Shown in pieces: positions 1 to 64,000 of a stretch of DNA of 64,000 nt. Position 1 is the first letter of the stretch. Every line of letters starts with the position of its first letter. The notes beneath the pieces were generated by a model. That model saw nothing but the letters and a program-made list of their open reading frames with translations, was not told the origin of the DNA and did not search any database. The stretch lies in contig JAUZOE010000022.1 of NCBI GenBank assembly GCA_030706605.1, positions 1-64,000 of the forward strand. The letters run 5' to 3'. The translations under genes were made by a program, and so were the position numbers. This DNA comes from Bacteroidota bacterium (GTDB lineage: Bacteria; Bacteroidota; Bacteroidia; Chitinophagales; Chitinophagaceae).

Positions 1-278
1 CTTTAGTGAAATAAAAAATTTGTTTTTAAGAAAAATACATGCAGTTACATTTAAAGGATTTTTGCTGAAACTATTAATGTTTATAGTAGCATTTACTTTT
101 AATAAACTGACTTAATAACTAGCAACTTGAATTAATTAAATTAATTTTTAAACCTGTTTCAGTTTTGAATGTGAAAATTAAATGACAGGTAGGGGAAAGA
201 CAGGTATTGTGAAGTTGCTTTATATGTGACATGCCTGTTTTAAAAATAATATTATCTTTAAAACATTAAAATAAATTC

Positions 279-1376
279 GTGAAAAAAATATTATTTCTAT
301 TTCCTGTGTTATTTATTATTAATTATAATGTAAACGCGCAGGATTCATCATATGTTATAGATGGAAAACTGGAAAAAATAAAAAGAGGAACCATCTTTTT
401 AAATATTTATGAGAGTGGAAAAACTATAAAAGATTCTGCTATAATAAGCAAAGGGCATTTCAAATTTACAGGGTTTGTGACTTCTCCACATTTTGCTACT
501 CTCACCATGCCCGCAAAGCCGAGAGATTATTATACTTTTTATATAGAACCGGCCAAAATGGAAATTACAGGTCGCGCAGGTGCACTGAAATTTTTGAGCA
601 TAAAAGGATCCCCAGTCAATGATGATGATCAGTTACTGAAAAGAAGGATGAAGAGCATTTCATTATGGGAAGAGGCTAATAGCCAACTTTATGAAAAGGC
701 ATATAATGAAAAAAATAAGGCGATAATGGACAGCCTTGATGATGTGGATTTTATTATCCTGGGAGATAAAAGAAAAGTAGTAGCAGCATTTGTAAAAGAT
801 CATCCGAATTCGATGCGTGCGGCAATGGCCATCACAGAAAATTTTGCCTATTATGCTGAAGCCACTGAGGTAGCACCTTTGTATGAGATGTTAGATGAAA
901 AAATAAAAAATTCAGCAAAGGGAAAGGAAATTAAAAAGATGATAGACATGTATGCTTCTGTTGCCATTGGCAAAACAGCTCCTGATATTACTCAATATAC
1001 TCCGGATAGTAGCGCATTTAGTTTATCTTCTTTAAGAGGTAAATATGTGCTGGTAGATTTTTGGGCAAGTTGGTGTGGCCCATGTCGTCGCGAAAACCCT
1101 AATATTGTAGCGGTTTACAATCAATATAAGGATAAGGGGTTTACAGTTTTTGGTGTTTCTTATGATACTAAAAAAGCCAATTGGAAGAAAGCAATTGCCA
1201 TTGATCATCTTGACTGGAAACAGGTTTCTGATTTAAAGGGCTGGAAAAATGCTACTTCAGATCAGTATGGCATTAAAGCAATTCCCTCAAATTTATTATT
1301 AGATAAAAATGGCGTCATTATAGCAAAAAATATTTTTGGTAAAAAACTTACAGCTAAACTTGCTGAGTTGATGTAA
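279..1376 (+). CDS. TlpA-like thioredoxin-fold protein with N-terminal DUF4369
   Basis: Exported thiol-disulfide oxidoreductase of 365 aa, beginning with GTG. Residues 1-20 form a signal peptide ending in NVNA. Residues about 22-120 resemble the DUF4369 beta domain that precedes many Bacteroidota TlpA/ResA-like proteins. The AhpC/TSA-thioredoxin domain covers about 228-365 and has an intact WCGPC redox motif at 265-269 and a cis-proline loop (IPSN) near 338. Such proteins reduce or isomerise disulfides in the periplasm, for example in cytochrome c maturation; the partner here is unknown. It stands alone, with 278 bp of AT-rich DNA before it. Family is sure, exact substrate is not. Confidence 0.88.
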   Translation: MKKILFLFPVLFIINYNVNAQDSSYVIDGKLEKIKRGTIFLNIYESGKTIKDSAIISKGHFKFTGFVTSPHFATLTMPAKPRDYYTFYIEPAKMEITGRAGALKFLSIKGSPVNDDDQLLKRRMKSISLWEEANSQLYEKAYNEKNKAIMDSLDDVDFIILGDKRKVVAAFVKDHPNSMRAAMAITENFAYYAEATEVAPLYEMLDEKIKNSAKGKEIKKMIDMYASVAIGKTAPDITQYTPDSSAFSLSSLRGKYVLVDFWASWCGPCRRENPNIVAVYNQYKDKGFTVFGVSYDTKKANWKKAIAIDHLDWKQVSDLKGWKNATSDQYGIKAIPSNLLLDKNGVIIAKNIFGKKLTAKLAELM

Positions 1377-1582
1377 TGATTTCTTCGGAATGGCTGCATT
1401 TTTATTTTTGCACAAATCGGAACTCCTGATTTTCTTATACTTAAATTATAAATTTAGTTAACTCAACCTAAAAAATAAGAGTTTTGCTTATTTGCTGTGT
1501 AACCGATAATTTTGCCTAACATTTTTGAAAATATATCCTTTCAGGAAATAATTTCCAAAGCTTTTAAAACTAAAAATTACTG

Positions 1583-2566
1583 ATGAAAGAAATTGCATTC
1601 AGAGAAGCATTGCGCGAAGCGATGCAGGAAGAAATGAGACGTGATGAAAACGTTTTCCTGATGGGAGAAGAGGTTGCCGAATATAATGGTGCTTATAAAG
1701 TTAGCCAGGGAATGTTAGCAGAATTTGGGGAAAAAAGAGTAATCGATACTCCAATTTCTGAACTGGGATTTACGGCAGTTGCTGTTGGTGCAGCTCAAAA
1801 CGGACTTCGTCCCGTTGTTGAATATATGACCTGGAATTTTGCCAATCTTGCATTGGATCAGATATTAAATACAGCTTCAAAAATGCTGGCGATGAGTGGA
1901 GGACAAGTGGGGTGCCCTATTGTTTTTCGAGGTCCTAATGGAAGTGCAGGGCAATTAGGCGCTCAACATTCCACAGCTTATGAGTCTATGTATGCTAATA
2001 TTCCTGGCCTGAAAGTGATTTCAGTCAGCAACCCTTACGATGCCAAGGGCTTGTTGAAAAGCGCTATACGTGATAATGATCCGGTTATCTTCATGGAAAG
2101 TGAAGTGATGTATGGAGATAAAGGGGAAATTCCCGAAGGAGAATATTTAATCCCTATCGGAAAAGCAAAAGTAGTGCGGGAAGGAAAAGATGTAACGATC
2201 GTTTCGTTTAATAAAATGATGAAGGTAGCTATGGGGGCTGCTGATGAATTGGCAAAAGAAAATATCAGTGCAGAAGTGATTGATTTAAGAACCATACGAC
2301 CTTTGGATTGGCATACTATTTTTGAATCTGTTAAAAAAACCAATAGGTTGGTAATTGTTGAAGAGCAATGGCCGTTTGCCTCAATTTCTTCAGAAATTGC
2401 CTATCGCATTCAAAAAGAAGCATTTGATTATTTAGATGCACCTGTTCGCAGAATTACTTCGCTGGATGCGCCCATGCATTATGCGCCTAATTTAGTTGCC
2501 GCATACTTGCCCGACGTGCCGCGTACAGTAAATTTGGTAAAAGAAGTGATGTATCTTAAAAAATAG
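1583..2566 (+). CDS. pdhB: Pyruvate dehydrogenase E1 component, beta subunit
   Basis: 327-aa thiamine-diphosphate-dependent E1 beta subunit, the usual length for the alpha2beta2 type of 2-oxoacid dehydrogenase. It begins MKEIAFREAL and carries the family segments ELGFTAVAVGAA and FRGPNGSAGQ in the pyrimidine-binding half, then a transketolase C-terminal domain (about 195-320). With the alpha subunit it decarboxylates pyruvate and passes the acetyl group to lipoyl-E2. Neither pdhA nor the E2 gene is adjacent, which is common in Bacteroidota. Branched-chain oxoacid E1 beta is the main alternative; the sequence looks more like the pyruvate type. Confidence 0.9.
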   Translation: MKEIAFREALREAMQEEMRRDENVFLMGEEVAEYNGAYKVSQGMLAEFGEKRVIDTPISELGFTAVAVGAAQNGLRPVVEYMTWNFANLALDQILNTASKMLAMSGGQVGCPIVFRGPNGSAGQLGAQHSTAYESMYANIPGLKVISVSNPYDAKGLLKSAIRDNDPVIFMESEVMYGDKGEIPEGEYLIPIGKAKVVREGKDVTIVSFNKMMKVAMGAADELAKENISAEVIDLRTIRPLDWHTIFESVKKTNRLVIVEEQWPFASISSEIAYRIQKEAFDYLDAPVRRITSLDAPMHYAPNLVAAYLPDVPRTVNLVKEVMYLKK

Positions 2567-2642
2567 GACCAGCATCATTTTTCATGGCTGCTTTAAATTT
2601 TTACCTATCATATCTTCTCCTGTATGATAAAAATGAACTGTT

Positions 2643-4280
2643 ATGAATCTTGGAAATTTTTATTATCCACTTCCCCATAATGAACCAGTACTTAATTATG
2701 CACCAGGAAGTCCCGAGCGGGAACTGTTGAAATTTCAACTCCGGGAATTAAAAAGCAGAAAAGCCGATGTGCCCATGTTTATTGGCAATGAGGAAATAAG
2801 GACTTCTAAAAAAATAGAAATACATCCTCCGCATGAAAGAAAACATGTTTTAGGATTTTTTCACCATGGCGATGCTTTACATGTAAAAAAAGCCATAAGT
2901 GCGGCCCTGAAGGCGAAAGACAAATGGGCCAATATGAGTTGGGAAAACCGGGCAAATATTTTCCTGAAAGCCGCCGATTTGCTGGCTACGAAATATCGTC
3001 CGCAAATTTGTGCCACAACGATGCTTGCACAAAGTAAAAATGCTTACCAGGCAGAAATAGATGCAGCCTGTGAACTCATAGATTTTTTAAGATTCAATGT
3101 TCATTTCCTAAGCGAGATTTATAGCCAGCAGCCGGTGAGTAGCCCCGGGATTCATAACAGAATGGAATACAGGCCCCTGGAAGGATTTGTACTCGCTATT
3201 ACTCCATTTAATTTTACAGCTATTGGTGGAAACTTACCTACTTCAGCCGCCATGTGTGGCAATGTAGTAGTTTGGAAATGTGCTAATACCCAGGTATACA
3301 GCGCCCAAATGTTTATGCGTATTTTAAAAGAGGCAGGTTTGCCTGATGGAGTTATTAATTTGGTATATGTAGATGGACCCACCTTAGGCGATGTTTGTTT
3401 TAATCATCGTGATTTTGCAGGCATCCATTTTACAGGGAGTACAGGAGTTTTTAATAGTATGTGGAAACACATAGGAGAAAATACAAAAATTTATAAATCA
3501 TATCCCAGGATAGTAGGGGAGACCGGGGGAAAAGATTTTGTATTGGCACATAAGAGTGCTGATGTGGATGTTTTGGTCACAGCACTTTGCCGTGGAGCTT
3601 TTGAATACCAGGGCCAAAAATGCTCGGCTGCTTCTCGTGCTTATATTCCTTCTAATATTGCACAGCAAGTAAAAAAGAAATTGATTGCAGAAGTAAAAAG
3701 TATGAAGATGGGATCTGTAGAAGATTTCACTTGTTTTATCAATGCAGTAATTGATGAAAAGAGTTTTGATAAATTGGAAGGATATATAAAACAGGTAAAA
3801 AAAGATAAAAGCGCAAGAATATTAACAGGTGGCAAATGTGATAAAACCGATGGATATTTTATTGAGCCTACGGTCATTGAGGTAACTGATCCAAATTATG
3901 TTACCATGTGCGAAGAACTATTTGGTCCTGTTCTTACTATTTATGTTTATGATGAAAATAAATTTGAAGAGACAATCAAACTAATTGATACTACTTCGCC
4001 GTATGCCCTTACCGGATCCGTATTGGCGCAGGACAGGCAAGCAGTTGAATTAGCTACCAGGAGATTATCAAACAGTGCAGGAAATTTTTATATCAATGAC
4101 AAACCTACCGGAGCGGTAGTAGGGCAGCAACCTTTTGGCGGAGCTAGGGGAAGCGGCACTAACGACAAAGCCGGAAGTATTTTAAATTTATATCGTTGGT
4201 TGAGCGCCAGAACAATAAAAGAAACTTTTGTGCCGGCGACTGATTATCGTTATCCTTTTTTGAAGGAAGATGCGAAATAG
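2643..4280 (+). CDS. pruA: L-glutamate gamma-semialdehyde dehydrogenase (1-pyrroline-5-carboxylate dehydrogenase)
   Basis: 545-aa NAD-dependent aldehyde dehydrogenase that oxidises glutamate semialdehyde (from proline or ornithine breakdown) to glutamate. The general-base Glu lies in GETGGKDF (residue 293) and the nucleophilic Cys in QGQKCSAASR (residue 327). Length and the N-terminal extension match monofunctional P5C dehydrogenases rather than the PutA fusion. The proline dehydrogenase gene is not in the window, but ornithine aminotransferase at 13.9 kb feeds the same intermediate. It starts 76 bp after pdhB. Confidence 0.93.
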   Translation: MNLGNFYYPLPHNEPVLNYAPGSPERELLKFQLRELKSRKADVPMFIGNEEIRTSKKIEIHPPHERKHVLGFFHHGDALHVKKAISAALKAKDKWANMSWENRANIFLKAADLLATKYRPQICATTMLAQSKNAYQAEIDAACELIDFLRFNVHFLSEIYSQQPVSSPGIHNRMEYRPLEGFVLAITPFNFTAIGGNLPTSAAMCGNVVVWKCANTQVYSAQMFMRILKEAGLPDGVINLVYVDGPTLGDVCFNHRDFAGIHFTGSTGVFNSMWKHIGENTKIYKSYPRIVGETGGKDFVLAHKSADVDVLVTALCRGAFEYQGQKCSAASRAYIPSNIAQQVKKKLIAEVKSMKMGSVEDFTCFINAVIDEKSFDKLEGYIKQVKKDKSARILTGGKCDKTDGYFIEPTVIEVTDPNYVTMCEELFGPVLTIYVYDENKFEETIKLIDTTSPYALTGSVLAQDRQAVELATRRLSNSAGNFYINDKPTGAVVGQQPFGGARGSGTNDKAGSILNLYRWLSARTIKETFVPATDYRYPFLKEDAK

Positions 4281-4317
4281 TAATAAGAAAATGAATAAAA
4301 AAAATTATATTCACAAA

Positions 4318-4350
4318 CTTCATAAGCTTCCGAATGGGAGATAGGTGAAG
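4318..4350 (+). promoter_or_regulatory. Possible hairpin in the pyrR leader
   Basis: The 5' leader just before pyrR can fold: an outer stem cttca/tgaag (4318-4322 with 4346-4350) encloses an inner stem cttcc/gggag with a gaat loop. It ends 8 bases before the ATG. PyrR proteins bind hairpins in pyr mRNAs, so autoregulation is conceivable. The stems are short and do not clearly match the Bacillus PyrR binding loop. Speculative. Confidence 0.25.
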
Positions 4351-4358
4351 TCCGAATC

Positions 4359-4868
4359 ATGACTACAATTCTCAATAAATATCAACTTCAAATTACCATC
4401 GAGCGCCTGGCATGCCAGGTAATTGAAAATTATGTCGATCTTTCATCAGTGGTTCTTGTTGGTTTGCAACCCCGGGGAATTTTTTTAGCTGACAGAATTT
4501 TTGAACAATTAAAAAAAATTAAACCAGGACAAATTTTTGATTATGGTAAATTAGATATTACTTTTTACAGGGATGATATCAGGGAAGAATTACATGAGCC
4601 TAACCATACTGATATTTCCTTTTCTTTAGAAGGTAAAAACGTAATTCTGATTGATGATGTATTATTTACAGGGAGAACAATAAGAGCTGCTTTAGATGCT
4701 CTATTAGCGTATGGTCGCCCTAAAAAAGTAGATTTATGTGTTCTTATTAATCGCCGATATAGTCGTCAACTTCCTATTCAGCCTGATTATTGTGGTAAAT
4801 CCATCGATTCCATTATTTCCCAAAAAGTTAAAGTAGAGTGGGATAAAGAAGAAGTGAATTTGTATTGA
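4359..4868 (+). CDS. pyrR: Pyrimidine operon regulator / uracil phosphoribosyltransferase PyrR
   Basis: 169-aa type I phosphoribosyltransferase. The PRPP-binding loop VILIDDVLFTGRT is at residues 95-107 and the flexible-loop region RDDIREEL at 71-78. In Firmicutes PyrR binds UMP and pyr mRNA to attenuate transcription and also makes UMP from uracil; whether the regulatory role operates here is not shown. Its position directly before pyrB supports the assignment. A plain uracil phosphoribosyltransferase role is the alternative. Confidence 0.9.
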   Translation: MTTILNKYQLQITIERLACQVIENYVDLSSVVLVGLQPRGIFLADRIFEQLKKIKPGQIFDYGKLDITFYRDDIREELHEPNHTDISFSLEGKNVILIDDVLFTGRTIRAALDALLAYGRPKKVDLCVLINRRYSRQLPIQPDYCGKSIDSIISQKVKVEWDKEEVNLY

Positions 4869-4935
4869 TAAATATTTTTTAGAATATCAATCTATCTTTT
4901 TTTTACAATCTGCATTACAATTAATTTTTTTCTAT

Positions 4936-4943
4936 TAGCTTTG
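4936..4943 (+). promoter_or_regulatory. -7 box TAGCTTTG of pyrB
   Basis: Perfect Bacteroidota -7 element TAnnTTTG that ends only 7 bases before the pyrB ATG, so a transcript starting here would have almost no 5' leader. The 82-bp pyrR-pyrB gap therefore probably holds a separate pyrB promoter. Confidence 0.5.
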
Positions 4944-4950
4944 ACCTTTA

Positions 4951-5883
4951 ATGCAACTATCCACTAAACATCTTTTAGGCATTAAAGATTTACAACTCCG
5001 AGACATTGAACTTATTCTTTCAACTGCGACGCAATTCAAAGAAGTTTTACAAAGGCCTATAAAAAAAGTTCCTTCTTTACGCGATACCACTATTGTCAAT
5101 TTATTTTATGAAAATTCTACCCGTACCAGGATTTCATTTGAGTTAGCTGAAAAAAGACTGAGTGCTGATACGCTTAATTTTTCTGCCTCCGGTTCTTCGG
5201 TTTCCAAAGGAGAAACCTTATTAGATACCGTAAATAATATTCTTTCCATGAAAGTGGATATGGTAGTAATGAGGCATGGAGCAAGTGGTGCTCCCCATTT
5301 CCTGGCTAAACATATTCCCGTAGCAATTATTAACGCAGGCGATGGAATTAATGAACATCCTACCCAGGCATTATTGGATGCATTTTCTATAAAAGAAAAA
5401 TGCGGGAAATTAGAAGGTAAAAAAATTGTGCTGGTAGGAGATATCATGCATTCAAGAGTCGCATTAAGTAATATCTATTTATTAAAAAAAGCAGGTGCGG
5501 AAGTAATGGTAGCAGGACCTCCGACTTTAATTCCAAAATACATCAGGCAAGCATTTGATATTCGCGTAGAATACAATCTTAAAAAAGCATTGCAATGGTG
5601 CGATGTAGCTAATATCCTTCGTATTCAATTAGAAAGACAAAACCAGGTTTTATTTTCTTCTTTACGTGAATATAACTTTGCCTACGGCATCAGTAAGAAA
5701 TTATTAGATAGCCTGGATAAAGAAATAGTAATCCTTCATCCTGGACCGGTAAACAGGGGAGTAGAAATAGACAGCGATGTAGCTGATTCTAAGCAATCCA
5801 TTATTTTGCAGCAGGTAGAAAATGGAGTGGCGGTAAGAATGGCTGTCTTATATTTACTAAGTAATAAGCAAAATTTTAATTAG
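4951..5883 (+). CDS. pyrB: Aspartate carbamoyltransferase catalytic subunit
   Basis: 310-aa catalytic chain that joins carbamoyl phosphate and aspartate in the first committed step of UMP synthesis. The carbamoyl-phosphate motif STRTR is at residues 56-60, the HPTQALLDAF motif near 135 and HPGPVNRG near 270. Length is normal. No pyrI regulatory subunit is next to it, so the enzyme is probably unregulated at the protein level or controlled through PyrR. coaD follows after 30 bp. Confidence 0.95.
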   Translation: MQLSTKHLLGIKDLQLRDIELILSTATQFKEVLQRPIKKVPSLRDTTIVNLFYENSTRTRISFELAEKRLSADTLNFSASGSSVSKGETLLDTVNNILSMKVDMVVMRHGASGAPHFLAKHIPVAIINAGDGINEHPTQALLDAFSIKEKCGKLEGKKIVLVGDIMHSRVALSNIYLLKKAGAEVMVAGPPTLIPKYIRQAFDIRVEYNLKKALQWCDVANILRIQLERQNQVLFSSLREYNFAYGISKKLLDSLDKEIVILHPGPVNRGVEIDSDVADSKQSIILQQVENGVAVRMAVLYLLSNKQNFN

Positions 5884-5913
5884 GTTTATCCTGCAATCAA
5901 AACATTAACTTTT

Positions 5914-6384
5914 ATGGAAAGAATAGGTTTGTTTCCCGGGACATTTGATCCGGTGACCCTTGGCCATACTGATATTATTGACAGAGCACTTCCTTTATTT
6001 GATAAATTATATATTGGCCTGGGAAGAAACAGTAATAAAGCACCCATGTTTTCTGAAGATCAAAGGATAGAATGGATACGGTTAATTTATAAAAATAATC
6101 CAAAAATAGAAGTGCTTGCATACGATGGGTTAACGGTAGATTGTTGTAAAAGGGTGGGGGCTAATTTTATATTGAGGGGCATACGTTACGTGAATGATTT
6201 TGAATATGAAAAAGCCATAGCTGATATGAACCGGAGCCTTGAGGATAATGTAGAAACAATATTCTTAACATGTCTTCCTAAATTTACTTTTATAGCCAGT
6301 ACTTTAATAAGAGATGTAATACGAAATAGGGGAGATGTGTCTCAATTTCTTCCTGATGAGGTAAAAAATTCAATCAGGTTATAA
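5914..6384 (+). CDS. coaD: Pantetheine-phosphate adenylyltransferase
   Basis: 156-aa nucleotidyltransferase making dephospho-CoA from 4'-phosphopantetheine and ATP, the fourth step of CoA synthesis. It shows the N-terminal GTFDPVTLGH signature (TLGH at 15-18), RGIRYVNDFEYE in the middle and the STLIRD equivalent of the ISSTxxR motif near the end. Normal length. It follows pyrB closely and is probably co-transcribed with it. Confidence 0.95.
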   Translation: MERIGLFPGTFDPVTLGHTDIIDRALPLFDKLYIGLGRNSNKAPMFSEDQRIEWIRLIYKNNPKIEVLAYDGLTVDCCKRVGANFILRGIRYVNDFEYEKAIADMNRSLEDNVETIFLTCLPKFTFIASTLIRDVIRNRGDVSQFLPDEVKNSIRL

Positions 6385-6481
6385 AAGCGTCCAGGGTTAG
6401 GTTATTTTCTTTTGGAGTCGCTTACGATATTTTTTTAAGCTTGATTATTTAATTTTTGACTTAAAACTTAAAGTTTTTATT

Positions 6482-6913
6482 ATGTCCATCTGGTTTCATA
6501 AAGCAGTTTCGAAAGAGCAGTTAAGAGAAATGTCCGTAAATACCATAAATGAATTTTTGAATATAGAATTGACTGAGATAGGAGATGATTATTTAAAAGC
6601 CACTATGCCGGTAAATGAGCGCACCCGACAGCCTTATGGTTTGCTGCACGGGGGTGCGTCTTGCGTTCTGGCAGAAACCATAGGGTCTATTGCTTCTGCC
6701 TTAGTAATAGATATGGAGAAATTTTATTGCGTAGGAATTGAAATAAATGCCAATCACTTGAGAAGTGTTAAAGAAGGATGGGTGACAGGAATTTGTTCCC
6801 CACTGCATTTAGGAAAGAATACACATGTATGGGATATTAAAATTTACGATCCTTCTGAAAAATTATTTTGTGTCAGCAGGTTAACGACTGCTATTATACC
6901 AATAAAAAAGTAA
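6482..6913 (+). CDS. PaaI-family hotdog thioesterase
   Basis: 143-aa hotdog-fold acyl-CoA thioesterase. The signature YGLLHGGASCVLAET (residues about 55-69) contains the conserved HGG turn and the catalytic Glu position seen in PaaI/MenI proteins. Related enzymes hydrolyse 1,4-dihydroxy-2-naphthoyl-CoA in menaquinone synthesis or other aryl-CoA esters. No men gene is adjacent, so the substrate is left open. It converges with the NUDIX gene. Confidence 0.82.
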   Translation: MSIWFHKAVSKEQLREMSVNTINEFLNIELTEIGDDYLKATMPVNERTRQPYGLLHGGASCVLAETIGSIASALVIDMEKFYCVGIEINANHLRSVKEGWVTGICSPLHLGKNTHVWDIKIYDPSEKLFCVSRLTTAIIPIKK

Positions 6914-6973
6914 TGATTTTCTAACAGGAGATGCTATGCCTATCCCTCTAAAATCTTCTTAATCTTACTTGTA

Positions 6974-7594
6974 TCAGGCATGTTTTAATACATTGATTAT
7001 AGCCGGGAAGGTATCAGGAAGATATTTTTTTATATCCTCCTTTTTTACCCAAATAATTTCAGTGATGTCTTCTTCAGTTTGCGGAACCAATTTTTCATTA
7101 CCTGTAGCCTCCATATTATACCAGTGCGATTCTTTTAAAATATGCTTGCCGAATTCAGTATAGGTATGATAGGTAATTTGAATTAATTTGCCTGTTTCTA
7201 ATTCCTGTAAGCCTGTTTCTTCCTGTACTTCTCTTTTGGCGCATTGCTCTATGGTTTCATTTTCATCTAATTTCCCTTTGGGTAAATCCCATTTCCCCCT
7301 TCGGAATATTAATAATATTTCCCCTTTTTTATTTTTAACCAGGCCTCCTGCTGCTTTTATCAAAGAAAAGTGTTTGAAAAAATCAGTTTGTAATTTCTTA
7401 AAATCTTTATCAAAAATGATTCCTGCATGAAATTGTGCTTTATTTATTTCATGTAGCAATGAATTGATGGCCGCAGTAGATAATTCGTCAATGTAAACAG
7501 CATCCGGGTGATGTTTATATTCATCTATTTGAGGTGTGATTTCATCACACAGAAAAACAGGGTTATTGCCAAAGTAAATTGTGATATAGCTCAT
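6974..7594 (-). CDS. NUDIX hydrolase
   Basis: 206-aa protein with a complete Nudix box at residues 107-129 (Gly107, then REVQEETGL), the Mg-binding helix that cleaves nucleoside diphosphates linked to another group. An N-terminal segment of about 80 residues precedes the Nudix fold and is of no known function to me. It is transcribed away from pyrE, 22 bp apart, so the two probably share a promoter region. The substrate cannot be told from sequence. Confidence 0.85.
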   Translation of the reverse strand: MSYITIYFGNNPVFLCDEITPQIDEYKHHPDAVYIDELSTAAINSLLHEINKAQFHAGIIFDKDFKKLQTDFFKHFSLIKAAGGLVKNKKGEILLIFRRGKWDLPKGKLDENETIEQCAKREVQEETGLQELETGKLIQITYHTYTEFGKHILKESHWYNMEATGNEKLVPQTEEDITEIIWVKKEDIKKYLPDTFPAIINVLKHA

Positions 7595-7604
7595 ATGTGT
7601 TTAT

Positions 7605-7612
7605 TATCTTCG
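7605..7612 (+). promoter_or_regulatory. -7 box TATCTTCG of pyrE
   Basis: TAnnTTTG-like element (one mismatch) that ends 4 bases before the pyrE ATG. A start site at the usual distance would fall on the start codon, so a leaderless mRNA is likely. The same TATCTTCG octamer is the proposed -7 box of hsp20. Confidence 0.5.
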
Positions 7613-7616
7613 CAGC

Positions 7617-8252
7617 ATGACCGATAGAAAAGCGATAGCTGAAAAGCTGCTACAAATTAAGGCAATAAAATTAAGTATTCATAACCCATTTACCTGGGCT
7701 AGTGGATGGAAAAGTCCTATTTATTGTGATAACAGGAAAAGTCTTTCCTTTCCGTTCATCAGGGATTTTATTAAGTCTGAGATGTGTAATGTCATTTTTC
7801 AATCTTTTGAAAAAGCTGAAATCATAGCGGGCGTTGCTACTGCAGGAGTTCCCTGGGGGGCTATGGCAGCGGATCAATTAAAACTTCCATTCATTTATGT
7901 AAGGCCCAAACCAAAAGAACATGGGCTGGGCAATCAGATTGAAGGTTTTTACGAACCAGATAAAAGAGTGGTGGTTATTGAAGATTTGATTTCTACGGGT
8001 AAAAGTAGCTTACAGGTTGTTGATGTTCTTAAGAATGCTGGTTTAGAAGTAGAAGGGATGGTTTCTATTTTTAATTATGGTTTTGAACAAGCTAAAACCG
8101 CATTTAAAAACTATGATCTTAGTTTACAGTCTTTAACTGATTATGATGCCTTAATTTCACTGGCAATTGAACAGAATTTAATATCAGAAGCGGATCAAAA
8201 GGCGTTGTTAAACTGGAGAGCGGATCCTGCCAATTGGGATGTAAATTCTTAA
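7617..8252 (+). CDS. pyrE: Orotate phosphoribosyltransferase
   Basis: 211-aa type I phosphoribosyltransferase converting orotate and PRPP to OMP in pyrimidine synthesis. The PRPP loop VVVIEDLISTGKSS is near residues 121-134, and the N-terminal hood segment FTWASGWKSPIYCDNR is typical of OPRT. Normal length. It lies 1.2 kb from coaD, so pyrR, pyrB and pyrE form a loose cluster interrupted by the thioesterase and the reverse-strand NUDIX gene. Confidence 0.94.
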   Translation: MTDRKAIAEKLLQIKAIKLSIHNPFTWASGWKSPIYCDNRKSLSFPFIRDFIKSEMCNVIFQSFEKAEIIAGVATAGVPWGAMAADQLKLPFIYVRPKPKEHGLGNQIEGFYEPDKRVVVIEDLISTGKSSLQVVDVLKNAGLEVEGMVSIFNYGFEQAKTAFKNYDLSLQSLTDYDALISLAIEQNLISEADQKALLNWRADPANWDVNS

Positions 8253-8273
8253 ATTCGTATAAATATTTAAACT

Positions 8274-8639
8274 ATGAAATCATTTATTCTTGGCATTTTT
8301 GCTTTAACAGCCTTTTCCACTGCTTCTGTAGCACAAAATAATGCTATTCAAAAAGCGGTAATTCAAACTCCGGGTGTGCAGATTGAAGCCTGCAAAACCA
8401 GTATAGAAAATTTTTTGGCTCATGAATATGGAGTAGCTTATGTAAAAGCAGATTACAGGAGACATACGGTTACGGTAAAATGGTTTAAAGACCGGACCAA
8501 TATTGAAAATATTAAAACGGCTTTAGCCAATATGGGTTATGATGCAGATGATGTTACTGCAGAGCCTGATGCCTTTAAAAGGCTGCAGGCAGCATGTAAA
8601 CCTCCGGTTGTAAATAAAAACCAGACGAAGGAAAAATAA
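8274..8639 (+). CDS. Exported HMA-like protein with a degenerate metal motif
   Basis: 121-aa protein with a signal peptide (residues 1-20, ending SVAQ) and one heavy-metal-associated-type ferredoxin fold at about 32-100. Where copper or mercury carriers have GMxCxxC, this protein has GVQIEAC: the first Cys is replaced by Ile and only the second remains. Another Cys lies near the C-terminus (AACKPP). Classical two-Cys metal transfer is therefore unlikely. It starts 21 bp after pyrE. Function unknown. Confidence 0.7.
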   Translation: MKSFILGIFALTAFSTASVAQNNAIQKAVIQTPGVQIEACKTSIENFLAHEYGVAYVKADYRRHTVTVKWFKDRTNIENIKTALANMGYDADDVTAEPDAFKRLQAACKPPVVNKNQTKEK

Positions 8640-8663
8640 CCTAGTTGATTAAAATATTCAACT

Positions 8664-8698
8664 TACAAATGCCCTGTCTTACAAGCGGGGCATTTGTA
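8664..8698. terminator. Hairpin between convergent genes
   Basis: Inverted repeat of 11 bp (arms 8664-8674 and 8688-8698, core caaatgccc/gggcatttg) with a 13-base loop, placed between the HMA-like gene and the convergent lipoprotein gene. Probably a two-way terminator, though the flanking T runs are poor. Confidence 0.6.
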
Positions 8699-8752
8699 TT
8701 ATACCAAAATTCTGCGCTTTATTTCATACATTAATTCCTCTGAAATTAATTA

Positions 8753-9202
8753 TCAGAACAATGAAAAAGTTTGTTTTGTTTGATAATCTAATGGGAAACT
8801 CATAAATACATTGGCTTTTCCAACTCTTACTTTACCGGTAAGTCTTATCAAAACTTCTTTTCCTATCAATGTGTACCAGGCATTTTTAAAAGCGCTTTGC
8901 ATACTTATATCAAATTTTACAGGGATGCTAAAAGTGTCTCTCCTTGGAATATGGATAAGCGTATCCAGCGAACTATGCCCCAACAAATTTCCATTTATAA
9001 AAATGTCCAGATCCGTATTTTTTAACTGCATTCCAAAGTTATTGGGATTGTAATATTCCAGGTCTAATCTTATAGTTGAATTGTCGAATCCCAGCTTCTC
9101 AATTGCGAAGTTGTGATAGGTTTTATATTCTAAAGCCTTAGGGGAGGAGCATGACAAAAATGCCATTACTACAAAACTATAGACAAAGAAAATCTTTCTC
9201 AT
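8753..9202 (-). CDS. LEA type 2-like lipoprotein
   Basis: 149-aa lipoprotein: residues 1-18 are a lipoprotein signal ending in the lipobox FLSC (Cys18). The mature part matches the LEA-2/WHy beta-sandwich pattern (LDLEYYNPNNFGMQLKN, then FSIPVKFDIS). Members of this fold in Bacteroidota are short envelope lipoproteins of unknown role. It is single and converges with the HMA-like gene. Confidence 0.75.
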   Translation of the reverse strand: MRKIFFVYSFVVMAFLSCSSPKALEYKTYHNFAIEKLGFDNSTIRLDLEYYNPNNFGMQLKNTDLDIFINGNLLGHSSLDTLIHIPRRDTFSIPVKFDISMQSAFKNAWYTLIGKEVLIRLTGKVRVGKANVFMSFPLDYQTKQTFSLF

Positions 9203-10448
9203 TTTTTACAAATTTGGCTAAAAGAGAAATCAAAGATAGGCTTATCCGCGCTAAGCCAATTAGTATTGTATAAAAATTATGAGTAAAAATGTTAACTAAT
9301 ATATTTAGTTTTATTTTATAGTTACTAACTGTTGTTTTATATTTAGTTATATTAGTTATTTGATATTTTACAATTTAAATAAATAGCAAATTAATGTAAA
9401 AACATTAAATAAAATTTGTTTATAAAATAAGATGAAATATTGTCATAATTATTTTTTTAATTAATTGATTTATAGTTATTTAAAACTAATAATTTAAATT
9501 TTATTTTAAATAAAATGTAATTTAAGTTATTATTCTAATATCAAAACTCATTTTCATTGATCTTCTTAATTTTGAAGGCTTTATTTAGATAAAAAACAAT
9601 TTGTAATTATGGCAGTTTGTTTCAGTTTTTTCCAGTTATGAAAAATACACTTAAGAAGAATTGTCTTTTTAATTTGTCAGTAAGGTCGAATGCTATTGGT
9701 AGGTATTTGAAAGAATACCTGAATAATATTGCTAAGAAATGCTCTCTGTGATTATTGACCATAATTATCGATGATCGTCCATTATAAAACGTTTGAGAGT
9801 TATAGAACTTTCAATTACTTATTTCGATCTGGCCTTTTTAGCATGATCACTTTTTTTTATTTATGGGGGCTTGAAATAAATTGTTTTTTAAAAATTGTCT
9901 AAATTTTAAATCAATTTATACTATTATTTTGCAGTTTTTTGTATTTTTGTCTAAATATTATTTATATAATTACCATTAATGTTAGAATTTATATAAAATT
10001 TGATAAATAGTAATTTTACGGTATTGCAAATTCCGAAAATGCACTATATGTTTGCAGAATAATTGTGAATACGGATTACCTCAATGTTCATTTTTACTAA
10101 ATAATCCTCCATACTCTGAAAGATCAACCGGATCTTAAAATCAGATTGTTAACCTCAAAATCAAGGAATGAATAAAATCTTTACACTTAAGTATAAATAT
10201 TATACTCTCCTTCTTACCTTTTTTAGTTTTCTAAAAAATCTTTTTAAATCTTCTTTAAGAGAAACAAGTTTTAATCTTTGCTTAATTGAAGTAAATTCCC
10301 AGGAGGCTGGTTATTATAATTACAGGTAAAGTATTATTTGATTCCGAAAAAATATTAACTCAGCAAATATTTGCTGACTGCTAATCCAAATTTTATAGAA
10401 AGCCCGAATTCTAATATTCATTGTAAACAATAATTAAAAAATTATACA
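9203..10448. other. 1.25-kb AT-rich gap without a supported gene
   Basis: Very AT-rich stretch rich in tta/att words. The longest ATG frame I find is 37 codons (9638-9751, forward) with no recognisable features. I see no tRNA, no perfect long repeat and no clear remnant of a known gene. It may hold regulatory DNA for the secreted protein at 10449 or a small RNA, which cannot be judged by eye. Confidence 0.5.
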
Positions 10449-10841
10449 ATGAAAAAATTTATGTTATTCAGCGGTGCTTTTGTCATCCTATTTGCAGCTT
10501 TCTCATTGAAAGTAAATGCACAACAAATTAATCAACATCAAAAAGTCAATATTGTTAACTTTAAAGTTGTTGAAAATCATAATAAAGTAAGCGTTAACTG
10601 GGCTACTGATGATAAAACGCCTACTAATTATTTTGAACTTGAAAAAAGTAATGATGGTAAAAATTTTAAAACAGTTGCTTATATATTAGGAGCTGATCCT
10701 ACCAAAACTGATTGTGATTGTTATGGTTGCTTTGACAAAGTGAATACCAACAAAAAGGAATTATACTATCGGTTGAAGCATGTAAGTACAGATGGTGAAG
10801 TGGAATTCAGTGAAACCAGGATGTTGGCTATAAATAACTAA
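10449..10841 (+). CDS. Small secreted beta-sandwich protein
   Basis: 130-aa protein with a clean signal peptide (residues 1-24, ending VNAQ). The mature part has the pattern NFKVVENHNKVSVNWAT, YFELEKSNDGKNFKTV and YYRLKHVSTDGE, which resembles the fibronectin-like module that often precedes type IX secretion sorting domains in Bacteroidota. No C-terminal sorting domain follows, so it looks like the module alone. A short Cys-rich insert (DCDCYGCFDK) is unusual for that module. Function unknown. Confidence 0.7.
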   Translation: MKKFMLFSGAFVILFAAFSLKVNAQQINQHQKVNIVNFKVVENHNKVSVNWATDDKTPTNYFELEKSNDGKNFKTVAYILGADPTKTDCDCYGCFDKVNTNKKELYYRLKHVSTDGEVEFSETRMLAINN

Positions 10842-10899
10842 ACAATATTAAACTCGTTTTCTTTGGGGGTTACAGAACCTAATTGGTTCTTAACAAACG

Positions 10900-10924
10900 G
10901 CCGCATGTCTATGCGGCTTTTTTT
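10900..10924 (+). terminator. Rho-independent terminator
   Basis: Perfect 7-bp stem gccgcat/atgcggc with loop gtct (10900-10917) followed by a run of seven T. It ends the transcript of the secreted protein. A second small hairpin (agaacc/ggttct, 10874-10890) precedes it. Confidence 0.88.
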
Positions 10925-11048
10925 AATTGTATTAATGGGATCTTTTCCAAAAACTAACAACACTATAGTAAAAGAAAACATGGATTTTTAATTAGATTCT
11001 TATTTCAGCAAAGATGTAGCTATTGGGAAATGGAATTAGTCTTTGGAT

Positions 11049-12914
11049 TTAAATTTCAATAATTAAATGCTTGGATTTTTTTATTCTTTCCGATGAGTGG
11101 TTCTGAGACTCGTTGGGGGAAGAGTTCTTTTGAATCTCTAATTTTAATCTTTCCTGTTGAAATTCAAATGCGGGTTTAGTTCCGTCTCTTTCGGTAGGTG
11201 GGATAAATATTTGATTATCATCCGGTTCAGGATCAGGCATGAAATGAAAATTATTGGATGAACCACTTCGATTTTGCAATGACTTTCTTATATATTGATT
11301 ATACAATCTGGTGCCGGATACGAAAATTGAATCCGCAATTAATTTTTGCTTCTGGTTAATCTCTTGCAAAATATTTTTTGCAGAACTAAACTGCTGTTTA
11401 TCAATTTTAAGATGAGCGATGATAATCTTTGCTTTATCAATCGCAGCTTTTTCATTATCAGTTAATTGGTCAATTTTTATATTGGAAAAACTTTGTTTGA
11501 TATTATTCTGTACTTTACCCCAATCAATTTTATTAATTTCTTCATAAGCCTGTATCAATCCTTTATTAATTTCATGATTGAGGTTGATGCCTAAATTGCC
11601 AATTGTAATTTTTGGGATATCTTTTAAAATAACGTCTTTTAAATTAAGTTGATCCAATTCTGAATTAGTATTAGCGGGGACTATGGATTTTAAATCTTTG
11701 GCATGAGTCTGCCCGGTTACTTTATTTAATTCTGAGAGGTTTTCATCTTTACTGGTTTTTATTGCATGTTGATCAATTTTATTTGTAGATTTTTTAATCT
11801 TTTTTGTGTCGGCAGCCGGGTCGTCTAATTGATATTTTTTTACAATTACATTATTTTCTACCGTTTCACGGTCCGTATTTTTTACTTCTTTGTTCACCTT
11901 TGATGGAGCAATCCATGCAAGTGAACAAAAAATAGCGGTCGTAATTAACAACGCCAATAATTTTTGACCGTAATTAAATTGATTCACTGTATGAGTTCCT
12001 GTAATTCTTTTGATGCGGCGGAGTAATTGGTTTTTACCTGAAACAGCACCCAGGGAAAGTTGTAAATTCTTTTTGCGCGATTGTTCTAATTGTAATAATG
12101 CAGAGGCATAAGAGTGCGGATCGTAGCGGTATTGCAATACAAAATCATCACAACAATTTTCTCTTTCACGTTTAATAATTTTGATAAAAAGAACGATAAA
12201 TGGATTAAAGAACAGGACGGTTTCAATAATCGATACCACCAAGTTGACCAGGTAATCGTTTCTTTTAATATGCGATAATTCATGAAGGATAATGGCCTCT
12301 AACTGGTGAGCCGTCAAATGATTGAGTGAGGCAAATGGAATAAGAATTACCGGTTTTATAAAGCCAATAGTCGCAGGGATTTCAATATGATTGGAAATCC
12401 ATATTTTTATTCTTTTAGGAATCCCAAGCTGCATAGCTACTTGTGAAGCAAATGTGTTAAGAGAGGAAGGAGCATTTAATAAGTTTTTATGAGCAATGTA
12501 ATGCACATGCCTGTAAGCAGCAAGAAGTTTTACCATTAAGAATAGTAACAAAAACATATATGCAACAGAAAGGTAAGGAAGGATACCGCTTATATAGGCT
12601 ACTATTTCATGGAAAACTGAAACAGAGCCACCAGAGACAGGTGTTATATTTTTTATTCCGGTAACTAAAGGAGCAATAGTTTCGGTACTGAAAAGTCTGG
12701 AAAAAAAAGTGCTGACAAACCAAATAAAAGAGCAAAAGGTAAAAAATACACTCAGGTTATGTTTGAACTTAGCATTCGTATTTTTATAGAAGATAATAAT
12801 AGTTTGATATAGAATCCAAAATAAAAAAGCCTGCCATAAGCTATTGAGTATAGCATTGCCAAGTGCACCAAGAAAAAGGGAATGTTGGAAAGATGTAAGG
12901 TCCATTTTATCCAT
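11049..12914 (-). CDS. BlaR1-type M56 membrane metallopeptidase
   Basis: 621-aa antirepressor-type sensor. The N-terminal half has about four membrane segments and the zinc motif HELSH at 211-215, with the third-ligand region RENCCDD near 252-257. A further membrane segment is near 315-330. The C-terminal 290 residues are low-complexity and extracytoplasmic and contain no penicillin-binding domain, so the signal need not be a beta-lactam. Its start overlaps the end of the BlaI-type gene by 8 bp (ATGGATAA), so the two are translationally coupled. Family members cleave their BlaI partner on induction. Confidence 0.9.
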   Translation of the reverse strand: MDKMDLTSFQHSLFLGALGNAILNSLWQAFLFWILYQTIIIFYKNTNAKFKHNLSVFFTFCSFIWFVSTFFSRLFSTETIAPLVTGIKNITPVSGGSVSVFHEIVAYISGILPYLSVAYMFLLLFLMVKLLAAYRHVHYIAHKNLLNAPSSLNTFASQVAMQLGIPKRIKIWISNHIEIPATIGFIKPVILIPFASLNHLTAHQLEAIILHELSHIKRNDYLVNLVVSIIETVLFFNPFIVLFIKIIKRERENCCDDFVLQYRYDPHSYASALLQLEQSRKKNLQLSLGAVSGKNQLLRRIKRITGTHTVNQFNYGQKLLALLITTAIFCSLAWIAPSKVNKEVKNTDRETVENNVIVKKYQLDDPAADTKKIKKSTNKIDQHAIKTSKDENLSELNKVTGQTHAKDLKSIVPANTNSELDQLNLKDVILKDIPKITIGNLGINLNHEINKGLIQAYEEINKIDWGKVQNNIKQSFSNIKIDQLTDNEKAAIDKAKIIIAHLKIDKQQFSSAKNILQEINQKQKLIADSIFVSGTRLYNQYIRKSLQNRSGSSNNFHFMPDPEPDDNQIFIPPTERDGTKPAFEFQQERLKLEIQKNSSPNESQNHSSERIKKSKHLIIEI

Positions 12915-13290
12915 TTTTTAAATCATCCAAATATTTTTGAATTTCGTCAAGCTCACTTTTGGAAGTTTTTTGATTGCCCAATGCCTGTAATACCAATTGA
13001 GTGGAAGAGCCTGCAAATAAGCCATTAATCATTTTATCCAAAAATTGCTTTTGTGTTTTTTGTCTGCTGAGGGCAGGTTGGTAAATATGAGTTTTCGCCC
13101 TGTCATCACGGGTTACTATGCCTTTTTCAAACATAATTTGCATGAGTTTTAATGTGGTAGTATAGCCAGCAGTTTTATTTTTTGAAAGTTCTTCATGCAC
13201 TTCCCGTACGGTTGCTGATTCACGCTGCCACAGAATTTGCAAAATTTCCAATTCACTTTCTGTAGGTTTGATTTTTTTTGAAACACTCAT
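12907..13290 (-). CDS. BlaI/MecI/CopY-family repressor
   Basis: 127-aa winged-helix repressor, starting at the ATG at 13290 (MSVSKKIKPTESELEILQ). A longer TTG frame to 13314 is rejected because it would run through the operator and promoter. Residues about 8-75 form the winged helix and the rest the dimerisation helices. Partner of the M56 protein downstream. Two palindromes just before the gene (13293-13332) are its likely autoregulatory operators. Confidence 0.92.
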   Translation of the reverse strand: MSVSKKIKPTESELEILQILWQRESATVREVHEELSKNKTAGYTTTLKLMQIMFEKGIVTRDDRAKTHIYQPALSRQKTQKQFLDKMINGLFAGSSTQLVLQALGNQKTSKSELDEIQKYLDDLKNG

Positions 13291-13292
13291 AT

Positions 13293-13332
13293 TTACGACT
13301 TTATTCGTAAGCAAAGTACGATTTTGGTCGTA
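13293..13332. promoter_or_regulatory. Double BlaI-type operator
   Basis: Two dyads upstream of the repressor gene: ttacga-N6-tcgtaa at 13293-13310 and tacga-N6-tcgta at 13317-13332. Both are perfect, share the core and the 6-base spacer, and are 23 bp apart centre to centre. On the minus strand a -7-like TACTTTG (13318-13312) sits between them, so a bound repressor would cover the promoter. Confidence 0.8.
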
Positions 13333-13422
13333 AATGAAAAAATAATTTTTTATATGTGGTTTACCAATTCAAAATTGTAATTTTCAAAACGTTGTCGGTA
13401 TCAATTAATAAAAAATAAAGTA

Positions 13423-13908
13423 ATGGTTAAAGAGGAAATTAAATTTGATATTAAGGTTTATGATTCTATAGATGAATTGAATCACGAGGATGCTTTTCTG
13501 TTAAACCAGGCACGGTCTGTTACTCAATTTGCATACGCTCCCTATTCCAAATTCCAGGTTGGAGCTTTTGCCAAATTAATGAATGGAGAAACGGTTAGCG
13601 GGACTAACCAGGAAAATGCCGCCTATCCTGCCGGGATTTGTGCAGAAAGGACATTGATGTCAACTGCATCATCACTGTATCCGGGAATTGGAATTGAAAC
13701 TATTGCCATCAGCCACCGTAATCTAAATGGGAATAGCGATTACCCGATAAGCCCATGTGGTATTTGTCGCCAATCTTTTGTCGAATTTCAGTTAAGAACC
13801 AATCAGTCAATCCGGATTATCCTGGGTGGCCAGGAAGGGAGAGTACAAATTATTGAAAACGCATTGGACTTATTGCCTTTGGTATTTGGTGCCAAAGATT
13901 TGAAATAA
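13423..13908 (+). CDS. cdd: Cytidine deaminase
   Basis: 161-aa zinc enzyme of pyrimidine salvage converting cytidine or deoxycytidine to the uridine form. The zinc and catalytic residues are intact: CAE at 73-75 (in AGICAERTLM) and PCGIC with Cys112 and Cys115. Length fits the homotetrameric type. It ends 3 bp from the convergent rocD gene. Confidence 0.93.
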   Translation: MVKEEIKFDIKVYDSIDELNHEDAFLLNQARSVTQFAYAPYSKFQVGAFAKLMNGETVSGTNQENAAYPAGICAERTLMSTASSLYPGIGIETIAISHRNLNGNSDYPISPCGICRQSFVEFQLRTNQSIRIILGGQEGRVQIIENALDLLPLVFGAKDLK

Positions 13909-13911
13909 TAT

Positions 13912-15144
13912 CTAATCCAACACCTTCAGACTTTTTTCAATTATTTGAATACAATCCAGTATTTCTTCTTTTGTAATTACTAACGGAGGAGCAAAACGGA
14001 TTTTATCCCCGTGTGTAGGTTTTGCCAGCAAGCCATTTTCTTTAAGAGCAACACAAAAATCCCATGCTGCATTTTCATTTTCATGGTCAATAACAATTGC
14101 ATTTAAAAGTCCTTTTCCCCTTACCTGTACAATGTGCGGAGAATTTAGTTTGTACAATTCTTCTCTAAATATATTACCCATCACTTCTGCTTTTTCAGAC
14201 AGTTTTTCTTCTTTTAATATTTCCAAAGCCGTAACCGCTATTTTGCAGGCCAAAGGATTGCCACCATAAGTGCTTCCGTGTTCTCCGGGTTTGATCGTAA
14301 GCATTATTTCATCATCAGCAAGCACAGCACTTACAGGCATTGCTCCACCGCTCAGGGCTTTGCCTAAAATTAAAATATCGGGTCTTACATTTTCATGATC
14401 ACAACAAAGCATTTTTCCTGTTCTGCTGAGACCGGTTTGTATCTCATCGGCTATAAACAATACATTGGCGTCTCTGCAATATTGACTGGCTTTAGACAGG
14501 TACCCTTCGTCTGGAACTTTTACTCCAGCTTCGCCCTGGATAGGCTCTACTAAAAAACCGGCAACATTTTTATCTTCTAATGCCCTGGCCAAAGCAGGGA
14601 GATCATTGTAGGGAATTTCTTCAAAGCCGGTAACAAATGGTCCGAAGTCATCTTTTGCAGTAGAATCTGTACTAAAAGAAATAATCCCTATGGTTCTTCC
14701 ATGAAAGTTACCGTGGCACACAATGATTTTCGCTTTATTTTCTTCCACTTTTTTTACCCTATAAGCCCAATGTCGGCAAAGCTTTAAAGCCGTTTCTACA
14801 GCTTCGGCGCCAGTATTCATGGGGAGCACTTTATCATACCCAAAGTACTTTGTAATAAATTCGGAAAAAACAGAAAGTGCTTCACTGTGAAAGGCTCTGC
14901 TGGTGAGTGTTAGTTTTTGCGCTTGCTCAATAAGCGATTGAATTATTTTGGGGTGGCAATGTCCCTGGTTCACGGCTGAATAAGCGCTCAAAAAATCATA
15001 ATATTTTTTTCCTTCCACATCCCATACAAATACACCTTTCCCTTTATTGAGAACTACAGGAAGCGGGTGATAATTATGGGCTCCGTATTGATTTTCAAGA
15101 TCAATAAAATAATCAGTTTGAGAGACAGCAGACTGTGTAGACAT
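13912..15144 (-). CDS. rocD: Ornithine aminotransferase
   Basis: 410-aa class III PLP aminotransferase moving the delta-amino group of ornithine to 2-oxoglutarate, giving glutamate semialdehyde, the substrate of the pruA product at 2.6 kb. The PLP segments are [14 protein letters not shown] and [15 protein letters not shown] with the Schiff-base Lys. The start is taken at the ATG at 15144 (MSTQSAVSQ). The frame stays open upstream to 15324, but those 60 residues are unlike the family and contain a hairpin. Confidence 0.93.
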
Positions 15145-15300
15145 ATAAAATAAATTATAAAATAAATAAAAAGGTCGAAGAATTGAAAGACGATGGGGCG
15201 ATATGGTTAGATCTTGTGATCTAAGAAATCCAGGTTTTCCGAGAGGAAATGTAATATATAATTTGATTGATTCAATTCTGTAAGTTATGTAGCAAAGATA
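15145..15300 (-). promoter_or_regulatory. rocD leader with -7 box and hairpin
   Basis: A perfect -7 box TATCTTTG (15300-15293, minus strand) implies a leader of about 145 bases before rocD. Inside it a perfect 7-bp hairpin ttagatc/gatctaa with a 4-base loop lies at 15207-15224. I do not recognise a known riboswitch class. The rest of the gap up to the GH106-like gene (15301-15542) shows nothing I can support. Confidence 0.4.
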
Positions 15301-15542
15301 TTTAAAAATTGAATGATTATTCACAATTTGTTTAAAAATGAATTTAGTTTTTAAAAAAAATGTTACCTCTGTATAATGAAAGAGGATTCAAATTAAGCTA
15401 AACTATTTCAAAACATAATTCCTCCTAAAAAATATTTAATATTGATTAATGGTTGCTAAGCAGATGCATTAAAAATACTTAATGGTCATTGGATGGTTAT
15501 ATAAAATCATGGTTATTTTTTTAGATACTAAACAAAAAATAC

Positions 15543-18500
15543 TTGAAAAGTAAAATTTTATTTCTTGGGTTTCTTATTTTAACTGGATATTTTTCTGGAG
15601 CTCAAAACATTGTAAAAGCTGAAGAAGATCAGTTGCGACAAAATTTCGAAACACCTCCGCCCGATTACTGGCCTCACACAAGATGGTGGTGGCCTGGAAA
15701 TCCGGTTTCAAAAGAGGAGATTACTCATGAGTTGGAGGAGATGCGCAGTCATGGTATCCGTGGTGTTGAGCAAATTACGATGGGCCCGGTCTATGAAAAG
15801 GGTAATATCCCTTATCTTTCTGATGAATTTATGGAGATGTTGAAATATACTGTTGCCGAGGCAAAGCGTTTGGGGATGCAAGTTTCATTGAATTTTGGTG
15901 GACCGGGCTGGATTATAGGAGGGGACTGGGTTAAGGAAGATGATAAGACTAAAGATATGGTACCTACCCATATCGATCTTGCAGGCAACCAGGTTTATAC
16001 TGGAAATTTACCCGATAGTTTGACCAAAACAAACAGATCGTGGGAACATTACACACCGAAACTTGATGGTAGTGAGACTTTGTTGGCAGTAATTGCCGGC
16101 AGGATTGAGCGTGATGGTAAAATCAATAAGAAATCCCTGTTAAACCTTACTAATACAGTTAATGGAAATAAAATAACCTGGAAAGTGCCTGAAGGGGAAT
16201 GGCGATTAATGGCCTTTTGGTTAAAGAAAAATGGAATCAGTAATGCAGTGGATCCTTTTAGTAAACACGCCATGGAAAGTTATTGTGACTATTTGGGAAA
16301 TAAGTTTTACAGTGCCTTTGGTGATGAATTTGGGAAGACTGTGGAATCATTGTTTGGTGACAGTTTTGAGCTGGCGAACCTTTCCGATGGGATTAATTGG
16401 TCAACTGGTTTATTGGAAGCATTTAAAAATGAAAAAGGTTATGATCTCACGCCATATCTACCTGCTATTTGGTGGGAGGTAAGCGATATTTCGCCAAAAA
16501 TAAGATTTGATGTGAATGATTTTCTGCACCAAAGAGGATTGAATATTTTTTTCAAGACCTTTCTGGGCTGGTGTAAGGTACATAATATTAAGGGCCGGAT
16601 ACAGCCCTATGGTTTTAATACAGATAATATTGAAGCAGCGGGTATGACTGATATTCCTGAAATGGAGGTTACCCCAGGCGAAAAAGATGCAGCCGACTGG
16701 TTTGATACCCGGATCGGGCCCAAACGATATGTATCATCAGGAGCCCATTTATATGGCCGTCCGGTTGTTTCTGCCGAAGTATATACTTTTATTCATTGGG
16801 AACGTTACCGGGCAACTCTTGAAGAGTTAAAGATTGCCAGCGATGGTTATCTTCTGTCAGGAGCTACAAAATTCTACAATCATGGATTTAGCTTCTCCCC
16901 CGAACGAACTGTTTCACCGAGCAGATCTATAGGTTTTGCCAGTTATACTCAGCCTCAAAACGTTTGGTGGAAATATTATCCGAAGTTAGCCCAGTATATA
17001 GCACGTTGTTCTTATTTACTCCGGCAGGGAGATTTTGTTCCTGATATAGCTCTTTATTCGCCATTGGCCAATCAATGGGCCTTAAATGTATTGAACCCAC
17101 GCAAGTGGACCCGCGAATTTGATTGGGGAAACCTGGGGAATCTTCTTATCTCAAACGGCTATAATTATGACTTGATTAATGATGATGCCTTGCAAAATTT
17201 GGCTAAAATAGATGATGGTAAAATCAAAATCCGTAATCTTGAATATAAAATACTTATTCTGCCGAATGTGGAAACCATCCCATTGAAGACACTTGAATTC
17301 ATTGCCAAATATGTGGAGAGGGGCGGGATTGTTATTGCATTGGAGCAAATACCTGAAAAATCAACGGGGTTTGTAGATTACAAACAGTCTGACGAAAAGG
17401 TAAAAGAGATTGCAAACAATCTGTTCAATAAACCCACATGGCCGGAAGGGGGTGTACTCATGAACCCTTATGGTAAGGGGTGGACCTATCAAATAAAGAA
17501 TGTAATCGATCGGTCTATCTGGTGGAATAAAAAGAGCAGCGCCCTTGATCCTTTTCTGAATACTATTCGTCAACATATCGCCCCCGATTTCGGGATCGAT
17601 TTTGCCTATGAAGGGTTGCGTAAAAACGAAGGACTCACTTTTATTCACCGGAAATTGGGTAAGAAAGATATTTACTTTGTGTCAAATATCCAGGATAAGC
17701 AGAGCACAATCCCGGTAACCTTTCGGGTAAAAAACAAAACGATCCGAAAATGGAATCCCTACACCGGTGAAGTTAGTCCAATACTTAATTTTAGTGAGGC
17801 AAAAGACGGGATAAAAGTTCCGCTCAACCTGGCACCTTATGAATCAATGTTTCTGGAATTTTCACCGGGTGACCCCGAAACGTATATAACTAAAACTGAT
17901 TTTTATCAAATTACTGAAGCCAAAAAGAATGAAATAAAAGCTTTGGCAATTCAAAATGGAATATACAACACGTTTATAAAATCTGATAACCGGGAAAAAA
18001 TGATCACGACAGTCGTTTCGGGAATTCCAACTCCAACTCTGATCTCAGGAAGTTGGAAAATCGAATTGAAAGGGAAAGGATTTTCAACGTTCACCAGGCA
18101 GTCTGATTCACTATATTCATGGGCAGATGATCCGGCGACCAGAGATTTTAGTGGTACTGGCCGATATGAGATAGACTTTCAGCTTACATCAGAATATGTG
18201 AACAAAAAGCTCAAATTATTTCTTGATTTGGGGAAAGTTGGAAATATAGCAGAAGTGATTTTAAATGGTCAGAATGTTGGGACAGTATGGATGCACGGCC
18301 AAAAACTGGAAGTTACCAAGGCTGCTAAAACAGGAGACAATAAGCTTGTGATTCTGGTGACCAATACGCTGATCAACCGGGTGTCGGCGATGAAGGAGGC
18401 CCCACCGGTTCCTAAGGAACTGGTAGCAAGATTTGGGAGTAAAGATGTAAGTACAGAGGTCCCCCGGGAATTTGGATTTAAACCATTGCCTGCTTCCGGG

Positions 18501-18554
18501 TTGATGGGGCCCGTGCAAATATTGCCGGTAAAAGTAGTTATGGCTAATTTTTAA
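15543..18554 (+). CDS. Secreted GH106-like glycoside hydrolase (alpha-L-rhamnosidase family)
   Basis: 1003-aa exported enzyme, beginning with TTG followed by a signal peptide (residues 1-20, FSGAQ). The N-terminal block with TRWWWPGNPVSKEEITHELE and EMRSHGIRGVEQ is the hallmark of GH106-type proteins. The C-terminal 150 residues form a GH2-like sugar-binding jelly roll (DLGKVGNIAEVILNGQNVGT). Characterised GH106 members remove alpha-L-rhamnose from pectic rhamnogalacturonan and similar glycans; the substrate here is inferred only. First gene of a five-gene carbohydrate block whose codon use looks richer in C and G than its neighbours. Confidence 0.82.
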   Translation: MKSKILFLGFLILTGYFSGAQNIVKAEEDQLRQNFETPPPDYWPHTRWWWPGNPVSKEEITHELEEMRSHGIRGVEQITMGPVYEKGNIPYLSDEFMEMLKYTVAEAKRLGMQVSLNFGGPGWIIGGDWVKEDDKTKDMVPTHIDLAGNQVYTGNLPDSLTKTNRSWEHYTPKLDGSETLLAVIAGRIERDGKINKKSLLNLTNTVNGNKITWKVPEGEWRLMAFWLKKNGISNAVDPFSKHAMESYCDYLGNKFYSAFGDEFGKTVESLFGDSFELANLSDGINWSTGLLEAFKNEKGYDLTPYLPAIWWEVSDISPKIRFDVNDFLHQRGLNIFFKTFLGWCKVHNIKGRIQPYGFNTDNIEAAGMTDIPEMEVTPGEKDAADWFDTRIGPKRYVSSGAHLYGRPVVSAEVYTFIHWERYRATLEELKIASDGYLLSGATKFYNHGFSFSPERTVSPSRSIGFASYTQPQNVWWKYYPKLAQYIARCSYLLRQGDFVPDIALYSPLANQWALNVLNPRKWTREFDWGNLGNLLISNGYNYDLINDDALQNLAKIDDGKIKIRNLEYKILILPNVETIPLKTLEFIAKYVERGGIVIALEQIPEKSTGFVDYKQSDEKVKEIANNLFNKPTWPEGGVLMNPYGKGWTYQIKNVIDRSIWWNKKSSALDPFLNTIRQHIAPDFGIDFAYEGLRKNEGLTFIHRKLGKKDIYFVSNIQDKQSTIPVTFRVKNKTIRKWNPYTGEVSPILNFSEAKDGIKVPLNLAPYESMFLEFSPGDPETYITKTDFYQITEAKKNEIKALAIQNGIYNTFIKSDNREKMITTVVSGIPTPTLISGSWKIELKGKGFSTFTRQSDSLYSWADDPATRDFSGTGRYEIDFQLTSEYVNKKLKLFLDLGKVGNIAEVILNGQNVGTVWMHGQKLEVTKAAKTGDNKLVILVTNTLINRVSAMKEAPPVPKELVARFGSKDVSTEVPREFGFKPLPASGLMGPVQILPVKVVMANF

Positions 18555-18707
18555 AGCAAACTATCAGGAATATCATTGATTAAAATAAAGGATAAAGACA
18601 GGGTTTGGGGAATTATTTTGTTTATCTCAAATAAACAAAAGGCCACAAAAGATATTTTTAAGGATGTCCTATTTTATTGGAGTTAGATAAAAAAGAAAAG
18701 TTGGCAA

Positions 18708-19940
18708 ATGAGAAAAAGGATTTTATTTATTGCAGTAATCATATTAAGTCTTTTACTAGGGGTTGGAGGCATAAAAAAGGTTGAGGCACAAACAAATAAA
18801 ATCCTTTGTGATAAAGATGGGATGCTTGTCATTAATAACAAGCGGACATTCATTATTGGCTCCTATTATTTACCCAAAGAAGCAAATCCATATAAGGAAT
18901 TAGCTATTAATGGATACAATTACATCAAGGTAAAGGGAAGTGGGTACGAACTTGATTCTGCCTGGCATTATCATCTACGAACATGGGTATCTACAGGTTC
19001 AATTAAAAATAACAGTCAAAAGGATAAAAACCGGATTGCAGAATTGGTCAATAGGATAAAGGGGCATCCTTCGTTGATGTGTTTTGAAATGGAAGATGAA
19101 CCTGCATTTACATGGAATTCGGCTGAACTACGCATCCCGCCTGAACAAATGCAGACAACATACAGGCTAATCAAGCAAAATGATCCGCAACATTTTGTTA
19201 TTACCAATCATGGTCCGGTTAATTTAATTTCCACACTTCAAAAATATAATTCATCTACTGATATAGTCAGCTGCGACATTTATCCTGTTATTCCTCATGG
19301 AATTAAAGTTGGGTATGCCTTGTATCCTGATGGATTTCAGGGAGATCTTCTTAATACTTATATCAGTCAGGTTGGAGAATATGTCGATAAAATGAAGAAG
19401 GTGGTGAACAACTTGAAACCGGTTTTTATGGTACTTCAGGGTTTTGCCTGGGAAATGCTGAAACCCGAAGACAAACGTGATAACCAGATGATTCTATATC
19501 CAACTTTTGACGAAAGTCGGTTTATGGCTTGGGACGCCATCGTTCACGGTGCAACCGGAATCATATATTGGGGAACTGATTTCACTCCGCAACCCTCTGA
19601 ATTTATGGACAATCTGAACCGGGTGACAAAGGAACTAGCCTCACTTAAAAACGTGCTGGCATCAAAAAATGAAAGTCTATCCATCAAAAAAGAGTACCAT
19701 GAATTGAGGTATTCTGTTGATCGCGGTGTTGAATTTATTGCAAAACGGGTTAAAGATAAAACTTACCTAATTACCGTTAATTCAGATAAAAATCCGGTAA
19801 AAATCACCTTTCATAACCTGAATAAATTTAAAATCGTCAGGGTCCTTAATGAAAACAGGACTATAAGTCTCGAAGAAGGGAAACTTACCGATAGCTATAA
19901 ACCATTTGATGTACATATTTATGAACTTAGTAAACAATGA
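18708..19940 (+). CDS. Secreted TIM-barrel glycosidase-like protein
   Basis: 410-aa exported protein with a signal peptide (residues 1-28, KKVEAQ). It starts with a strand typical of clan GH-A beta-glycosidases (MLVINNKRTFIIGSYYLP), has a candidate acid/base Glu in CFEMEDEPAF near residue 127 and a later barrel strand HGATGIIYWGTDF near 280-292. The last 80 residues are a small beta domain. I cannot place it in a numbered GH family. It follows the GH106-like gene by 153 bp in the same direction. Confidence 0.65.
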   Translation: MRKRILFIAVIILSLLLGVGGIKKVEAQTNKILCDKDGMLVINNKRTFIIGSYYLPKEANPYKELAINGYNYIKVKGSGYELDSAWHYHLRTWVSTGSIKNNSQKDKNRIAELVNRIKGHPSLMCFEMEDEPAFTWNSAELRIPPEQMQTTYRLIKQNDPQHFVITNHGPVNLISTLQKYNSSTDIVSCDIYPVIPHGIKVGYALYPDGFQGDLLNTYISQVGEYVDKMKKVVNNLKPVFMVLQGFAWEMLKPEDKRDNQMILYPTFDESRFMAWDAIVHGATGIIYWGTDFTPQPSEFMDNLNRVTKELASLKNVLASKNESLSIKKEYHELRYSVDRGVEFIAKRVKDKTYLITVNSDKNPVKITFHNLNKFKIVRVLNENRTISLEEGKLTDSYKPFDVHIYELSKQ

Positions 19941-20020
19941 ATTCATTCACAATAATAGGAGTCAGATCATGAGAACGATCCTAATAAAATAGTAAAATAA
20001 AAATCTAATTTTTTTTCGTC

Positions 20021-23000
20021 ATGTTACAGAATCCGGTTAAATTTTCAGAAATCAGAAGTAAAAAAAAGTTCAGCTATTGCTGGATTCTTTCCGAAACAGA
20101 TACCTTAATTTTCATTCGTTTTATTACTTTATGGCTGATTTTGTCTATGTTCTCAACCCCAATGTTTGCTCAAAAAGCAGAGATAAAATTAAAATGGGCC
20201 AGTAATCAGAAATCCTTTCTGGAAAGTTCGGCTACTGTTGCTGATATTAACAATAACGGACTGGATGAAGCTATCATTGCTTCTCAGGAAGAATTAATTG
20301 CTGTTGGCAAAGACGGAAAAACTTTATGGCGCTGGAAAACAAAAGGGCGTTTTATGACTTATCCCGCAATATTGAAACGCTCTGGACAACCTGCATTAAT
20401 TTATGCGGCCGATAATCAAGGTCTGTTAACCTGCATCAGCGGAAATGGGAAAGTGGTCTGGCAGGCTAAATTGAATGCCGGATCTGAATGGTCGGCAGCT
20501 GTTATAGCCGATCTGGATGGGAATGGTGTGTTCGAAGTGATACAGACCGATACCAAGGGAACCGTTTGGGAATTTGATGCCTTGAATGGTAAAGTTCTGA
20601 AGAAAATAACTATTGCCGGTCAGCCGGTTAGTCCGGCCGTTGGCGATTTGGATGGCGATGGAAAATCGGAAATTGCAATTGCAACTAACGACGGATCAGT
20701 TACCGTTCTGGATCACAATCTATCGGTCCTATGGAGGTACAAAATTGGCGGTTTTTCTGAGTCCTGGTCAACCTCAGCGCCAGTTATGTTTGCTGCTTCC
20801 GACGGAAAGAAATATATAGTTGCAGCTTCAAGTACCGGCGAAATATTTTGTTTTGATGTAAAGGGAAATCCGTTCTGGCAATATCCAACTAATGTACCGG
20901 TGTCTTCTTCCATTTCGGTTGGCGATTTTGATCAGAACGGGCAGGCCGATATTTTCCTCATTACTCAATCCGGACTAATTTACCGGTTTGATGAAAAGGG
21001 AAATGTCATTTGGAAAATTGACATGCAGGGGCGAAGTCTGGCTTCCGGTGCCATTGCAGATATTAATGGTGACGGAAAACCAGAATACATTCTTTCCACC
21101 CAGCAAGGTCATTTTTTAATCCTGAATCAGCAAGGAAATGTGATTTTTGACCGTCAACTTCCTTCGAGAACGATCAATGTCACTCCTTCCATCGGAAATA
21201 TAACCGGAAATTCACAGAAAACCGATCTTTTCCTCACTGGTGGAGAAGCCGGATCGGTTTATTGTTTCGAATCTCAAGCCTCAAAAAATCCGGTCATGCA
21301 ATGGACAAGCTACCGGTGCAACATTCAGAATACGGGTTCCTGGTTTGGGTTGGAAAAATCAGATGAACTTCGCATGATTCCTCAAAACCTGGGAGGAAAC
21401 AAGTTGATGGTAGGTGAAAGGGTTCAGTTCAACATTGTCAACCCGGTTCCCGGTCCAAATCCGTTAAAGGCATCTGCCGTTTGCATCAATCCGGATGGAT
21501 CAAAATATTCCGCCATTGCCAATATTCAGGGAAAATCCGGACAATTGTTGCTTCCCGTTGATTGTACTCTTCCGGGAAATTATAAATTCAGTTGGGCTCT
21601 GACAACAAGTGAAGGGAAAGAAGTGCTGGCTTCATCGCGTGAAATTAATATACAGGCTTTTCAAAATGATCAGGCACTTTCCAGTCATGCGGTCAGCTTG
21701 TTGAATTCATCGGCCGATGAAGTTTCATCAGTTTTGCCGTTATCTGCAAACGCGCTCCGTAAAGAAGCTTTTGAGATTCAATTTGAAGCAAATGCAGTTT
21801 TGGCTCAGCAGAAAATGGTTCCGGTCAATGATGCTTTAACCGTTCAGACTACAATTAACACTACCTCAAAATTAGACGAAGAGGCAAAGCGGGCAGTTCG
21901 GATCAGTGAAGTCGTTCATAAAGCAGCCCGACTTGGATCTGGCACAAGCTTGATTGCATTTGAAGGGATCAAATGGGAAAATCGCAATGTGGACAAGCAA
22001 TTGCCTGCTAAGGTTGAGAATCCGGTACTTTTAAATCACACTGCCATAACCGGTGAACATGAACCTGTGCCGGTAGTTCTTTTCAATGTGACCGATCATC
22101 TTTTAAATGTCCGGGTACTTGTCAACAATCCTGATAAGCAAATCAAAGTCCGGACACTGCATTCCATCAATGTGCCGACTTCCATGGGCGAAGAATCGTG
22201 GGATGCCTTGCCTGAACTGGATGAATCCGGTATAATCAGTATTCCTTCCCTTTCAAGTCGCGAAGTTTGGTTGGATATTGAAACGGGTGATGCCGGACCA
22301 GGGAAACACGAAATTGAGGTTACTTTGCAGTCGCTCAATGGTGCAGGTGTTTTGGATGCTCCAACCAATCCTCATGAAGTATTGGCTCCGGAAACCAAAG
22401 TGAAAATTTCACTTGATATTCTTCCCTTCAAAATGGCGCCTTCCGGAACCATGAGACTTTGTACATGGTCGCCTTCAGAAGGTCCTGATATTGAAGACCT
22501 GCTGGCTCATGGAAACAATGTTTTTTTGCTTGCCCAACCTATATTGAATTACAACAGTCAAAATGAAATAACAAGTATCAATTATTCAAAATTCGATAAA
22601 ATTACCGGACAGTTTAAGGGAAAAGATATCTTCTTTTTAATCAGTGGACTTCCAGGGATTAAGGCAGAATTTGGTTCGGAAACTTACCAAAAGCAACTTT
22701 CATATTACCTGAAAGATTTGGTTTCTCATCTGGCCTTAACTGGAACAGACCTGAGTCACTTTGCCTTATATCCGTTCGATGAGCCTGGCGGTAATGGCTG
22801 GAATGTTGTCAATCAGCTGGTTAAATTTTCAGGAATGGTTAATGCCGTTAATCCTGATATTTTGACTTATGTCGATGGTGGTGGTGAATTGCCCATGTTT
22901 CAGGAAATGTCAAAATACCTTGATATCTGGAGCCCATCATTTGACTGGCTGGGGGATAAAAATCCTGTGATGGACGTGATGCGTAATACCGGCAAAGCCC

Positions 23001-23557
23001 TCTGGTCGTACAATTGTTCCTACGGTTCCTCGAGGCCTGTAGGGCCAAACACCAAAAACATCAATCTGTTTTATGAATATCGTACAGCAGCCCTGTTTGC
23101 CATTAGAAATGGTGCAACCGGTATCGGATTCTGGTGTTACAATGCAGAAACAGAGAATATGTGGTCGCGTGCAAAAATGGAATACAACCTGGTTTATCCG
23201 GGGACAACAAAACCAGTTACCAGTCGTCGCTGGGAAGCCGTGCGCGAAGGAATTGAAGATTCCCGGATTCTGACAGCTTTGAAGGAATACCTGAAGTCTG
23301 AAGCCAAAACGGACAAAAAAGTTCAGGGGAAAATCGAACATTTGATTCAGGTTAGTTTGCCCGAACTGGTCGATCCAGCCAGTGACGCAGTCAAATTTGG
23401 TCAGTCTCGCGAAGTTTTCGACATGCTCGGGAATGATACAAAAATGAATGAATTCAGAAATGAAATGATGTATTGCATCCAGGCAGTTATAGCATCCGAA
23501 CCTGGGCGCAAAGGAAAAATATTGGAAGAAAAAACTGGAATTTCAAAGGGTAAATGA
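20021..23557 (+). CDS. Secreted beta-propeller / DUF4091 (GH123-like) protein
   Basis: 1178-aa exported protein with a signal anchor or signal peptide at about 28-50 (SMFSTPMFAQ). Residues about 55-430 form a propeller of PQQ/FG-GAP type with repeated calcium-loop motifs DINNNGLDE, DLDGNGVFE, DLDGDGKSE, DFDQNGQAD and DINGDGKPE. The C-terminal third matches DUF4091/GH123-like barrels: FDEPGG with Asp920-Glu921, NGATGIGFWCY and a final RRWEAVREGIEDSRIL helix. In GH123 an Asp-Glu pair assists cleavage of N-acetylhexosaminides; activity here is inferred. The propeller-barrel combination is unusual. Confidence 0.75.
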   Translation: MLQNPVKFSEIRSKKKFSYCWILSETDTLIFIRFITLWLILSMFSTPMFAQKAEIKLKWASNQKSFLESSATVADINNNGLDEAIIASQEELIAVGKDGKTLWRWKTKGRFMTYPAILKRSGQPALIYAADNQGLLTCISGNGKVVWQAKLNAGSEWSAAVIADLDGNGVFEVIQTDTKGTVWEFDALNGKVLKKITIAGQPVSPAVGDLDGDGKSEIAIATNDGSVTVLDHNLSVLWRYKIGGFSESWSTSAPVMFAASDGKKYIVAASSTGEIFCFDVKGNPFWQYPTNVPVSSSISVGDFDQNGQADIFLITQSGLIYRFDEKGNVIWKIDMQGRSLASGAIADINGDGKPEYILSTQQGHFLILNQQGNVIFDRQLPSRTINVTPSIGNITGNSQKTDLFLTGGEAGSVYCFESQASKNPVMQWTSYRCNIQNTGSWFGLEKSDELRMIPQNLGGNKLMVGERVQFNIVNPVPGPNPLKASAVCINPDGSKYSAIANIQGKSGQLLLPVDCTLPGNYKFSWALTTSEGKEVLASSREINIQAFQNDQALSSHAVSLLNSSADEVSSVLPLSANALRKEAFEIQFEANAVLAQQKMVPVNDALTVQTTINTTSKLDEEAKRAVRISEVVHKAARLGSGTSLIAFEGIKWENRNVDKQLPAKVENPVLLNHTAITGEHEPVPVVLFNVTDHLLNVRVLVNNPDKQIKVRTLHSINVPTSMGEESWDALPELDESGIISIPSLSSREVWLDIETGDAGPGKHEIEVTLQSLNGAGVLDAPTNPHEVLAPETKVKISLDILPFKMAPSGTMRLCTWSPSEGPDIEDLLAHGNNVFLLAQPILNYNSQNEITSINYSKFDKITGQFKGKDIFFLISGLPGIKAEFGSETYQKQLSYYLKDLVSHLALTGTDLSHFALYPFDEPGGNGWNVVNQLVKFSGMVNAVNPDILTYVDGGGELPMFQEMSKYLDIWSPSFDWLGDKNPVMDVMRNTGKALWSYNCSYGSSRPVGPNTKNINLFYEYRTAALFAIRNGATGIGFWCYNAETENMWSRAKMEYNLVYPGTTKPVTSRRWEAVREGIEDSRILTALKEYLKSEAKTDKKVQGKIEHLIQVSLPELVDPASDAVKFGQSREVFDMLGNDTKMNEFRNEMMYCIQAVIASEPGRKGKILEEKTGISKGK

Positions 23558-23790
23558 TGATCTTATCAAGTTGACAAATGATTGCGATTTGTCCAGGTTG
23601 GATAACTTCACCAATATTCCGGAAGAAAAATCATATGAAGATAAATGTGCAAATTTCCACGGTTGGCAAAATTGTTAGGTCATGATTAACTGAAGTTATT
23701 TTCCATCCTAACATCTGAAACGACTATATCAATAATAAATATGAAATAAGGCATGAACATTTTTGGGAAATTAAATTTTTTGAAGATTCC

Positions 23791-24960
23791 ATGTTTAAAC
23801 TTTTAAATAAGGATAAATTAAAATTGCCCTGGCAAGAAAAAATTATGAAACAATTTGAAAATAAAATTTATAATAACAAGTCAAACAGGATAATATCAGT
23901 TGATATCTTTCGGGGTTTGACTATGGCAATGATGATTTTGGTTAATTATCCTGGCTCTGAGAGCTATGTTTATGCACCACTGGAACATTCCGAATGGAAC
24001 GGGATAACACCCACCGATCTGATTTTTCCGTTTTTTATTTTTATTGTTGGAGTTTCAATTGCCTTATCCTATACGAGGCAAATTGAGGCCTCAAAACCCA
24101 GAAAGGAAATGGTGAAAAAAATCCTGGTGCGTACAATTAAAATCTATGTGATTGGTCTGTTTTTACATTACTTGCCAGATCTTGATTTTACCAGAATTGA
24201 TTTATTTGGCGTATTGCAGCGAATTGCAATTGTTTTTATGGTTTGTGCTTTGCTCTTTATTTATACCAATTGGAAAACACAAATATCCATCACTGTTGGA
24301 ATACTTATCGTCTATTGGATTACCATGTCTTTTATACCTACCGGTGCCTTCGGGACTGGAGTCCTGGAACCGGGAGTAAATTTTGCTGCATGGTTTGACC
24401 GGTTGTTTTTTTCGGTTAAAATGATAGGTAAACATGGCTGGAATTCAGAAGGTCTTTATAGTACCTTCCCGGCTGTAGCAACCGGCCTGACCGGAATGCT
24501 GGCTGGCCGCCTGATCCTTAGCAAAAAAATTATAGAAAGCACTATAATCTGGCTGTTTATAGCAGGTGTGGCATGTATAGTTGCTGGTTCCATATGGGGT
24601 TGGCAATTTCCTATCAACAAAAAGATATGGACAAGTTCATACGTACTTTATACGTCTGGCTGGGCATCTGTAACTTTGGCCGTATTTCTTTGGTTTATTG
24701 ATTTTTTGAGATATAAAAATAGTTTGGTAGCCAGGGCGGGCGTTATTTTTGGCAGCAACGCTATAGTCATATATGTTATGGCTGATATCTTTCAGACAAT
24801 TTATAAGTACAGTCATTTTCATGATTTTGTTTATAATGGTTTGTCTAATCATGGGATGTCAGAGGTTAACGCCTCGTTGATATGGGCACTTATTTCCGTA
24901 AGTTCCTGCTTTTTGGTTGCTTATATTCTATATAGAAAGAAACTATTTTTTAAGATTTAG
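23791..24960 (+). CDS. Membrane acyltransferase related to heparan-alpha-glucosaminide N-acetyltransferase
   Basis: 389-aa polytopic inner-membrane protein with about 10 hydrophobic segments. The N-terminal signature ISVDIFRGLTMAMMILVNYP followed by ITPTDLIFPFFIFIVG is that of the COG4299/DUF5009 family, which includes human HGSNAT. It may acetylate or deacetylate sugars at the membrane. The true start may be the ATG at residue 19 (MKQFENK). It is the only membrane protein of the carbohydrate block and could act on its products. Confidence 0.8.
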   Translation: MFKLLNKDKLKLPWQEKIMKQFENKIYNNKSNRIISVDIFRGLTMAMMILVNYPGSESYVYAPLEHSEWNGITPTDLIFPFFIFIVGVSIALSYTRQIEASKPRKEMVKKILVRTIKIYVIGLFLHYLPDLDFTRIDLFGVLQRIAIVFMVCALLFIYTNWKTQISITVGILIVYWITMSFIPTGAFGTGVLEPGVNFAAWFDRLFFSVKMIGKHGWNSEGLYSTFPAVATGLTGMLAGRLILSKKIIESTIIWLFIAGVACIVAGSIWGWQFPINKKIWTSSYVLYTSGWASVTLAVFLWFIDFLRYKNSLVARAGVIFGSNAIVIYVMADIFQTIYKYSHFHDFVYNGLSNHGMSEVNASLIWALISVSSCFLVAYILYRKKLFFKI

Positions 24961-24990
24961 CCTTATATACCAATAAACTATTTTTAAACT

Positions 24991-25009
24991 TTCGGTTAAG
25001 AAAACCGAA
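24991..25009. terminator. Hairpin after the acyltransferase gene
   Basis: Perfect 7-bp stem ttcggtt/aaccgaa with a 5-base loop, 30 bp after the acyltransferase stop and 62 bp before the beta-helix gene. A T run lies 12 bp further on. Terminator or attenuator; moderate support. Confidence 0.4.
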
Positions 25010-25071
25010 TAAAAATATTCATTTTTTTAGAGTATACTTTTACACATGAATACAAACTAATATAGCAAAAT

Positions 25072-28000
25072 ATGAAATGGATAATTTGTTGCAATAAAGT
25101 AAATTTATTTAAAACCATTAGAAGGCTTTTCAATATTAAAAAAGGAAACTCTTTTAGGATTTACTTACGTTCATACTGGCTTGTTTTAATTGCCGGATTA
25201 GTAAGTATCAGTGCATTTTCACAAACTGCTGATCAGCTACGTGATGGGAAACTCCTAAGAGGTGAGAAATGGCAACAATTTAGCTATCCTCCCAAAGCAG
25301 ATTTTTATGTAGCAACTTTAGGTGACGATCGTTGGTCGGGAACATTAGCTGAACCGAATAATGATAAAACTGATGGTCCATTCTTAACTCTTGCACGTGC
25401 TCAGCAGGCGATACGTGAATTAAAATCAAAGGTTTTTTTACCCAAAGATTCTCCAATCGAAAAGCGATGGATTGGTTCACCACATCCATTTGGAAAAGGG
25501 AAAGATATTTTGGTTTATATCCGGGAAGGTCATTATTCACTAAAGCAACCTCTGATTTTTGGCCCTGAAGATGGTGGAGAAAGGGTGGAAACTAATCTTC
25601 CTACAGGTGCTTTTGAATACCATAAGTTGAAAGACTATTATGTAACGTATGCTGCTTACCCAGGTGAGAAACCCGTAATTTCAGGTGAAATTCCTGTTGA
25701 AGGCTGGAGGAGATCAGGAAAAGTCTGGATTGCCCGGTTTGATGCTGACACGGTTGCCATGCTTGTGGTTAATGGTAAAAGGCAGGTATTAGCCCGAACT
25801 CCCAATGAAGGAAATTATTTTGTTCCTCCAGCAATTTCAAAAACAACTACCGAACTCTACTTTAACAAAGGTGATATCAAATCATGGAAAGATATGGAAG
25901 ACAACCGGGTAATTATGCTTTTACGTTGGCATACGGGTGTTAATTCAATTGCGAATGTGGATGAAAAAAAAGGAGTTGCAACTTTCAAATCACCCGAGGA
26001 TGGAATTATAATCGTTCCGCCACGATATTATATTGAAAATGTAAAATCTTTTCTGGATGCTCCGGAAGAGTGGTTTTTTGATAAGAAATTAAAAGAAATT
26101 AGTTATATCCCGGCAAGTGGAATTAAAGATCCGAATGAGGTTAAAGCAGGAGTTCCAATAATAAATCAATTAGTTGAGGTTAAAGGTACATTGAGTAAAC
26201 CTGTCCGGAATTTGCGATTTTACGGATTAACCCTTGAAGGAACAATTGCTGGTAAGAATACGATAAGTTTTGAGTTTGCTCATGCCTGTGAATTTGCTGA
26301 AGGGGAGATACGTTCATGTGGTGGCATTGGGGTCTCAGTAAAAAAAGGGTGTTATCAGACTCGTATTCTCAACAACAGGTTTGAATCGATTGATGATGGT
26401 GCTATAAGTGTAATTGGTTCGCCTAACCCAGGAAATGCGAAGGAAATAATCAGGGAAACTAAAATTTCCTATAACAAAATTTACGATTGCGGAGGCAGCA
26501 GCAATATTGTTGCTAATAATACATTAACAACTACAATCTCACATAATTATCTCACCAGAAACAAGGGGCGTTTTGGAATCGATGTAGGTGGGTGGTCAAA
26601 CCAGGAAGAAGCAATTGACGGAGATTACCTTGTCGAATACAATCATCTTGATGATGTTCAGCGTTATGCAGATGATTCGGCCCCTATCAAAACTGCAGGA
26701 TTAGCTTTTAATTCAGTAGTCCGGAGAAATTTGATCCACGATGTACATGCAGGATTTTTTAATGATAATGTCGGCTTTTGGTTTGACAACATGTCGTCAG
26801 GCTGGACTTGCGAAGAAAACATTTATTATAATCTGCAACAGGGTGAAATGAAATTGTGTGCAGCCCTAATCGAAGATAATATCTACCGGAATAATTTTGA
26901 TATTGAAGCTCCAACAAATGCTCCGGAAACAATTATTGATGGTGAACCTAAATTCGAGGTTAAAAATATGAAAATTGAAGCTGCCTCAAAAGTTGCATCT
27001 GGATCGGTTGTTGCCGGGAGTGTTATTCATCTTTCTGCAGATGTTTTCAACCAGGGAGCTACCGGAATTGCTCCGATTGAATTTTATCTTGATGGCAAAA
27101 TTTATGAAAAGAAACTTTTCCCGGTTATCAAAAATAACAGCCGTAAAATTGAATTCGAAATACGAATTTATGATGCGGGGGACCATCAACTTGCCATAGA
27201 TTCTTCCCCATATCAGACTGTAAAAATTATAGGAAATAAGCCAACTGTTGTATTTGAAGACTTAAAATTATCAGAAAACCGGCTTTTAGCTGGTGAAAAA
27301 CTAAAAGCAACTGCAACTGCTAAAAACCTGAGTTCAATATCGCAAAAAATCAATGTGAACCTTTTTGTCGATAATTCAAAAGCTGAAAGCCAATCTATTG
27401 AATTAAAAGGAAATGAAAGCCGGGAAATCAGTTTTGAAATTGAACCGGCAGTTGGAAAGCACCAAATCAGAATTGATAACAGTGCTGAAAAAGATCTCAT
27501 GGTTTTTAATGCTGAATCCATTGACATTTCAAAAATGGAAATTCACCAATATTGTTCGGCAAAAGCAAAACCGTTCAAAATTGAAGCTGATGCCAAGGCC
27601 AACAGGTTTAAAATAACAGCGAGTGGTTCTGACTTTTTTCATGCCGAAGATTCTTATGCTGCGGCTTATCTGAAAGGAATTAAGGGAGATTTTATTGCAA
27701 CAGTAAAAATTAATCAGTTCGGTCCCCGAACACATGAGTGGTTCCGCTCCGGACTCTTTGTACGGAATGATATCTCTAAAAGTTTTGACGTTCAGCCGGG
27801 GAGCAAAGGTTCAGTTTTGGTTTTTGGTACACCCGGACGGGCAGGAATCGAATATGACGAATTCGCCAATGGTTGCATGCACAAGGCCAGTAGTCAGAAC
27901 CTTCCCGAAAATTCACACACGCCAATTTACTTAAAAATTGTACGTCATGGAAACAGCTTTAGTGGTTATATTAGTTTGGATGGTAAAAATTGGATTATCG

Positions 28001-28125
28001 AAAGGCATACAGCTGATATTCCCGGAATTGCTGAAGCCATTGATCTTGGCCTTGCTGCCGGTGGACCTGACAAACAGCAATACTGGGTTGAGTTTACAGA
28101 TTGGAAAATTAAGGTAGCAAAGTAA
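25072..28125 (+). CDS. Secreted right-handed beta-helix protein (polysaccharide-lyase-like)
   Basis: 1017-aa exported protein. A signal segment at about 35-52 (AGLVSISAFSQ) follows a basic N-terminus. The phrase DFYVATLGDDRWSGTLAEPN with GPFLTLARAQQAIREL opens the parallel beta-helix, which runs to about residue 620 (repeats such as NRFESIDDGAIS and NYLTRNKGRFGID). Two CARDB-like beta domains cover about 630-820, and a DUF1349-like jelly roll (about 830-1017, FFHAEDSYAAAYLKG) ends it. Similar proteins are polysaccharide lyases or hydrolases of acidic glycans. Last gene of the block. Confidence 0.75.
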   Translation: MKWIICCNKVNLFKTIRRLFNIKKGNSFRIYLRSYWLVLIAGLVSISAFSQTADQLRDGKLLRGEKWQQFSYPPKADFYVATLGDDRWSGTLAEPNNDKTDGPFLTLARAQQAIRELKSKVFLPKDSPIEKRWIGSPHPFGKGKDILVYIREGHYSLKQPLIFGPEDGGERVETNLPTGAFEYHKLKDYYVTYAAYPGEKPVISGEIPVEGWRRSGKVWIARFDADTVAMLVVNGKRQVLARTPNEGNYFVPPAISKTTTELYFNKGDIKSWKDMEDNRVIMLLRWHTGVNSIANVDEKKGVATFKSPEDGIIIVPPRYYIENVKSFLDAPEEWFFDKKLKEISYIPASGIKDPNEVKAGVPIINQLVEVKGTLSKPVRNLRFYGLTLEGTIAGKNTISFEFAHACEFAEGEIRSCGGIGVSVKKGCYQTRILNNRFESIDDGAISVIGSPNPGNAKEIIRETKISYNKIYDCGGSSNIVANNTLTTTISHNYLTRNKGRFGIDVGGWSNQEEAIDGDYLVEYNHLDDVQRYADDSAPIKTAGLAFNSVVRRNLIHDVHAGFFNDNVGFWFDNMSSGWTCEENIYYNLQQGEMKLCAALIEDNIYRNNFDIEAPTNAPETIIDGEPKFEVKNMKIEAASKVASGSVVAGSVIHLSADVFNQGATGIAPIEFYLDGKIYEKKLFPVIKNNSRKIEFEIRIYDAGDHQLAIDSSPYQTVKIIGNKPTVVFEDLKLSENRLLAGEKLKATATAKNLSSISQKINVNLFVDNSKAESQSIELKGNESREISFEIEPAVGKHQIRIDNSAEKDLMVFNAESIDISKMEIHQYCSAKAKPFKIEADAKANRFKITASGSDFFHAEDSYAAAYLKGIKGDFIATVKINQFGPRTHEWFRSGLFVRNDISKSFDVQPGSKGSVLVFGTPGRAGIEYDEFANGCMHKASSQNLPENSHTPIYLKIVRHGNSFSGYISLDGKNWIIERHTADIPGIAEAIDLGLAAGGPDKQQYWVEFTDWKIKVAK

Positions 28126-28172
28126 GGCATGCTGAAATATAACCTTCAGTAACTGGATCAATTTTACCCTGA

Positions 28173-28988
28173 TTAATTGAGAGGGAGCCATTTGTGAAAA
28201 TGATTCTCAATTGAATAATTAAAATATTTTTGAACATCAAATATTCCAAATACGGTGCTTCCGGTACCCGTCATAGCTGAATAGATGGCGCCATGTTGAT
28301 ACATGTTTTCTTTGATTTCTTTTACCTGTGGATATTTTTTGAAAACAATTTTTTCAAAATCATTTACTAATTCATTTTTCCAGGTTGATAGGGGTTGAGA
28401 GATAATGTCTTTTATTTTTTTTATTGGAAATGCGGGAATTATTTCCTGGAATAATTCTTTCGTACTGATGTGAATTCCGGGATTTAAAATCAGTATTTTG
28501 TAACCTGACAATGAGAGTGGAATTGGTTCCAGTAATTCGCCACGGCCTTTGGCCAGGCAAGGTTGATTCAATAGAAAAAAAGGACAATCACTCCCTAATT
28601 GCAAAGAATAATTAAAAAGCTGTTGTTCCGGAATATTAAGATGGTATTTTTTATTAAGTAAAAGTAAAGTAAACGCTGCGTCTGCAGAACCTCCGCCCAA
28701 TCCAGCTCCTATGGGGATTGCTTTGTGCAAATGCATTTTTATTTCAGGTAATTGCGGGAAATCTTTTTTTACAAGATGGAAAGCTTTTAAGCATAAATTA
28801 TTTTCAAATTCTCCGATAGGAATTCCGGTATTTTTTGATTCTGAAGTTTCTTTTAAAGAAGAAACAATCTCCAGAACATCATACAAAGGAATTGGGGAAA
28901 AAACAGTTTCTATATCATGAAAACCATCTTTTCTTTTTTGCAGAACATTAAGGCCAAGGTTTATTTTACAATTGGGAAATGTAACCAT
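28173..28988 (-). CDS. ispE: 4-diphosphocytidyl-2-C-methyl-D-erythritol kinase
   Basis: 271-aa GHMP-family kinase of the MEP isoprenoid pathway, phosphorylating the 2-hydroxyl of CDP-methylerythritol. The ATP loop PIGAGLGGGSADAAF is near residues 90-104, the start is FPNCKINLGLNV and the C-terminal GHMP motif is MTGTGSTVFGIF. Normal length. Last gene of a reverse-strand run from etfB. Confidence 0.93.
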   Translation of the reverse strand: MVTFPNCKINLGLNVLQKRKDGFHDIETVFSPIPLYDVLEIVSSLKETSESKNTGIPIGEFENNLCLKAFHLVKKDFPQLPEIKMHLHKAIPIGAGLGGGSADAAFTLLLLNKKYHLNIPEQQLFNYSLQLGSDCPFFLLNQPCLAKGRGELLEPIPLSLSGYKILILNPGIHISTKELFQEIIPAFPIKKIKDIISQPLSTWKNELVNDFEKIVFKKYPQVKEIKENMYQHGAIYSAMTGTGSTVFGIFDVQKYFNYSIENHFHKWLPLN

Positions 28989-29054
28989 GAAGGAAAAAAG
29001 ATTAAACTTTTAATTCAGAGCAATTCAAAGAGAGAATTCAATTTTTATAATGTC

Positions 29055-29636
29055 TTAACTATTCTTACGGGTATTAATCTCATCTCTTATAGCGGCAGCT
29101 TTAATATAATCTTCCCTTTCCAGCACTTCTTTCAATAAATTTTCTAATTCAGGAATAGATAATTTATTAAGATCATTATTGACTTCATCTGTTTGGGAAA
29201 CGACTACTTTTTTCTTTTTGTCGTCTTCTTCCATTAGTATTCCGGCACTGTCAAGTATATTATCGTAAGTAAATATGGGGCAGCCGAAACGTACTGCCAG
29301 CGCCACTGCATCAGAAGTACGTGAATCTATTTCAACAGTGTCTTTATCAGTGGAGCATACCAATTTTGAATAAAAAATCCCTTCCTGCAAATCGTTAATA
29401 ATAATTTCATGCAACTCAACATTAAAAGCCAGCATAAAATTTTTCATCAGATCATGTGTAAGGGGGCGGCTGGGTTGCATTCGTTCAAGCGCTACGGCTA
29501 TTGCCTGGGCTTCAAAACCTCCGATTACAATGGGCAACCGTCGCAATCCGTTCACTTCGCCCAGTACTACCGCATAAGAATGGGTCTGTGTAATACTGTG
29601 TGAAAGAGCAACGATTTCCAATTCAATTTTCTTCAT
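29055..29636 (-). CDS. Bifunctional nuclease-family protein with UvrB/UvrC motif
   Basis: 193-aa protein with a DUF151/bifunctional nuclease domain (about 1-135, with RRLPIVIGGFEAQAIAVAL and DSRTSDAVALAVRFG) and a C-terminal UVR motif (LLKEVLEREDYIKAAAIRDE) near 168-187. In plants a relative has RNase and DNase activity; the bacterial role is not settled. The combination with a UVR motif is usual in Bacteroidota. Confidence 0.85.
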   Translation of the reverse strand: MKKIELEIVALSHSITQTHSYAVVLGEVNGLRRLPIVIGGFEAQAIAVALERMQPSRPLTHDLMKNFMLAFNVELHEIIINDLQEGIFYSKLVCSTDKDTVEIDSRTSDAVALAVRFGCPIFTYDNILDSAGILMEEDDKKKKVVVSQTDEVNNDLNKLSIPELENLLKEVLEREDYIKAAAIRDEINTRKNS

Positions 29637-29668
29637 ACACCTCTTTATTTTATTTACAATATTCTAAG

Positions 29669-29676
29669 CAAATATA
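29669..29676 (-). promoter_or_regulatory. -7 box TATATTTG of the DUF151 gene
   Basis: Perfect TAnnTTTG on the minus strand 32 bp before the ATG of the nuclease-family gene. The leader also carries an aaagagg stretch that can serve as a ribosome binding site. Confidence 0.5.
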
Positions 29677-29740
29677 TAAAAATTAAAGCCTCTTTGATAG
29701 TGAAAGCTAATTCATTATAAAAGAACCCAATAAAAATTTA

Positions 29741-30706
29741 TTAAGAAATTCCTTTCAACTTTTTGATGGCCTCAGTAATTTTGGGAACCACCTCAAATGC
29801 ATCCCCGACAATGCCGTAGTCGGCTGCTTTAAAAAAAGGTGCTTCAGGATCTTTATTAATGACTACTATTGTTTTGCTCCTGTTTACACCTGCCAAATGT
29901 TGTATGGCTCCGGAAATACCAATGGCAAAATATAAATTTGGCGCAATGGTAAGCCCTGTTTGTCCTACATGCTCATGATGAGGCCTCCAGTCGCTGTCAC
30001 TTACCGGGCGGCTGCAGGCGGTAGCTGCTCCCAATGCTTTGGCAAGGTCGGTGATGATGCCCCAGTTTTCGGGACCTTTCATCCCCCGGCCACCACTCAC
30101 TACTATCTCTGCCTCTGCCAACGGAATTTCTCCCGCTACTTTGTTTACTTCTTTTACCATAACTCTTGATGGTGGAATGGCTACATTCAATTCAATAACT
30201 TCTGCCGCGCCATCTCCTTCGGTTATTTTATATGAATTGGCATTTAAAGAAATGATTTTAATATCTGTTTTAACGGAAACATTGGCAAAGGCTTTACCAC
30301 TAAAAACATTTTTCTTTACTACGAAACCATTGCTGGTATCAGGCAATGCTATAGCGCCCGAAACCAATCCTGCTTTTAATTTTACTGATAAACGGGGAGC
30401 GATGGACTTGCCATTAAAATTATTCGAGAATATGATCACGTTTGCTCCGGTACTATTTATCGCTTCGGCAATTATACCAGTGTACGCTTCGTCATCAAAA
30501 TTATTCAGCGCTTCATTTTTTACCGTATGCACTTTTGATAATCCATATTTGCCCAAAGCAGTAAGATCCTCTTTCGTAATTCCTAATACAATTCCTTCTG
30601 CTGCTGTGCTTAAATTTTTTGCAATGGCTGCACCATAAGACGCGGCTTCAAGGGAACTCTTTTTGATGTGTCCGTCTGATTGATCTAGAAATACTAATAC
30701 GCTCAT
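29741..30706 (-). CDS. etfA: Electron transfer flavoprotein alpha subunit
   Basis: 321-aa FAD-carrying subunit of the heterodimeric flavoprotein that accepts electrons from acyl-CoA dehydrogenases. The C-terminal FAD domain has SGGRGMKGPENW, RPVSDSDWRPHHEHVGQTG and the ISGAIQHLAG loop. It follows etfB by 79 bp, an operon typical of the beta-oxidation type of ETF. No dehydrogenase gene is next to it. Confidence 0.95.
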   Translation of the reverse strand: MSVLVFLDQSDGHIKKSSLEAASYGAAIAKNLSTAAEGIVLGITKEDLTALGKYGLSKVHTVKNEALNNFDDEAYTGIIAEAINSTGANVIIFSNNFNGKSIAPRLSVKLKAGLVSGAIALPDTSNGFVVKKNVFSGKAFANVSVKTDIKIISLNANSYKITEGDGAAEVIELNVAIPPSRVMVKEVNKVAGEIPLAEAEIVVSGGRGMKGPENWGIITDLAKALGAATACSRPVSDSDWRPHHEHVGQTGLTIAPNLYFAIGISGAIQHLAGVNRSKTIVVINKDPEAPFFKAADYGIVGDAFEVVPKITEAIKKLKGIS

Positions 30707-30785
30707 TTTAAATTATTATGTATTAAGATTAAGAATTCAAAACCTCCAACTTTTTATCCTCTTCCCCCTTTGAGGTAAAGGGCTT

Positions 30786-31529
30786 TTAAAATACTTTTGC
30801 CTCTTCATGAAGTAACCTTACCAATTCTTCGGGGTTGTCGGCAGGTACCAATTTTACACCTGCTTTTGCAGGTGGCAAATCAAACGATTCTATCGAGGTA
30901 AGCGTATCTGCCGGCACAGGCTCTGTCACTCTTAAAGGTTTGGTTCTTGCGCTCATAATTCCTCTCATATTGGGAATTCGTTGCTCGGCCATCCCTTTCT
31001 GGCAACTAATAACTGCAGGAAGGTTTACTACATCTATTTCTTCACCGCCTTCTATCTCGCGGTTTACGGTAGCCAAAGTTCCGTCAAGTGTAAATTTTGT
31101 GGCAAGAGAAATATAAGGCATTTCTAATAATTGAGCAACCATTCCGCCAATAGAAGAACCATTATAATCAATAGTTTCCTTCCCTGTAAATATAAGGTCG
31201 TAATTATTTTGTTTTGCAATTTCTGCTATCTGCGAAGCGATGTAAAAACTATCACTACTGTCGCTATTTACGCGGATGGCTTCATCACCACCCATCGCCA
31301 GCGCTTTTCGAATGATGGGATCAGCATCAGCACCTCCTACATTTATCAAATGCAAAACTGTTGAGGGATCTGCTTCTTTCAATTCGATAGCCCTTACCAA
31401 TGCATACCATTCATCATATGGATTTAAAATGAACTGGACACCAGCTTCCGCAAATTTCGTATTGTTATCAGTGAAAGCTATTTTTGCTGTGGTATCCGGC
31501 GTTTTGCTAATGCAAATAAGTATCTTCAT
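30786..31529 (-). CDS. etfB: Electron transfer flavoprotein beta subunit
   Basis: 247-aa AMP-binding subunit of ETF. It begins MKILICISKTPDTTAKIAF and has the family stretch LIFTGKETIDYNGSSIGGMV in the nucleotide-binding region. A perfect -7 box is 21 bp upstream of the ATG. First gene of the reverse run etfB-etfA-DUF151-ispE. Confidence 0.94.
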   Translation of the reverse strand: MKILICISKTPDTTAKIAFTDNNTKFAEAGVQFILNPYDEWYALVRAIELKEADPSTVLHLINVGGADADPIIRKALAMGGDEAIRVNSDSSDSFYIASQIAEIAKQNNYDLIFTGKETIDYNGSSIGGMVAQLLEMPYISLATKFTLDGTLATVNREIEGGEEIDVVNLPAVISCQKGMAEQRIPNMRGIMSARTKPLRVTEPVPADTLTSIESFDLPPAKAGVKLVPADNPEELVRLLHEEAKVF

Positions 31530-31550
31530 TTTTCATCTTTTTTGGATGCG

Positions 31551-31558
31551 CAAAGATA
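31551..31558 (-). promoter_or_regulatory. -7 box TATCTTTG of etfB
   Basis: Perfect TAnnTTTG on the minus strand, leaving 21 bases to the etfB ATG and facing the divergent TPR gene. Confidence 0.5.
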
Positions 31559-31588
31559 CTAAGGATAAAAAATGTAAAAAATTATTTG

Positions 31589-31915
31589 ATGGACAGAATC
31601 AGCAAGTTGAAAGAATACATGAAAACAGCAGGGAAAGATAGTTTTTTGCAACATGCATTGGCTTTGGAATATATAAAAACAGGTGATGATGAAGAAGCAA
31701 AAAAATTGTTTAATGAGATTTTAAAAAGAGAACCCACCTACATTGGCTCTTATTACCATTTAGGTAAGTTATTAGAAAGGATTGGCGATGCCAAAAAAGC
31801 GATGAGGGTTTATACCCGTGGTATGGAAGTAGCAGAAGCTGGCAATGATCATCATTCTTACACCGAATTGCGTGTTGCTTATGAAGATCTTGAAGATGAG
31901 ATGGAAAATGAATAA
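31589..31915 (+). CDS. Small tetratricopeptide-repeat protein
   Basis: 108-aa protein, started at the ATG at 31589 rather than the TTG just before it. It has two TPR-like helix pairs: DSFLQHALALEYIKTGDDEE and TYIGSYYHLGKLLERIGDAK. No signal peptide, so cytosolic. TPR proteins act as binding scaffolds; the partner is unknown. It lies between divergent etfB and tilS. Confidence 0.8.
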   Translation: MDRISKLKEYMKTAGKDSFLQHALALEYIKTGDDEEAKKLFNEILKREPTYIGSYYHLGKLLERIGDAKKAMRVYTRGMEVAEAGNDHHSYTELRVAYEDLEDEMENE

Positions 31916-32040
31916 AATGGATTTGCGGCTGTCATCTCTATTTCGCTGATGATTGTTGTTCCGGATTGATCATAACGCAACTATAAAAAACTAATTGAAA
32001 GAAGTATCCCATACAATGCAGAAAAAATCTGAAAAATAGA

Positions 32041-33408
32041 ATGTCCTTACTCAAACGATTTATCGCTCATATCAATGACCAGCATCTTTTTCAAAAAAAA
32101 GATCATTTACTGCTGGCAGTTAGTGGTGGCATAGATTCCGTTGTATTGTGCGAACTGTGCCACCAGGCTGGGTTTCTTTTTGAAATAGTTCATTGCAATT
32201 TTCAATTAAGAGGGGAGGAGAGTGAACGGGATGAAAAATTTGTACTATCGCTTGGAGAGAAATATCACAGTAATATTTTTATAAAAAAATTTGATACCAA
32301 CGAATATGTACGGCAAAATAATATTTCTGTCCAGGTAGCTGCCCGGGAATTAAGATATACATGGTTTGTTGAGTTATTAACGGAGTGGTCAATTATTAAT
32401 CCTTCGGAATGCAGGTGGCTTCTGACAGCTCATCATGCTAATGATAATATCGAAACGCTTTTAATGAACTTTTTTAAAGGCACCGGCATTGCAGGTCTGC
32501 ATAGCATACTTCCCCGGCAGGGAAAATTAATCAGGCCATTATTGTTTGCTACAAAAGATGAAATTCTGGAGTTTGCCAGAGAGAATGATCTGTCATTTGT
32601 AGAAGATTCCTCTAACTTAACTGATAAGTATACCCGAAATTATTTTCGACATCAATTGATCCCGTCTGTTCAAAAAGTATTCCCGCAGGTAGAAGGAAAT
32701 TTATTGAATAATATAGAACGATTCAGGGAGATAGAAATATTATACCAGCAATCGGTTCGTCTTCACAAGCAAAAATTACTGGAAGAAAAAGGAAATGAAA
32801 TACATATCCCGGTATTGAAATTACTGAAAACGGAGCCTTTAAAAACCATCGTATATGAAATCATCAAAGATTTTGGTTTCACGGCACATCAGACAGACGA
32901 TGTAGTGCATTTATTAAAAAGCGAAACCGGTAAATATATTACTTCTGCAACCCATAAAGTTTTTAAAAACCGTAACTGGATTATCATTGCGCCGGTTAAT
33001 ACGTTGGAGGCAAATCATATTTTAATTAATGAAAAGGATAAAGTGACTGACTTTGAGTTGGGGGAATTAAGGATTAAAAAATATGATTTAATAAGCGAAA
33101 AGATTCAAACTCCCAACAATACAGCCATGCTGGATGCAGACAATATTACCTTTCCCTTATTGCTGCGCAAATGGAAACAAGGAGATTACTTTTATCCACT
33201 TGGAATCAAAAATCCTTCCACGGGAAGACTGGGGAAGAAGAAACTCAGTAAATTTTTTATTGACCAAAAATTATCTCTTACTGAAAAAGAAAAGATTTGG
33301 GTGATAGAAAGCCATAAAAAAATTATATGGGTTATTGGTCACAGGATCGATGACCGGTTTAAGATTACTACAAAAACCCAAAATGTACTGGAGATAGATT
33401 TATGCTGA
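32041..33408 (+). CDS. tilS: tRNA(Ile)-lysidine synthetase
   Basis: 455-aa N-type ATP pyrophosphatase that attaches lysine to C34 of tRNA-Ile(CAU), changing it to read AUA. The PP-loop SGGIDS is at 28-33, the AHHANDNIETLLMNF motif is near 138-152, and the C-terminal substrate-binding domain (PLGIKNPSTGRLGKKKLSKF) is complete. Normal length and an essential gene. Confidence 0.95.
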   Translation: MSLLKRFIAHINDQHLFQKKDHLLLAVSGGIDSVVLCELCHQAGFLFEIVHCNFQLRGEESERDEKFVLSLGEKYHSNIFIKKFDTNEYVRQNNISVQVAARELRYTWFVELLTEWSIINPSECRWLLTAHHANDNIETLLMNFFKGTGIAGLHSILPRQGKLIRPLLFATKDEILEFARENDLSFVEDSSNLTDKYTRNYFRHQLIPSVQKVFPQVEGNLLNNIERFREIEILYQQSVRLHKQKLLEEKGNEIHIPVLKLLKTEPLKTIVYEIIKDFGFTAHQTDDVVHLLKSETGKYITSATHKVFKNRNWIIIAPVNTLEANHILINEKDKVTDFELGELRIKKYDLISEKIQTPNNTAMLDADNITFPLLLRKWKQGDYFYPLGIKNPSTGRLGKKKLSKFFIDQKLSLTEKEKIWVIESHKKIIWVIGHRIDDRFKITTKTQNVLEIDLC

Positions 33409-33427
33409 ATTTAATTTTTACATTCTA

Positions 33428-34084
33428 TTAATAAGTTGTAAAAATTTTATGAATGTCTAAGCCTTTTACAGAACTGATGAAATTATCTAATAAGGGATAG
33501 CTTGAAAATAATTTGCTGAAAATGATTAAAAAAGCAATGCCAAACAAGGCGCCCCAGATATGCGCTGAATGATTAATCGCTGAGCCACCTTTTTTGCCCA
33601 GGAAGTAAGACACTATCAAAAATAATATTCCAAATAAAAATCCAGGAATAAAAATGGGAATAAACAAAAGCCCGATTCCCTGTAACGGATTGAACAAAAT
33701 ATATGCAAAAACCACTGCCGATACCGCACCGGATGCCCCCAGGCTTTTGTAATTGTAATTTGATTTATGCTTATTGAAATCAGGAATTACGCATACAATT
33801 AAAGATAGGAAATACAATAACAGGTAAAATGCTTTACCGTTATTTCCAAAAATGGCTATGAATGAATTTTCGCAAGCTTCGCCAAATAAATAAAAAGCAT
33901 ACATATTAAAAAACAGGTGCGAAAGACTTCCGTGTATAAAACCATAAGATATAAAACGGTAATACTGATTTTTTTCGATGATAGCCGCAGGATAAAATAT
34001 GAGGTCATCCTGTGTCTTCTGAGATCGAAATGCTAATAATGAAACGATAACCGTAATAATGAGAATAATAAGTGTAACCGACAT
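33428..34084 (-). CDS. Rhomboid intramembrane serine protease
   Basis: 218-aa membrane protease with six predicted transmembrane helices. The catalytic Ser118 lies in LGASGAVSA and the His175 in HSAHIWGALFG; the oxyanion-region HGSLSHLFFN is at 51-60. The start is set at the ATG at 34084 (MSVTLIILII); the longer frame to 34183 would overlap rlmH and adds unrelated residues. Substrate unknown. It lies just downstream of rlmH. Confidence 0.88.
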   Translation of the reverse strand: MSVTLIILIITVIVSLLAFRSQKTQDDLIFYPAAIIEKNQYYRFISYGFIHGSLSHLFFNMYAFYLFGEACENSFIAIFGNNGKAFYLLLYFLSLIVCVIPDFNKHKSNYNYKSLGASGAVSAVVFAYILFNPLQGIGLLFIPIFIPGFLFGILFLIVSYFLGKKGGSAINHSAHIWGALFGIAFLIIFSKLFSSYPLLDNFISSVKGLDIHKIFTTY

Positions 34085-34121
34085 TTTTATGATTTTAAAA
34101 GCATCAAACCTACATAAAAAA

Positions 34122-34595
34122 CTAAGAATGATGATACTTTTCATTTCTGATAATGGTGCAGGCACGGTAAACCTGTTCTGCAAGTATCAATCTTACTAAC
34201 TGGTGTGGAAAAACTAATTGAGATAAACTCCATTTATTACTGGCTTTTTTTAAAATACTTTCATGAAGGCCGTAAGCTCCGCCAATCAGGAAGATGATGT
34301 TTTTTGCACTTTCATTGGCTTTTTGTTGAATAAAACCGGCCAGTTTAATTGAATTCCATTGTTTCCCATTTTCATCCAGAGCAATCAACACATCTTCATT
34401 TTGTAAAGCATTTAAGAGAGGAATGGCTTCCGCTTTTTTGATCTCCTCTTCAGAGGAAGCCGCAGCATTTTTAGCAGTTGGAAAAATTTTCCATTCCACG
34501 GGATAATAATGTGAAATCCGTTTGGTAAAAAGCTCAATACCTTCTTTCACATAAGGATCATGCGCCTTACCTATCGACCAGAAATAGATTTTCAT
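34122..34595 (-). CDS. rlmH: 23S rRNA pseudouridine(1915)-N3-methyltransferase
   Basis: 157-aa SPOUT methyltransferase that methylates pseudouridine 1915 in helix 69. It begins MKIYFWSIGKAHDPYVKEG and has the SAM-binding knot motif IIFLIGGAYGLHESIL near 103-118 and the C-terminal LVRLILAEQVYRA. Length is exactly as in the family. Confidence 0.95.
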   Translation of the reverse strand: MKIYFWSIGKAHDPYVKEGIELFTKRISHYYPVEWKIFPTAKNAAASSEEEIKKAEAIPLLNALQNEDVLIALDENGKQWNSIKLAGFIQQKANESAKNIIFLIGGAYGLHESILKKASNKWSLSQLVFPHQLVRLILAEQVYRACTIIRNEKYHHS

Positions 34596-34670
34596 GTAAT
34601 AAATTTGATTGCAATATGCTAAAGAATGGCCAGTTTAAAATGATAATTTGAATTAAAACAAAAGAAGAAA

Positions 34671-34700
34671 TTGGGTTCATACAATAATTTATTATTTTTG
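34671..34700 (+). promoter_or_regulatory. Promoter of the tRNA-Arg gene
   Basis: A -33 TTG (34671-34673), a 19-bp spacer and a perfect -7 box TATTTTTG (34693-34700) lie directly before the tRNA, which begins 10 bp later. This is the textbook Bacteroidota arrangement. Confidence 0.65.
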
Positions 34701-34709
34701 CGCCTCGTT

Positions 34710-34786
34710 GGCCCCGTAGCTCAACTGAATAGAGTATCTGACTACGGATCAGAAGGTTTCAGGTTTGAATCCTGACGGGGTCACCA
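34710..34786 (+). tRNA. tRNA-Arg (anticodon ACG)
   Basis: Full cloverleaf by hand: 7-bp acceptor ggccccg/cggggtc with one G-U pair, anticodon stem tctga/tcaga with loop ctacgga, anticodon ACG at 34744-34746, T stem tcagg/cctga. Discriminator A at 34783 and the CCA end is encoded (34784-34786). A34 is normally deaminated to inosine so the tRNA reads CGU, CGC and CGA. Confidence 0.95.
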
Positions 34787-34792
34787 CATAGG

Positions 34793-34829
34793 AAAGGGTT
34801 TCAGACAATTTAAGTTTGGAACCCTTTTT
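34793..34829 (+). terminator. Terminator of tRNA-Arg
   Basis: A 14-bp stem (two G-U pairs) from aaagggtttcagac to gtttggaaccctttt, loop aatttaa, ending in a T run. It begins 7 bp after the tRNA. Confidence 0.85.
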
Positions 34830-35329
34830 CATTTCCAAGCAATTTCATTTCCAAACATTTTTTGCTAAAATTTGATAATTTCTGTGAGAAATTGGAATTG
34901 TTGAATCAGTAATGCAATTCCAATAAATTAAATTCAATGTGGTGGCAGAAATTGGAGTTGCATTGGTAAAATATCAAATGCATAATTTCAATATTTCGGG
35001 GATTGTTGTATCTCTTTAATTAAAATTGTCACGAACTAAAGAGAGAATAAGGTCATACTATGGTATACAAATCGTGATTTCTAATATTAGTTACGACCAC
35101 ACTTATGGTATAGGAATTGGGATATTTATGGTTGTATAATCATGATTTTAATGGAGGGGATGAAACTTATTTACCCGTACAGCATAGTACAGGGCATTAC
35201 ATAAAATAGTGAGGGCCTGATAGGTATATCAGTCAATTTTAGGCATAATAAACAAGTCATAAATATTTTATAATAACCCGGTAAAAAACTTCACTTTTTG
35301 TGAACTTTTACTATATTACATCAGTATAA
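34830..35329. other. 500-bp gap between tRNA-Arg and the toxin gene
   Basis: No gene is seen. It contains a perfect 10-bp inverted repeat attggaattg/caattccaat (34891-34900 and 34915-34924) and imperfect repeats of tatggtata around 35058 and 35106. Just before the toxin gene ttcac-N5-gtgaa (35290-35304) is a candidate operator for the HigA-type antitoxin. Confidence 0.45.
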
Positions 35330-35662
35330 ATGAAAGTCAGGTTAATTAAAAGAAAGTCGATTGAAGATTTCGCCTTACAAAATGCAAGAAGCAGGAGTTC
35401 TTTCAGGCTATGGTTAACATTTCTCAAAATGGCAGATTGGGCTGATCCGGGAGATATTGCCGAAACCTTTGGTTCCGCAGATTTGTTAGGGAATGGAAGC
35501 GACAGAGTGGTGTTTGGTATAGCTGGTAATAATTACAGGATGAAATGCAAATATCATTTCGGGGCAACAAGAGTTTATTTATACATTAAGTGGATAGTCA
35601 CAAATGCCGAATACACTAAACTTTGCGATGTCGACAAACAATACACTGTTAACAGATACTAA
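35330..35662 (+). CDS. higB: HigB-type toxin (mRNA interferase)
   Basis: 110-aa protein of the HigB family of ribosome-dependent mRNA endonucleases: VRLIKRKSIEDFALQNARSR at the start, FGSADLLGNGSDRVVFGIAGN in the middle and RVYLYIKWIVTNAEYTKL at the end. The antitoxin gene follows 9 bp downstream, the usual toxin-first order of hig modules. Family call is firm from sequence and gene order; activity untested. Confidence 0.86.
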   Translation: MKVRLIKRKSIEDFALQNARSRSSFRLWLTFLKMADWADPGDIAETFGSADLLGNGSDRVVFGIAGNNYRMKCKYHFGATRVYLYIKWIVTNAEYTKLCDVDKQYTVNRY

Positions 35663-35671
35663 ATAATTACA

Positions 35672-36118
35672 ATGGAAACTTTACAATATAAAATCATTAA
35701 GACAGATGCACAATACAACAGGTATTGTGTTACACTCGAAGCATTGGTTGATAGTTCCAAAAAAACCAAAGCAGTTCAGGATGAAATAGAATTGCTTACA
35801 CTTCTTATTGAAAAATATGACGCAGAGCATAATACTTTTGATGATGCAGATCCCATTGAGTTACTAAAATCTTTAATGAAAGACCACAAAATGAAAGCAG
35901 TTGATTTAGCTAAATTGCTAAACGTGAGTGAAGGGTTGGTTTCGGATATGCTCAATTATAAAAAAGGCCTTTCCAAAGATACCATCCGCATTCTTTCTGA
36001 AAGATTTAAACTCAATCAGGATGCTTTTAACCGGCCTTATGAACTACATATACCCGTGAACCCAAAAATAAAAAATGCAAGGTTGATGAAGACCAGGAAG
36101 AATCTTGCCACAGCTTAA
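35672..36118 (+). CDS. higA: HigA-type antitoxin, XRE-family regulator
   Basis: 148-aa antitoxin. The helix-turn-helix is at about 66-115 (MKAVDLAKLLNVSEGLVSDM), preceded by an acidic helical part that would bind the toxin. HigA dimers repress their own operon; the dyad at 35290-35304 is a possible site. A 9-bp hairpin follows the gene. Confidence 0.87.
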   Translation: METLQYKIIKTDAQYNRYCVTLEALVDSSKKTKAVQDEIELLTLLIEKYDAEHNTFDDADPIELLKSLMKDHKMKAVDLAKLLNVSEGLVSDMLNYKKGLSKDTIRILSERFKLNQDAFNRPYELHIPVNPKIKNARLMKTRKNLATA

Positions 36119-36151
36119 TATTCTACTGTTTTAATCTATACTTTAAAGCAA

Positions 36152-36177
36152 AAAGTCAAGAACCAGGTCTTGACTTT
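36152..36177. terminator. Hairpin after the antitoxin gene
   Basis: Perfect 9-bp stem aaagtcaag/cttgacttt with an 8-base loop, 34 bp after the antitoxin stop. A second GC-rich dyad cgggg-aca-ccccg (36186-36198) follows. Both probably end transcription from one or both sides of the convergent gap. Confidence 0.55.
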
Positions 36178-36234
36178 CTGCCGATCGGGGACACCCCGGT
36201 CCAAAATAAGTTGATTGTTTTTGAAATACGTTCC

Positions 36235-37185
36235 TTAATCAAGAGGAATAAGTTGCGCGTATTTTTTTAACCACTTTTCAAAAGACAATAAATCAGGGTT
36301 CAACTCTTTTGAGAGTTTCGGGTCGCGGGATTTGTTACAATCCTCATCAAAATCACTATAGAATTGAAACATGTTTCCCAAATCATCAGCTCCCGGAAAT
36401 CCAAATGCGCGATATTGCGCAGGCGTTACTTTATGATAAAACACTTCTTTGTTTAAGGCTTTGGATAATTTAGCCGCCATCTCGTCACCAGTGAGCTGAT
36501 CACCTGCAATTCCAACTCTTTTACCAATAAACTGATTCCCTTTTTTGAAAATACCATAAGCACATTTGCCGATATCTTCTGCGGCGATGCCTGCCATTTT
36601 TTTATCTCCCATCGGAAGTGTGAAGGCTAATTTTCCATCTGCACCTTTTTTAGGTCCCGAGCCAAAGTATATCATATTGTCCCAATACCAGGAAGCCATT
36701 AAAAAAGTAACCGGTACACCCGCTTCTGTAAAAAAATGATCTGCTTCGCCCTTACCATCAAAATGAGGTACTTTATATTTACCCCGCAGGGTTGGCATGC
36801 TGTCATCATTCAACGGAACAAAATTTCTTACGTCTTCCAGTGTAGACCAGATAGCGTGTTTTATACCGGCTTCTTTGGCAGCAGCTGCCATATTTTTTGC
36901 TTCCTCTGTTTCTTTCTCTGCTGAAAAATGTGCCCAAAAAAAAGTGACAAAGTAGGCCCCATAAGCCCCATCTAATGCCTTTTTAATACTGTCTGCATCG
37001 TCAATATCGGCAGCAACAACTTCTGCCCCTAACGCAGCTAATTCTTTTGCTTTATCAGATGTTACATCTCGTGTTACTGCCCTTACTGAAAATTCTGAAT
37101 TGCTGTCGGCTAAAATTGCTCTTACAAGCCCGCCACCTTGTGCGCCGGTGGCGCCAAATACGGTGATTATTTTTTTATTTTCCAT
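36235..37185 (-). CDS. NmrA-family NAD(P)-binding protein
   Basis: 316-aa atypical short-chain dehydrogenase. The nucleotide motif is VFGATGAQGGGLVRAI (near 9-24), in the GxxGxxG form of NmrA/HSCARG redox-sensing proteins. The usual SDR catalytic Tyr-Lys pair is not evident, so a sensor or a quinone-oxidoreductase-like role is possible. Single gene on the reverse strand. Confidence 0.82.
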   Translation of the reverse strand: MENKKIITVFGATGAQGGGLVRAILADSNSEFSVRAVTRDVTSDKAKELAALGAEVVAADIDDADSIKKALDGAYGAYFVTFFWAHFSAEKETEEAKNMAAAAKEAGIKHAIWSTLEDVRNFVPLNDDSMPTLRGKYKVPHFDGKGEADHFFTEAGVPVTFLMASWYWDNMIYFGSGPKKGADGKLAFTLPMGDKKMAGIAAEDIGKCAYGIFKKGNQFIGKRVGIAGDQLTGDEMAAKLSKALNKEVFYHKVTPAQYRAFGFPGADDLGNMFQFYSDFDEDCNKSRDPKLSKELNPDLLSFEKWLKKYAQLIPLD

Positions 37186-37284
37186 TTTTGTTGGTATTTA
37201 TAAAATGTTAAGAATTATTTGTATGTCACTGCTTCACCTTTGGTCCTGTTAATTTTGACTAAACATTTATATCCAGTTATAGAA

Positions 37285-38424
37285 CTATGCGAAAATCAAT
37301 TCCCCATTTCCAGTTTTTATCATCAATTCTTTTTTATCACTGAGTTCCACTCTTCCAATTATTTGAGCATCTATATTAAATGAAGCCGCCTTCGAAATAA
37401 TTGTTTGAGCAAAATTATCATCCGTATAAATTTCCATTCTGCAACCCATATTAAATACCTGGTACATTTCTCGGTCATCGGCTTTACTGGCTTCCTGTAT
37501 TTTTTTAAATATTTCGGGAGTCTCAAATAAATGATCTTTGATCACCCTTACATTTTCTGGAAGGTACTTTATGCATTTGGTCTGACCACCGCCACTGCAA
37601 TGTATCAGACCGTAAATTTTATCGAAATTATTTTCTAAAATATTTTTAATTAAGGGCGCAAAAGTCCTTGTTGGGGAAAGAATTTCTTTTATATCGGCGA
37701 TCCTGTTTTTGCCAATATATACCACCTCTTCATCTAATGAATTATCATAGCTTTCTTTATAATTTTGGGCATAATACTTATCCAGTATATCATGCCGGGC
37801 AGAGGTTAACCCATTGCTTCCTATTCCGCTATTGTCATTATTTTCATAAGTAGCTTGTCCAAAAGATGCCAGGCCTACAATTACATTTCCCGGTTTTATC
37901 TTTTCATTAGAAATTATTTTTGATTTAGGCCACCTTGCTGTCATAGTTCCGTTTACAGCAATGGTTCTTACTACATCACCCACATCTGCAGTTTCCCCCC
38001 CAAGATAATGGATGTTGATTTCGAAAGATTTCATCAAATCAAAAAACGCCTGGGTGCCATTGATGATTTGCTCCAGTACGTCACCGGGAATCAGGTTTTT
38101 ATTTCGGTCAATAGTAGAATTAAAAATTATTTTATCGTAAATCCCAACACATAAAAGATCGTCAAGGTTCATTACCACAGCATCCTGGGCGATGCCTCTC
38201 CAGACAGAAATATCGCCGGTTTCTTTCCAATACAAATAAGCCAAAATACTTTTAGTGCCGGCTCCATCAGCATGCATCACATTTATAAAATCGTCATTCT
38301 CGCCAAGAAAATCGGGATAAATTTTACAAAATGCATTAGGGAAAATTCCCTGGTCAAGATCTTTTACAGCGGCATGTACTTCCTCTTTCTGGGCCGATAC
38401 TCCCCGTTTAGAATATAAAGACAT
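37285..38424 (-). CDS. purM: Phosphoribosylformylglycinamidine cyclo-ligase (AIR synthetase)
   Basis: 379-aa ATP-dependent enzyme closing the imidazole ring in purine synthesis. It has DGAGTKSILAY in the ATP-binding half, HYLGGETADVGD and CSGGGQTKCIKYL. It is the somewhat longer form found in Bacteroidota. A -7 box ends 4 bp before the ATG, so its mRNA is probably leaderless. Confidence 0.9.
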   Translation of the reverse strand: MSLYSKRGVSAQKEEVHAAVKDLDQGIFPNAFCKIYPDFLGENDDFINVMHADGAGTKSILAYLYWKETGDISVWRGIAQDAVVMNLDDLLCVGIYDKIIFNSTIDRNKNLIPGDVLEQIINGTQAFFDLMKSFEINIHYLGGETADVGDVVRTIAVNGTMTARWPKSKIISNEKIKPGNVIVGLASFGQATYENNDNSGIGSNGLTSARHDILDKYYAQNYKESYDNSLDEEVVYIGKNRIADIKEILSPTRTFAPLIKNILENNFDKIYGLIHCSGGGQTKCIKYLPENVRVIKDHLFETPEIFKKIQEASKADDREMYQVFNMGCRMEIYTDDNFAQTIISKAASFNIDAQIIGRVELSDKKELMIKTGNGELIFA

Positions 38425-38428
38425 AGTT

Positions 38429-38436
38429 CAAATTTA
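38429..38436 (-). promoter_or_regulatory. -7 box TAAATTTG of purM
   Basis: Perfect TAnnTTTG on the minus strand with only 4 bases (aact) to the purM ATG, which places the expected transcription start on the start codon. Confidence 0.5.
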
Positions 38437-38498
38437 TTGGCTGCGAAAATAAAACATCTCATCTTCTTATCCTCAATTGATTAACAACAGATATGTTT

Positions 38499-38506
38499 TA
38501 GTTTTG
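38499..38506 (+). promoter_or_regulatory. -7 box TAGTTTTG of ribF
   Basis: Perfect TAnnTTTG with 8 bases to the ribF ATG, so a leader of at most a few bases is expected. Confidence 0.5.
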
Positions 38507-38514
38507 CACTTTCT

Positions 38515-39492
38515 ATGCAGGTACACCGAGATATCAACAACTTACCTTTTTTTAAAAATGCTGCCATTACGATTGGCACATTTGATGGAGTGCATTCGGG
38601 CCACGCCCAGATCATTAATCAATTAAAAAAAGAAGCACGGCAAAACAATGGCGAGTCTGTTTTAATCACTTTTGACCCGCATCCCCGAATGGTGCTGAAT
38701 CCACACAAGGTGCAGGAACCTATTAAATTACTGAACACACTTGCTGAAAAAACAGAACTTTTAAATAAGCAGGAAATAGACCATTTGGTCATTGTTCCTT
38801 TCACACTGGAATTTTCTGATCAATCTGCTGAAGAATACATTTCCAATTTTTTAGTTTCCAATTTTCATCCTAAAACTATTATCATTGGCTACGATCACCG
38901 GTTTGGAAAAAACAGGGCTGGAGATTATAAATTGCTGGAAAAATACCAGGAACAATATAATTATAGTGTAAAAGAAATTCCGGAACATGTGCTTCACCAG
39001 GTAACCATCAGTTCTACCAAAATCCGCCAGGCGCTTAAGGAAGACGATATCAGCACAGCCAATGAATATTTAGGGTATGATTATTTTTTTACTGGTAAAG
39101 TAATTGATGGCAATAAACTGGGAAGAACATTGGGGTATCCTACTGCCAATATCCAGGTTAACCAGGAAAATAAATTAGTACCCGGAAATGGAATTTATGC
39201 AGTTGAAATAAGTCTGGGGATTGATTCGGAAAATTCAGAGTCCGGGTTTATTCCTGTTTCAAAACATGTAGGCATGATGAGCATTGGAATCAGACCCACA
39301 ATCGGGGGCACTAAAGTAGTAATAGAAGTAAATATTTTTGATTTTGATGAAAATATTTATGGCCGGATGATCAGGGTTTATGTAAAAAAATTTTTAAGAC
39401 CCGAAAAAAAATTCAATAAACTTGAAGAATTAAAAGAAGAGATGGCTAAAGATAAAATGAATACTCTTAGCTACTTTGGCAAACACACTTGA
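38515..39492 (+). CDS. ribF: Bifunctional riboflavin kinase / FAD synthetase
   Basis: 325-aa enzyme making FMN and then FAD from riboflavin. The N-terminal adenylyltransferase domain has TIGTFDGVHSGH (19-30) and STKIRQALKEDD; the C-terminal kinase domain (about 185-325) has GRTLGYPTANIQ. Complete and of normal length. Divergent from purM. Confidence 0.95.
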   Translation: MQVHRDINNLPFFKNAAITIGTFDGVHSGHAQIINQLKKEARQNNGESVLITFDPHPRMVLNPHKVQEPIKLLNTLAEKTELLNKQEIDHLVIVPFTLEFSDQSAEEYISNFLVSNFHPKTIIIGYDHRFGKNRAGDYKLLEKYQEQYNYSVKEIPEHVLHQVTISSTKIRQALKEDDISTANEYLGYDYFFTGKVIDGNKLGRTLGYPTANIQVNQENKLVPGNGIYAVEISLGIDSENSESGFIPVSKHVGMMSIGIRPTIGGTKVVIEVNIFDFDENIYGRMIRVYVKKFLRPEKKFNKLEELKEEMAKDKMNTLSYFGKHT

Positions 39493-39522
39493 ATTGTTAC
39501 AGGGCATCTGCCTGCAATAAAC

Positions 39523-40530
39523 TCATTTATTCCCATTGATAATCTTATAAGATAGTTCCTTCATTAAAGAACCGGGGGAAACACCATGATTATTAATTCC
39601 TATGCTTTTTAAATTGTAATGGTGTAGTAATATTAATACTTGTTCCGTTTCCCAAAATGAATAATTCCTGATGGTATCCATTGCTTGCTCTACCAAAAAA
39701 GGATTATTGTAAAATAAAGGTTTCAAAGCTCTTTCACTTTTATCAGGCATTTGATAAATAGTCATGATTTTAGTGAAATATCCATATAGGGAAGGAAGTA
39801 CCAGTTGTATGGGTACGGCTTTAGGATTGGCTTCAAAATATTGAATGATGCGAATAGCTTTTGCCTGGTCTTTTTTGCTGAAAGCATGTTGCAATTCAAA
39901 TATATTGTACTCTTTGCTTACGCCAATATATTTTTCAATATCATCTGTGGTTATTAATTTATCTTTCCCAAGATTCATGGATAATTTATCTACTTCATTG
40001 ATAATTCTTGAAAGATCATTACCTACATGATCCACTAATAAAGTAAGCGCCTTGGGATTTATCTGCAGCCCCTGTGATTGAATATAGCCATTGGTCCAGG
40101 CGGGTAACTGATTATCATAAATTTTTTTTGACAAGAAAATTTCTCCGTGTTTCTTAATTAATTTGGATAAGCGCCCACGTCCATCCAAAGTTTTTCCTTT
40201 ATAGGAAACCACGAAAACCGTTGATAGTAAAGGTTTTTCAATATAAGCTTCCAGTTTGTCAATATCTTTCATTTGCTGAGCTTCTTTCAATAGTACAACC
40301 TGCCTTTCGGAAAACATCGGGTACCGGCGGCACGCGTTTAATATATCAACCCAGTTGGCATCTTTACCATAAAAAACAGTAAGGTTAAATTCTGCATCAG
40401 CCTGGGAAAGAATTTTTTTCTCTGCATAAACCATCACTTCATCTATAAAAAATTCCTCATCACCTTCCAGCCAATACAATGGCTTAAAAATATTTTTTTT
40501 CCAGTTAGCAATGATTGATAATGTACTCAT
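39523..40530 (-). CDS. holA: DNA polymerase III delta subunit
   Basis: 335-aa clamp-loader subunit that opens the beta clamp. It matches the HolA pattern: LYWLEGDEEFFIDEVM at the start, an AAA+-like fold without functional Walker motifs and a C-terminal helical collar domain. A -7 box ends 4 bases before the ATG. Essential gene, convergent with ribF. Confidence 0.9.
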   Translation of the reverse strand: MSTLSIIANWKKNIFKPLYWLEGDEEFFIDEVMVYAEKKILSQADAEFNLTVFYGKDANWVDILNACRRYPMFSERQVVLLKEAQQMKDIDKLEAYIEKPLLSTVFVVSYKGKTLDGRGRLSKLIKKHGEIFLSKKIYDNQLPAWTNGYIQSQGLQINPKALTLLVDHVGNDLSRIINEVDKLSMNLGKDKLITTDDIEKYIGVSKEYNIFELQHAFSKKDQAKAIRIIQYFEANPKAVPIQLVLPSLYGYFTKIMTIYQMPDKSERALKPLFYNNPFLVEQAMDTIRNYSFWETEQVLILLHHYNLKSIGINNHGVSPGSLMKELSYKIINGNK

Positions 40531-40534
40531 TTTT

Positions 40535-40542
40535 CAAAGATA
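40535..40542 (-). promoter_or_regulatory. -7 box TATCTTTG of holA
   Basis: Perfect TAnnTTTG on the minus strand, 4 bases (aaaa) before the holA ATG. Same leaderless geometry as purM and pyrE. Confidence 0.5.
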
Positions 40543-40657
40543 AAATTTTACCACTAACTTGTATTATTTTCACATTGGCTAAGGGTAAATCTTTTTTGCT
40601 TCTTGGCATGGTTTTGGAAAAAAAATTATATATTATTTAAAATCAAAAAACTAAAGC

Positions 40658-41641
40658 ATGAGTTACGAAAACTTTCCTGAAAGTGATGTGCCCGACAAAA
40701 ATGCGACAAAAAAGAACAGCCGCAATATACTAATGGGCATTTTAGTGGTAGCTTTATTAGGCACCTGGGCTTATATTATTTATGATAAAAATAAAAGCCG
40801 GATGGAAAAAGAAGACCTTACTACACAACTTGTTAACAGCGATTCTTCCAAGAATGAGTTGCAGCGCGAACTGGATGATGCTGCACTAAGACTGGATGCA
40901 CTAAAGACATCGAATGTTAAAGCCGACAGCCTTTTAAGAACGAAAGATAAGGATATAGAATCCCTGAAATCAAGGGTGCAATCTATATTAAACGATAGAA
41001 ATGCCACTAAAGAGCAACTTTCAGAGGCAAGAAGACTGATCGCCCAATTGAAAGGTAACATTGATACTTACACGGCGGAAATAGAATCTTTGAAAACAGA
41101 AAATGCTCAGTTAACAGAAGATAAAAGAATAGTAACTGAACAAAGGGATGTAGTTCAAAAAAATTATGACTCGGCGAGTCAGGTTATTAAGCAAAAAGAA
41201 AATGTAATTGATGTAGGATCTACTTTGAGTGCTTCTAATTTCAAAATAGAAGGCATACAGGAAAGAAATAGCGGAAAGGAAAAGGTAACTACTAAAGCCA
41301 AAAGAGTAGATAAATTACGAATATCTTTTGACATTGATGAAAACAGAATTACCACTTCAGGTATAAAAGATATTTATGTTGCCATTACTTCTCCAGACGG
41401 GAAACCTGTAATAGTGGATGCTTTAGGTTCAGGAAAATTTGTTACCAGGGATGGTGTGGAGAGACCTTTTACAAAAAAAATCCAAATTAATTACGTACAA
41501 GGCCAAAAACAACCTGTAACTGTTGAATGGTCTCAAAACAGTAATTTCCAAACCGGGGATTATAAAATTGAGATATATAATAACGGCTTCAAAATAGGTG
41601 AAGGTGTTCGTAATTTTAGGAAAGGCGGTCTCTTTGGGTAA
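40658..41641 (+). CDS. Membrane-anchored coiled-coil protein
   Basis: 327-aa protein with one transmembrane helix near residues 25-43 (ILMGILVVALLGTWAYIIYD), a long coiled coil from about 48 to 180 and a C-terminal beta-rich domain (about 190-327, KRVDKLRISFDIDENRI). The topology suggests an N-in inner-membrane protein with its coiled coil outside. I do not recognise a functional family. It lies just before the stress cluster but has no paired operator of its own. Confidence 0.7.
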   Translation: MSYENFPESDVPDKNATKKNSRNILMGILVVALLGTWAYIIYDKNKSRMEKEDLTTQLVNSDSSKNELQRELDDAALRLDALKTSNVKADSLLRTKDKDIESLKSRVQSILNDRNATKEQLSEARRLIAQLKGNIDTYTAEIESLKTENAQLTEDKRIVTEQRDVVQKNYDSASQVIKQKENVIDVGSTLSASNFKIEGIQERNSGKEKVTTKAKRVDKLRISFDIDENRITTSGIKDIYVAITSPDGKPVIVDALGSGKFVTRDGVERPFTKKIQINYVQGQKQPVTVEWSQNSNFQTGDYKIEIYNNGFKIGEGVRNFRKGGLFG

Positions 41642-41763
41642 ATAAATATTTAAATAGAATCATTGTAAAATAAATTCAATAGTTAAAAATTAACCTGGTA
41701 GTTATATTCATAAAAAATCGTGATGTTGGACAGCTATTAAATAGAAACAAAGAGTTGAACTTT

Positions 41764-41828
41764 TGACCACTGTCATTATTTTTACTGCCCACCATCATGG
41801 TTTCTACTTGTCAGACCCCATATCTTCG
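41764..41828 (+). promoter_or_regulatory. Paired FNR-like operator and promoter of hsp20
   Basis: Sites TGAC-N4-GTCA (41764-41775, perfect) and TGCC-N4-ATCA (41786-41797, one half degenerate) start 22 bp apart. The -7 box TATCTTCG (41821-41828) begins 29.5 bp from the centre of the nearer site. Confidence 0.72.
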
Positions 41829-41861
41829 TGTAGTTAAAATTTTTATTTAAAACTAAAAAAT

Positions 41862-41868
41862 AAGGAGG
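41862..41868 (+). promoter_or_regulatory. Strong Shine-Dalgarno of hsp20
   Basis: The heptamer aaggagg lies 5 bases before the hsp20 ATG. Such a perfect Shine-Dalgarno is unusual in this window, where most genes have none, and suggests high translation. Confidence 0.7.
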
Positions 41869-41873
41869 TTATT

Positions 41874-42326
41874 ATGACTACCAGAAATTTGGCAAAAGCA
41901 GGTGATTTGCTACCATTGCCATTAGTATTTGACGATTTCTTCAAACCCTGGAATGAATGGTTGGGGAATGGAGGTATATTGGGAAGTGCTTTGACAGTTC
42001 CCGCAATGAATATTACCGAGAATAAAGAAGATTATAAAGTGACTCTGGCAGCACCGGGACTGAAGAAAAGCGATTTTAAAATTGATGTAGAAGGTAATAT
42101 GCTAACCATTAGCAGCGAAAAAGAAGAAAACCGGGAAGAAAAAGATGTCCGCTATACCCGCAAGGAATATAGCTATTCTTCTTTTAGCCGGAGTTTTATG
42201 CTGCCCGAAGATGTAAAACAAGCTAATATTGAAGCAACTTATGAGGATGGCGTGTTAAAACTGAAATTGCCTAAAAAAGAAGAAGCTAAGAAAATGGCTG
42301 TATCAAAACATATTGCCGTTAAGTGA
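41874..42326 (+). CDS. Small heat shock protein, Hsp20/alpha-crystallin family
   Basis: 150-aa holdase chaperone that binds unfolding proteins. The alpha-crystallin domain covers about 45-140, with ITENKEDYKVTLAAPGLKK, the DVEGNMLTISSEK strand and the A-x-x-x-n-G-v-L motif as ATYEDGVLKLKLPK. Upstream lies a paired FNR-like operator and a perfect Shine-Dalgarno; downstream a strong terminator, so it is a single-gene unit. First member of the proposed stress regulon. Confidence 0.95.
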   Translation: MTTRNLAKAGDLLPLPLVFDDFFKPWNEWLGNGGILGSALTVPAMNITENKEDYKVTLAAPGLKKSDFKIDVEGNMLTISSEKEENREEKDVRYTRKEYSYSSFSRSFMLPEDVKQANIEATYEDGVLKLKLPKKEEAKKMAVSKHIAVK

Positions 42327-42347
42327 ATTAGCAAAGATCTGGTTTAT

Positions 42348-42378
42348 ACCCCGTTGCCATGGCTGCGGGGTTTTTTTT
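42348..42378 (+). terminator. Terminator of hsp20
   Basis: Stem accccg/cggggt (42348-42353 and 42366-42371) with an inner gccatggc palindrome, followed by eight T. Confidence 0.88.
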
Positions 42379-42448
42379 GGATATTATGAGCTGGCATAAG
42401 AAGCTATTATAATATAGCCTCTCAAGTCATGTAAAAACACTTGGGTTT

Positions 42449-43999
42449 TTAAAATTTTTTCTTATTATATATATTTCCATAAAATCGGACTGTTGCAGAT
42501 GAATCTACCCAGGCAGGACTATAGAGAACAAATAAAGGTACTTTTTCATTTACAGGCACAGAAATGGGTTTCTGATTATATAAACAACTTTTTTCAGTAA
42601 TAGTATCAACAGCAATGGTATTATCCTTTAAAACAAAACGGGCTAATTCGACCGCCTTCTCTACACGCATGCAACCATGACTAAAATATCTCCTGTTAAA
42701 ATCGAATAAACTTTTCAAGGGAGTATCATGAAGATAAACACTGTAAGGACTGTAAAAATTAAGTTTTATAATACCCAACGAATTATCACAGCCAGTTGAT
42801 TGACGCAATGTATAAGGAAAATAATTAGCGCTGAGCGCTTTCCAGTTAACGGAAAAAGGCAGGATTATTTCCCCGTGTTCATTTAATACCTGAAAATTAT
42901 TGGCATTCAGGTAGCTGATATTCTTTTTAATAAGTGGAAGTAATTCCCGGCTGGCTATTTTTTTTGGAACAAACCAGTAGGGGAATAATATTACTTCTGT
43001 AATGTTACTGCAAAGAGTGGGAGTAGGAGTTGACTTTTTACCTACAATAATTTTAGACTCCTTTATTAAATTTCCAGGTCCATACATCAGTAATGTAGCA
43101 GAGGGGATATTTACAATAATAGTGTATTGTTCCTGCTCTCTGATACAACGTAACCAGCGGATAGTATTAAGAGCAATATTTAGCCACGAAATCCTTACTG
43201 ACAAAGGGAGATTTAATTCCCGCATTGTTGTTGTACCTAACACTCCGTCGTCCAATACAGAAAAAAGTTGTTGAGCCTCTTTTATTTTTTCCTTTAATTC
43301 ACCAGGGGTACTACTTCTACTCAGGGAATCAATAAGACCTAATTGATATAATTTTAGTATCAATGGCTTGTTTTCAGAATTCATTAGTTTTGACTTAATA
43401 CGGATTTCATGTTTTATGGCCGTATCCTTTAGCATCTTATTGTATTGAATAATTTTATTTTTAATAGCTATATATTCCGGAGATTGCATTTCAATCCTTT
43501 GTAAAAAACTACTAAACTGACCGGATAACAAAGAGGATGTCAATAATGAAGGGATATTAAAACAATCGGGGAAATAGTTTAAGCCATTATAGCCTATATC
43601 GGGGGAAATATTTCCAAATACCACGTCACGAAAAAAATGAATAGCCGCATTTGTAAAACGAATTTCGGCAATCAACGAATCTTTTATTGTCAATTTATTT
43701 CCAGGAAATTTGCGTATGAAATTAAAATGATAATCTTTTTCCTTTAATCCAAGATTGGGCGACATTTTTAAGAAATCAAGTAACCGCTTGCGACGCACTT
43801 CATTGTATAGCCAGACTATGTTATAATGATACATTTTATAAAACTCTCTAACCTGTTTAGGATATTCAACTAAACCTGATTTCTCCCAGGCATCTTTTGC
43901 TAAAAACTCCTGTAATGCTTCAGGGGGTATTTGTGCAGTAACAGATTGAGCTAACATACAAAATGCCAAGAAAATAATTATTTTTCTTATTTGTATCAT
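42449..43999 (-). CDS. L,D-transpeptidase (YkuD family) with scaffold domain
   Basis: 516-aa exported enzyme that makes 3-3 cross-links in peptidoglycan or ties proteins to it. Signal peptide at 1-22 (FCMLAQSVTAQ); a scaffold region up to about 270 includes a peptidoglycan-binding-like part (LFSVLDDGVLGTTTMRELNL); the YkuD domain follows with the catalytic SHGCMRVEKA. The start is the ATG at 43999, because the TTG at 44020 lies upstream of the proposed -7 box (44014-44007). It shares a paired operator with the divergent coiled-coil gene. Confidence 0.88.
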   Translation of the reverse strand: MIQIRKIIIFLAFCMLAQSVTAQIPPEALQEFLAKDAWEKSGLVEYPKQVREFYKMYHYNIVWLYNEVRRKRLLDFLKMSPNLGLKEKDYHFNFIRKFPGNKLTIKDSLIAEIRFTNAAIHFFRDVVFGNISPDIGYNGLNYFPDCFNIPSLLTSSLLSGQFSSFLQRIEMQSPEYIAIKNKIIQYNKMLKDTAIKHEIRIKSKLMNSENKPLILKLYQLGLIDSLSRSSTPGELKEKIKEAQQLFSVLDDGVLGTTTMRELNLPLSVRISWLNIALNTIRWLRCIREQEQYTIIVNIPSATLLMYGPGNLIKESKIIVGKKSTPTPTLCSNITEVILFPYWFVPKKIASRELLPLIKKNISYLNANNFQVLNEHGEIILPFSVNWKALSANYFPYTLRQSTGCDNSLGIIKLNFYSPYSVYLHDTPLKSLFDFNRRYFSHGCMRVEKAVELARFVLKDNTIAVDTITEKSCLYNQKPISVPVNEKVPLFVLYSPAWVDSSATVRFYGNIYNKKKF

Positions 44000-44006
44000 G
44001 TGCACA

Positions 44007-44104
44007 CAAATATATTTCAATGTGGCATCTTATAATAATGATAACCATCAAGGTTTCACTTGCTCACCATCATAATTTTTTACATTTCCTATAGAATACT
44101 TTTG
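44007..44104. promoter_or_regulatory. Shared paired operator with two divergent promoters (L,D-transpeptidase / coiled-coil gene)
   Basis: Sites TGAT-N4-ATCA (44039-44050, perfect) and TGCT-N4-ATCA (44061-44072) start 22 bp apart. Perfect -7 boxes lie on both sides: TATATTTG on the minus strand (44014-44007) and TACTTTTG on the plus strand (44097-44104), each beginning 30.5 bp from the centre of its nearer site. Confidence 0.78.
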
Positions 44105-44131
44105 TACTGACATATGTTTTATTTAAAACTA

Positions 44132-44539
44132 ATGGCTAATAATTTATACAATTCAGACGACAGATCAAAGGTCAGGCAGTTTCAGTATGAAAGTGATAAA
44201 TTGAAACGAAAATTGGCGTTTTTATTGCAGGAAAACGCACATTTAAAAAATCGGCTTGCAGAAGTATTGAAATTAAATTTTATGCCAGGGGATTTTTTGG
44301 AAACTGCAGAACAATTCCAAAATATTTTCATTCAAGAAGATATGATAATTAACCTGATTCGACAGGATGTTGCGGGAATGGATATATTGCTGGCAAGAGA
44401 CATATGCGAGGACGGGAACATTATAAAAACAGTGATACCTACACATAAAAAAATATGCAATGAATTAAAAAAAATCGAAACAATATTCATTGATTTAAAA
44501 GCACGTTTTAACAATTACCTTTTAGAAAATGCTTTGTAA
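44132..44539 (+). CDS. Coiled-coil protein of unknown function
   Basis: 135-aa cytosolic protein, largely helical, with a heptad-rich region DKLKRKLAFLLQENAHLKNR near residues 20-39. No known domain is recognised. An ATG at 44114 exists, but the -7 box at 44097-44104 puts the transcript start near 44109, so the ATG at 44132 (MANNLYN) is preferred. It converges with the regulator gene, with 1 bp between stops. Its place in the operator set makes it a candidate stress-regulon protein. Confidence 0.7.
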   Translation: MANNLYNSDDRSKVRQFQYESDKLKRKLAFLLQENAHLKNRLAEVLKLNFMPGDFLETAEQFQNIFIQEDMIINLIRQDVAGMDILLARDICEDGNIIKTVIPTHKKICNELKKIETIFIDLKARFNNYLLENAL

Positions 44540-44540
44540 T

Positions 44541-45584
44541 TTAATTCGCAAGGTTTTCCAGTTTTTTTTCGTTGAGAATAACAATAGTGCCATCCCGCAT
44601 GTCAATCAGTTTCTCATTTTTAAAATCCCCCAATGTTCTGATCATTGATTCGGTGGCTGTTCCTGCAATGGTAGCAAGGTTTTCTCGAGTGATATTAAGG
44701 GATGTTTTGTATTTTTTCTGGAGAGTAATCAATGAATCGGCCACTTTTTTTCTGAGTGAGTTGTATGCCATTTTTACCAATAGCTCCTCTATATCTGTTA
44801 TGTTTTTTGCCAGGAGAGTAATAAACTTTCGGGCTACTTCCTTGTTAATACTCATTAGTTCTTCAAAATCCTCTTTTGGAATTACGGACAGTTCTGTATC
44901 CTCCATGGCTACTGCAGTTTCTTTATAAGCAGTTCCTTCTAACAGGGCTACGTGCCCAAGGAAGTCTCCCTGGTTAAAGAGGCCGACAGCCAACTCTTTA
45001 CCATCATCATTAGTCTTGTATATTTTAACTTTCCCTTTTTGAACATAAAACAGCCGTGAAGGACGGTTGCCTTCAGAATAAATAACTTGTTTTTTTTTGT
45101 ATTTATTAATATTTCTATCTACTGTAAATGATTGTAAAATATCTCTGCCACTACTAACCTGCATCAGTTCATCCAAACCTTGAAGTCCTGTAGAAAATTG
45201 CTGCTTCAATAAATCCATTTTTTTTAAGCGACCCTCAACGGCAGTAAGTAGTTCGGTACCTTTAAAAGGCTTTGTCAGGTAATCATCAGCACCCAGTTCC
45301 ATTCCCTTGCGTAATTCCATCATTTCAGTTTTGGCTGTCAGAAAAATAAAAGGTATATTTTGTAAATTAGGATTTTTCTGTATCAGGTGGAGCACACCAT
45401 ATCCATCCAGCACCGGCATCATAATATCGCAGATAATCAGGTCCGGTTTTTTCTCTAACGCTATTTCTATGCCTGCTTTCCCGTTTTCAGCGGTAAACAC
45501 TTTATAATTGGCCAACTCCAATATCTCGGCAGTATTATCACGAATATTTTGATTATCTTCTATAAGTAATATTTTCTTCATCAT
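44541..45584 (-). CDS. Receiver-CRP/FNR fusion transcription regulator
   Basis: 347-aa regulator joining two input types. Residues 1-125 are a receiver domain with phospho-acceptor Asp53 (ICDIMMPVLDG), Thr83 and Lys105. Residues about 145-260 are a cyclic-nucleotide-binding-type beta barrel, and 275-347 a CRP-type winged helix. The recognition helix TATESMIRTLGDF keeps Glu312 and Arg316 at the places where CRP and FNR contact the TGA core. No FNR-type iron-sulfur Cys cluster is present. It lies downstream of a PAS histidine kinase and is the best candidate to bind the TGAY-N4-RTCA pairs of this region (inference). Confidence 0.9.
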   Translation of the reverse strand: MMKKILLIEDNQNIRDNTAEILELANYKVFTAENGKAGIEIALEKKPDLIICDIMMPVLDGYGVLHLIQKNPNLQNIPFIFLTAKTEMMELRKGMELGADDYLTKPFKGTELLTAVEGRLKKMDLLKQQFSTGLQGLDELMQVSSGRDILQSFTVDRNINKYKKKQVIYSEGNRPSRLFYVQKGKVKIYKTNDDGKELAVGLFNQGDFLGHVALLEGTAYKETAVAMEDTELSVIPKEDFEELMSINKEVARKFITLLAKNITDIEELLVKMAYNSLRKKVADSLITLQKKYKTSLNITRENLATIAGTATESMIRTLGDFKNEKLIDMRDGTIVILNEKKLENLAN

Positions 45585-45641
45585 AAATGAATTTTAAATG
45601 AATTATTAAATATTAAGATCATTTTATTATCTATATATAAT

Positions 45642-45763
45642 CTATTTTTATGCCTGATTTTCTTTTTCAACCGTAAAAACTTTATAATTACTCAACTCCA
45701 ATATGTGGTAGTATTGTTCCGAATATTTTGATTGTCTCCTTTAAGCTATATTTTCTTCATCAT
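45642..45763 (-). pseudogene. Decayed copy of the regulator gene's 5' end
   Basis: This 122-bp stretch aligns with 45461-45584, the first 41 codons of the regulator gene, with about 20 mismatches and two single-base gaps in my hand alignment. The reading frame opens ATG ATG AAG AAA ATA and then hits TAG at codon 6. Its ATG overlaps the kinase stop codon as ATGA, the arrangement of a coupled kinase-regulator pair. The intact regulator follows 57 bp further on. Confidence 0.85.
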
Positions 45764-46986
45764 ACTTTACGGGAATTAAATACCAGGGTCATTGTTGTTC
45801 CTTTTTCTAACATACTATCACAAGCTATTGTGCCATTCATTAGTTCAACGTATCTAGCAACAATATGTAAACCAAGGCCAGTCCCTTCAATATTAATTGC
45901 ATTTTCACCCCTAAAAAATCGTTCAAATAAATACGCCTGATCTTTTTTAGATATACCCATTCCCTGGTCTTTCACCACTATTATTAATTGTCCATCTTTC
46001 ACCGTACTAATAATTTCAATGTCAGTTTTTTCCGGAGAAAACTTAATAGCATTCGACAATAAGTTCATTACAATATGTTTCATAATTGAAGCATCCAGGA
46101 AAACAATTGTCTCACCCACATGGCGGTGTAGAATTTTTTGCCCAGGTTTTCTAACATCTTTTATTTCTTCAATGGTAAGATCAATCAATTCAGAAATATT
46201 AAAGTTGCTCCATTTCAGATGAATTTTTCCTTCTTCTATCTTACCTAATGATAAAAAATCGTTTAAAATATCTGTCAATGTATTTGCAGAAGCATTAATT
46301 CTTTCAATATGTTTCTCTCTTTTAGCCTGCTCTTCTGTGGAAGTATATTGTTGTAATAAATAAGCAGAAGACAATATAGTGCTGAGCGGTGTCTTAAACT
46401 CGTGTGAAGCAAGGGATATAAAACGGAACTTCATTTCATTCAATTCTTTTTCGCTGCTAAGCGCAAATTCTAAATTATTTTTAGAAGTTTCAAGTTTATT
46501 AAGTATTTCATTTAATTGTTGAGTACGTTCCTCTACTTTTTTTTCCAGATTATCTTTCAGGTCATATATTTCCTGTTCTGCTTTTTTACGGATGGTGATA
46601 TTATTAATAAAAGCAATTACAAAATTATCTTCGTTCTTGCTATAATGGCAAAGACTCACTTCCACAGGAAATTCAGTTCCATCCTTTCGTACCCCATATA
46701 AATCAATACCAATTCCCATTGCACGATTCTGCAAATGCATATTAAAATTTTCCCGGTGTTGTGTATGCTTTTGTTGCAATTGTTTTGGAATAAGCACTTC
46801 CACTTTTTTGCCAGCCAATTCATCTTCCTGGTAACCAAACTGGGCAAGCATAAAAGGATTCGCCAAAATGATCTCTCCTTGGTGGTTTGTAACAATAATG
46901 CCGATTGAGACATTGGTAAAGATGGACTCCACAAGATGTATCTTGTTAATAAACATCTTTAGTTTATTTTGTTTTAAAGATCCCAT
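45760..46986 (-). CDS. PAS-domain sensor histidine kinase
   Basis: 408-aa kinase without clear transmembrane segments, so probably cytosolic. One PAS domain (about 15-130) has VLIPKQLQQKHTQHRE and MGIGIDLYGVRKDGTEFPVE; a coiled coil spans about 135-185; the phospho-acceptor His195 lies in SLASHEFKTPLS; the ATPase has NLLSNAIKFSP, KDQGMGISKKD and GTGLGLHIVARY. His74 aligns with the haem-ligand His of FixL, but the distal Arg of FixL is Ile here, so oxygen sensing is not established. Natural partner of the receiver-CRP protein downstream. Confidence 0.88.
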   Translation of the reverse strand: MGSLKQNKLKMFINKIHLVESIFTNVSIGIIVTNHQGEIILANPFMLAQFGYQEDELAGKKVEVLIPKQLQQKHTQHRENFNMHLQNRAMGIGIDLYGVRKDGTEFPVEVSLCHYSKNEDNFVIAFINNITIRKKAEQEIYDLKDNLEKKVEERTQQLNEILNKLETSKNNLEFALSSEKELNEMKFRFISLASHEFKTPLSTILSSAYLLQQYTSTEEQAKREKHIERINASANTLTDILNDFLSLGKIEEGKIHLKWSNFNISELIDLTIEEIKDVRKPGQKILHRHVGETIVFLDASIMKHIVMNLLSNAIKFSPEKTDIEIISTVKDGQLIIVVKDQGMGISKKDQAYLFERFFRGENAINIEGTGLGLHIVARYVELMNGTIACDSMLEKGTTMTLVFNSRKV

Positions 46987-47061
46987 CCTGAAAGATTTTA
47001 AATTAAATCAAACCCGTTTCCGAATTTATGATATTTTTTTAACTTATTTACAGAAAAATCC

Positions 47062-47126
47062 TTTTCCCTATCAGCAATTACACTGATCATCATCATAGTC
47101 TTTCCATTGTTGTCATATTAATTTCG
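47062..47126 (+). promoter_or_regulatory. Paired FNR-like operator and promoter of the ppsA operon
   Basis: Perfect TGAT-N4-ATCA at 47084-47095; 22 bp upstream only the ATCA half is kept (47062-47073), and a GTCA half-site occurs at 47112-47115. The -7 box TAATTTCG (47119-47126) begins 29.5 bp from the centre of the perfect site. Confidence 0.65.
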
Positions 47127-47161
47127 CTATTAAAGTTCAGTTTAATTTATATAACCATATT

Positions 47162-49549
47162 ATGGATAATTTAATTAAAAAATTTGATAAAATCAGCATT
47201 AGTGATATAGCTGTAGTAGGAGGCAAAAACGCATCTCTTGGCGAAATGTTTTCTAAGCTTTCATCCAAAGGTATTCCCGTGCCAGAAGGTTTCGCCATCA
47301 CAGCTTTTGCTTTTGAAGAGTTTCTGACACATAACTCATTGCATGTTCCTTTGAATAACCTGATGCTTCATCTGGATAAAAAAAAATATGCAAACCTTCA
47401 GGAAATAGGTGGCAAGGCAAGAAAGTTATTGCTTAATGCCGAACTTCCTAAAAACCTGCAGCTTGCCATAGTACATGCTTATAAAGAATTGTGTGGAAAA
47501 GAATATTTTGAAGTAGCAGTAAGGAGTAGTGCCACCGCGGAAGATTTACCACAGGCAAGTTTTGCCGGACAACATGAATCATATCTCAATGTTAAAGGCG
47601 AAGAAGCTCTACTTAAAGCCGTGCAGAAATGTTTTGCTTCACTCTACACAGACAGAGCTATCAAATATCGTGAGGATAATGGTTTTGAGCACAGTAAAGT
47701 ATCCTTGTCTGTGGGTGTACAAAGAATGGTACGTTCAGATAAAGCCTGTTCTGGTGTTGGATTTACGCTGGAGCCTGAATCGGGTTTCAGGGATATCATT
47801 CACCTGAGCGGCGTTTGGGGGTTGGGAGAAAATATTGTTCAGGGCACTGTAACGCCGGATGAATTTTTTGTTTTCAAACCAACATTGATACAAAAGAGAA
47901 ATCCCATTATTCAAAAAAAGTTAGGTGCAAAAGAAAAAATGATGATTTATAGTGATGATGAAAATAACCCTGTAGTCAACCTTCCCACACCGAAAGAAAA
48001 ACAGGAACAATACGTGTTGAATGATGATGAAATAACCAGGCTGGCCAATTGGGCATTAATTATTGAAGAACATTATCAAAAACCAATGGATATTGAATGG
48101 GCAAAGGACGGCATTACCCGTGAATTATTTATTATCCAGGCAAGGCCCGAAACAGTTCATTCCCAAAAAAATCCATTGCTGGTAAAAGAATATGCTCTGA
48201 TGGATAAAGGAGAGCGCCTGACAAGCGGCGAAGCTATTGGCTCTAAAGTAGTGACTGGCATAGCCCGGATTTTGAAATCACCTGAAGAATCAAATAAATT
48301 ACAGCCTGGCGAAATTGTGGTAACTGATTTAACCAGCCCTGATTGGGACCCGATACTAAAAAATGCCACAGGCATTATTACTAATAAAGGCGGAAGGACA
48401 AGCCACGCTTCTATTGTAGCCCGTGAGCTGGGTGTTCCTGCCATTGTTGGTTGTGGAGATGCTACAAAAAAAATTACAGATGGAGAAACGATAACGGTTT
48501 CCTGCTGTGAAGGAAAAACTGGGTTTGTGTACAAAGGGAAATTGACATTTAAAGAAACTGAACTTGATTTCTCCAATATAAAGAAACCGGAAACTACTGA
48601 AGTAATGCTGATTGCAGGAGATCCTGATAAGGCATTTAAGTTATCATTTTACCCCAATGATGGCATAGGTTTATTACGAATGGAATTTATAATTACCCAT
48701 TCAATACAAATTCACCCGATGGCGCTGGTTAGGTTTGATGAATTGAAAGATGAAGCCGTAAAGCAAAAGATCGAAGAGCTTACACATCATTACCCTGATA
48801 AATGCAACTATTTTGTAGATAAACTGTCGCAGGGCGTGGCTACTATAGCGGCTGCATTTTATCCGAAGGATGTTATTGTCCGCATGAGCGATTTTAAGAC
48901 CAATGAATACGCCAACCTGATTGGCGGGAAAGATTTTGAACCTAAAGAAGAAAACCCTATGATCGGTTTTCGCGGGGCATCCAGGTATTATAATAATTTA
49001 TATAAAGAAGGTTTTCGACTGGAATGTGACGCTATCCGGAAAGTGAGGGATGAAATGGGTTTAACTAATGTGAAAGTAATGATTCCTTTTTGCAGGACCA
49101 TAGAAGAAGGCAACAAAGTGATTGCAGTAATGAAGACCTTTGGCCTTGAACAAGGAGTTAATAACCTGGAAATATATGTGATGGCCGAAATCCCCAGCAA
49201 CGTATTGCTTGCCGGAAAATTTGCACAAATATTTGATGGATTCTCTATTGGTTCAAATGATTTAACACAGCTTACCCTGGGTATTGACAGGGATTCTGCA
49301 ATCGTCAGCAATTTGTTCAGTGAGCAAAATGAAGCGGCTAAAGAAATGATTGCTATGATGATCAATAAAGCAAAAAAAGCGGGTATGAAAATCGGGTTAT
49401 GTGGCCAGGCTCCCAGCGATTTTCCTGAGTTTGCACAATTTTTAGTAGAGCAAGGCATTGACAGCATTTCATTTAACTCTGATGCTCTACTAAAAGGCAT
49501 TGAAAATATTAATAAGGCCGAATCAAAAGCTCTTCTAAATACACTATAA
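47162..49549 (+). CDS. ppsA: Phosphoenolpyruvate synthase
   Basis: 795-aa enzyme turning pyruvate and ATP into PEP, AMP and phosphate, the entry to gluconeogenesis from pyruvate. The N-terminal ATP-grasp domain (about 15-340) begins GGKNASLGEMFSKL; the swivelling phospho-His domain carries His415 in GGRTSHASIVAREL; the C-terminal barrel ends with the catalytic Cys in GLCGQAPSD. Normal length. Genes for an SDR (10 bp later) and a PfkB-type kinase follow in the same direction, probably one operon under the paired operator. Confidence 0.94.
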   Translation: MDNLIKKFDKISISDIAVVGGKNASLGEMFSKLSSKGIPVPEGFAITAFAFEEFLTHNSLHVPLNNLMLHLDKKKYANLQEIGGKARKLLLNAELPKNLQLAIVHAYKELCGKEYFEVAVRSSATAEDLPQASFAGQHESYLNVKGEEALLKAVQKCFASLYTDRAIKYREDNGFEHSKVSLSVGVQRMVRSDKACSGVGFTLEPESGFRDIIHLSGVWGLGENIVQGTVTPDEFFVFKPTLIQKRNPIIQKKLGAKEKMMIYSDDENNPVVNLPTPKEKQEQYVLNDDEITRLANWALIIEEHYQKPMDIEWAKDGITRELFIIQARPETVHSQKNPLLVKEYALMDKGERLTSGEAIGSKVVTGIARILKSPEESNKLQPGEIVVTDLTSPDWDPILKNATGIITNKGGRTSHASIVARELGVPAIVGCGDATKKITDGETITVSCCEGKTGFVYKGKLTFKETELDFSNIKKPETTEVMLIAGDPDKAFKLSFYPNDGIGLLRMEFIITHSIQIHPMALVRFDELKDEAVKQKIEELTHHYPDKCNYFVDKLSQGVATIAAAFYPKDVIVRMSDFKTNEYANLIGGKDFEPKEENPMIGFRGASRYYNNLYKEGFRLECDAIRKVRDEMGLTNVKVMIPFCRTIEEGNKVIAVMKTFGLEQGVNNLEIYVMAEIPSNVLLAGKFAQIFDGFSIGSNDLTQLTLGIDRDSAIVSNLFSEQNEAAKEMIAMMINKAKKAGMKIGLCGQAPSDFPEFAQFLVEQGIDSISFNSDALLKGIENINKAESKALLNTL

Positions 49550-49559
49550 AATAATTAAT

Positions 49560-50312
49560 ATGGAACGTTTAAAAAATAAAGTGGTAATCATTACTGGTGC
49601 AGCAGGAGGTATGGGTGCTACGGAAGCAAAATTATTTGCACAGGAAGGTGCAAAAGTTATTGCAACCGACTTACAGGAAGATAAACTAAAAAAATGGGTG
49701 GAGGAAGCTTCCGAAGAGGGATTTACAATTGATTATGTCAAACATGAGGTTTCCAGTGAAGCTGATTGGCAGAAAGTGGTTGACATGACATTAGCTTTAC
49801 ATGGCCGGATTGACGTATTGGTTAATAATGCCGGGGTATTTCCTGGTTTTACGGACTGTGAACAAACAACCAAAGAACTGTGGGATAAAGTTATTGCTAT
49901 TAATCTCACAGGGCCATTCCTGGGATGTAAAGCTTGTATCCCTCACATGAGAAAAAGCGGAGGTGGTTCTATTGTAAATATTTCTTCAATCGCAGGTTTG
50001 GTAGGAGGAAACGGTGCAGCTTATACATCCTCAAAGGGAGGTTTACGCTTGCTTAGCAAAGACCTTGCTGTTACATTGGCAAAAGATAAAATAAGGGTTA
50101 ATACCATTTGTCCTGGTGCTGTTTTAACGCCAATGACTGAAGACTTACTGAAACAACCAAGTATGGATGAAACTATCAAGAGCATGTCTCCTCAGGCACG
50201 GGTCGCTGACGCTATCGAAATCGCATGGGGTGCTTTATTTCTTGCTTCAGACGAATCATCATTTGTAACCGGGGCAGATTTAACAATTGATGGCGGAGCA
50301 GTAGCTAGGTAA
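49560..50312 (+). CDS. Short-chain dehydrogenase/reductase
   Basis: 250-aa classical SDR with the cofactor motif TGAAGGMG at 12-19, the NNAG motif (VLVNNAGVFPG), and the catalytic Ser with Tyr155 and Lys159 (AAYTSSKGG). It ends with SSFVTGADLTIDGGAVA, usual for 3-oxoacyl-ACP reductase or glucose dehydrogenase-like members. Substrate not predictable. It sits 10 bp after ppsA. Confidence 0.88.
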   Translation: MERLKNKVVIITGAAGGMGATEAKLFAQEGAKVIATDLQEDKLKKWVEEASEEGFTIDYVKHEVSSEADWQKVVDMTLALHGRIDVLVNNAGVFPGFTDCEQTTKELWDKVIAINLTGPFLGCKACIPHMRKSGGGSIVNISSIAGLVGGNGAAYTSSKGGLRLLSKDLAVTLAKDKIRVNTICPGAVLTPMTEDLLKQPSMDETIKSMSPQARVADAIEIAWGALFLASDESSFVTGADLTIDGGAVAR

Positions 50313-50392
50313 TAAATAAAAATCCGAAATAAGTAAAACCTTGTTTAATCAAGGAATACTTTTATAACTTCCGAATAAATAAATATTAAGAC

Positions 50393-51319
50393 ATGGGATC
50401 TATTGTTACGGTTACCATTAATCCTACTATTGATAAGACTACTTCCGTATCTGCAATGGTTCCTGAAAAAAAATTAAAATGCAGCCCGCCCTTATTTGAA
50501 CCGGGAGGTGGAGGCATTAATGTGGCAAGAGCTATTAAAAAATTAGGGGGAGATGCAAAGGCGGTTTACCTAGCCGGAGGTTACAATGGTGATCTCTTGA
50601 AAAAATTACTAACTCAAGAGGGGATCAATTCTCTGCCTGTTGAAATTCAGAAAGATTCGAGAGAGAATATGATTGTTTTAGATATGGCCACTAATCAGCA
50701 ATATCGCTTTGGTATGCCTGGTCCAGAAATTACTGAAAAAGAGTGGCAGCATTGCTTACAAACAATCGAACAAATTAAACATATTGACTTTCTGATCGCT
50801 AGTGGCAGTCTGTCACCTGGTGTACCAGTGAATATTTTTGCGCAAATAGCAGATATTGCCAGAAAGAAAAATGCAAAGCTGGTAGTAGATACTTCAGGAG
50901 AAGCTTTAAAATTAGCAGTTAAGGAAGGTGTCTATTTATTAAAACCAAACTTAGGGGAGTTGGCTTCACTGGCAGGAAAAGAAGAATTAGCACCTGAATC
51001 AGTTGTTGAAACTGCTAAACAAATAATTGGTGAAGGATACTGTGAAGTGATCATAGTGTCAATGGGTGTTGCAGGTGCCATACTCATAACAGAAAATATT
51101 GTTCAACAGCTTACAGCACCTCCTGTAAAAAGGAAAAGCACTGTAGGAGCAGGAGATAGTATGGTGGCCGGTATTGTTTTGAGCTTATCCCGTGGCATAA
51201 ATTTATTGGAGTCTGTAAAGTATGGCGTAGCTTGTGGAACAGCATCTACGATGAATCCGGGAACGGAATTATGCCGGATTGAAGACGTTGAAAAGCTCTA
51301 TAAAGTAATTATGTTGTAA
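50393..51319 (+). CDS. PfkB-type hexose-phosphate kinase (1-phosphofructokinase family)
   Basis: 308-aa ribokinase-fold kinase. It begins VTVTINPTIDKTTSV, has the substrate motif GGGGINVARAIKKLGG near 38-53 and the catalytic motif TVGAGDSMVAG near 250. The family includes 6-phosphofructokinase II and 1-phosphofructokinase. No fructose PTS is nearby, so 6-phosphofructokinase II is the likelier role. Being next to ppsA, it pairs a gluconeogenic with a glycolytic enzyme in one stress operon. Confidence 0.87.
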   Translation: MGSIVTVTINPTIDKTTSVSAMVPEKKLKCSPPLFEPGGGGINVARAIKKLGGDAKAVYLAGGYNGDLLKKLLTQEGINSLPVEIQKDSRENMIVLDMATNQQYRFGMPGPEITEKEWQHCLQTIEQIKHIDFLIASGSLSPGVPVNIFAQIADIARKKNAKLVVDTSGEALKLAVKEGVYLLKPNLGELASLAGKEELAPESVVETAKQIIGEGYCEVIIVSMGVAGAILITENIVQQLTAPPVKRKSTVGAGDSMVAGIVLSLSRGINLLESVKYGVACGTASTMNPGTELCRIEDVEKLYKVIML

Positions 51320-51353
51320 AATTATATTCGAGGGAATCTTTGGGATTACTATT

Positions 51354-52397
51354 TTACCTGCTTAGCAAAATATTCAATGGCTCCCATCCGGATATTTGGT
51401 CGGTTACGATTTTTAATATACCAACAAAGGGAATAAATAATATCATTCCGGAAACACCCCATAAAAGCCCTCCTGCAACAATTGCGACGAGTGTAGCCCA
51501 GGTGCTTACTTTTAATTGTGTAGCGACTACTTTTGGAAAAATTACATTTGCTTCAAGGTATTGTACAAAAGCAAATACAGCTATTACACCAATCGGATAC
51601 CAGATAGAATCCTTGGTGATCCATGCTACCGAAATGGGTAATAAAGCGCTAATGAAGATACCTATATAGGGAATAATGGTCATCACTGCTGTGAGCATGC
51701 CAAAGAGTATGGCATGCCGGATACCCAATGCCAGTAATCCAATGCTGTTAAGTGCACCTACAATCAAATAGACTATGATCATGCCCTTTATAAAATTAAA
51801 ATAGGTGTGGATCACTTCTCTTAAAACAAACTGTAATTGCCGCTCGTAGATACTGCTGCTGGTTATCTTTGCCAGGAACTTTACAAATATGGCTCTGTTG
51901 TATAGAAAAAGAGCAGAATAAACTGGCACTAAGAATAAGTTGAACAAAGTGCTTGCTGTTTCTGAAAGAATACTTTGTGCAATACTTCCTGCATTATTAT
52001 TAAAATTATGAATAGCATTTTCCCACCACTCATTCTGTGATAAAACGGGAATTCCCAAACCAGACTCTATCCATTGCTGTAATTGAAGCAAGGAAGGTTT
52101 AATTTTTGTCATTAATTCGGGTAAATCTTTCCTGAAAATATCAACTTGCATAACAAGCAGGCTTACTAATGCACTGAATAAAATCAAAATAATCAGGAGT
52201 CCTGCAGCAATAGCAAGACTGCGTGGCCATTTTCGTTGTTCCAGCCATTTGCAAACGGGATATACAACGATAGCAATTAATAATCCATAACAAATAGGTA
52301 TAAATAGAGTCCTGCCGAAATAAAGAATAATTGCGGTAAAAAATATCACCTGCAGCAACTTTAGTATTGAACCGTTATTATAGGAATGATTGATCAT
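51354..52397 (-). CDS. AI-2E-family transporter
   Basis: 347-aa membrane protein with about eight hydrophobic segments and the family core (SALLPISVAWITKDSIWYPI and VVATQLKVSTWATLVAIVAG). Members export autoinducer-2 or small ions such as Na+. The start is the ATG at 52397 (MINHSYNN), which overlaps the stop of the small upstream ORF as ATGA, showing translational coupling. The frame's earlier start at 52418 is rejected for that reason. Confidence 0.86.
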   Translation of the reverse strand: MINHSYNNGSILKLLQVIFFTAIILYFGRTLFIPICYGLLIAIVVYPVCKWLEQRKWPRSLAIAAGLLIILILFSALVSLLVMQVDIFRKDLPELMTKIKPSLLQLQQWIESGLGIPVLSQNEWWENAIHNFNNNAGSIAQSILSETASTLFNLFLVPVYSALFLYNRAIFVKFLAKITSSSIYERQLQFVLREVIHTYFNFIKGMIIVYLIVGALNSIGLLALGIRHAILFGMLTAVMTIIPYIGIFISALLPISVAWITKDSIWYPIGVIAVFAFVQYLEANVIFPKVVATQLKVSTWATLVAIVAGGLLWGVSGMILFIPFVGILKIVTDQISGWEPLNILLSR

Positions 52398-52552
52398 GAT
52401 TCCATTGCATTGAGCCAAACAAGAAAATCATAAAGTTTCATTAAAAACCATTCTATTGCCTGTTTACCGTAATGACTTGATAGGTACATGACAAATAGTA
52501 AAGTAACCCCGTATGCCAATAATTCTGATAATATTTTTTCTGAGGTTATCAT
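52394..52552 (-). CDS. Small 52-aa protein coupled to the AI-2E gene
   Basis: A 52-codon frame beginning MITSEKILSELLAYGVTLLF and ending WLNAMES. It has one hydrophobic helix in its first half. Its stop overlaps the AI-2E ATG (ATGA), and a -7-like box (52581-52574) with the paired operator lies directly upstream, so it would be the first gene of the transcript. I do not recognise a family. Confidence 0.65.
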   Translation of the reverse strand: MITSEKILSELLAYGVTLLFVMYLSSHYGKQAIEWFLMKLYDFLVWLNAMES

Positions 52553-52573
52553 AAATTGGTTTTATCAACAATT

Positions 52574-52669
52574 CAAAGTAAATAGATTTAATCGTCACTA
52601 TCAATGATGGCTATCAATTTTTTACTTGATGGAGGTCATTAATTTACTACCCTTCATCAGCTAGATTTG
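52574..52669. promoter_or_regulatory. Shared paired operator with two divergent promoters (52-aa/AI-2E and phospholipase D)
   Basis: TGAT-N4-ATCA (52605-52616, perfect) and TGAT-N4-GTCA (52627-52638) start 22 bp apart. The forward -7 box TAGATTTG (52662-52669) is perfect; the reverse one is TTACTTTG (52581-52574). Both begin 29.5 bp from the centre of the nearer site, which puts it close to -41.5. Confidence 0.8.
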
Positions 52670-52685
52670 TCATTACCTTTAGCTA

Positions 52686-53870
52686 ATGCGTTATTTAAAG
52701 ATTCAAAAGACTTCTTCGAAATATTCAAACCAGAATAAAATAAGATTAATCCGTGGCGGGAAGGAATATTTTGAATTGCTCTTACAGTTGATTAATCAGG
52801 CCACTGAGAGTATTCACCTGCAAACATACATTTATGATAATGATGAAACGGGTAAACTTGTAGCTGAGGCGTTGAAAGCCGCCGCAAAAAGGAATATTAG
52901 TGTTTATTTATTGGCAGACGGCTATGCTTCGCAAAATTTGTCAGAAAAATTTGTAAAGGAATTGCGGGAAGCCGGCGTTCATTTTCGTTTTTTTGAACCT
53001 TTTTTTAAAAGCAAAAATTATTATTTTGGCCGGAGAATGCACCATAAAATATTTGTCGCAGATGCGAAATTTGCTCTTGTTGGTGGAACCAATATCGCTA
53101 ATCGTTATAATGATATGCCCGGAAATCCTGCCTGGTTAGACTTTACATTGTATGTTGAAGGTGAAGTCTCCCAACAACTTTGTATACTTTGTTGGAAAAC
53201 ATGGAGAGGATTCCCTCTGAAATTGGGCCCCACCTCATGCAAGGAAAAAAAAGTATTATTTGACTTTAAAGATAAAGAAGCAACCAGGGTAAGAATGAGC
53301 CGTAACGATTGGGTACGCGGCAAAAATGAAATTTCTGCTAGCTATATTGAAATGATTCAGCATGCAAGCTCGCATATTACTATATTATGTAGTTATTTTT
53401 TACCTGGTACAATAATCCGGAAGTTATTGAGAAGTGCCACCAGGCGAGGGGTTAAGATAAGAGTAATTACTGCTGGCACTTCAGATGTTATGGTAGCAAA
53501 ACACGCCGAGCGCTGGCTATACGATTGGATGCTGCGAAATAAAATAGAATTATATGAATATCAGCCTTCTGTTTTGCATGCTAAAGTTGCTGTATGCGAT
53601 AGTAAGTGGGTTACTATAGGATCTTATAATGTAAATAATATTAGCGCTTATGCCAGCATAGAGTTAAACCTCGATGTAGATAATGCTGATTTTGCCAGTA
53701 GTGTCGAGCAGACATTAGATAACATTACAAAAAATGAATGCCTGGAAATTACTGCGGAAAATTATCTTAGGACAAAAAGTCTATTTAAACAATTTATCAA
53801 TTGGAGTTCTTATATGACTATCCGTATTCTAATTTACCTGCTTACATTTTATTATAAGCAAAAGCGATGA
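52686..53870 (+). CDS. Phospholipase D-family protein (cardiolipin synthase-like)
   Basis: 394-aa protein with two complete HKD motifs: His119-Lys121-Asp126 (MHHKIFVADAK) and His298-Lys300-Asp305 (LHAKVAVCDSK). Such enzymes transfer phosphatidyl groups, most often to make cardiolipin. No N-terminal membrane helices are seen, as in the ClsB type, and a hydrophobic segment lies at the very C-terminus (MTIRILIYLLTFYY). Stress-induced membrane remodelling would fit the regulon. Confidence 0.87.
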   Translation: MRYLKIQKTSSKYSNQNKIRLIRGGKEYFELLLQLINQATESIHLQTYIYDNDETGKLVAEALKAAAKRNISVYLLADGYASQNLSEKFVKELREAGVHFRFFEPFFKSKNYYFGRRMHHKIFVADAKFALVGGTNIANRYNDMPGNPAWLDFTLYVEGEVSQQLCILCWKTWRGFPLKLGPTSCKEKKVLFDFKDKEATRVRMSRNDWVRGKNEISASYIEMIQHASSHITILCSYFLPGTIIRKLLRSATRRGVKIRVITAGTSDVMVAKHAERWLYDWMLRNKIELYEYQPSVLHAKVAVCDSKWVTIGSYNVNNISAYASIELNLDVDNADFASSVEQTLDNITKNECLEITAENYLRTKSLFKQFINWSSYMTIRILIYLLTFYYKQKR

Positions 53871-53908
53871 TTTTTATTAATAATCATGATTAGGTTTTTA
53901 GAAGTACA

Positions 53909-54919
53909 TTAATTTCCACTTATTCTTTTTAATAATGATTCTATTGTTTGTCGGTTCCATCCTTCAAATCTGCCACGCTGTACTACCAGCGTGTTATCTT
54001 GTGGATGTTGCAAAAAATAATGGAACACGAATTTATTCCCGGGAAATTGCCATCCAATAATTTGGCCAAAGCGCAAATCATTAAATACAAGGGTGTCACC
54101 CCATTTTTCCACCGTATAAAATTGCTGAGAGAAGCGGATAAGATGCTGGATATCTTCATGGTCCCGTATAGAATTTAATAAAGAATCATTACGGGGAAAA
54201 TATTGAAAATCAATTTCTTTTTTATTATCGAATAATGAGCGAAAACCAACATGGTAGCCGCTGTCATTGCCAGCCACAATATACCATAACCAGTTTTGTA
54301 GAGGTGCCGGAGTAGTAAAATATCTTGTATAACTGATTTGTTGCTTATGCAATATGTATTTTACATCCGTATCTATTTTAACTTTATTGATTAGACAGTA
54401 TAATAAATACAATGTACTTAGTCCAAGACCCAAGTGCCACCAGTTTTTCCGTTTTTTGTTTCCTCTTTTTAAATAAATAAGTGCGACACAGGCCATACCA
54501 GGCCAGAAAGAGAAGAAAGGATCGACAACATAAATAGCATTGAAAGAAATGCGTTGATGGCTGAATGGTTCAAACCATCCGACGCCATAATTATTAAAGG
54601 CATCAATAAAAACATGTGCGAAAATTACTCCTCCAAAAAACAACATCCACTTTCCCAGCCGGATATTATGCGGCCGGTGCCAATATTCAGCAAGCAAAGC
54701 AAACAAAGGGGTAATAATAATACAAAACAAAAATGAATGCGTAAACCCACGATGAGCCAGTAAAGCTGAAGGTGTATGCATCCAGGAGGAAGCGATAAAA
54801 TCAATATCCGGAATACTTTGAGCGAGAGCTCCCCATAACATGGCTTTCTTGCCAAGTTTTTTCCCGGCAAAAGCTTCGCCCATACAGGCTCCAAGCGCAA
54901 GATGCGTAAGAGAATCCAT
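53909..54919 (-). CDS. YdjM/DUF457-type membrane-bound metal-dependent hydrolase
   Basis: 336-aa polytopic protein. The N-terminal MDSLTHLALGACMGEA and the SIPDIDFIASSW and AHRGFTHSFLF motifs hold the conserved His and Asp residues of the DUF457 family. About five membrane segments lie in the first 200 residues, followed by a soluble domain. The start is chosen at MDSLTH; two further ATGs lie upstream (54922 and 54937). Reaction unknown. It shares an operator pair with the gene at 55075. Confidence 0.8.
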   Translation of the reverse strand: MDSLTHLALGACMGEAFAGKKLGKKAMLWGALAQSIPDIDFIASSWMHTPSALLAHRGFTHSFLFCIIITPLFALLAEYWHRPHNIRLGKWMLFFGGVIFAHVFIDAFNNYGVGWFEPFSHQRISFNAIYVVDPFFSFWPGMACVALIYLKRGNKKRKNWWHLGLGLSTLYLLYCLINKVKIDTDVKYILHKQQISYTRYFTTPAPLQNWLWYIVAGNDSGYHVGFRSLFDNKKEIDFQYFPRNDSLLNSIRDHEDIQHLIRFSQQFYTVEKWGDTLVFNDLRFGQIIGWQFPGNKFVFHYFLQHPQDNTLVVQRGRFEGWNRQTIESLLKRISGN

Positions 54920-54922
54920 CAT

Positions 54923-55021
54923 TAAATATAGCAACATTTATGAGAATAATATTTGTGAGAACAATCAATACTTTTTGTGATGGACATCAGTGTTTTGAGA
55001 TAGTTTTAAAAAGTAGCTTGG
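54923..55021. promoter_or_regulatory. Shared paired operator (metal-dependent hydrolase / small membrane protein)
   Basis: TGAG-N4-ATCA (54956-54967, degenerate first half) and TGAT-N4-ATCA (54978-54989, perfect) start 22 bp apart. Candidate -7 boxes are TAGCTTGG (55014-55021, plus) and TATATTTA (54930-54923, minus), each with one mismatch to TAnnTTTG. Confidence 0.6.
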
Positions 55022-55074
55022 GCTTTTAAAAAGAAATGCCTTTGTTCAAAAACAAAACCAGCTAATAATAAATA

Positions 55075-55467
55075 ATGAAAAAGAAATTACTCTTATTTTT
55101 TTTGACTGCTTTTGTTGCCCTTACAAGCACATTATCCGGCCTCGTAATGATAATTGACCCCAAAGGTGAAACCTTGAATTTATCACTTGCCTTGTTGAAA
55201 GAAACACCGTTTAAAAATTTTGCAATACCAGGAATATTATTATTGGGAGTCGTTGGTGGCGTAAATCTAATTGCCTTATTTTATAATATAAAACAACATC
55301 CTAACCGCTATAATTGGGCTATGATTGGTGGACTTATAACTATCGCATGGATTATAGTGCAAATGATGTTAATTCATACTATTCATTGGCTGCATTTTCT
55401 CTATCTTGATATCGCACTGATTATTATACTTATTTCATATCAATTGAAAATAAAATGGGTTTTTTAA
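55075..55467 (+). CDS. Four-helix membrane protein
   Basis: 130-aa protein with four hydrophobic helices and short loops. Its pattern (a helix ending in IDPKGE, then TPFKNFAIPGILLLGVVGG, then IHWLHFLYLD) is also found in the first 130 residues of the DUF998 protein encoded at 55947-57011, so the two are homologous over this module. Function unknown. It has its own paired operator upstream. Confidence 0.72.
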   Translation: MKKKLLLFFLTAFVALTSTLSGLVMIIDPKGETLNLSLALLKETPFKNFAIPGILLLGVVGGVNLIALFYNIKQHPNRYNWAMIGGLITIAWIIVQMMLIHTIHWLHFLYLDIALIIILISYQLKIKWVF

Positions 55468-55946
55468 TCACTGTATAATTTAATCTCTAAACAGAGAAAA
55501 AATGACTTCTAATAAACATCGCAAATAAAATTATGCTTTCCCGACGGATGCTTCAAAAAAAGTATATCAAATTATTTTCACTCTTATTGTGGCAATAAAG
55601 GGGGATGTCTTAGTTTTATTATTTATTTTATGTTTGTTCAATTGAGATAAGCGGTCACTGATTCAAACTTTTGTATTTGCAAATTGCCTGGCAAAAATTA
55701 AATGTATAAAAATGTTTCGGATGGAAAACAAGAAGTTTAGTAAATTTTGAGGCCATTTCAAATACTTATTTATCGGGCAAAGAAAGTGGCTAAGCTGTTC
55801 TACAGGAGTTGATGATAAAGAAACCAATGAGTCGAAAAGTGATTACATCCCCGAATCAGAAAAATTGGTACGGGCGTATTAATCTTATTATTAAAATAAA
55901 TAAAAAACAGGTATGATTCAATAGAATGATCAAGAGAGATTCGGGA
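55468..55946. other. Gap of 479 bp, possibly with a gene remnant
   Basis: No intact gene. A forward open frame ending with the stop at 55880-55882 reads WLSCSTGVDDKETNE then SDYIPESEKLVRAY. It resembles a lipoprotein tail but has no ATG and follows a stop. It may be a decayed small lipoprotein gene. No operator pair is seen. Confidence 0.35.
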
Positions 55947-57011
55947 CTATTTCTGTCTTTCTTTGAGATTTAATTGCTTTTGAGTCTTTAAGAGAACAAT
56001 TGATAGTGCAATTATCCAAATCAGAAAGACACCGATATTGATGCGCTCCCAAACCCCAATTAATGGTGTGGGCTGGTTAGCGGCAACACCAGGTGCCTCC
56101 AGAAAGGTTAGAATGCCAAAAACAAGCAAGAGCGCAAACGTTACAATAGAATAAAAACGGAATTTTTTGCCGAGGGCCGTTGCTGTTAAAATCAAAGCGA
56201 GTAAATAGATAATCTCAGTAACTATTCCAAGCGTAATATGCATTGTATCGGAGAATGTTCCACCACCCGCAGCCAGAGTTTCCCGAAGATGCATTGGAGC
56301 AAATGGCCATAAAATTCCAAGAGCACCATAGGCAATTAATAAACCTCCTGCAATACGCAGTGCCCGATTCCCAGTAGCCGATTTCCAAACGCCCCAGGCA
56401 AAAGCTATCATAAGCAACGTATAAGGGGCAGATAATACTATCCATAGCATTCGAGTGGGGGCACTGATGGCTGATAATTCGCTGACAGTTTGAGAGGCAG
56501 AATTATATTCTTTCCATTGCATTGCTATAATAATATTAATTGCAGCATAAAGCAGTGAAGAAAGAATTCCGCAAATAAGCAGTATTTTACGCATCGTACG
56601 GCGGGAAGGAACTAATGAAATAGCAACCATCAAACCTATAATAACGGGTGCTCCCCACATGATGTGCAACCAATGTAATTGTTGCAGAATAGCTATTTCA
56701 ATCCAAAACCAAATGAGAAGCCCACCCAAAGCGAGTCCAGTCATAATCCAACTGAAACTGACCTTGCGAATGACAGCAATAAAGGTTGCTGTGTTCAGTA
56801 TTCCCAAAGCAAAAAGAATAATACCAGGAATCAGGAAATCCCTGAAGGTCCCATGCATAATATCAACCGGCATATCCATAAGCCGACCATCTGGTGCCAA
56901 AATGAGAAGGCTACCACCCAGCAAACACCCCACAGCCTCATAACCAAGAATACTAAGCAGGCTTATTCGTTGCCATTTGGATTGGCTTACTGTTGTCATC
57001 AAAGTCGTCAT
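55947..57011 (-). CDS. DUF998 membrane protein with an N-terminal four-helix module
   Basis: 354-aa protein of about ten membrane segments. The first 130 residues (LAPDGRLMD, TFRDFLIPGIILFALGILN, LHWLHIMWG) are homologous to the free-standing protein at 55075. The rest (about 140-345) is a DUF998 domain, starting KILLICGILSSLLYAAINII. It looks like a fusion of the two modules. It starts 5 bp after the DUF2892-like gene and is probably in an operon with it and the lipoprotein gene. Confidence 0.78.
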   Translation of the reverse strand: MTTLMTTVSQSKWQRISLLSILGYEAVGCLLGGSLLILAPDGRLMDMPVDIMHGTFRDFLIPGIILFALGILNTATFIAVIRKVSFSWIMTGLALGGLLIWFWIEIAILQQLHWLHIMWGAPVIIGLMVAISLVPSRRTMRKILLICGILSSLLYAAINIIIAMQWKEYNSASQTVSELSAISAPTRMLWIVLSAPYTLLMIAFAWGVWKSATGNRALRIAGGLLIAYGALGILWPFAPMHLRETLAAGGGTFSDTMHITLGIVTEIIYLLALILTATALGKKFRFYSIVTFALLLVFGILTFLEAPGVAANQPTPLIGVWERINIGVFLIWIIALSIVLLKTQKQLNLKERQK

Positions 57012-57016
57012 ACAAC

Positions 57017-57215
57017 TTACTTTTTAAAAGTACTTAGCCTGAATAGGGGGTAAAGCGTACAAAAGCCTATGATACTAGTCAATACAAGTACTACAACGAG
57101 TATCAGTAATATTATACCTAAGGTACCACTAACTGCTTCGCTAAAATATAAATAGGCAAAAGCAACAGCCAGAAAAATGCGAATTATACGGTCAGTTTTT
57201 CCCAGTTTTTTTCAT
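57017..57215 (-). pseudogene. DUF2892/YgaP-like small membrane protein gene with a frameshift
   Basis: The minus strand here encodes LGKTDRIIRIFLAVAFAYLY, then IILLILVVVLVLTSIIGFCT and YPLFRLSTFKK, clearly the two-helix DUF2892 family (about 65 aa). Yet the only ATG (57215) is out of frame by one base, because it is followed by seven A; six A would give MKKLGKTDR. The frame of the protein has a stop directly upstream and no other start. Either a true frameshift, slippage on the A run, or a sequencing error. It lies 18 bp after the lipoprotein gene. Confidence 0.75.
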
Positions 57216-57233
57216 ATGTTTAATTTTATATCA

Positions 57234-57869
57234 TTATTTTGATTGTAATATTTTTTCCTTTACCATATTTTTTAAAATCAATTTTCCATATTCATGTGCC
57301 ATGCTGGCTGAATTAGAAGCATCAAAAGACTGTGTTTGTACTGAGTACACTAATCTTTGCGTGCTCATATCATAAAGGTTACTTTCCCAGAAATATTTAG
57401 TATTGACAATATAGTATCCCGGTTCATAAATTCGGCGATACAAAGTTGTACGGTAAGCCCAAAACCGGTTATAATAGTAGCCGTAAGGAGAAAAGTAAAT
57501 GGTACTGGGAATATATTTTCGTTCTCTTTTTTTGTCGAGCAACACAATGGTAATAACTGCATCAACACCGCTATTCTTTAATTGACTAATGGCTGCTTTT
57601 TCTTCCATTTTGTCAAAAGCTTTTGGCCCATATTCCTGCAAAGAGGATACTGCATTATATCCCAGTCCCTTTAAATCATCTACCAGGTGAGTTTCCATAT
57701 TTTCCTGTATGCTACGATCGGCTTCCCGGATAAGACCCAGTACCAATATCTTGTTGTATTCCCTGGGAACTTCATCTTTAGCTTTCCAAGTAGCCGTAAT
57801 TTTTGAGGAAGTGCATCCTGCCACTGCTATGCCCAATAGGGCTAAGGCTATCCATTTAATTTTTTTCAT
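57234..57869 (-). CDS. DUF4136-like lipoprotein
   Basis: 211-aa lipoprotein, started at the ATG at 57869 (MKKIKWIALA); a longer frame reaches 57899. Lipobox AGC at about 17-19. The mature protein (SSKITATWKAKDEVPREYNK, then a Tyr-rich stretch YFSPYGYYYNRFWAY) resembles DUF4136-type lipoproteins. Role unknown. First gene of a likely operon with the DUF2892-like and DUF998 genes, driven by the paired operator at 57975. Confidence 0.78.
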   Translation of the reverse strand: MKKIKWIALALLGIAVAGCTSSKITATWKAKDEVPREYNKILVLGLIREADRSIQENMETHLVDDLKGLGYNAVSSLQEYGPKAFDKMEEKAAISQLKNSGVDAVITIVLLDKKRERKYIPSTIYFSPYGYYYNRFWAYRTTLYRRIYEPGYYIVNTKYFWESNLYDMSTQRLVYSVQTQSFDASNSASMAHEYGKLILKNMVKEKILQSK

Positions 57870-57943
57870 TTTTATCTTTTTTGTCAACAAATAAACCAAC
57901 TTCTATTCTTTAGGAGAACATAAGCATATTTCATCCTTGATTA

Positions 57944-58039
57944 CAAAGCTATCAGATTATGTACCTAGCATCAATGATCACCATCACTGAAAAAATTGAC
58001 AGTTGTCATTGGTTATAACTATAAAATATGTTCTTTTTG
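57944..58039. promoter_or_regulatory. Shared paired operator (lipoprotein operon / erythromycin-esterase-like gene)
   Basis: TGAT-N4-ATCA (57975-57986) and TGAC-N4-GTCA (57997-58008) are both perfect and start 22 bp apart. The reverse -7 box TAGCTTTG (57951-57944) is perfect; the forward one is TCTTTTTG (58032-58039), with one mismatch. Both begin 29.5 bp from the centre of the nearer site. Confidence 0.82.
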
Positions 58040-58139
58040 AAATGTGGTAAGGGGATATTTTTTAATCCTTAATGTCTGTCAGGCGGATAGAATAAATTTT
58101 TAGCGGTAAACCCAATTATCAATTTTTAATTATAAAATC

Positions 58140-59477
58140 ATGCGTCATTATTTTACAAAAAACTCCACTATAAATCAAACGGAAATAGTAAGTGCCATTA
58201 AACAATGGGCCTACCCATTACAAAGCAAAGCTGATTTGCAGCCTTTGTTTGACCGCATAGGTGATGCAAGAATTGTAATGTTGGGTGAAGCAAGCCATGG
58301 CACACATGAATATTATACCTGGCGGGCACATATTTCAAAAAAGTTAATCGAGGAAAAGGGTTTCAATTTTATTGCTGTAGAAGGTGATTGGCCTGATTGT
58401 TACCGGCTCAATCGTTTTGTAAAGGGGTATGATATTGATAATAAAAGTGCTTTTAAAGTGTTACATGCTTTTAATCGCTGGCCTACCTGGATGTGGGCCA
58501 ACTGGGAAATAGTAGCAATTGCTGACTGGCTTCAACAACATAATGCGGGATTACCGGCCAACAAGAAAGCAGGTTTTTATGGCCTGGATGTTTATAGTCT
58601 ATGGGAAAGCATGGAGAGCATTATGCAATATTTAAAGAAAACAGACCCGGCTGCATTGAAAGTTGCCGAAGAAGCCTTCTCATGCTTTGAACCTTATCGT
58701 AAAGATGAGGGGCGCTCATATGCACAAGCGAGTATGCTTGTTCCGGAACTATGCCAAAATGAAGTAGTGGGATTACTGAAAGAGATTCGCAGAAAGTTAC
58801 CTCAATATAACACTGATTATGAAAATGTATTTAGCGCCGAACAAAATGCATTAATAGCAGTAAATGCAGAAAGATACTATCGTGCTATGATACAGGGAGG
58901 ACCGCATAGTTGGAACCTGCGGGATCGGCATATGGCGGATACTCTGGAGCGTTTACTCTCTTTTCATGGAGAAACTTCTAAAGTAATTGTATGGGAGCAT
59001 AACACTCATGTAGGTGATGCGAGAGCAACGGATATGGTGGATGAAGGCATGTACAATATCGGAGAATTGGTAAGGTTAGAACACCATGATAAGGGAGTGG
59101 TACTGGTTGGCTTCGGCTCTTATAAAGGAACGGTTATGGCCGGGCATAGCTGGGGAGCTACCATGCGGTCTATGCAAATGCCAGAAGCAACACAGGAAAG
59201 CTGGGAATATTTATTGCACCAGGCAGGGAAAGAAAATAAATTGTTGTTGATGGAGGATTTTTCTACTAATGATGCCATTATGGAAAACCATATTGGTCAC
59301 CGGGCTATAGGCGTAGTATATAATCCTCAATATGAACAATATGGAAACTATGTGCCAAGCATTCTACCCTTACGTTATGATGCCTTTATTTACCTGGATC
59401 AGACGAAGGCATTACATCCACTTCATATAGAACCTGACGGGCGACAGATGCCTGAAACATATCCGTTTGGGGTGTGA
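58140..59477 (+). CDS. Erythromycin esterase-like protein
   Basis: 445-aa protein of the EreA-like fold. The motifs are GEASHGTHEYYTWRAHI (from residue 49), FNFIAVEGDWPDCYR and VWEHNTHVGDARATDM. Despite the name, most members do not break macrolides; their natural substrate is unknown. In Mycobacterium tuberculosis Rv2030c, a DosR-regulon protein, this domain is fused to a phosphoribosyltransferase; here the phosphoribosyltransferase is the next gene on the opposite strand. It has a perfect paired operator upstream. Confidence 0.9.
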   Translation: MRHYFTKNSTINQTEIVSAIKQWAYPLQSKADLQPLFDRIGDARIVMLGEASHGTHEYYTWRAHISKKLIEEKGFNFIAVEGDWPDCYRLNRFVKGYDIDNKSAFKVLHAFNRWPTWMWANWEIVAIADWLQQHNAGLPANKKAGFYGLDVYSLWESMESIMQYLKKTDPAALKVAEEAFSCFEPYRKDEGRSYAQASMLVPELCQNEVVGLLKEIRRKLPQYNTDYENVFSAEQNALIAVNAERYYRAMIQGGPHSWNLRDRHMADTLERLLSFHGETSKVIVWEHNTHVGDARATDMVDEGMYNIGELVRLEHHDKGVVLVGFGSYKGTVMAGHSWGATMRSMQMPEATQESWEYLLHQAGKENKLLLMEDFSTNDAIMENHIGHRAIGVVYNPQYEQYGNYVPSILPLRYDAFIYLDQTKALHPLHIEPDGRQMPETYPFGV

Positions 59478-59491
59478 TAGTAAATCAAATT

Positions 59492-60124
59492 TTACCGAAC
59501 TTTTTCTAATTCACTAAATTTATCTAAATAGAACATTACTTCTTCATCACTTACCTGTTCAAAATCCTCATAAAACGCTCCTACACCGTGAAATTCTTCG
59601 GGTACTATTACTGTTACTATTTCATCTACTTCATTCGATAATTTTTGTACAGCAGTTCGTGATGCTACCGGGGTGCCGATTATAATTTTGCCGGGATTAC
59701 TTTTTCGTAATACCTGGATTGAACTTAACATGGTGTTTCCAGTTGCAATACCATCGTCAATGATGATCACTGTTTTTCCTTTCAGGTTTTCTGGTTCTTT
59801 GTTGCCCATAAATCTTTTGTACATCTCTTTTAACCGGTTGCGGATTCTTTGCAGTTCCTGTTCAATGTATTCTTCCGGAATATTCTCATGAGGTATTACA
59901 AAATAATCAGTAAGGCTTGCTGCTCCGATAGCATATTCTTTATTCATCGGATGGCCAATTTTCTTAGTAAGAATTATCTCTATAGGAAAGCCTAATTCTT
60001 TTGCCACCGCGTATGCTACAGGAACTCCTCCTCTTGGCACCGCCAATACCACACCTTGTTCGGTTTTGTATTTTTTTAATTTTTCGGCCAGCATTAAGCC
60101 GGCTTGCATTCTATCTCGGAACAT
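59492..60124 (-). CDS. Phosphoribosyltransferase-family protein
   Basis: 210-aa type I phosphoribosyltransferase-like protein. The PRPP loop TVIIIDDGIATGNTML is at 118-133, and the N-terminal VVLAVPRGGVPVAYAVAKEL is typical of the family linked to erythromycin-esterase proteins. The base substrate is unknown. It converges with the esterase gene (14 bp apart) and has its own operator pair and a perfect -7 box upstream. Confidence 0.86.
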   Translation of the reverse strand: MFRDRMQAGLMLAEKLKKYKTEQGVVLAVPRGGVPVAYAVAKELGFPIEIILTKKIGHPMNKEYAIGAASLTDYFVIPHENIPEEYIEQELQRIRNRLKEMYKRFMGNKEPENLKGKTVIIIDDGIATGNTMLSSIQVLRKSNPGKIIIGTPVASRTAVQKLSNEVDEIVTVIVPEEFHGVGAFYEDFEQVSDEEVMFYLDKFSELEKVR

Positions 60125-60148
60125 GTAAATGGTTCTATTTTAAGACTA

Positions 60149-60214
60149 CAAATCTACCAAAACTCTAAATCTTCTAGTAATGACTATCATCAAACAAAAC
60201 CTTGACAGTCGTCA
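60149..60214 (-). promoter_or_regulatory. Paired FNR-like operator and promoter of the phosphoribosyltransferase gene
   Basis: TGAC-N4-ATCA (60181-60192) and TGAC-N4-GTCA (60203-60214) start 22 bp apart. The minus-strand -7 box TAGATTTG (60156-60149) is perfect and begins 30.5 bp from the centre of the nearer site. Confidence 0.82.
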
Positions 60215-60570
60215 TTATGTGTGAATAGGAAAGGCGTTTGTTTTGATTTGAGGTTGTTTTATTAAATAGGTAATTGAAAAGGAAGAAAGTTGACTACTAA
60301 ACTATTTTCTTTAATAAAAATCCTATGATATATAGTATCTTCAAAAAAGCAACTATTGCAGATGAGTTTAACTATGGTATATCATAATGGTAAATTTATA
60401 AAATTCTTTAACTGGTGGGGGAGGTTTAATTGGGGGAAATTTTTTTCAATTTCTTTTTCCAAAACCAGCTGTTCATATACAGGATTAATTTGTGCCTTAA
60501 CAAAACTTGTTGCCAGCCATCCTGCAATCAATAATTACCTTTAAAGCTTTCATTTTTCAGACAAAAATTT
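60215..60570. other. Gap without a supported gene
   Basis: About 350 bp between the operator of the phosphoribosyltransferase gene and the end of the ATPase gene. A 62-codon forward frame (60356-60544) has poor composition and no family features. I see nothing else. Confidence 0.45.
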
Positions 60571-63084
60571 TTACAGTTTTTTCATCAAAAATATTTTCGT
60601 TAGCTCGCTTACGATTACATACATAACTGCAATTCCTAAAATACTTATCAGCACTCTGAAAGGCAATGGGCTTAAACTGAATATTTCTGAAAAAGGCAGA
60701 TAGGGTATGGCTAAAGACAGCATAAAAATACCTAAACAAGCCATCACAAGAAATTTTGATGGTCTGCTTTTAAAAAAAGGACGCTGGGTACGAATTACAA
60801 GAAGTATAAGAATTTCCGTTAAAAGGCTTTCCATAAACCAGCCGGTTCGAAATGAAGAAGGAGTTGTATGAAATATATACAGTAATAAACTGAACGTTAA
60901 GAAATCGAAAAGAGAACTTTCCAGGCCAAAAACGATCATAAATCGCCTGATATATTTTACATCCCAACGACGGGGTTTTGCTATTAATTCTTCATCTACT
61001 TTGTCTGAAGCAATAGTAAGGGCCGGAATATCAGATAAAAAATTGTTTAACAAAATCTGCACGGGCAAGAGAGGCAGGAACGGCAGGAAAAAGGAAGCAA
61101 TTGCCATACTGATCATATTTCCAAAATTAGCGCTGGTAGTTACGAAAACATACTTCAACGTATTCATAAATGTTTTGCGGCCTTCTAATATACCTTCTAC
61201 TACAACATCAAGATCTTTTTCAAGCAGTACCAGCGAGGCTGCTTCTTTGGCTACATCAACAGCGTTGTCGGTTGAAATGCCCACATCGGCTATCTTTAAG
61301 GCGTTGGCATCATTGATCCCATCACCGAGGTAGCCTACTGCATAGCCGTTTTTCTGTAATGCACGGATAATACGTTCTTTTTGTACCGGTTCAATTTCTG
61401 CAAATAGGTCTGTTTCATTTACTTTTCGTTGCAGTGCATCTGAGGTAATATGGGTCAAATCATATCCTGTTAGTATTTCGTGTTGCTTCAATCCTATTTG
61501 TGCCGCTATATGCTGTGCTACCAGGCGATTATCGCCGGTAATAAGTTTCAAGGTAATACCCGTCTGTTTTAATTTAGCGATGGATGTTATGATGCCTTCT
61601 TTAGGTGGATCAAAAAAAGTTATAAATCCCAACAATATCATGTCCAGTTCATCATTCTTATTGATCCTGGTGGTATTGCTTACATCTTTGTAACACACTG
61701 CAATGGTGCGAAAACCATTACTACTGAACTGAAGATATAATTTATCAATACCTGCCTGAACCTGCTCCAATCCAACTATTTTTCCATCCGGTAACTCAGC
61801 TCTTGTACAACATTGCAGTACGTTATTAACGGCACCTTTGGTAATCATTATATGCCTGGAACCGTCATTAATTAGCACACTCAATCGTTTCCTGATAAAA
61901 TCATAAGGCACTTCATCCTGTTTAATGCAGTTCTGTATATCCATTTTTTCAAGACTTCGAATGGCTTCATCAATCGGGTTAGAAAATCCCGTTTCAAAAT
62001 AAGCATTCCGGTAAGCATAGATCTTTACTTTCTCGCTGTCGGCCCCCGTTGCCCCCACCGTGGATTCTATTTTTACAACCCCTTGGGTTATAGTCCCCGT
62101 TTTATCTGAACATAAAATATTCATTTCTCCCAGGTTCTGGATAGCACTTAATTTTTTCACAATCACTTTTTTGATAGCCATCCGACGGGCGCCGGCAGAT
62201 AAGGTAACAGTAACAATTATTGGTAATAATTCCGGCGTAATGCCTACGGCCAGGGCCAGCGCAAACAGCAGTGAATCAACTACAGGTTTATGAAATAATA
62301 TATTCAACACCAGTATCAGCAAAACAATAATAACGGTAATGCGCATGAGCAAGTAGCCAAACTGCCGGATGCCTTTCTCAAAAGCTGTTTCAGGAGTACT
62401 CTTTTGCAACCGTTTAGCAATTTTTCCCATTTCTGTATTTGGGCCGGTGTTTACAGCCAGCACTGTTGCTGTTCCATTAATAACATTCGTTCCTTCAAAA
62501 ACGGCATTAATTACCCTGGCCGGTAAAGACTCCATACTAACGGTGCCGACGAATTTTTCGGCAGGGAATGACTCGCCTGTTAGCATAGCTTCATTTACAT
62601 GAAGATCATTTGTCTCCAGTATCAATGCGTCGGCTGGAATAATGTCTCCTGCATTTAATAATACGATATCTCCAGGCGCCACTTCCTTTATGCTGATCTC
62701 TCTCTCTATACCTTCTCTCTTTACTGTAGCTTTATTACGGACCAGTTCCTGCAGTTTTTCTACTGACCTTCCCGCATTTCGTTCCTGTATAAATCCAAAA
62801 ATACCTGTTAGCAATAAAATTATTATGATAATAAAGCCGTTGGAATATTCTTTTAACACTAACGATAAAAAGGCCGCAAATACTAATAATAATACTAAAG
62901 GACTTTTATATTGCGACAGCAAAAGGAAAGCATCTTTTTGCCATTTTTTCTGATTAAATTTATTTTGTTGCTGTTCCTGTAAACGGTCATAAGCCTCTTC
63001 ATTGCTGATACCGTTTTCAGTTGCATTAAGCATTTGAAATAACTGATACTTAGAAAAACTCCAGAAATTTTCTATAGATTTCAA
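60571..63084 (-). CDS. mgtA: Magnesium-translocating P-type ATPase (MgtA/MgtB type)
   Basis: Inner-membrane P3B-type ATPase that imports Mg2+. The phosphorylated Asp327 lies in CSDKTGTITQG, the hinge in YLGDGINDANALKIAD, and the membrane motif in ITPELLPIIVTVTLS. The frame opens at a TTG at 63111, but that triplet falls in the proposed -7 box (63111-63104), so I place the start at the TTG at 63084, giving 837 aa and beginning before ENFWSFSKYQLFQ. No ATG is available there. A perfect operator pair precedes it. Confidence 0.9.
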   Translation of the reverse strand: MKSIENFWSFSKYQLFQMLNATENGISNEEAYDRLQEQQQNKFNQKKWQKDAFLLLSQYKSPLVLLLVFAAFLSLVLKEYSNGFIIIIILLLTGIFGFIQERNAGRSVEKLQELVRNKATVKREGIEREISIKEVAPGDIVLLNAGDIIPADALILETNDLHVNEAMLTGESFPAEKFVGTVSMESLPARVINAVFEGTNVINGTATVLAVNTGPNTEMGKIAKRLQKSTPETAFEKGIRQFGYLLMRITVIIVLLILVLNILFHKPVVDSLLFALALAVGITPELLPIIVTVTLSAGARRMAIKKVIVKKLSAIQNLGEMNILCSDKTGTITQGVVKIESTVGATGADSEKVKIYAYRNAYFETGFSNPIDEAIRSLEKMDIQNCIKQDEVPYDFIRKRLSVLINDGSRHIMITKGAVNNVLQCCTRAELPDGKIVGLEQVQAGIDKLYLQFSSNGFRTIAVCYKDVSNTTRINKNDELDMILLGFITFFDPPKEGIITSIAKLKQTGITLKLITGDNRLVAQHIAAQIGLKQHEILTGYDLTHITSDALQRKVNETDLFAEIEPVQKERIIRALQKNGYAVGYLGDGINDANALKIADVGISTDNAVDVAKEAASLVLLEKDLDVVVEGILEGRKTFMNTLKYVFVTTSANFGNMISMAIASFFLPFLPLLPVQILLNNFLSDIPALTIASDKVDEELIAKPRRWDVKYIRRFMIVFGLESSLFDFLTFSLLLYIFHTTPSSFRTGWFMESLLTEILILLVIRTQRPFFKSRPSKFLVMACLGIFMLSLAIPYLPFSEIFSLSPLPFRVLISILGIAVMYVIVSELTKIFLMKKL

Positions 63085-63103
63085 TGATTTTATTTTCTGC
63101 CAA

Positions 63104-63168
63104 CAAAGCAAAGGTCTTTAATCCATGATACCTATGATGACTATCAAGGTTTTATTTGATGATCATCA
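63104..63168 (-). promoter_or_regulatory. Paired FNR-like operator and promoter of mgtA
   Basis: TGAT-N4-ATCA at 63135-63146 and again at 63157-63168, both perfect and starting 22 bp apart. The minus-strand -7 box TTGCTTTG (63111-63104, one mismatch) begins 29.5 bp from the centre of the nearer site. Confidence 0.78.
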
Positions 63169-63192
63169 TTCTATTTAAAAGAGACAACCCGC

Positions 63193-63258
63193 TGCTGACA
63201 ATCAAACTTTATTATGATAACCGTCATAATTATCCGGGGTAATCAAACGATACATTTA
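63193..63258 (+). promoter_or_regulatory. Paired FNR-like operator and promoter of the BON gene
   Basis: TGCT-N4-ATCA (63193-63204) and TGAT-N4-GTCA (63215-63226) start 22 bp apart. The -7 box TACATTTA (63251-63258, one mismatch) begins 30.5 bp from the centre of the nearer site. This pair is separate from the mgtA pair in the same gap. Confidence 0.7.
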
Positions 63259-63299
63259 TAACGTTAAATAATTTGTTTTAATCTTAAAAATTTACAATT

Positions 63300-63974
63300 A
63301 TGAAAAGCGATGCTCAAATTCAAAAAGACGTCCTGGAGCAGTTAAAATGGGAACCTATTTTGATTGCTAATGAAATTGGTGTGTCAGTAAAAAACGGGGT
63401 AGTTACTCTTTCCGGGCAGGTAAACAGCTATACCAAAAAACTGGCGGCAGAACGTTCCGTCAAGAGGGTAGTGGGTGTTAAGGCCCTGGCTGAAGATATT
63501 CAGATTGGCGTTTCTCCATCATACCAGAAAACAGATACAGAAATTGCTGCGGCTGTATTAAATGCTTTAAAATGGCATACTGGAGTAGATGAAGAAAAAA
63601 TAAAGATTAAGGTTGAAGATGGCATTGTTACGCTGGAAGGAGAAGTAGAATGGGAATATCAAAAAACATCTGCTGAGTCTTCTATCGAGAACCTGGCTGG
63701 TGTACGCTCGGTGTTAAATTTTGTGACCATAAAACCGAAATTAGTTCCATTAGATGTAAAGGAAAAAATTAAATCTTCTTTTCAACGTCACGCCTCAATA
63801 GATGCCCGGCAAATTAAGGTGCAAGTGATAGGGGCAAAAGTTATTTTAAGTGGTAAAGTAAGATCATTTGCCGAAAAAGAAGATGCCACTGACGCTGCAT
63901 GGTTAGCTCCGGGCGTTACTGCTGTTGAAAATAAAATTGAAATTGAAGAAGAAGAATATGCCTATTATGAATAA
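63300..63974 (+). CDS. Triple BON-domain protein
   Basis: 224-aa protein made of three BON domains (about 3-68, 78-147 and 150-218), each with the pattern of a helix followed by GVVTLSGQV, GIVTLEGEV or KVILSGKVRS. BON domains bind membranes or small ligands; OsmY is an osmotically induced relative. No signal peptide is seen, so this form may be cytosolic. Paired operator upstream. It ends 26 bp before the window edge. Confidence 0.9.
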   Translation: MKSDAQIQKDVLEQLKWEPILIANEIGVSVKNGVVTLSGQVNSYTKKLAAERSVKRVVGVKALAEDIQIGVSPSYQKTDTEIAAAVLNALKWHTGVDEEKIKIKVEDGIVTLEGEVEWEYQKTSAESSIENLAGVRSVLNFVTIKPKLVPLDVKEKIKSSFQRHASIDARQIKVQVIGAKVILSGKVRSFAEKEDATDAAWLAPGVTAVENKIEIEEEEYAYYE

Positions 63975-64000
63975 GGAAATTGAATCTATTGTGATTGGCT

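Follow-up and report, generated by a model that had tools for sequence, protein, structure and literature searches.

Tandem TGAY-N4-RTCA operators at a fixed 22-bp spacing and a receiver-CRP fusion as their proposed reader in a Bacteroidota bacterium

In a 64-kb stretch of DNA from a Bacteroidota bacterium (hereafter the window, 64,000 nucleotides analyzed in full), a gene island carries nine pairs of the palindrome TGAY-N4-RTCA, the two boxes of each pair being 22 bp apart. We consider it rather probable that these pairs are tandem operators read by two dimers of an activator encoded in the island itself, a fusion of a receiver domain with a CRP-type protein (REC-CRP), driven by a FixL-like, putatively haem-binding kinase. 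A sequence-only reading had described the pairs and missed this regulator and the PAS kinase, both encoded inside the cluster. It had called the regulon undescribed, and our literature search indeed revealed no described regulon of this kind and no description of the regulator type.

All nine pairs were recovered where they had been reported (Table 1), with four exact at both boxes (52605, 57975, 60181, and 63135) rather than the five first counted. Scoring used a held-out matrix of 36 columns derived solely from relatives (106 intergenic pairs), leaving out the window's own genome. The nine pairs took the nine top scores (28.0 to 13.1); the tenth-ranked score (7.6) fell inside a gene. Across 60 Markov-shuffled windows, the mean maximum was 9.0 and the overall maximum 16.9, with scores of at least 13.1 arising 0.08 times per shuffled window.

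Table 1. Operator pairs and genes of the island (window coordinates; mismatches over 16 fixed positions; scores from the held-out matrix)
Feature	Position	Strand	Remarks
Operator pair	41764..41797	+	Upstream of Hsp20 gene 41874 (+); 1 mismatch; score 22.1
Operator pair	44039..44072	.	Divergent YkuD gene (-) / ORF 44114 (+); 1 mismatch; score 20.0
Weakest operator pair	47062..47095	.	Kinase gene (-) / PEP synthase gene (+); 2 mismatches; score 13.1
Operator pair, exact	52605..52638	.	AI-2E-family transporter (-) / phospholipase-D-like gene (+); score 26.9
Operator pair	54956..54989	.	YdjM-family gene (-) / ORF 55075 (+); 1 mismatch; score 22.9
Operator pair, exact	57975..58008	.	221-aa ORF 57237 (-) / erythromycin-esterase-family gene (+); score 27.1
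Operator pair, exact	60181..60214	.	Phosphoribosyltransferase gene (-); + side, doubtful 62-aa ORF only; score 28.0
Operator pair, exact	63135..63168	-	Faces cation ATPase gene (-); score 26.4
Operator pair	63193..63226	+	Faces BON-domain gene 63300 (+); 1 mismatch; score 23.7
Hsp20 family chaperone	41874..42326	+	
YkuD L,D-transpeptidase family	42449..44020	-	
141-aa ORF	44114..44539	+	Without Pfam or NCBIfam match
REC-cNMP-HTH_Crp response regulator, 347 aa (P0001)	44541..45584	-	Pfam; proposed pair reader
PAS histidine kinase, 408 aa (P0002)	45760..46986	-	FixL-like PAS; proposed partner of response regulator
Phosphoenolpyruvate synthase	47162..49549	+	
Short-chain dehydrogenase and PfkB-family kinase	49560..51319	+	Co-directional, downstream of PEP synthase
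AI-2E-family transporter	51354..52418	-	
Phospholipase-D-like protein	52686..53870	+	
YdjM-family membrane protein	53909..54937	-	
130-aa ORF	55075..55467	+	Without Pfam or NCBIfam match
221-aa ORF	57234..57899	-	Without Pfam or NCBIfam match
Erythromycin-esterase-family protein	58140..59477	+	
Phosphoribosyltransferase-family protein	59492..60124	-	
P-type cation ATPase	60571..63111	-	
Three-BON-domain protein	63300..63974	+	

The spacing is rigid. A search of the 4.27-Mb genome at spacings of 12-40 bp (29 allowed values) gave 14 exact box pairs, every one of them at 22 bp, while a reversed-pattern control over the same genome and spacings gave no exact pairs. With up to two mismatches, the pair pattern occurred at 49 places and the reversed pattern at 11. 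The pairs had been presented as a feature of the 41.7-63.3 kb interval; others occur across the genome outside the island, including upstream of cbb3-maturation and cytochrome genes.

Relatives were sampled as the best 80 of at least 496 loci, fetched using fusion genes. In these loci, 71% of intergenic boxes had a partner 22 bp away (1-8% for other spacings). Pairs at 22 bp numbered 32 outside ORFs and 2 inside them, any other spacing up to 80 gave at most three pairs, and five permuted palindromes gave none at 22 bp. Exact boxes had a density of 1.96/kb in intergenic DNA vs 0.10/kb in coding DNA. Comparing intergenic with coding DNA, and the genome with its relatives, as had been proposed, showed that the pairs are rare in coding DNA and conserved in relatives.

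A TAnnTTTG-like -7 box (at most one mismatch) starts at a distance of 29.5-31.5 bp from the nearer box centre in 14 of the 17 ORF-facing orientations in the window (8 at 29.5, 5 at 30.5, and 1 at 31.5 bp). At pair 44039..44072 the match is exact on both sides, each at 30.5 bp. The element had been ascribed to all twelve promoters assigned. Three orientations do not have it: 47062 toward the kinase gene, where the weakest pair meets no good -7 box, 63135 toward the BON gene, and 63193 toward the ATPase gene. The BON and ATPase genes each have their own pair, and one boxed orientation (60181, + side) faces only the doubtful 62-aa ORF. In a random-position control with a comparable four-position slot, 42 of 948 intergenic positions passed. 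TAnnTTTG with at most one mismatch lies exactly 29.5 bp away at 75 of the 124 oriented promoters examined in relatives, likewise at 13 of 23 in other loci of the own genome, and a logo from relatives built without using this motif still shows it 29.5 bp downstream. These results support the proposal that the pairs stand where activators do, ahead of a -7 box of Bacteroidota type. Class II activator promoters have a site centred near -41.5; the fixed 29.5 bp to the -7 box would place the box centres here near -41.5 and -63.5.

These data bear on two other explanations. The less probable one takes the operators for binding sites of a repressor or for palindromes that arose by chance. The core is short, and the weakest pair (47062), taken alone, may be chance because its score falls within the shuffled range; the spacing and the controls exclude chance palindromes for the set, and activators typically bind upstream at a fixed distance from the -7 box. 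We also consider it very unlikely that single dimers act alone at -41.5, with pairs merely serving two divergent promoters. Divergent ORFs of at least 130 aa flank seven of the nine window pairs, and -7 boxes often stand on both sides. In relatives, however, pairs with at most one mismatch occur in 62 of 341 co-directional regions, nearly the frequency seen in divergent regions (32 of 146), and in 2 of 83 convergent regions. Of the divergent regions, 28 contain a single pair; in these the -7 box was present on both sides in 7, on one side in 17, and on neither in 4.

The FNR consensus box is TTGAT-N4-ATCAA. In the logo, the outer distal position is A in 52% and T in 12%, and the outer proximal position T in 53% and A in 14%. 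The label FNR-like therefore suits the TGAY-N4-RTCA core but not the outer T, which is not preferred, nor the likely regulator, which is without Fe-S cysteines. By eye, the middles of the window boxes are mostly R-Y and those of several other boxes A/T-rich, so two box flavours are possible.

Pfam identified a receiver (E-value 8.9e-29), cNMP_binding (1.1e-24), and HTH_Crp_2 (2.7e-13) in the fusion regulator, the latter two placing it in the CRP/FNR superfamily. CRP-family chains appeared in all 50 Foldseek matches listed, and solved CRP structures can be aligned over ~190 residues at the C-terminus. The response-regulator residues D10, D53, and K105 are invariant in 43 of 43 aligned fusions, and T83 is Thr in 40 and Ser in 3. 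Equally invariant are E312 and R316, the presumed recognition residues, which align with CRP E181 and R185. The HTH_Crp_2 output differs from that of FixJ and DosR, which have LuxR-type DNA-binding outputs. The cAMP pocket of CRP, whose residues include Glu72 and Arg82, is not retained: Glu72 faces H211 (Tyr in 37 and His in 6 of 43), and the window regulator has YKET at the Arg82 stretch. Further differences from CRP are the Thr that faces Arg180 in the window regulator and the added receiver domain. In FNR, four essential cysteines bind [4Fe-4S]; the regulator has no such ligands, as C52 is its single cysteine, and its identification as FNR was rejected.

The fusion occurs in 43 of 296 sampled genomes of the phylum. 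Exact pairs are present in 28 of these 43 and in 10 of the 253 without it (Fisher 3e-20, 296 genomes); within the class the figures are 28 of 43 vs 4 of 30 (1.1e-5), p-values that overstate independence because the genomes are related. Other fusion-bearing genomes gave a count of 75 pairs; of the 63 that were listed, 25 lie within 25 kb of the fusion gene, with 0.67 expected. The 15 fusion genomes without an exact pair and the 10 non-fusion genomes with pairs speak against the fusion as reader. The own genome encodes two fusion proteins, each beside a PAS kinase, the second being the C4 paralogue.

A stand-alone FNR-like protein without cysteines (P0004, own genome C39:20044-20757) could instead be the main reader, leaving REC-CRP as a mere neighbour or with another role. 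Pairs occur in 4 of the 8 class genomes that have a P0004-type protein without the fusion vs 0 of 22 with neither (p = 0.0026), two genomes (G273 and G146) place a P0004-type match within ~100 bp of an exact pair, and some own-genome targets are those cbb3-maturation and cytochrome genes. We nonetheless judge this unlikely. The fusion without a P0004-type protein predicts pairs in 22 of 36 class genomes vs the same 0 of 22 (p = 7.5e-7), and the pairs cluster round the fusion gene. Outside the class, one of six genomes with a P0004-type match of at least 135 bits, a limit chosen after inspection of the list, has pairs (G271; not G144, G168, G192, G212, or G223).

A tentative possibility is that a single operator code serves the two regulator types, with competing or additive effects, the signals of the kinase and the stand-alone sensor meeting at the same promoters. 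Each type alone predicts pairs in the class, six of seven genomes with both have them, and both types carry Glu and Arg at the presumed recognition-helix contacts. Their recognition helices differ, however (TATESMIRTL vs TARENVVRVL), and the two possible box flavours also argue against a shared code. The stand-alone protein probably reads such pairs too; our preferred reader remains the island REC-CRP.

For the kinase PAS domain, FixL was the best match among PDB sequences (4e-12). The first 13 of 17 matches are FixL or DosP/YddU haem PAS sensors; the last four comprise one multi-sensor kinase and YtvA-type blue-light receptors, which are not haem proteins. H74 aligns with the haem-ligating His of FixL, but it is not universal, being kept in 82% of 67 aligned kinases. 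The genome has 43 PAS_9 domains; of the 30 examined, two have His at this position, exactly those of both kinases beside the two fusion proteins, a control that shows only a common FixL-like stretch because 20 of the 30 are gapped at that column. FixL binds haem, through which oxygen controls its kinase activity, and its haem pocket also has a distal arginine. At this position, however, the window kinase has I94, Arg occurs in only 18% of the 67 kinases, and the C4 kinase has Arg.

The 104 genes behind pairs in relatives include the families HisKA (14), Usp (9), HSP20 (7), ATPase-cat_bd (6), COX1 (4), and FixO (3). A random 104 of 980 other genes gave HisKA 4, COX1 2, and FixO 2, with Usp, HSP20, and ATPase-cat_bd absent from the 25 families listed for this background. 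Among these targets in relatives are the gene of the kinase itself and those for Hsp20, Usp, cbb3 oxidase, and a FixI-like pump, a list biased to the fusion neighbourhood because fusion genes fetched the loci. Genes for cbb3 are present in the background sample too.

Rhizobia possess a FixL-FixJ-FixK2 cascade, and the FixK box is a TGAY/RTCA-type palindrome. The present system shares with it a FixL-like PAS kinase, a CRP-family activator, such a palindrome, and, in relatives, cbb3 oxidase and copper-pump genes among targets. FixK2 of that cascade is treated in PMC9104804. Unlike the cascade, the system here joins receiver and CRP-type activator in one protein with no LuxR-type FixJ output, uses a tandem double box with a fixed 22-bp spacing, lies in an island of mostly stress genes, and has a kinase without a clear membrane segment. 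E. coli FNR and the FNR/ANR/DNR group share the CRP fold, the E..R recognition helix, the activator-like position, and the TGAT-N4-ATCA core; paired boxes, the receiver domain, the absence of Fe-S cysteines, and the unpreferred outer T set our system apart. The mycobacterial DosS/DosT-DosR dormancy regulon is alike by description only: a possible haem-sensor kinase controls Hsp20, PfkB, and a cation ATPase, with phosphoribosyltransferase- and erythromycin-esterase-like proteins among the targets. DosR, however, has a LuxR-type output and another box, and DosS/DosT sense via GAF rather than PAS.

Our best reading is that REC-CRP acts as a one-protein "FixJ+FixK" driven by a FixL-like kinase. 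The cytosolic kinase would use haem to detect low oxygen, or some related redox or gas signal, and would phosphorylate the receiver domain. Two regulator dimers would then occupy the adjacent boxes, on roughly one face of the DNA, and recruit RNA polymerase, TAnnTTTG being the promoter's only recognisable core element. In divergent regions the two genes may share one pair, with a different dimer at the near site of each gene. The island's products (chaperone, cation pump, PEP synthase, and cell-envelope and nucleotide enzymes) may protect resting or oxygen-limited cells, as may cbb3 oxidase, copper pump, and universal stress proteins in other genomes.

We are evenly divided on the broader proposal of a widespread, undescribed Bacteroidota oxygen/redox circuit, in which a FixL-like kinase would phosphorylate a REC-CRP able to act only when two of its dimers sit next to each other on the rigid 22-bp double box; the same code would also be read by a stand-alone paralogue of FNR-like type. 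The link between fusion and operator makes the regulon predictable from sequence alone. The fixed two-dimer geometry and TAnnTTTG-only promoters offer a clean system for studying how activators cooperate with the RNA polymerase of Bacteroidota. Through the FixL-like kinase, the idea that oxygen controls stress survival becomes open to direct test.

All nine paired TGAY-N4-RTCA boxes that the sequence-only reading had placed in eight intergenic regions of the island (41.7-63.3 kb) were found. Over the 16 fixed positions of a pair, four were perfect, four carried one mismatch, and the pair at 47062 carried two. We built a scoring matrix from 106 pairs of other genomes only, holding out those of the window. 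Its first nine ranks in the window were exactly the nine pairs (13.1-28.0 bits). As the tenth-best score was 7.6 and lay in coding sequence, the window indeed holds no further such pair. Eight of the nine scored above the maximum of 60 shuffled windows (16.9), while the weakest fell below it. The DUF998 gene has a lone exact box 59 bp upstream, for which the matrix list shows no partner.

The 22-bp spacing proved to be a rule rather than a coincidence. Searching the window's own genome for exact boxes with 0-28 bases between them returned 14 pairs. In every one the gap was 10 bases (22 bp start to start); the reversed pattern returned zero pairs in the same search. For relatives we used 80 loci of named records, chosen as the top 80 among at least 496 relatives of the regulator; the record titles include Chitinophagaceae, Rufibacter, Pontibacter, and Emticicia (the last three presumably Cytophagales). 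The proposed comparison of intergenic with coding DNA showed exact boxes to be far commoner between ORFs (1.96 per kb) than inside them (0.10 per kb) in these loci. At 22 bp there were 32 pairs outside ORFs plus 2 within them; no other spacing up to 80 gave more than 3, and five permuted palindromes gave zero pairs at 22. Under an ORF mask slightly different from that of the density count, 71% of 241 intergenic exact boxes had a partner (at least 6 of 8 positions) 22 bp away, versus 1-8% at other spacings of 13-40. A chance origin of the pairs was rejected by the spacing search with its controls, the permuted palindromes, and the shuffled windows; that the operator pairs are real is near certain. 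In one relative, three consecutive boxes at successive 22-bp steps form a triple operator.

A TAnnTTTG element, which we take to be the -7 box of Bacteroidota, had been claimed at a fixed distance from the nearer site. This held in 14 of the 17 window orientations facing an ORF (29.5-31.5 bp from the nearer centre, at most one mismatch) and failed in the other three. At exactly 29.5 bp, the element was present in 75 of 124 cases in relatives and 13 of 23 in other loci of the own genome; 42 of 948 random intergenic positions passed the TAnnTTTG test. It also emerged in a logo of 118 oriented sites whose construction took no account of it. With TAnnTTTG as the presumed -7 box, the near and far sites would lie at about -41.5 and -63.5. 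The activator geometry stands. Apart from one or two bases flanking each box, there was almost no information in the spacer or between the near site and the -7 box. From this near-empty logo we infer that two protein dimers sit next to each other and that the promoter lacks a strong -33 element. Alternatively, the pairs might merely be two halves of divergent promoters. Among relatives, pairs occurred in 32 of 146 divergent, 62 of 341 co-directional, and 2 of 83 convergent regions, the last being avoided. As co-directional regions carried them about as often as divergent ones, pairing is more than a matter of each divergent gene having its own site, and this explanation is disfavoured.

The island encodes a 347-aa regulator with receiver, cNMP-binding, and HTH_Crp domains (the fusion) and a PAS histidine kinase. 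Across 43 aligned regulators, five residues were invariant: D10, D53, and K105 in the receiver, and E312 and R316 in the recognition helix. The latter two align with two residues of E. coli CRP, by numbering presumably Glu181 and Arg185, which in CRP read the GA of TGA. Because the cAMP pocket is not kept and there is only one cysteine, signalling by cAMP or by an FNR-type cluster is unlikely. Both FNR proper and cAMP-CRP were rejected, as their defining residues are absent. In place of the FNR-like operators named by the sequence-only reading we put a two-component system, namely a receiver-CRP regulator and a FixL-like kinase. A structure model of the regulator had a mean pLDDT of 81 and a pTM of 0.53; its domain arrangement is not reliable, and all 50 Foldseek matches listed cover the CRP part alone. 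None of the 60 PDB sequences listed spanned receiver and CRP part, and none of the best 25 of 110 NCBIfam matches reached the cut-off.

Residues 1-144 of the kinase found FixL as their best solved-structure match (1d06, 4e-12). This part matched 17 PDB sequences, the first 13 being FixL or DosP/YddU haem sensors and the rest a multi-sensor kinase and blue-light receptors. H74 aligns with a FixL histidine, which we take to be the haem-binding residue. Among the best 30 of 43 own-genome PAS_9 domains, His occupied this column in two, both of them fusion-adjoining kinases, and 20 had a gap there. This control replaced a poor earlier one (H in 54 of 62 fusion-adjacent versus 19 of 23 'other' kinases), in which many of the 23 end just before a fusion gene but were lost to gap/length filters. 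His stood at position 74 in 82% of 67 kinases adjoining a fusion gene. At the position of the FixL distal Arg, the window kinase has Ile and the kinase on contig C4 of the same genome has Arg. From these alignments, haem binding and oxygen sensing by the kinase are plausible, and the chances that oxygen is the signal appear about even. Together with its own receiver-CRP regulator, the FixL-like C4 kinase forms the second couple of this type in the genome; the two regulators are 58% identical. The C4 PAS domain keeps both FixL-aligned His and Arg, and the nearest pair (at most two mismatches) is more than 15 kb away.

We sampled 296 genomes of the phylum: 38 had an exact pair and 0 had the reversed control. 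Matches to the regulator at 1e-40 occurred in 45 genomes, of which two matched by the receiver part only and were excluded. Pairs were present in 28 of the 43 genomes with the fusion versus 10 of 253 without (3e-20); restricted to the class, the split was 28 of 43 versus 4 of 30 (1.1e-5). These p values overstate independence because the genomes are related. Among 63 listed pairs (out of 75 counted in fusion-bearing genomes other than the window's), 25 lay no more than 25 kb from the regulator gene, with 0.67 expected.

Presence of P0004, a stand-alone FNR-like protein encoded on contig C39 of the own genome, likewise predicts pairs. The 73 class genomes were split by hand, with a P0004 limit of 135 bits picked after the list was seen; pairs occurred in 22 of 36 with the regulator only, 4 of 8 with P0004-type only, 6 of 7 with both, and 0 of 22 with neither. 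Since each type predicts pairs in this split, we think that both use paired boxes, the fusion being the more frequent user. Outside the class, six further genomes (G271, G078, G092, G113, G172, and G236) had pairs and no fusion. G271 had four exact pairs and a P0004-type match above the limit, five single pairs occurred with neither fusion nor such a match, and five other genomes with such a match had zero pairs. Overall, the pairs are very likely read by these CRP-family proteins.

The presumed targets in the window are Hsp20, L,D-transpeptidase, PEP synthase (SDR and PfkB behind), AI-2E transporter, phospholipase D-like, YdjM, erythromycin esterase family, phosphoribosyltransferase, cation ATPase, and BON. 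Elsewhere in the own genome, the genes behind pairs that have no more than one mismatch encode FixS, a FixI-like ATPase, a cytochrome c, two Usp-like proteins (assigned by eye), a di-haem peroxidase, proteins with EB_dh and YceI domains, and pyruvate phosphate dikinase. At one locus (L017), pairs of the same quality precede DNA polymerase X and PRPP synthetase; the ribonucleotide reductase large-chain gene between them, after polymerase X, has no pair of its own. For a glutamyl-tRNA reductase gene, the pair carries two mismatches. A second island (L014) has pairs before a BON protein and an ORF with a signal-peptide-like start. It also holds a 142-aa single-domain receiver, encoded after a PAS-containing protein of 1581 aa and preceded by a pair with two mismatches; by eye, this receiver resembles that of the fusion.

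In relatives, 104 pair-preceded genes included HisKA (14), Usp (9), HSP20 (7), ATPase-cat_bd (6), COX1 (4), and FixO (3). When 104 genes were drawn at random from the 980 others in these loci, HisKA numbered 4, COX1 2, and FixO 2, with Usp, HSP20, and ATPase-cat_bd absent among the 25 families listed. FixI homologues occurred in 18 of 80 loci, with a pair at 7 of 19 genes, and Hsp20 in 15 of 80, with a pair at 7 of 15. Homologues of each island member in fetched loci were also counted for upstream pairs (table), against a background of 208 of 1984 ORFs. Counts were zero for YkuD (0/5), SDR (0/6), ORF 57237 (0/5), YdjM (0/2), and PRTase (0/2), and homologues of PLD, DUF998, and erythromycin esterase were absent from these loci.

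Features and their coordinates, with homologues in fetched loci that have an upstream pair (at most one mismatch); some of these loci were fetched for holding pairs, so that only the rows for Hsp20, the kinase, and ORF 44114 carry much weight
Feature	Coordinates (strand)	Homologues with pair upstream
Hsp20		10/19
ORF 44114		7/29
Kinase (P0002)	window 45760-46986 (-)	18/103
Regulator (P0001)	window 44541-45584 (-)	4/93
PEP synthase		1/4
PfkB		2/5
AI-2E		1/3
ORF 55075		1/4
Cation ATPase		2/13
BON		1/6
DUF998 gene	window 55947-57011 (-)	
Lone exact box	window 57070-57081	
Second kinase/regulator couple	G000:C4:34972-37193	
Second island, L014	G000:C28:1843-9148	
Pairs of L017	G000:C71, 10684 and 14338	
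Triple operator	G007:C2:2518584-2518639	

The original observation is thus confirmed and much strengthened. Consistent with the claim of an undescribed regulon, the literature searched (most subscription papers being outside its scope) described no receiver-CRP regulator or 22-bp paired operator for Bacteroidota; the circuit is undescribed there, and each of its parts belongs to a known kind. We lean towards the full mechanism, in which a FixL-like kinase would act on the receiver-CRP fusion and two adjacent dimers would bind near -41.5 and -63.5. The target set is microaerobic plus stress. In this it resembles the regulons of FixK and FNR, and its flavour is that of the dormancy regulon of DosR.
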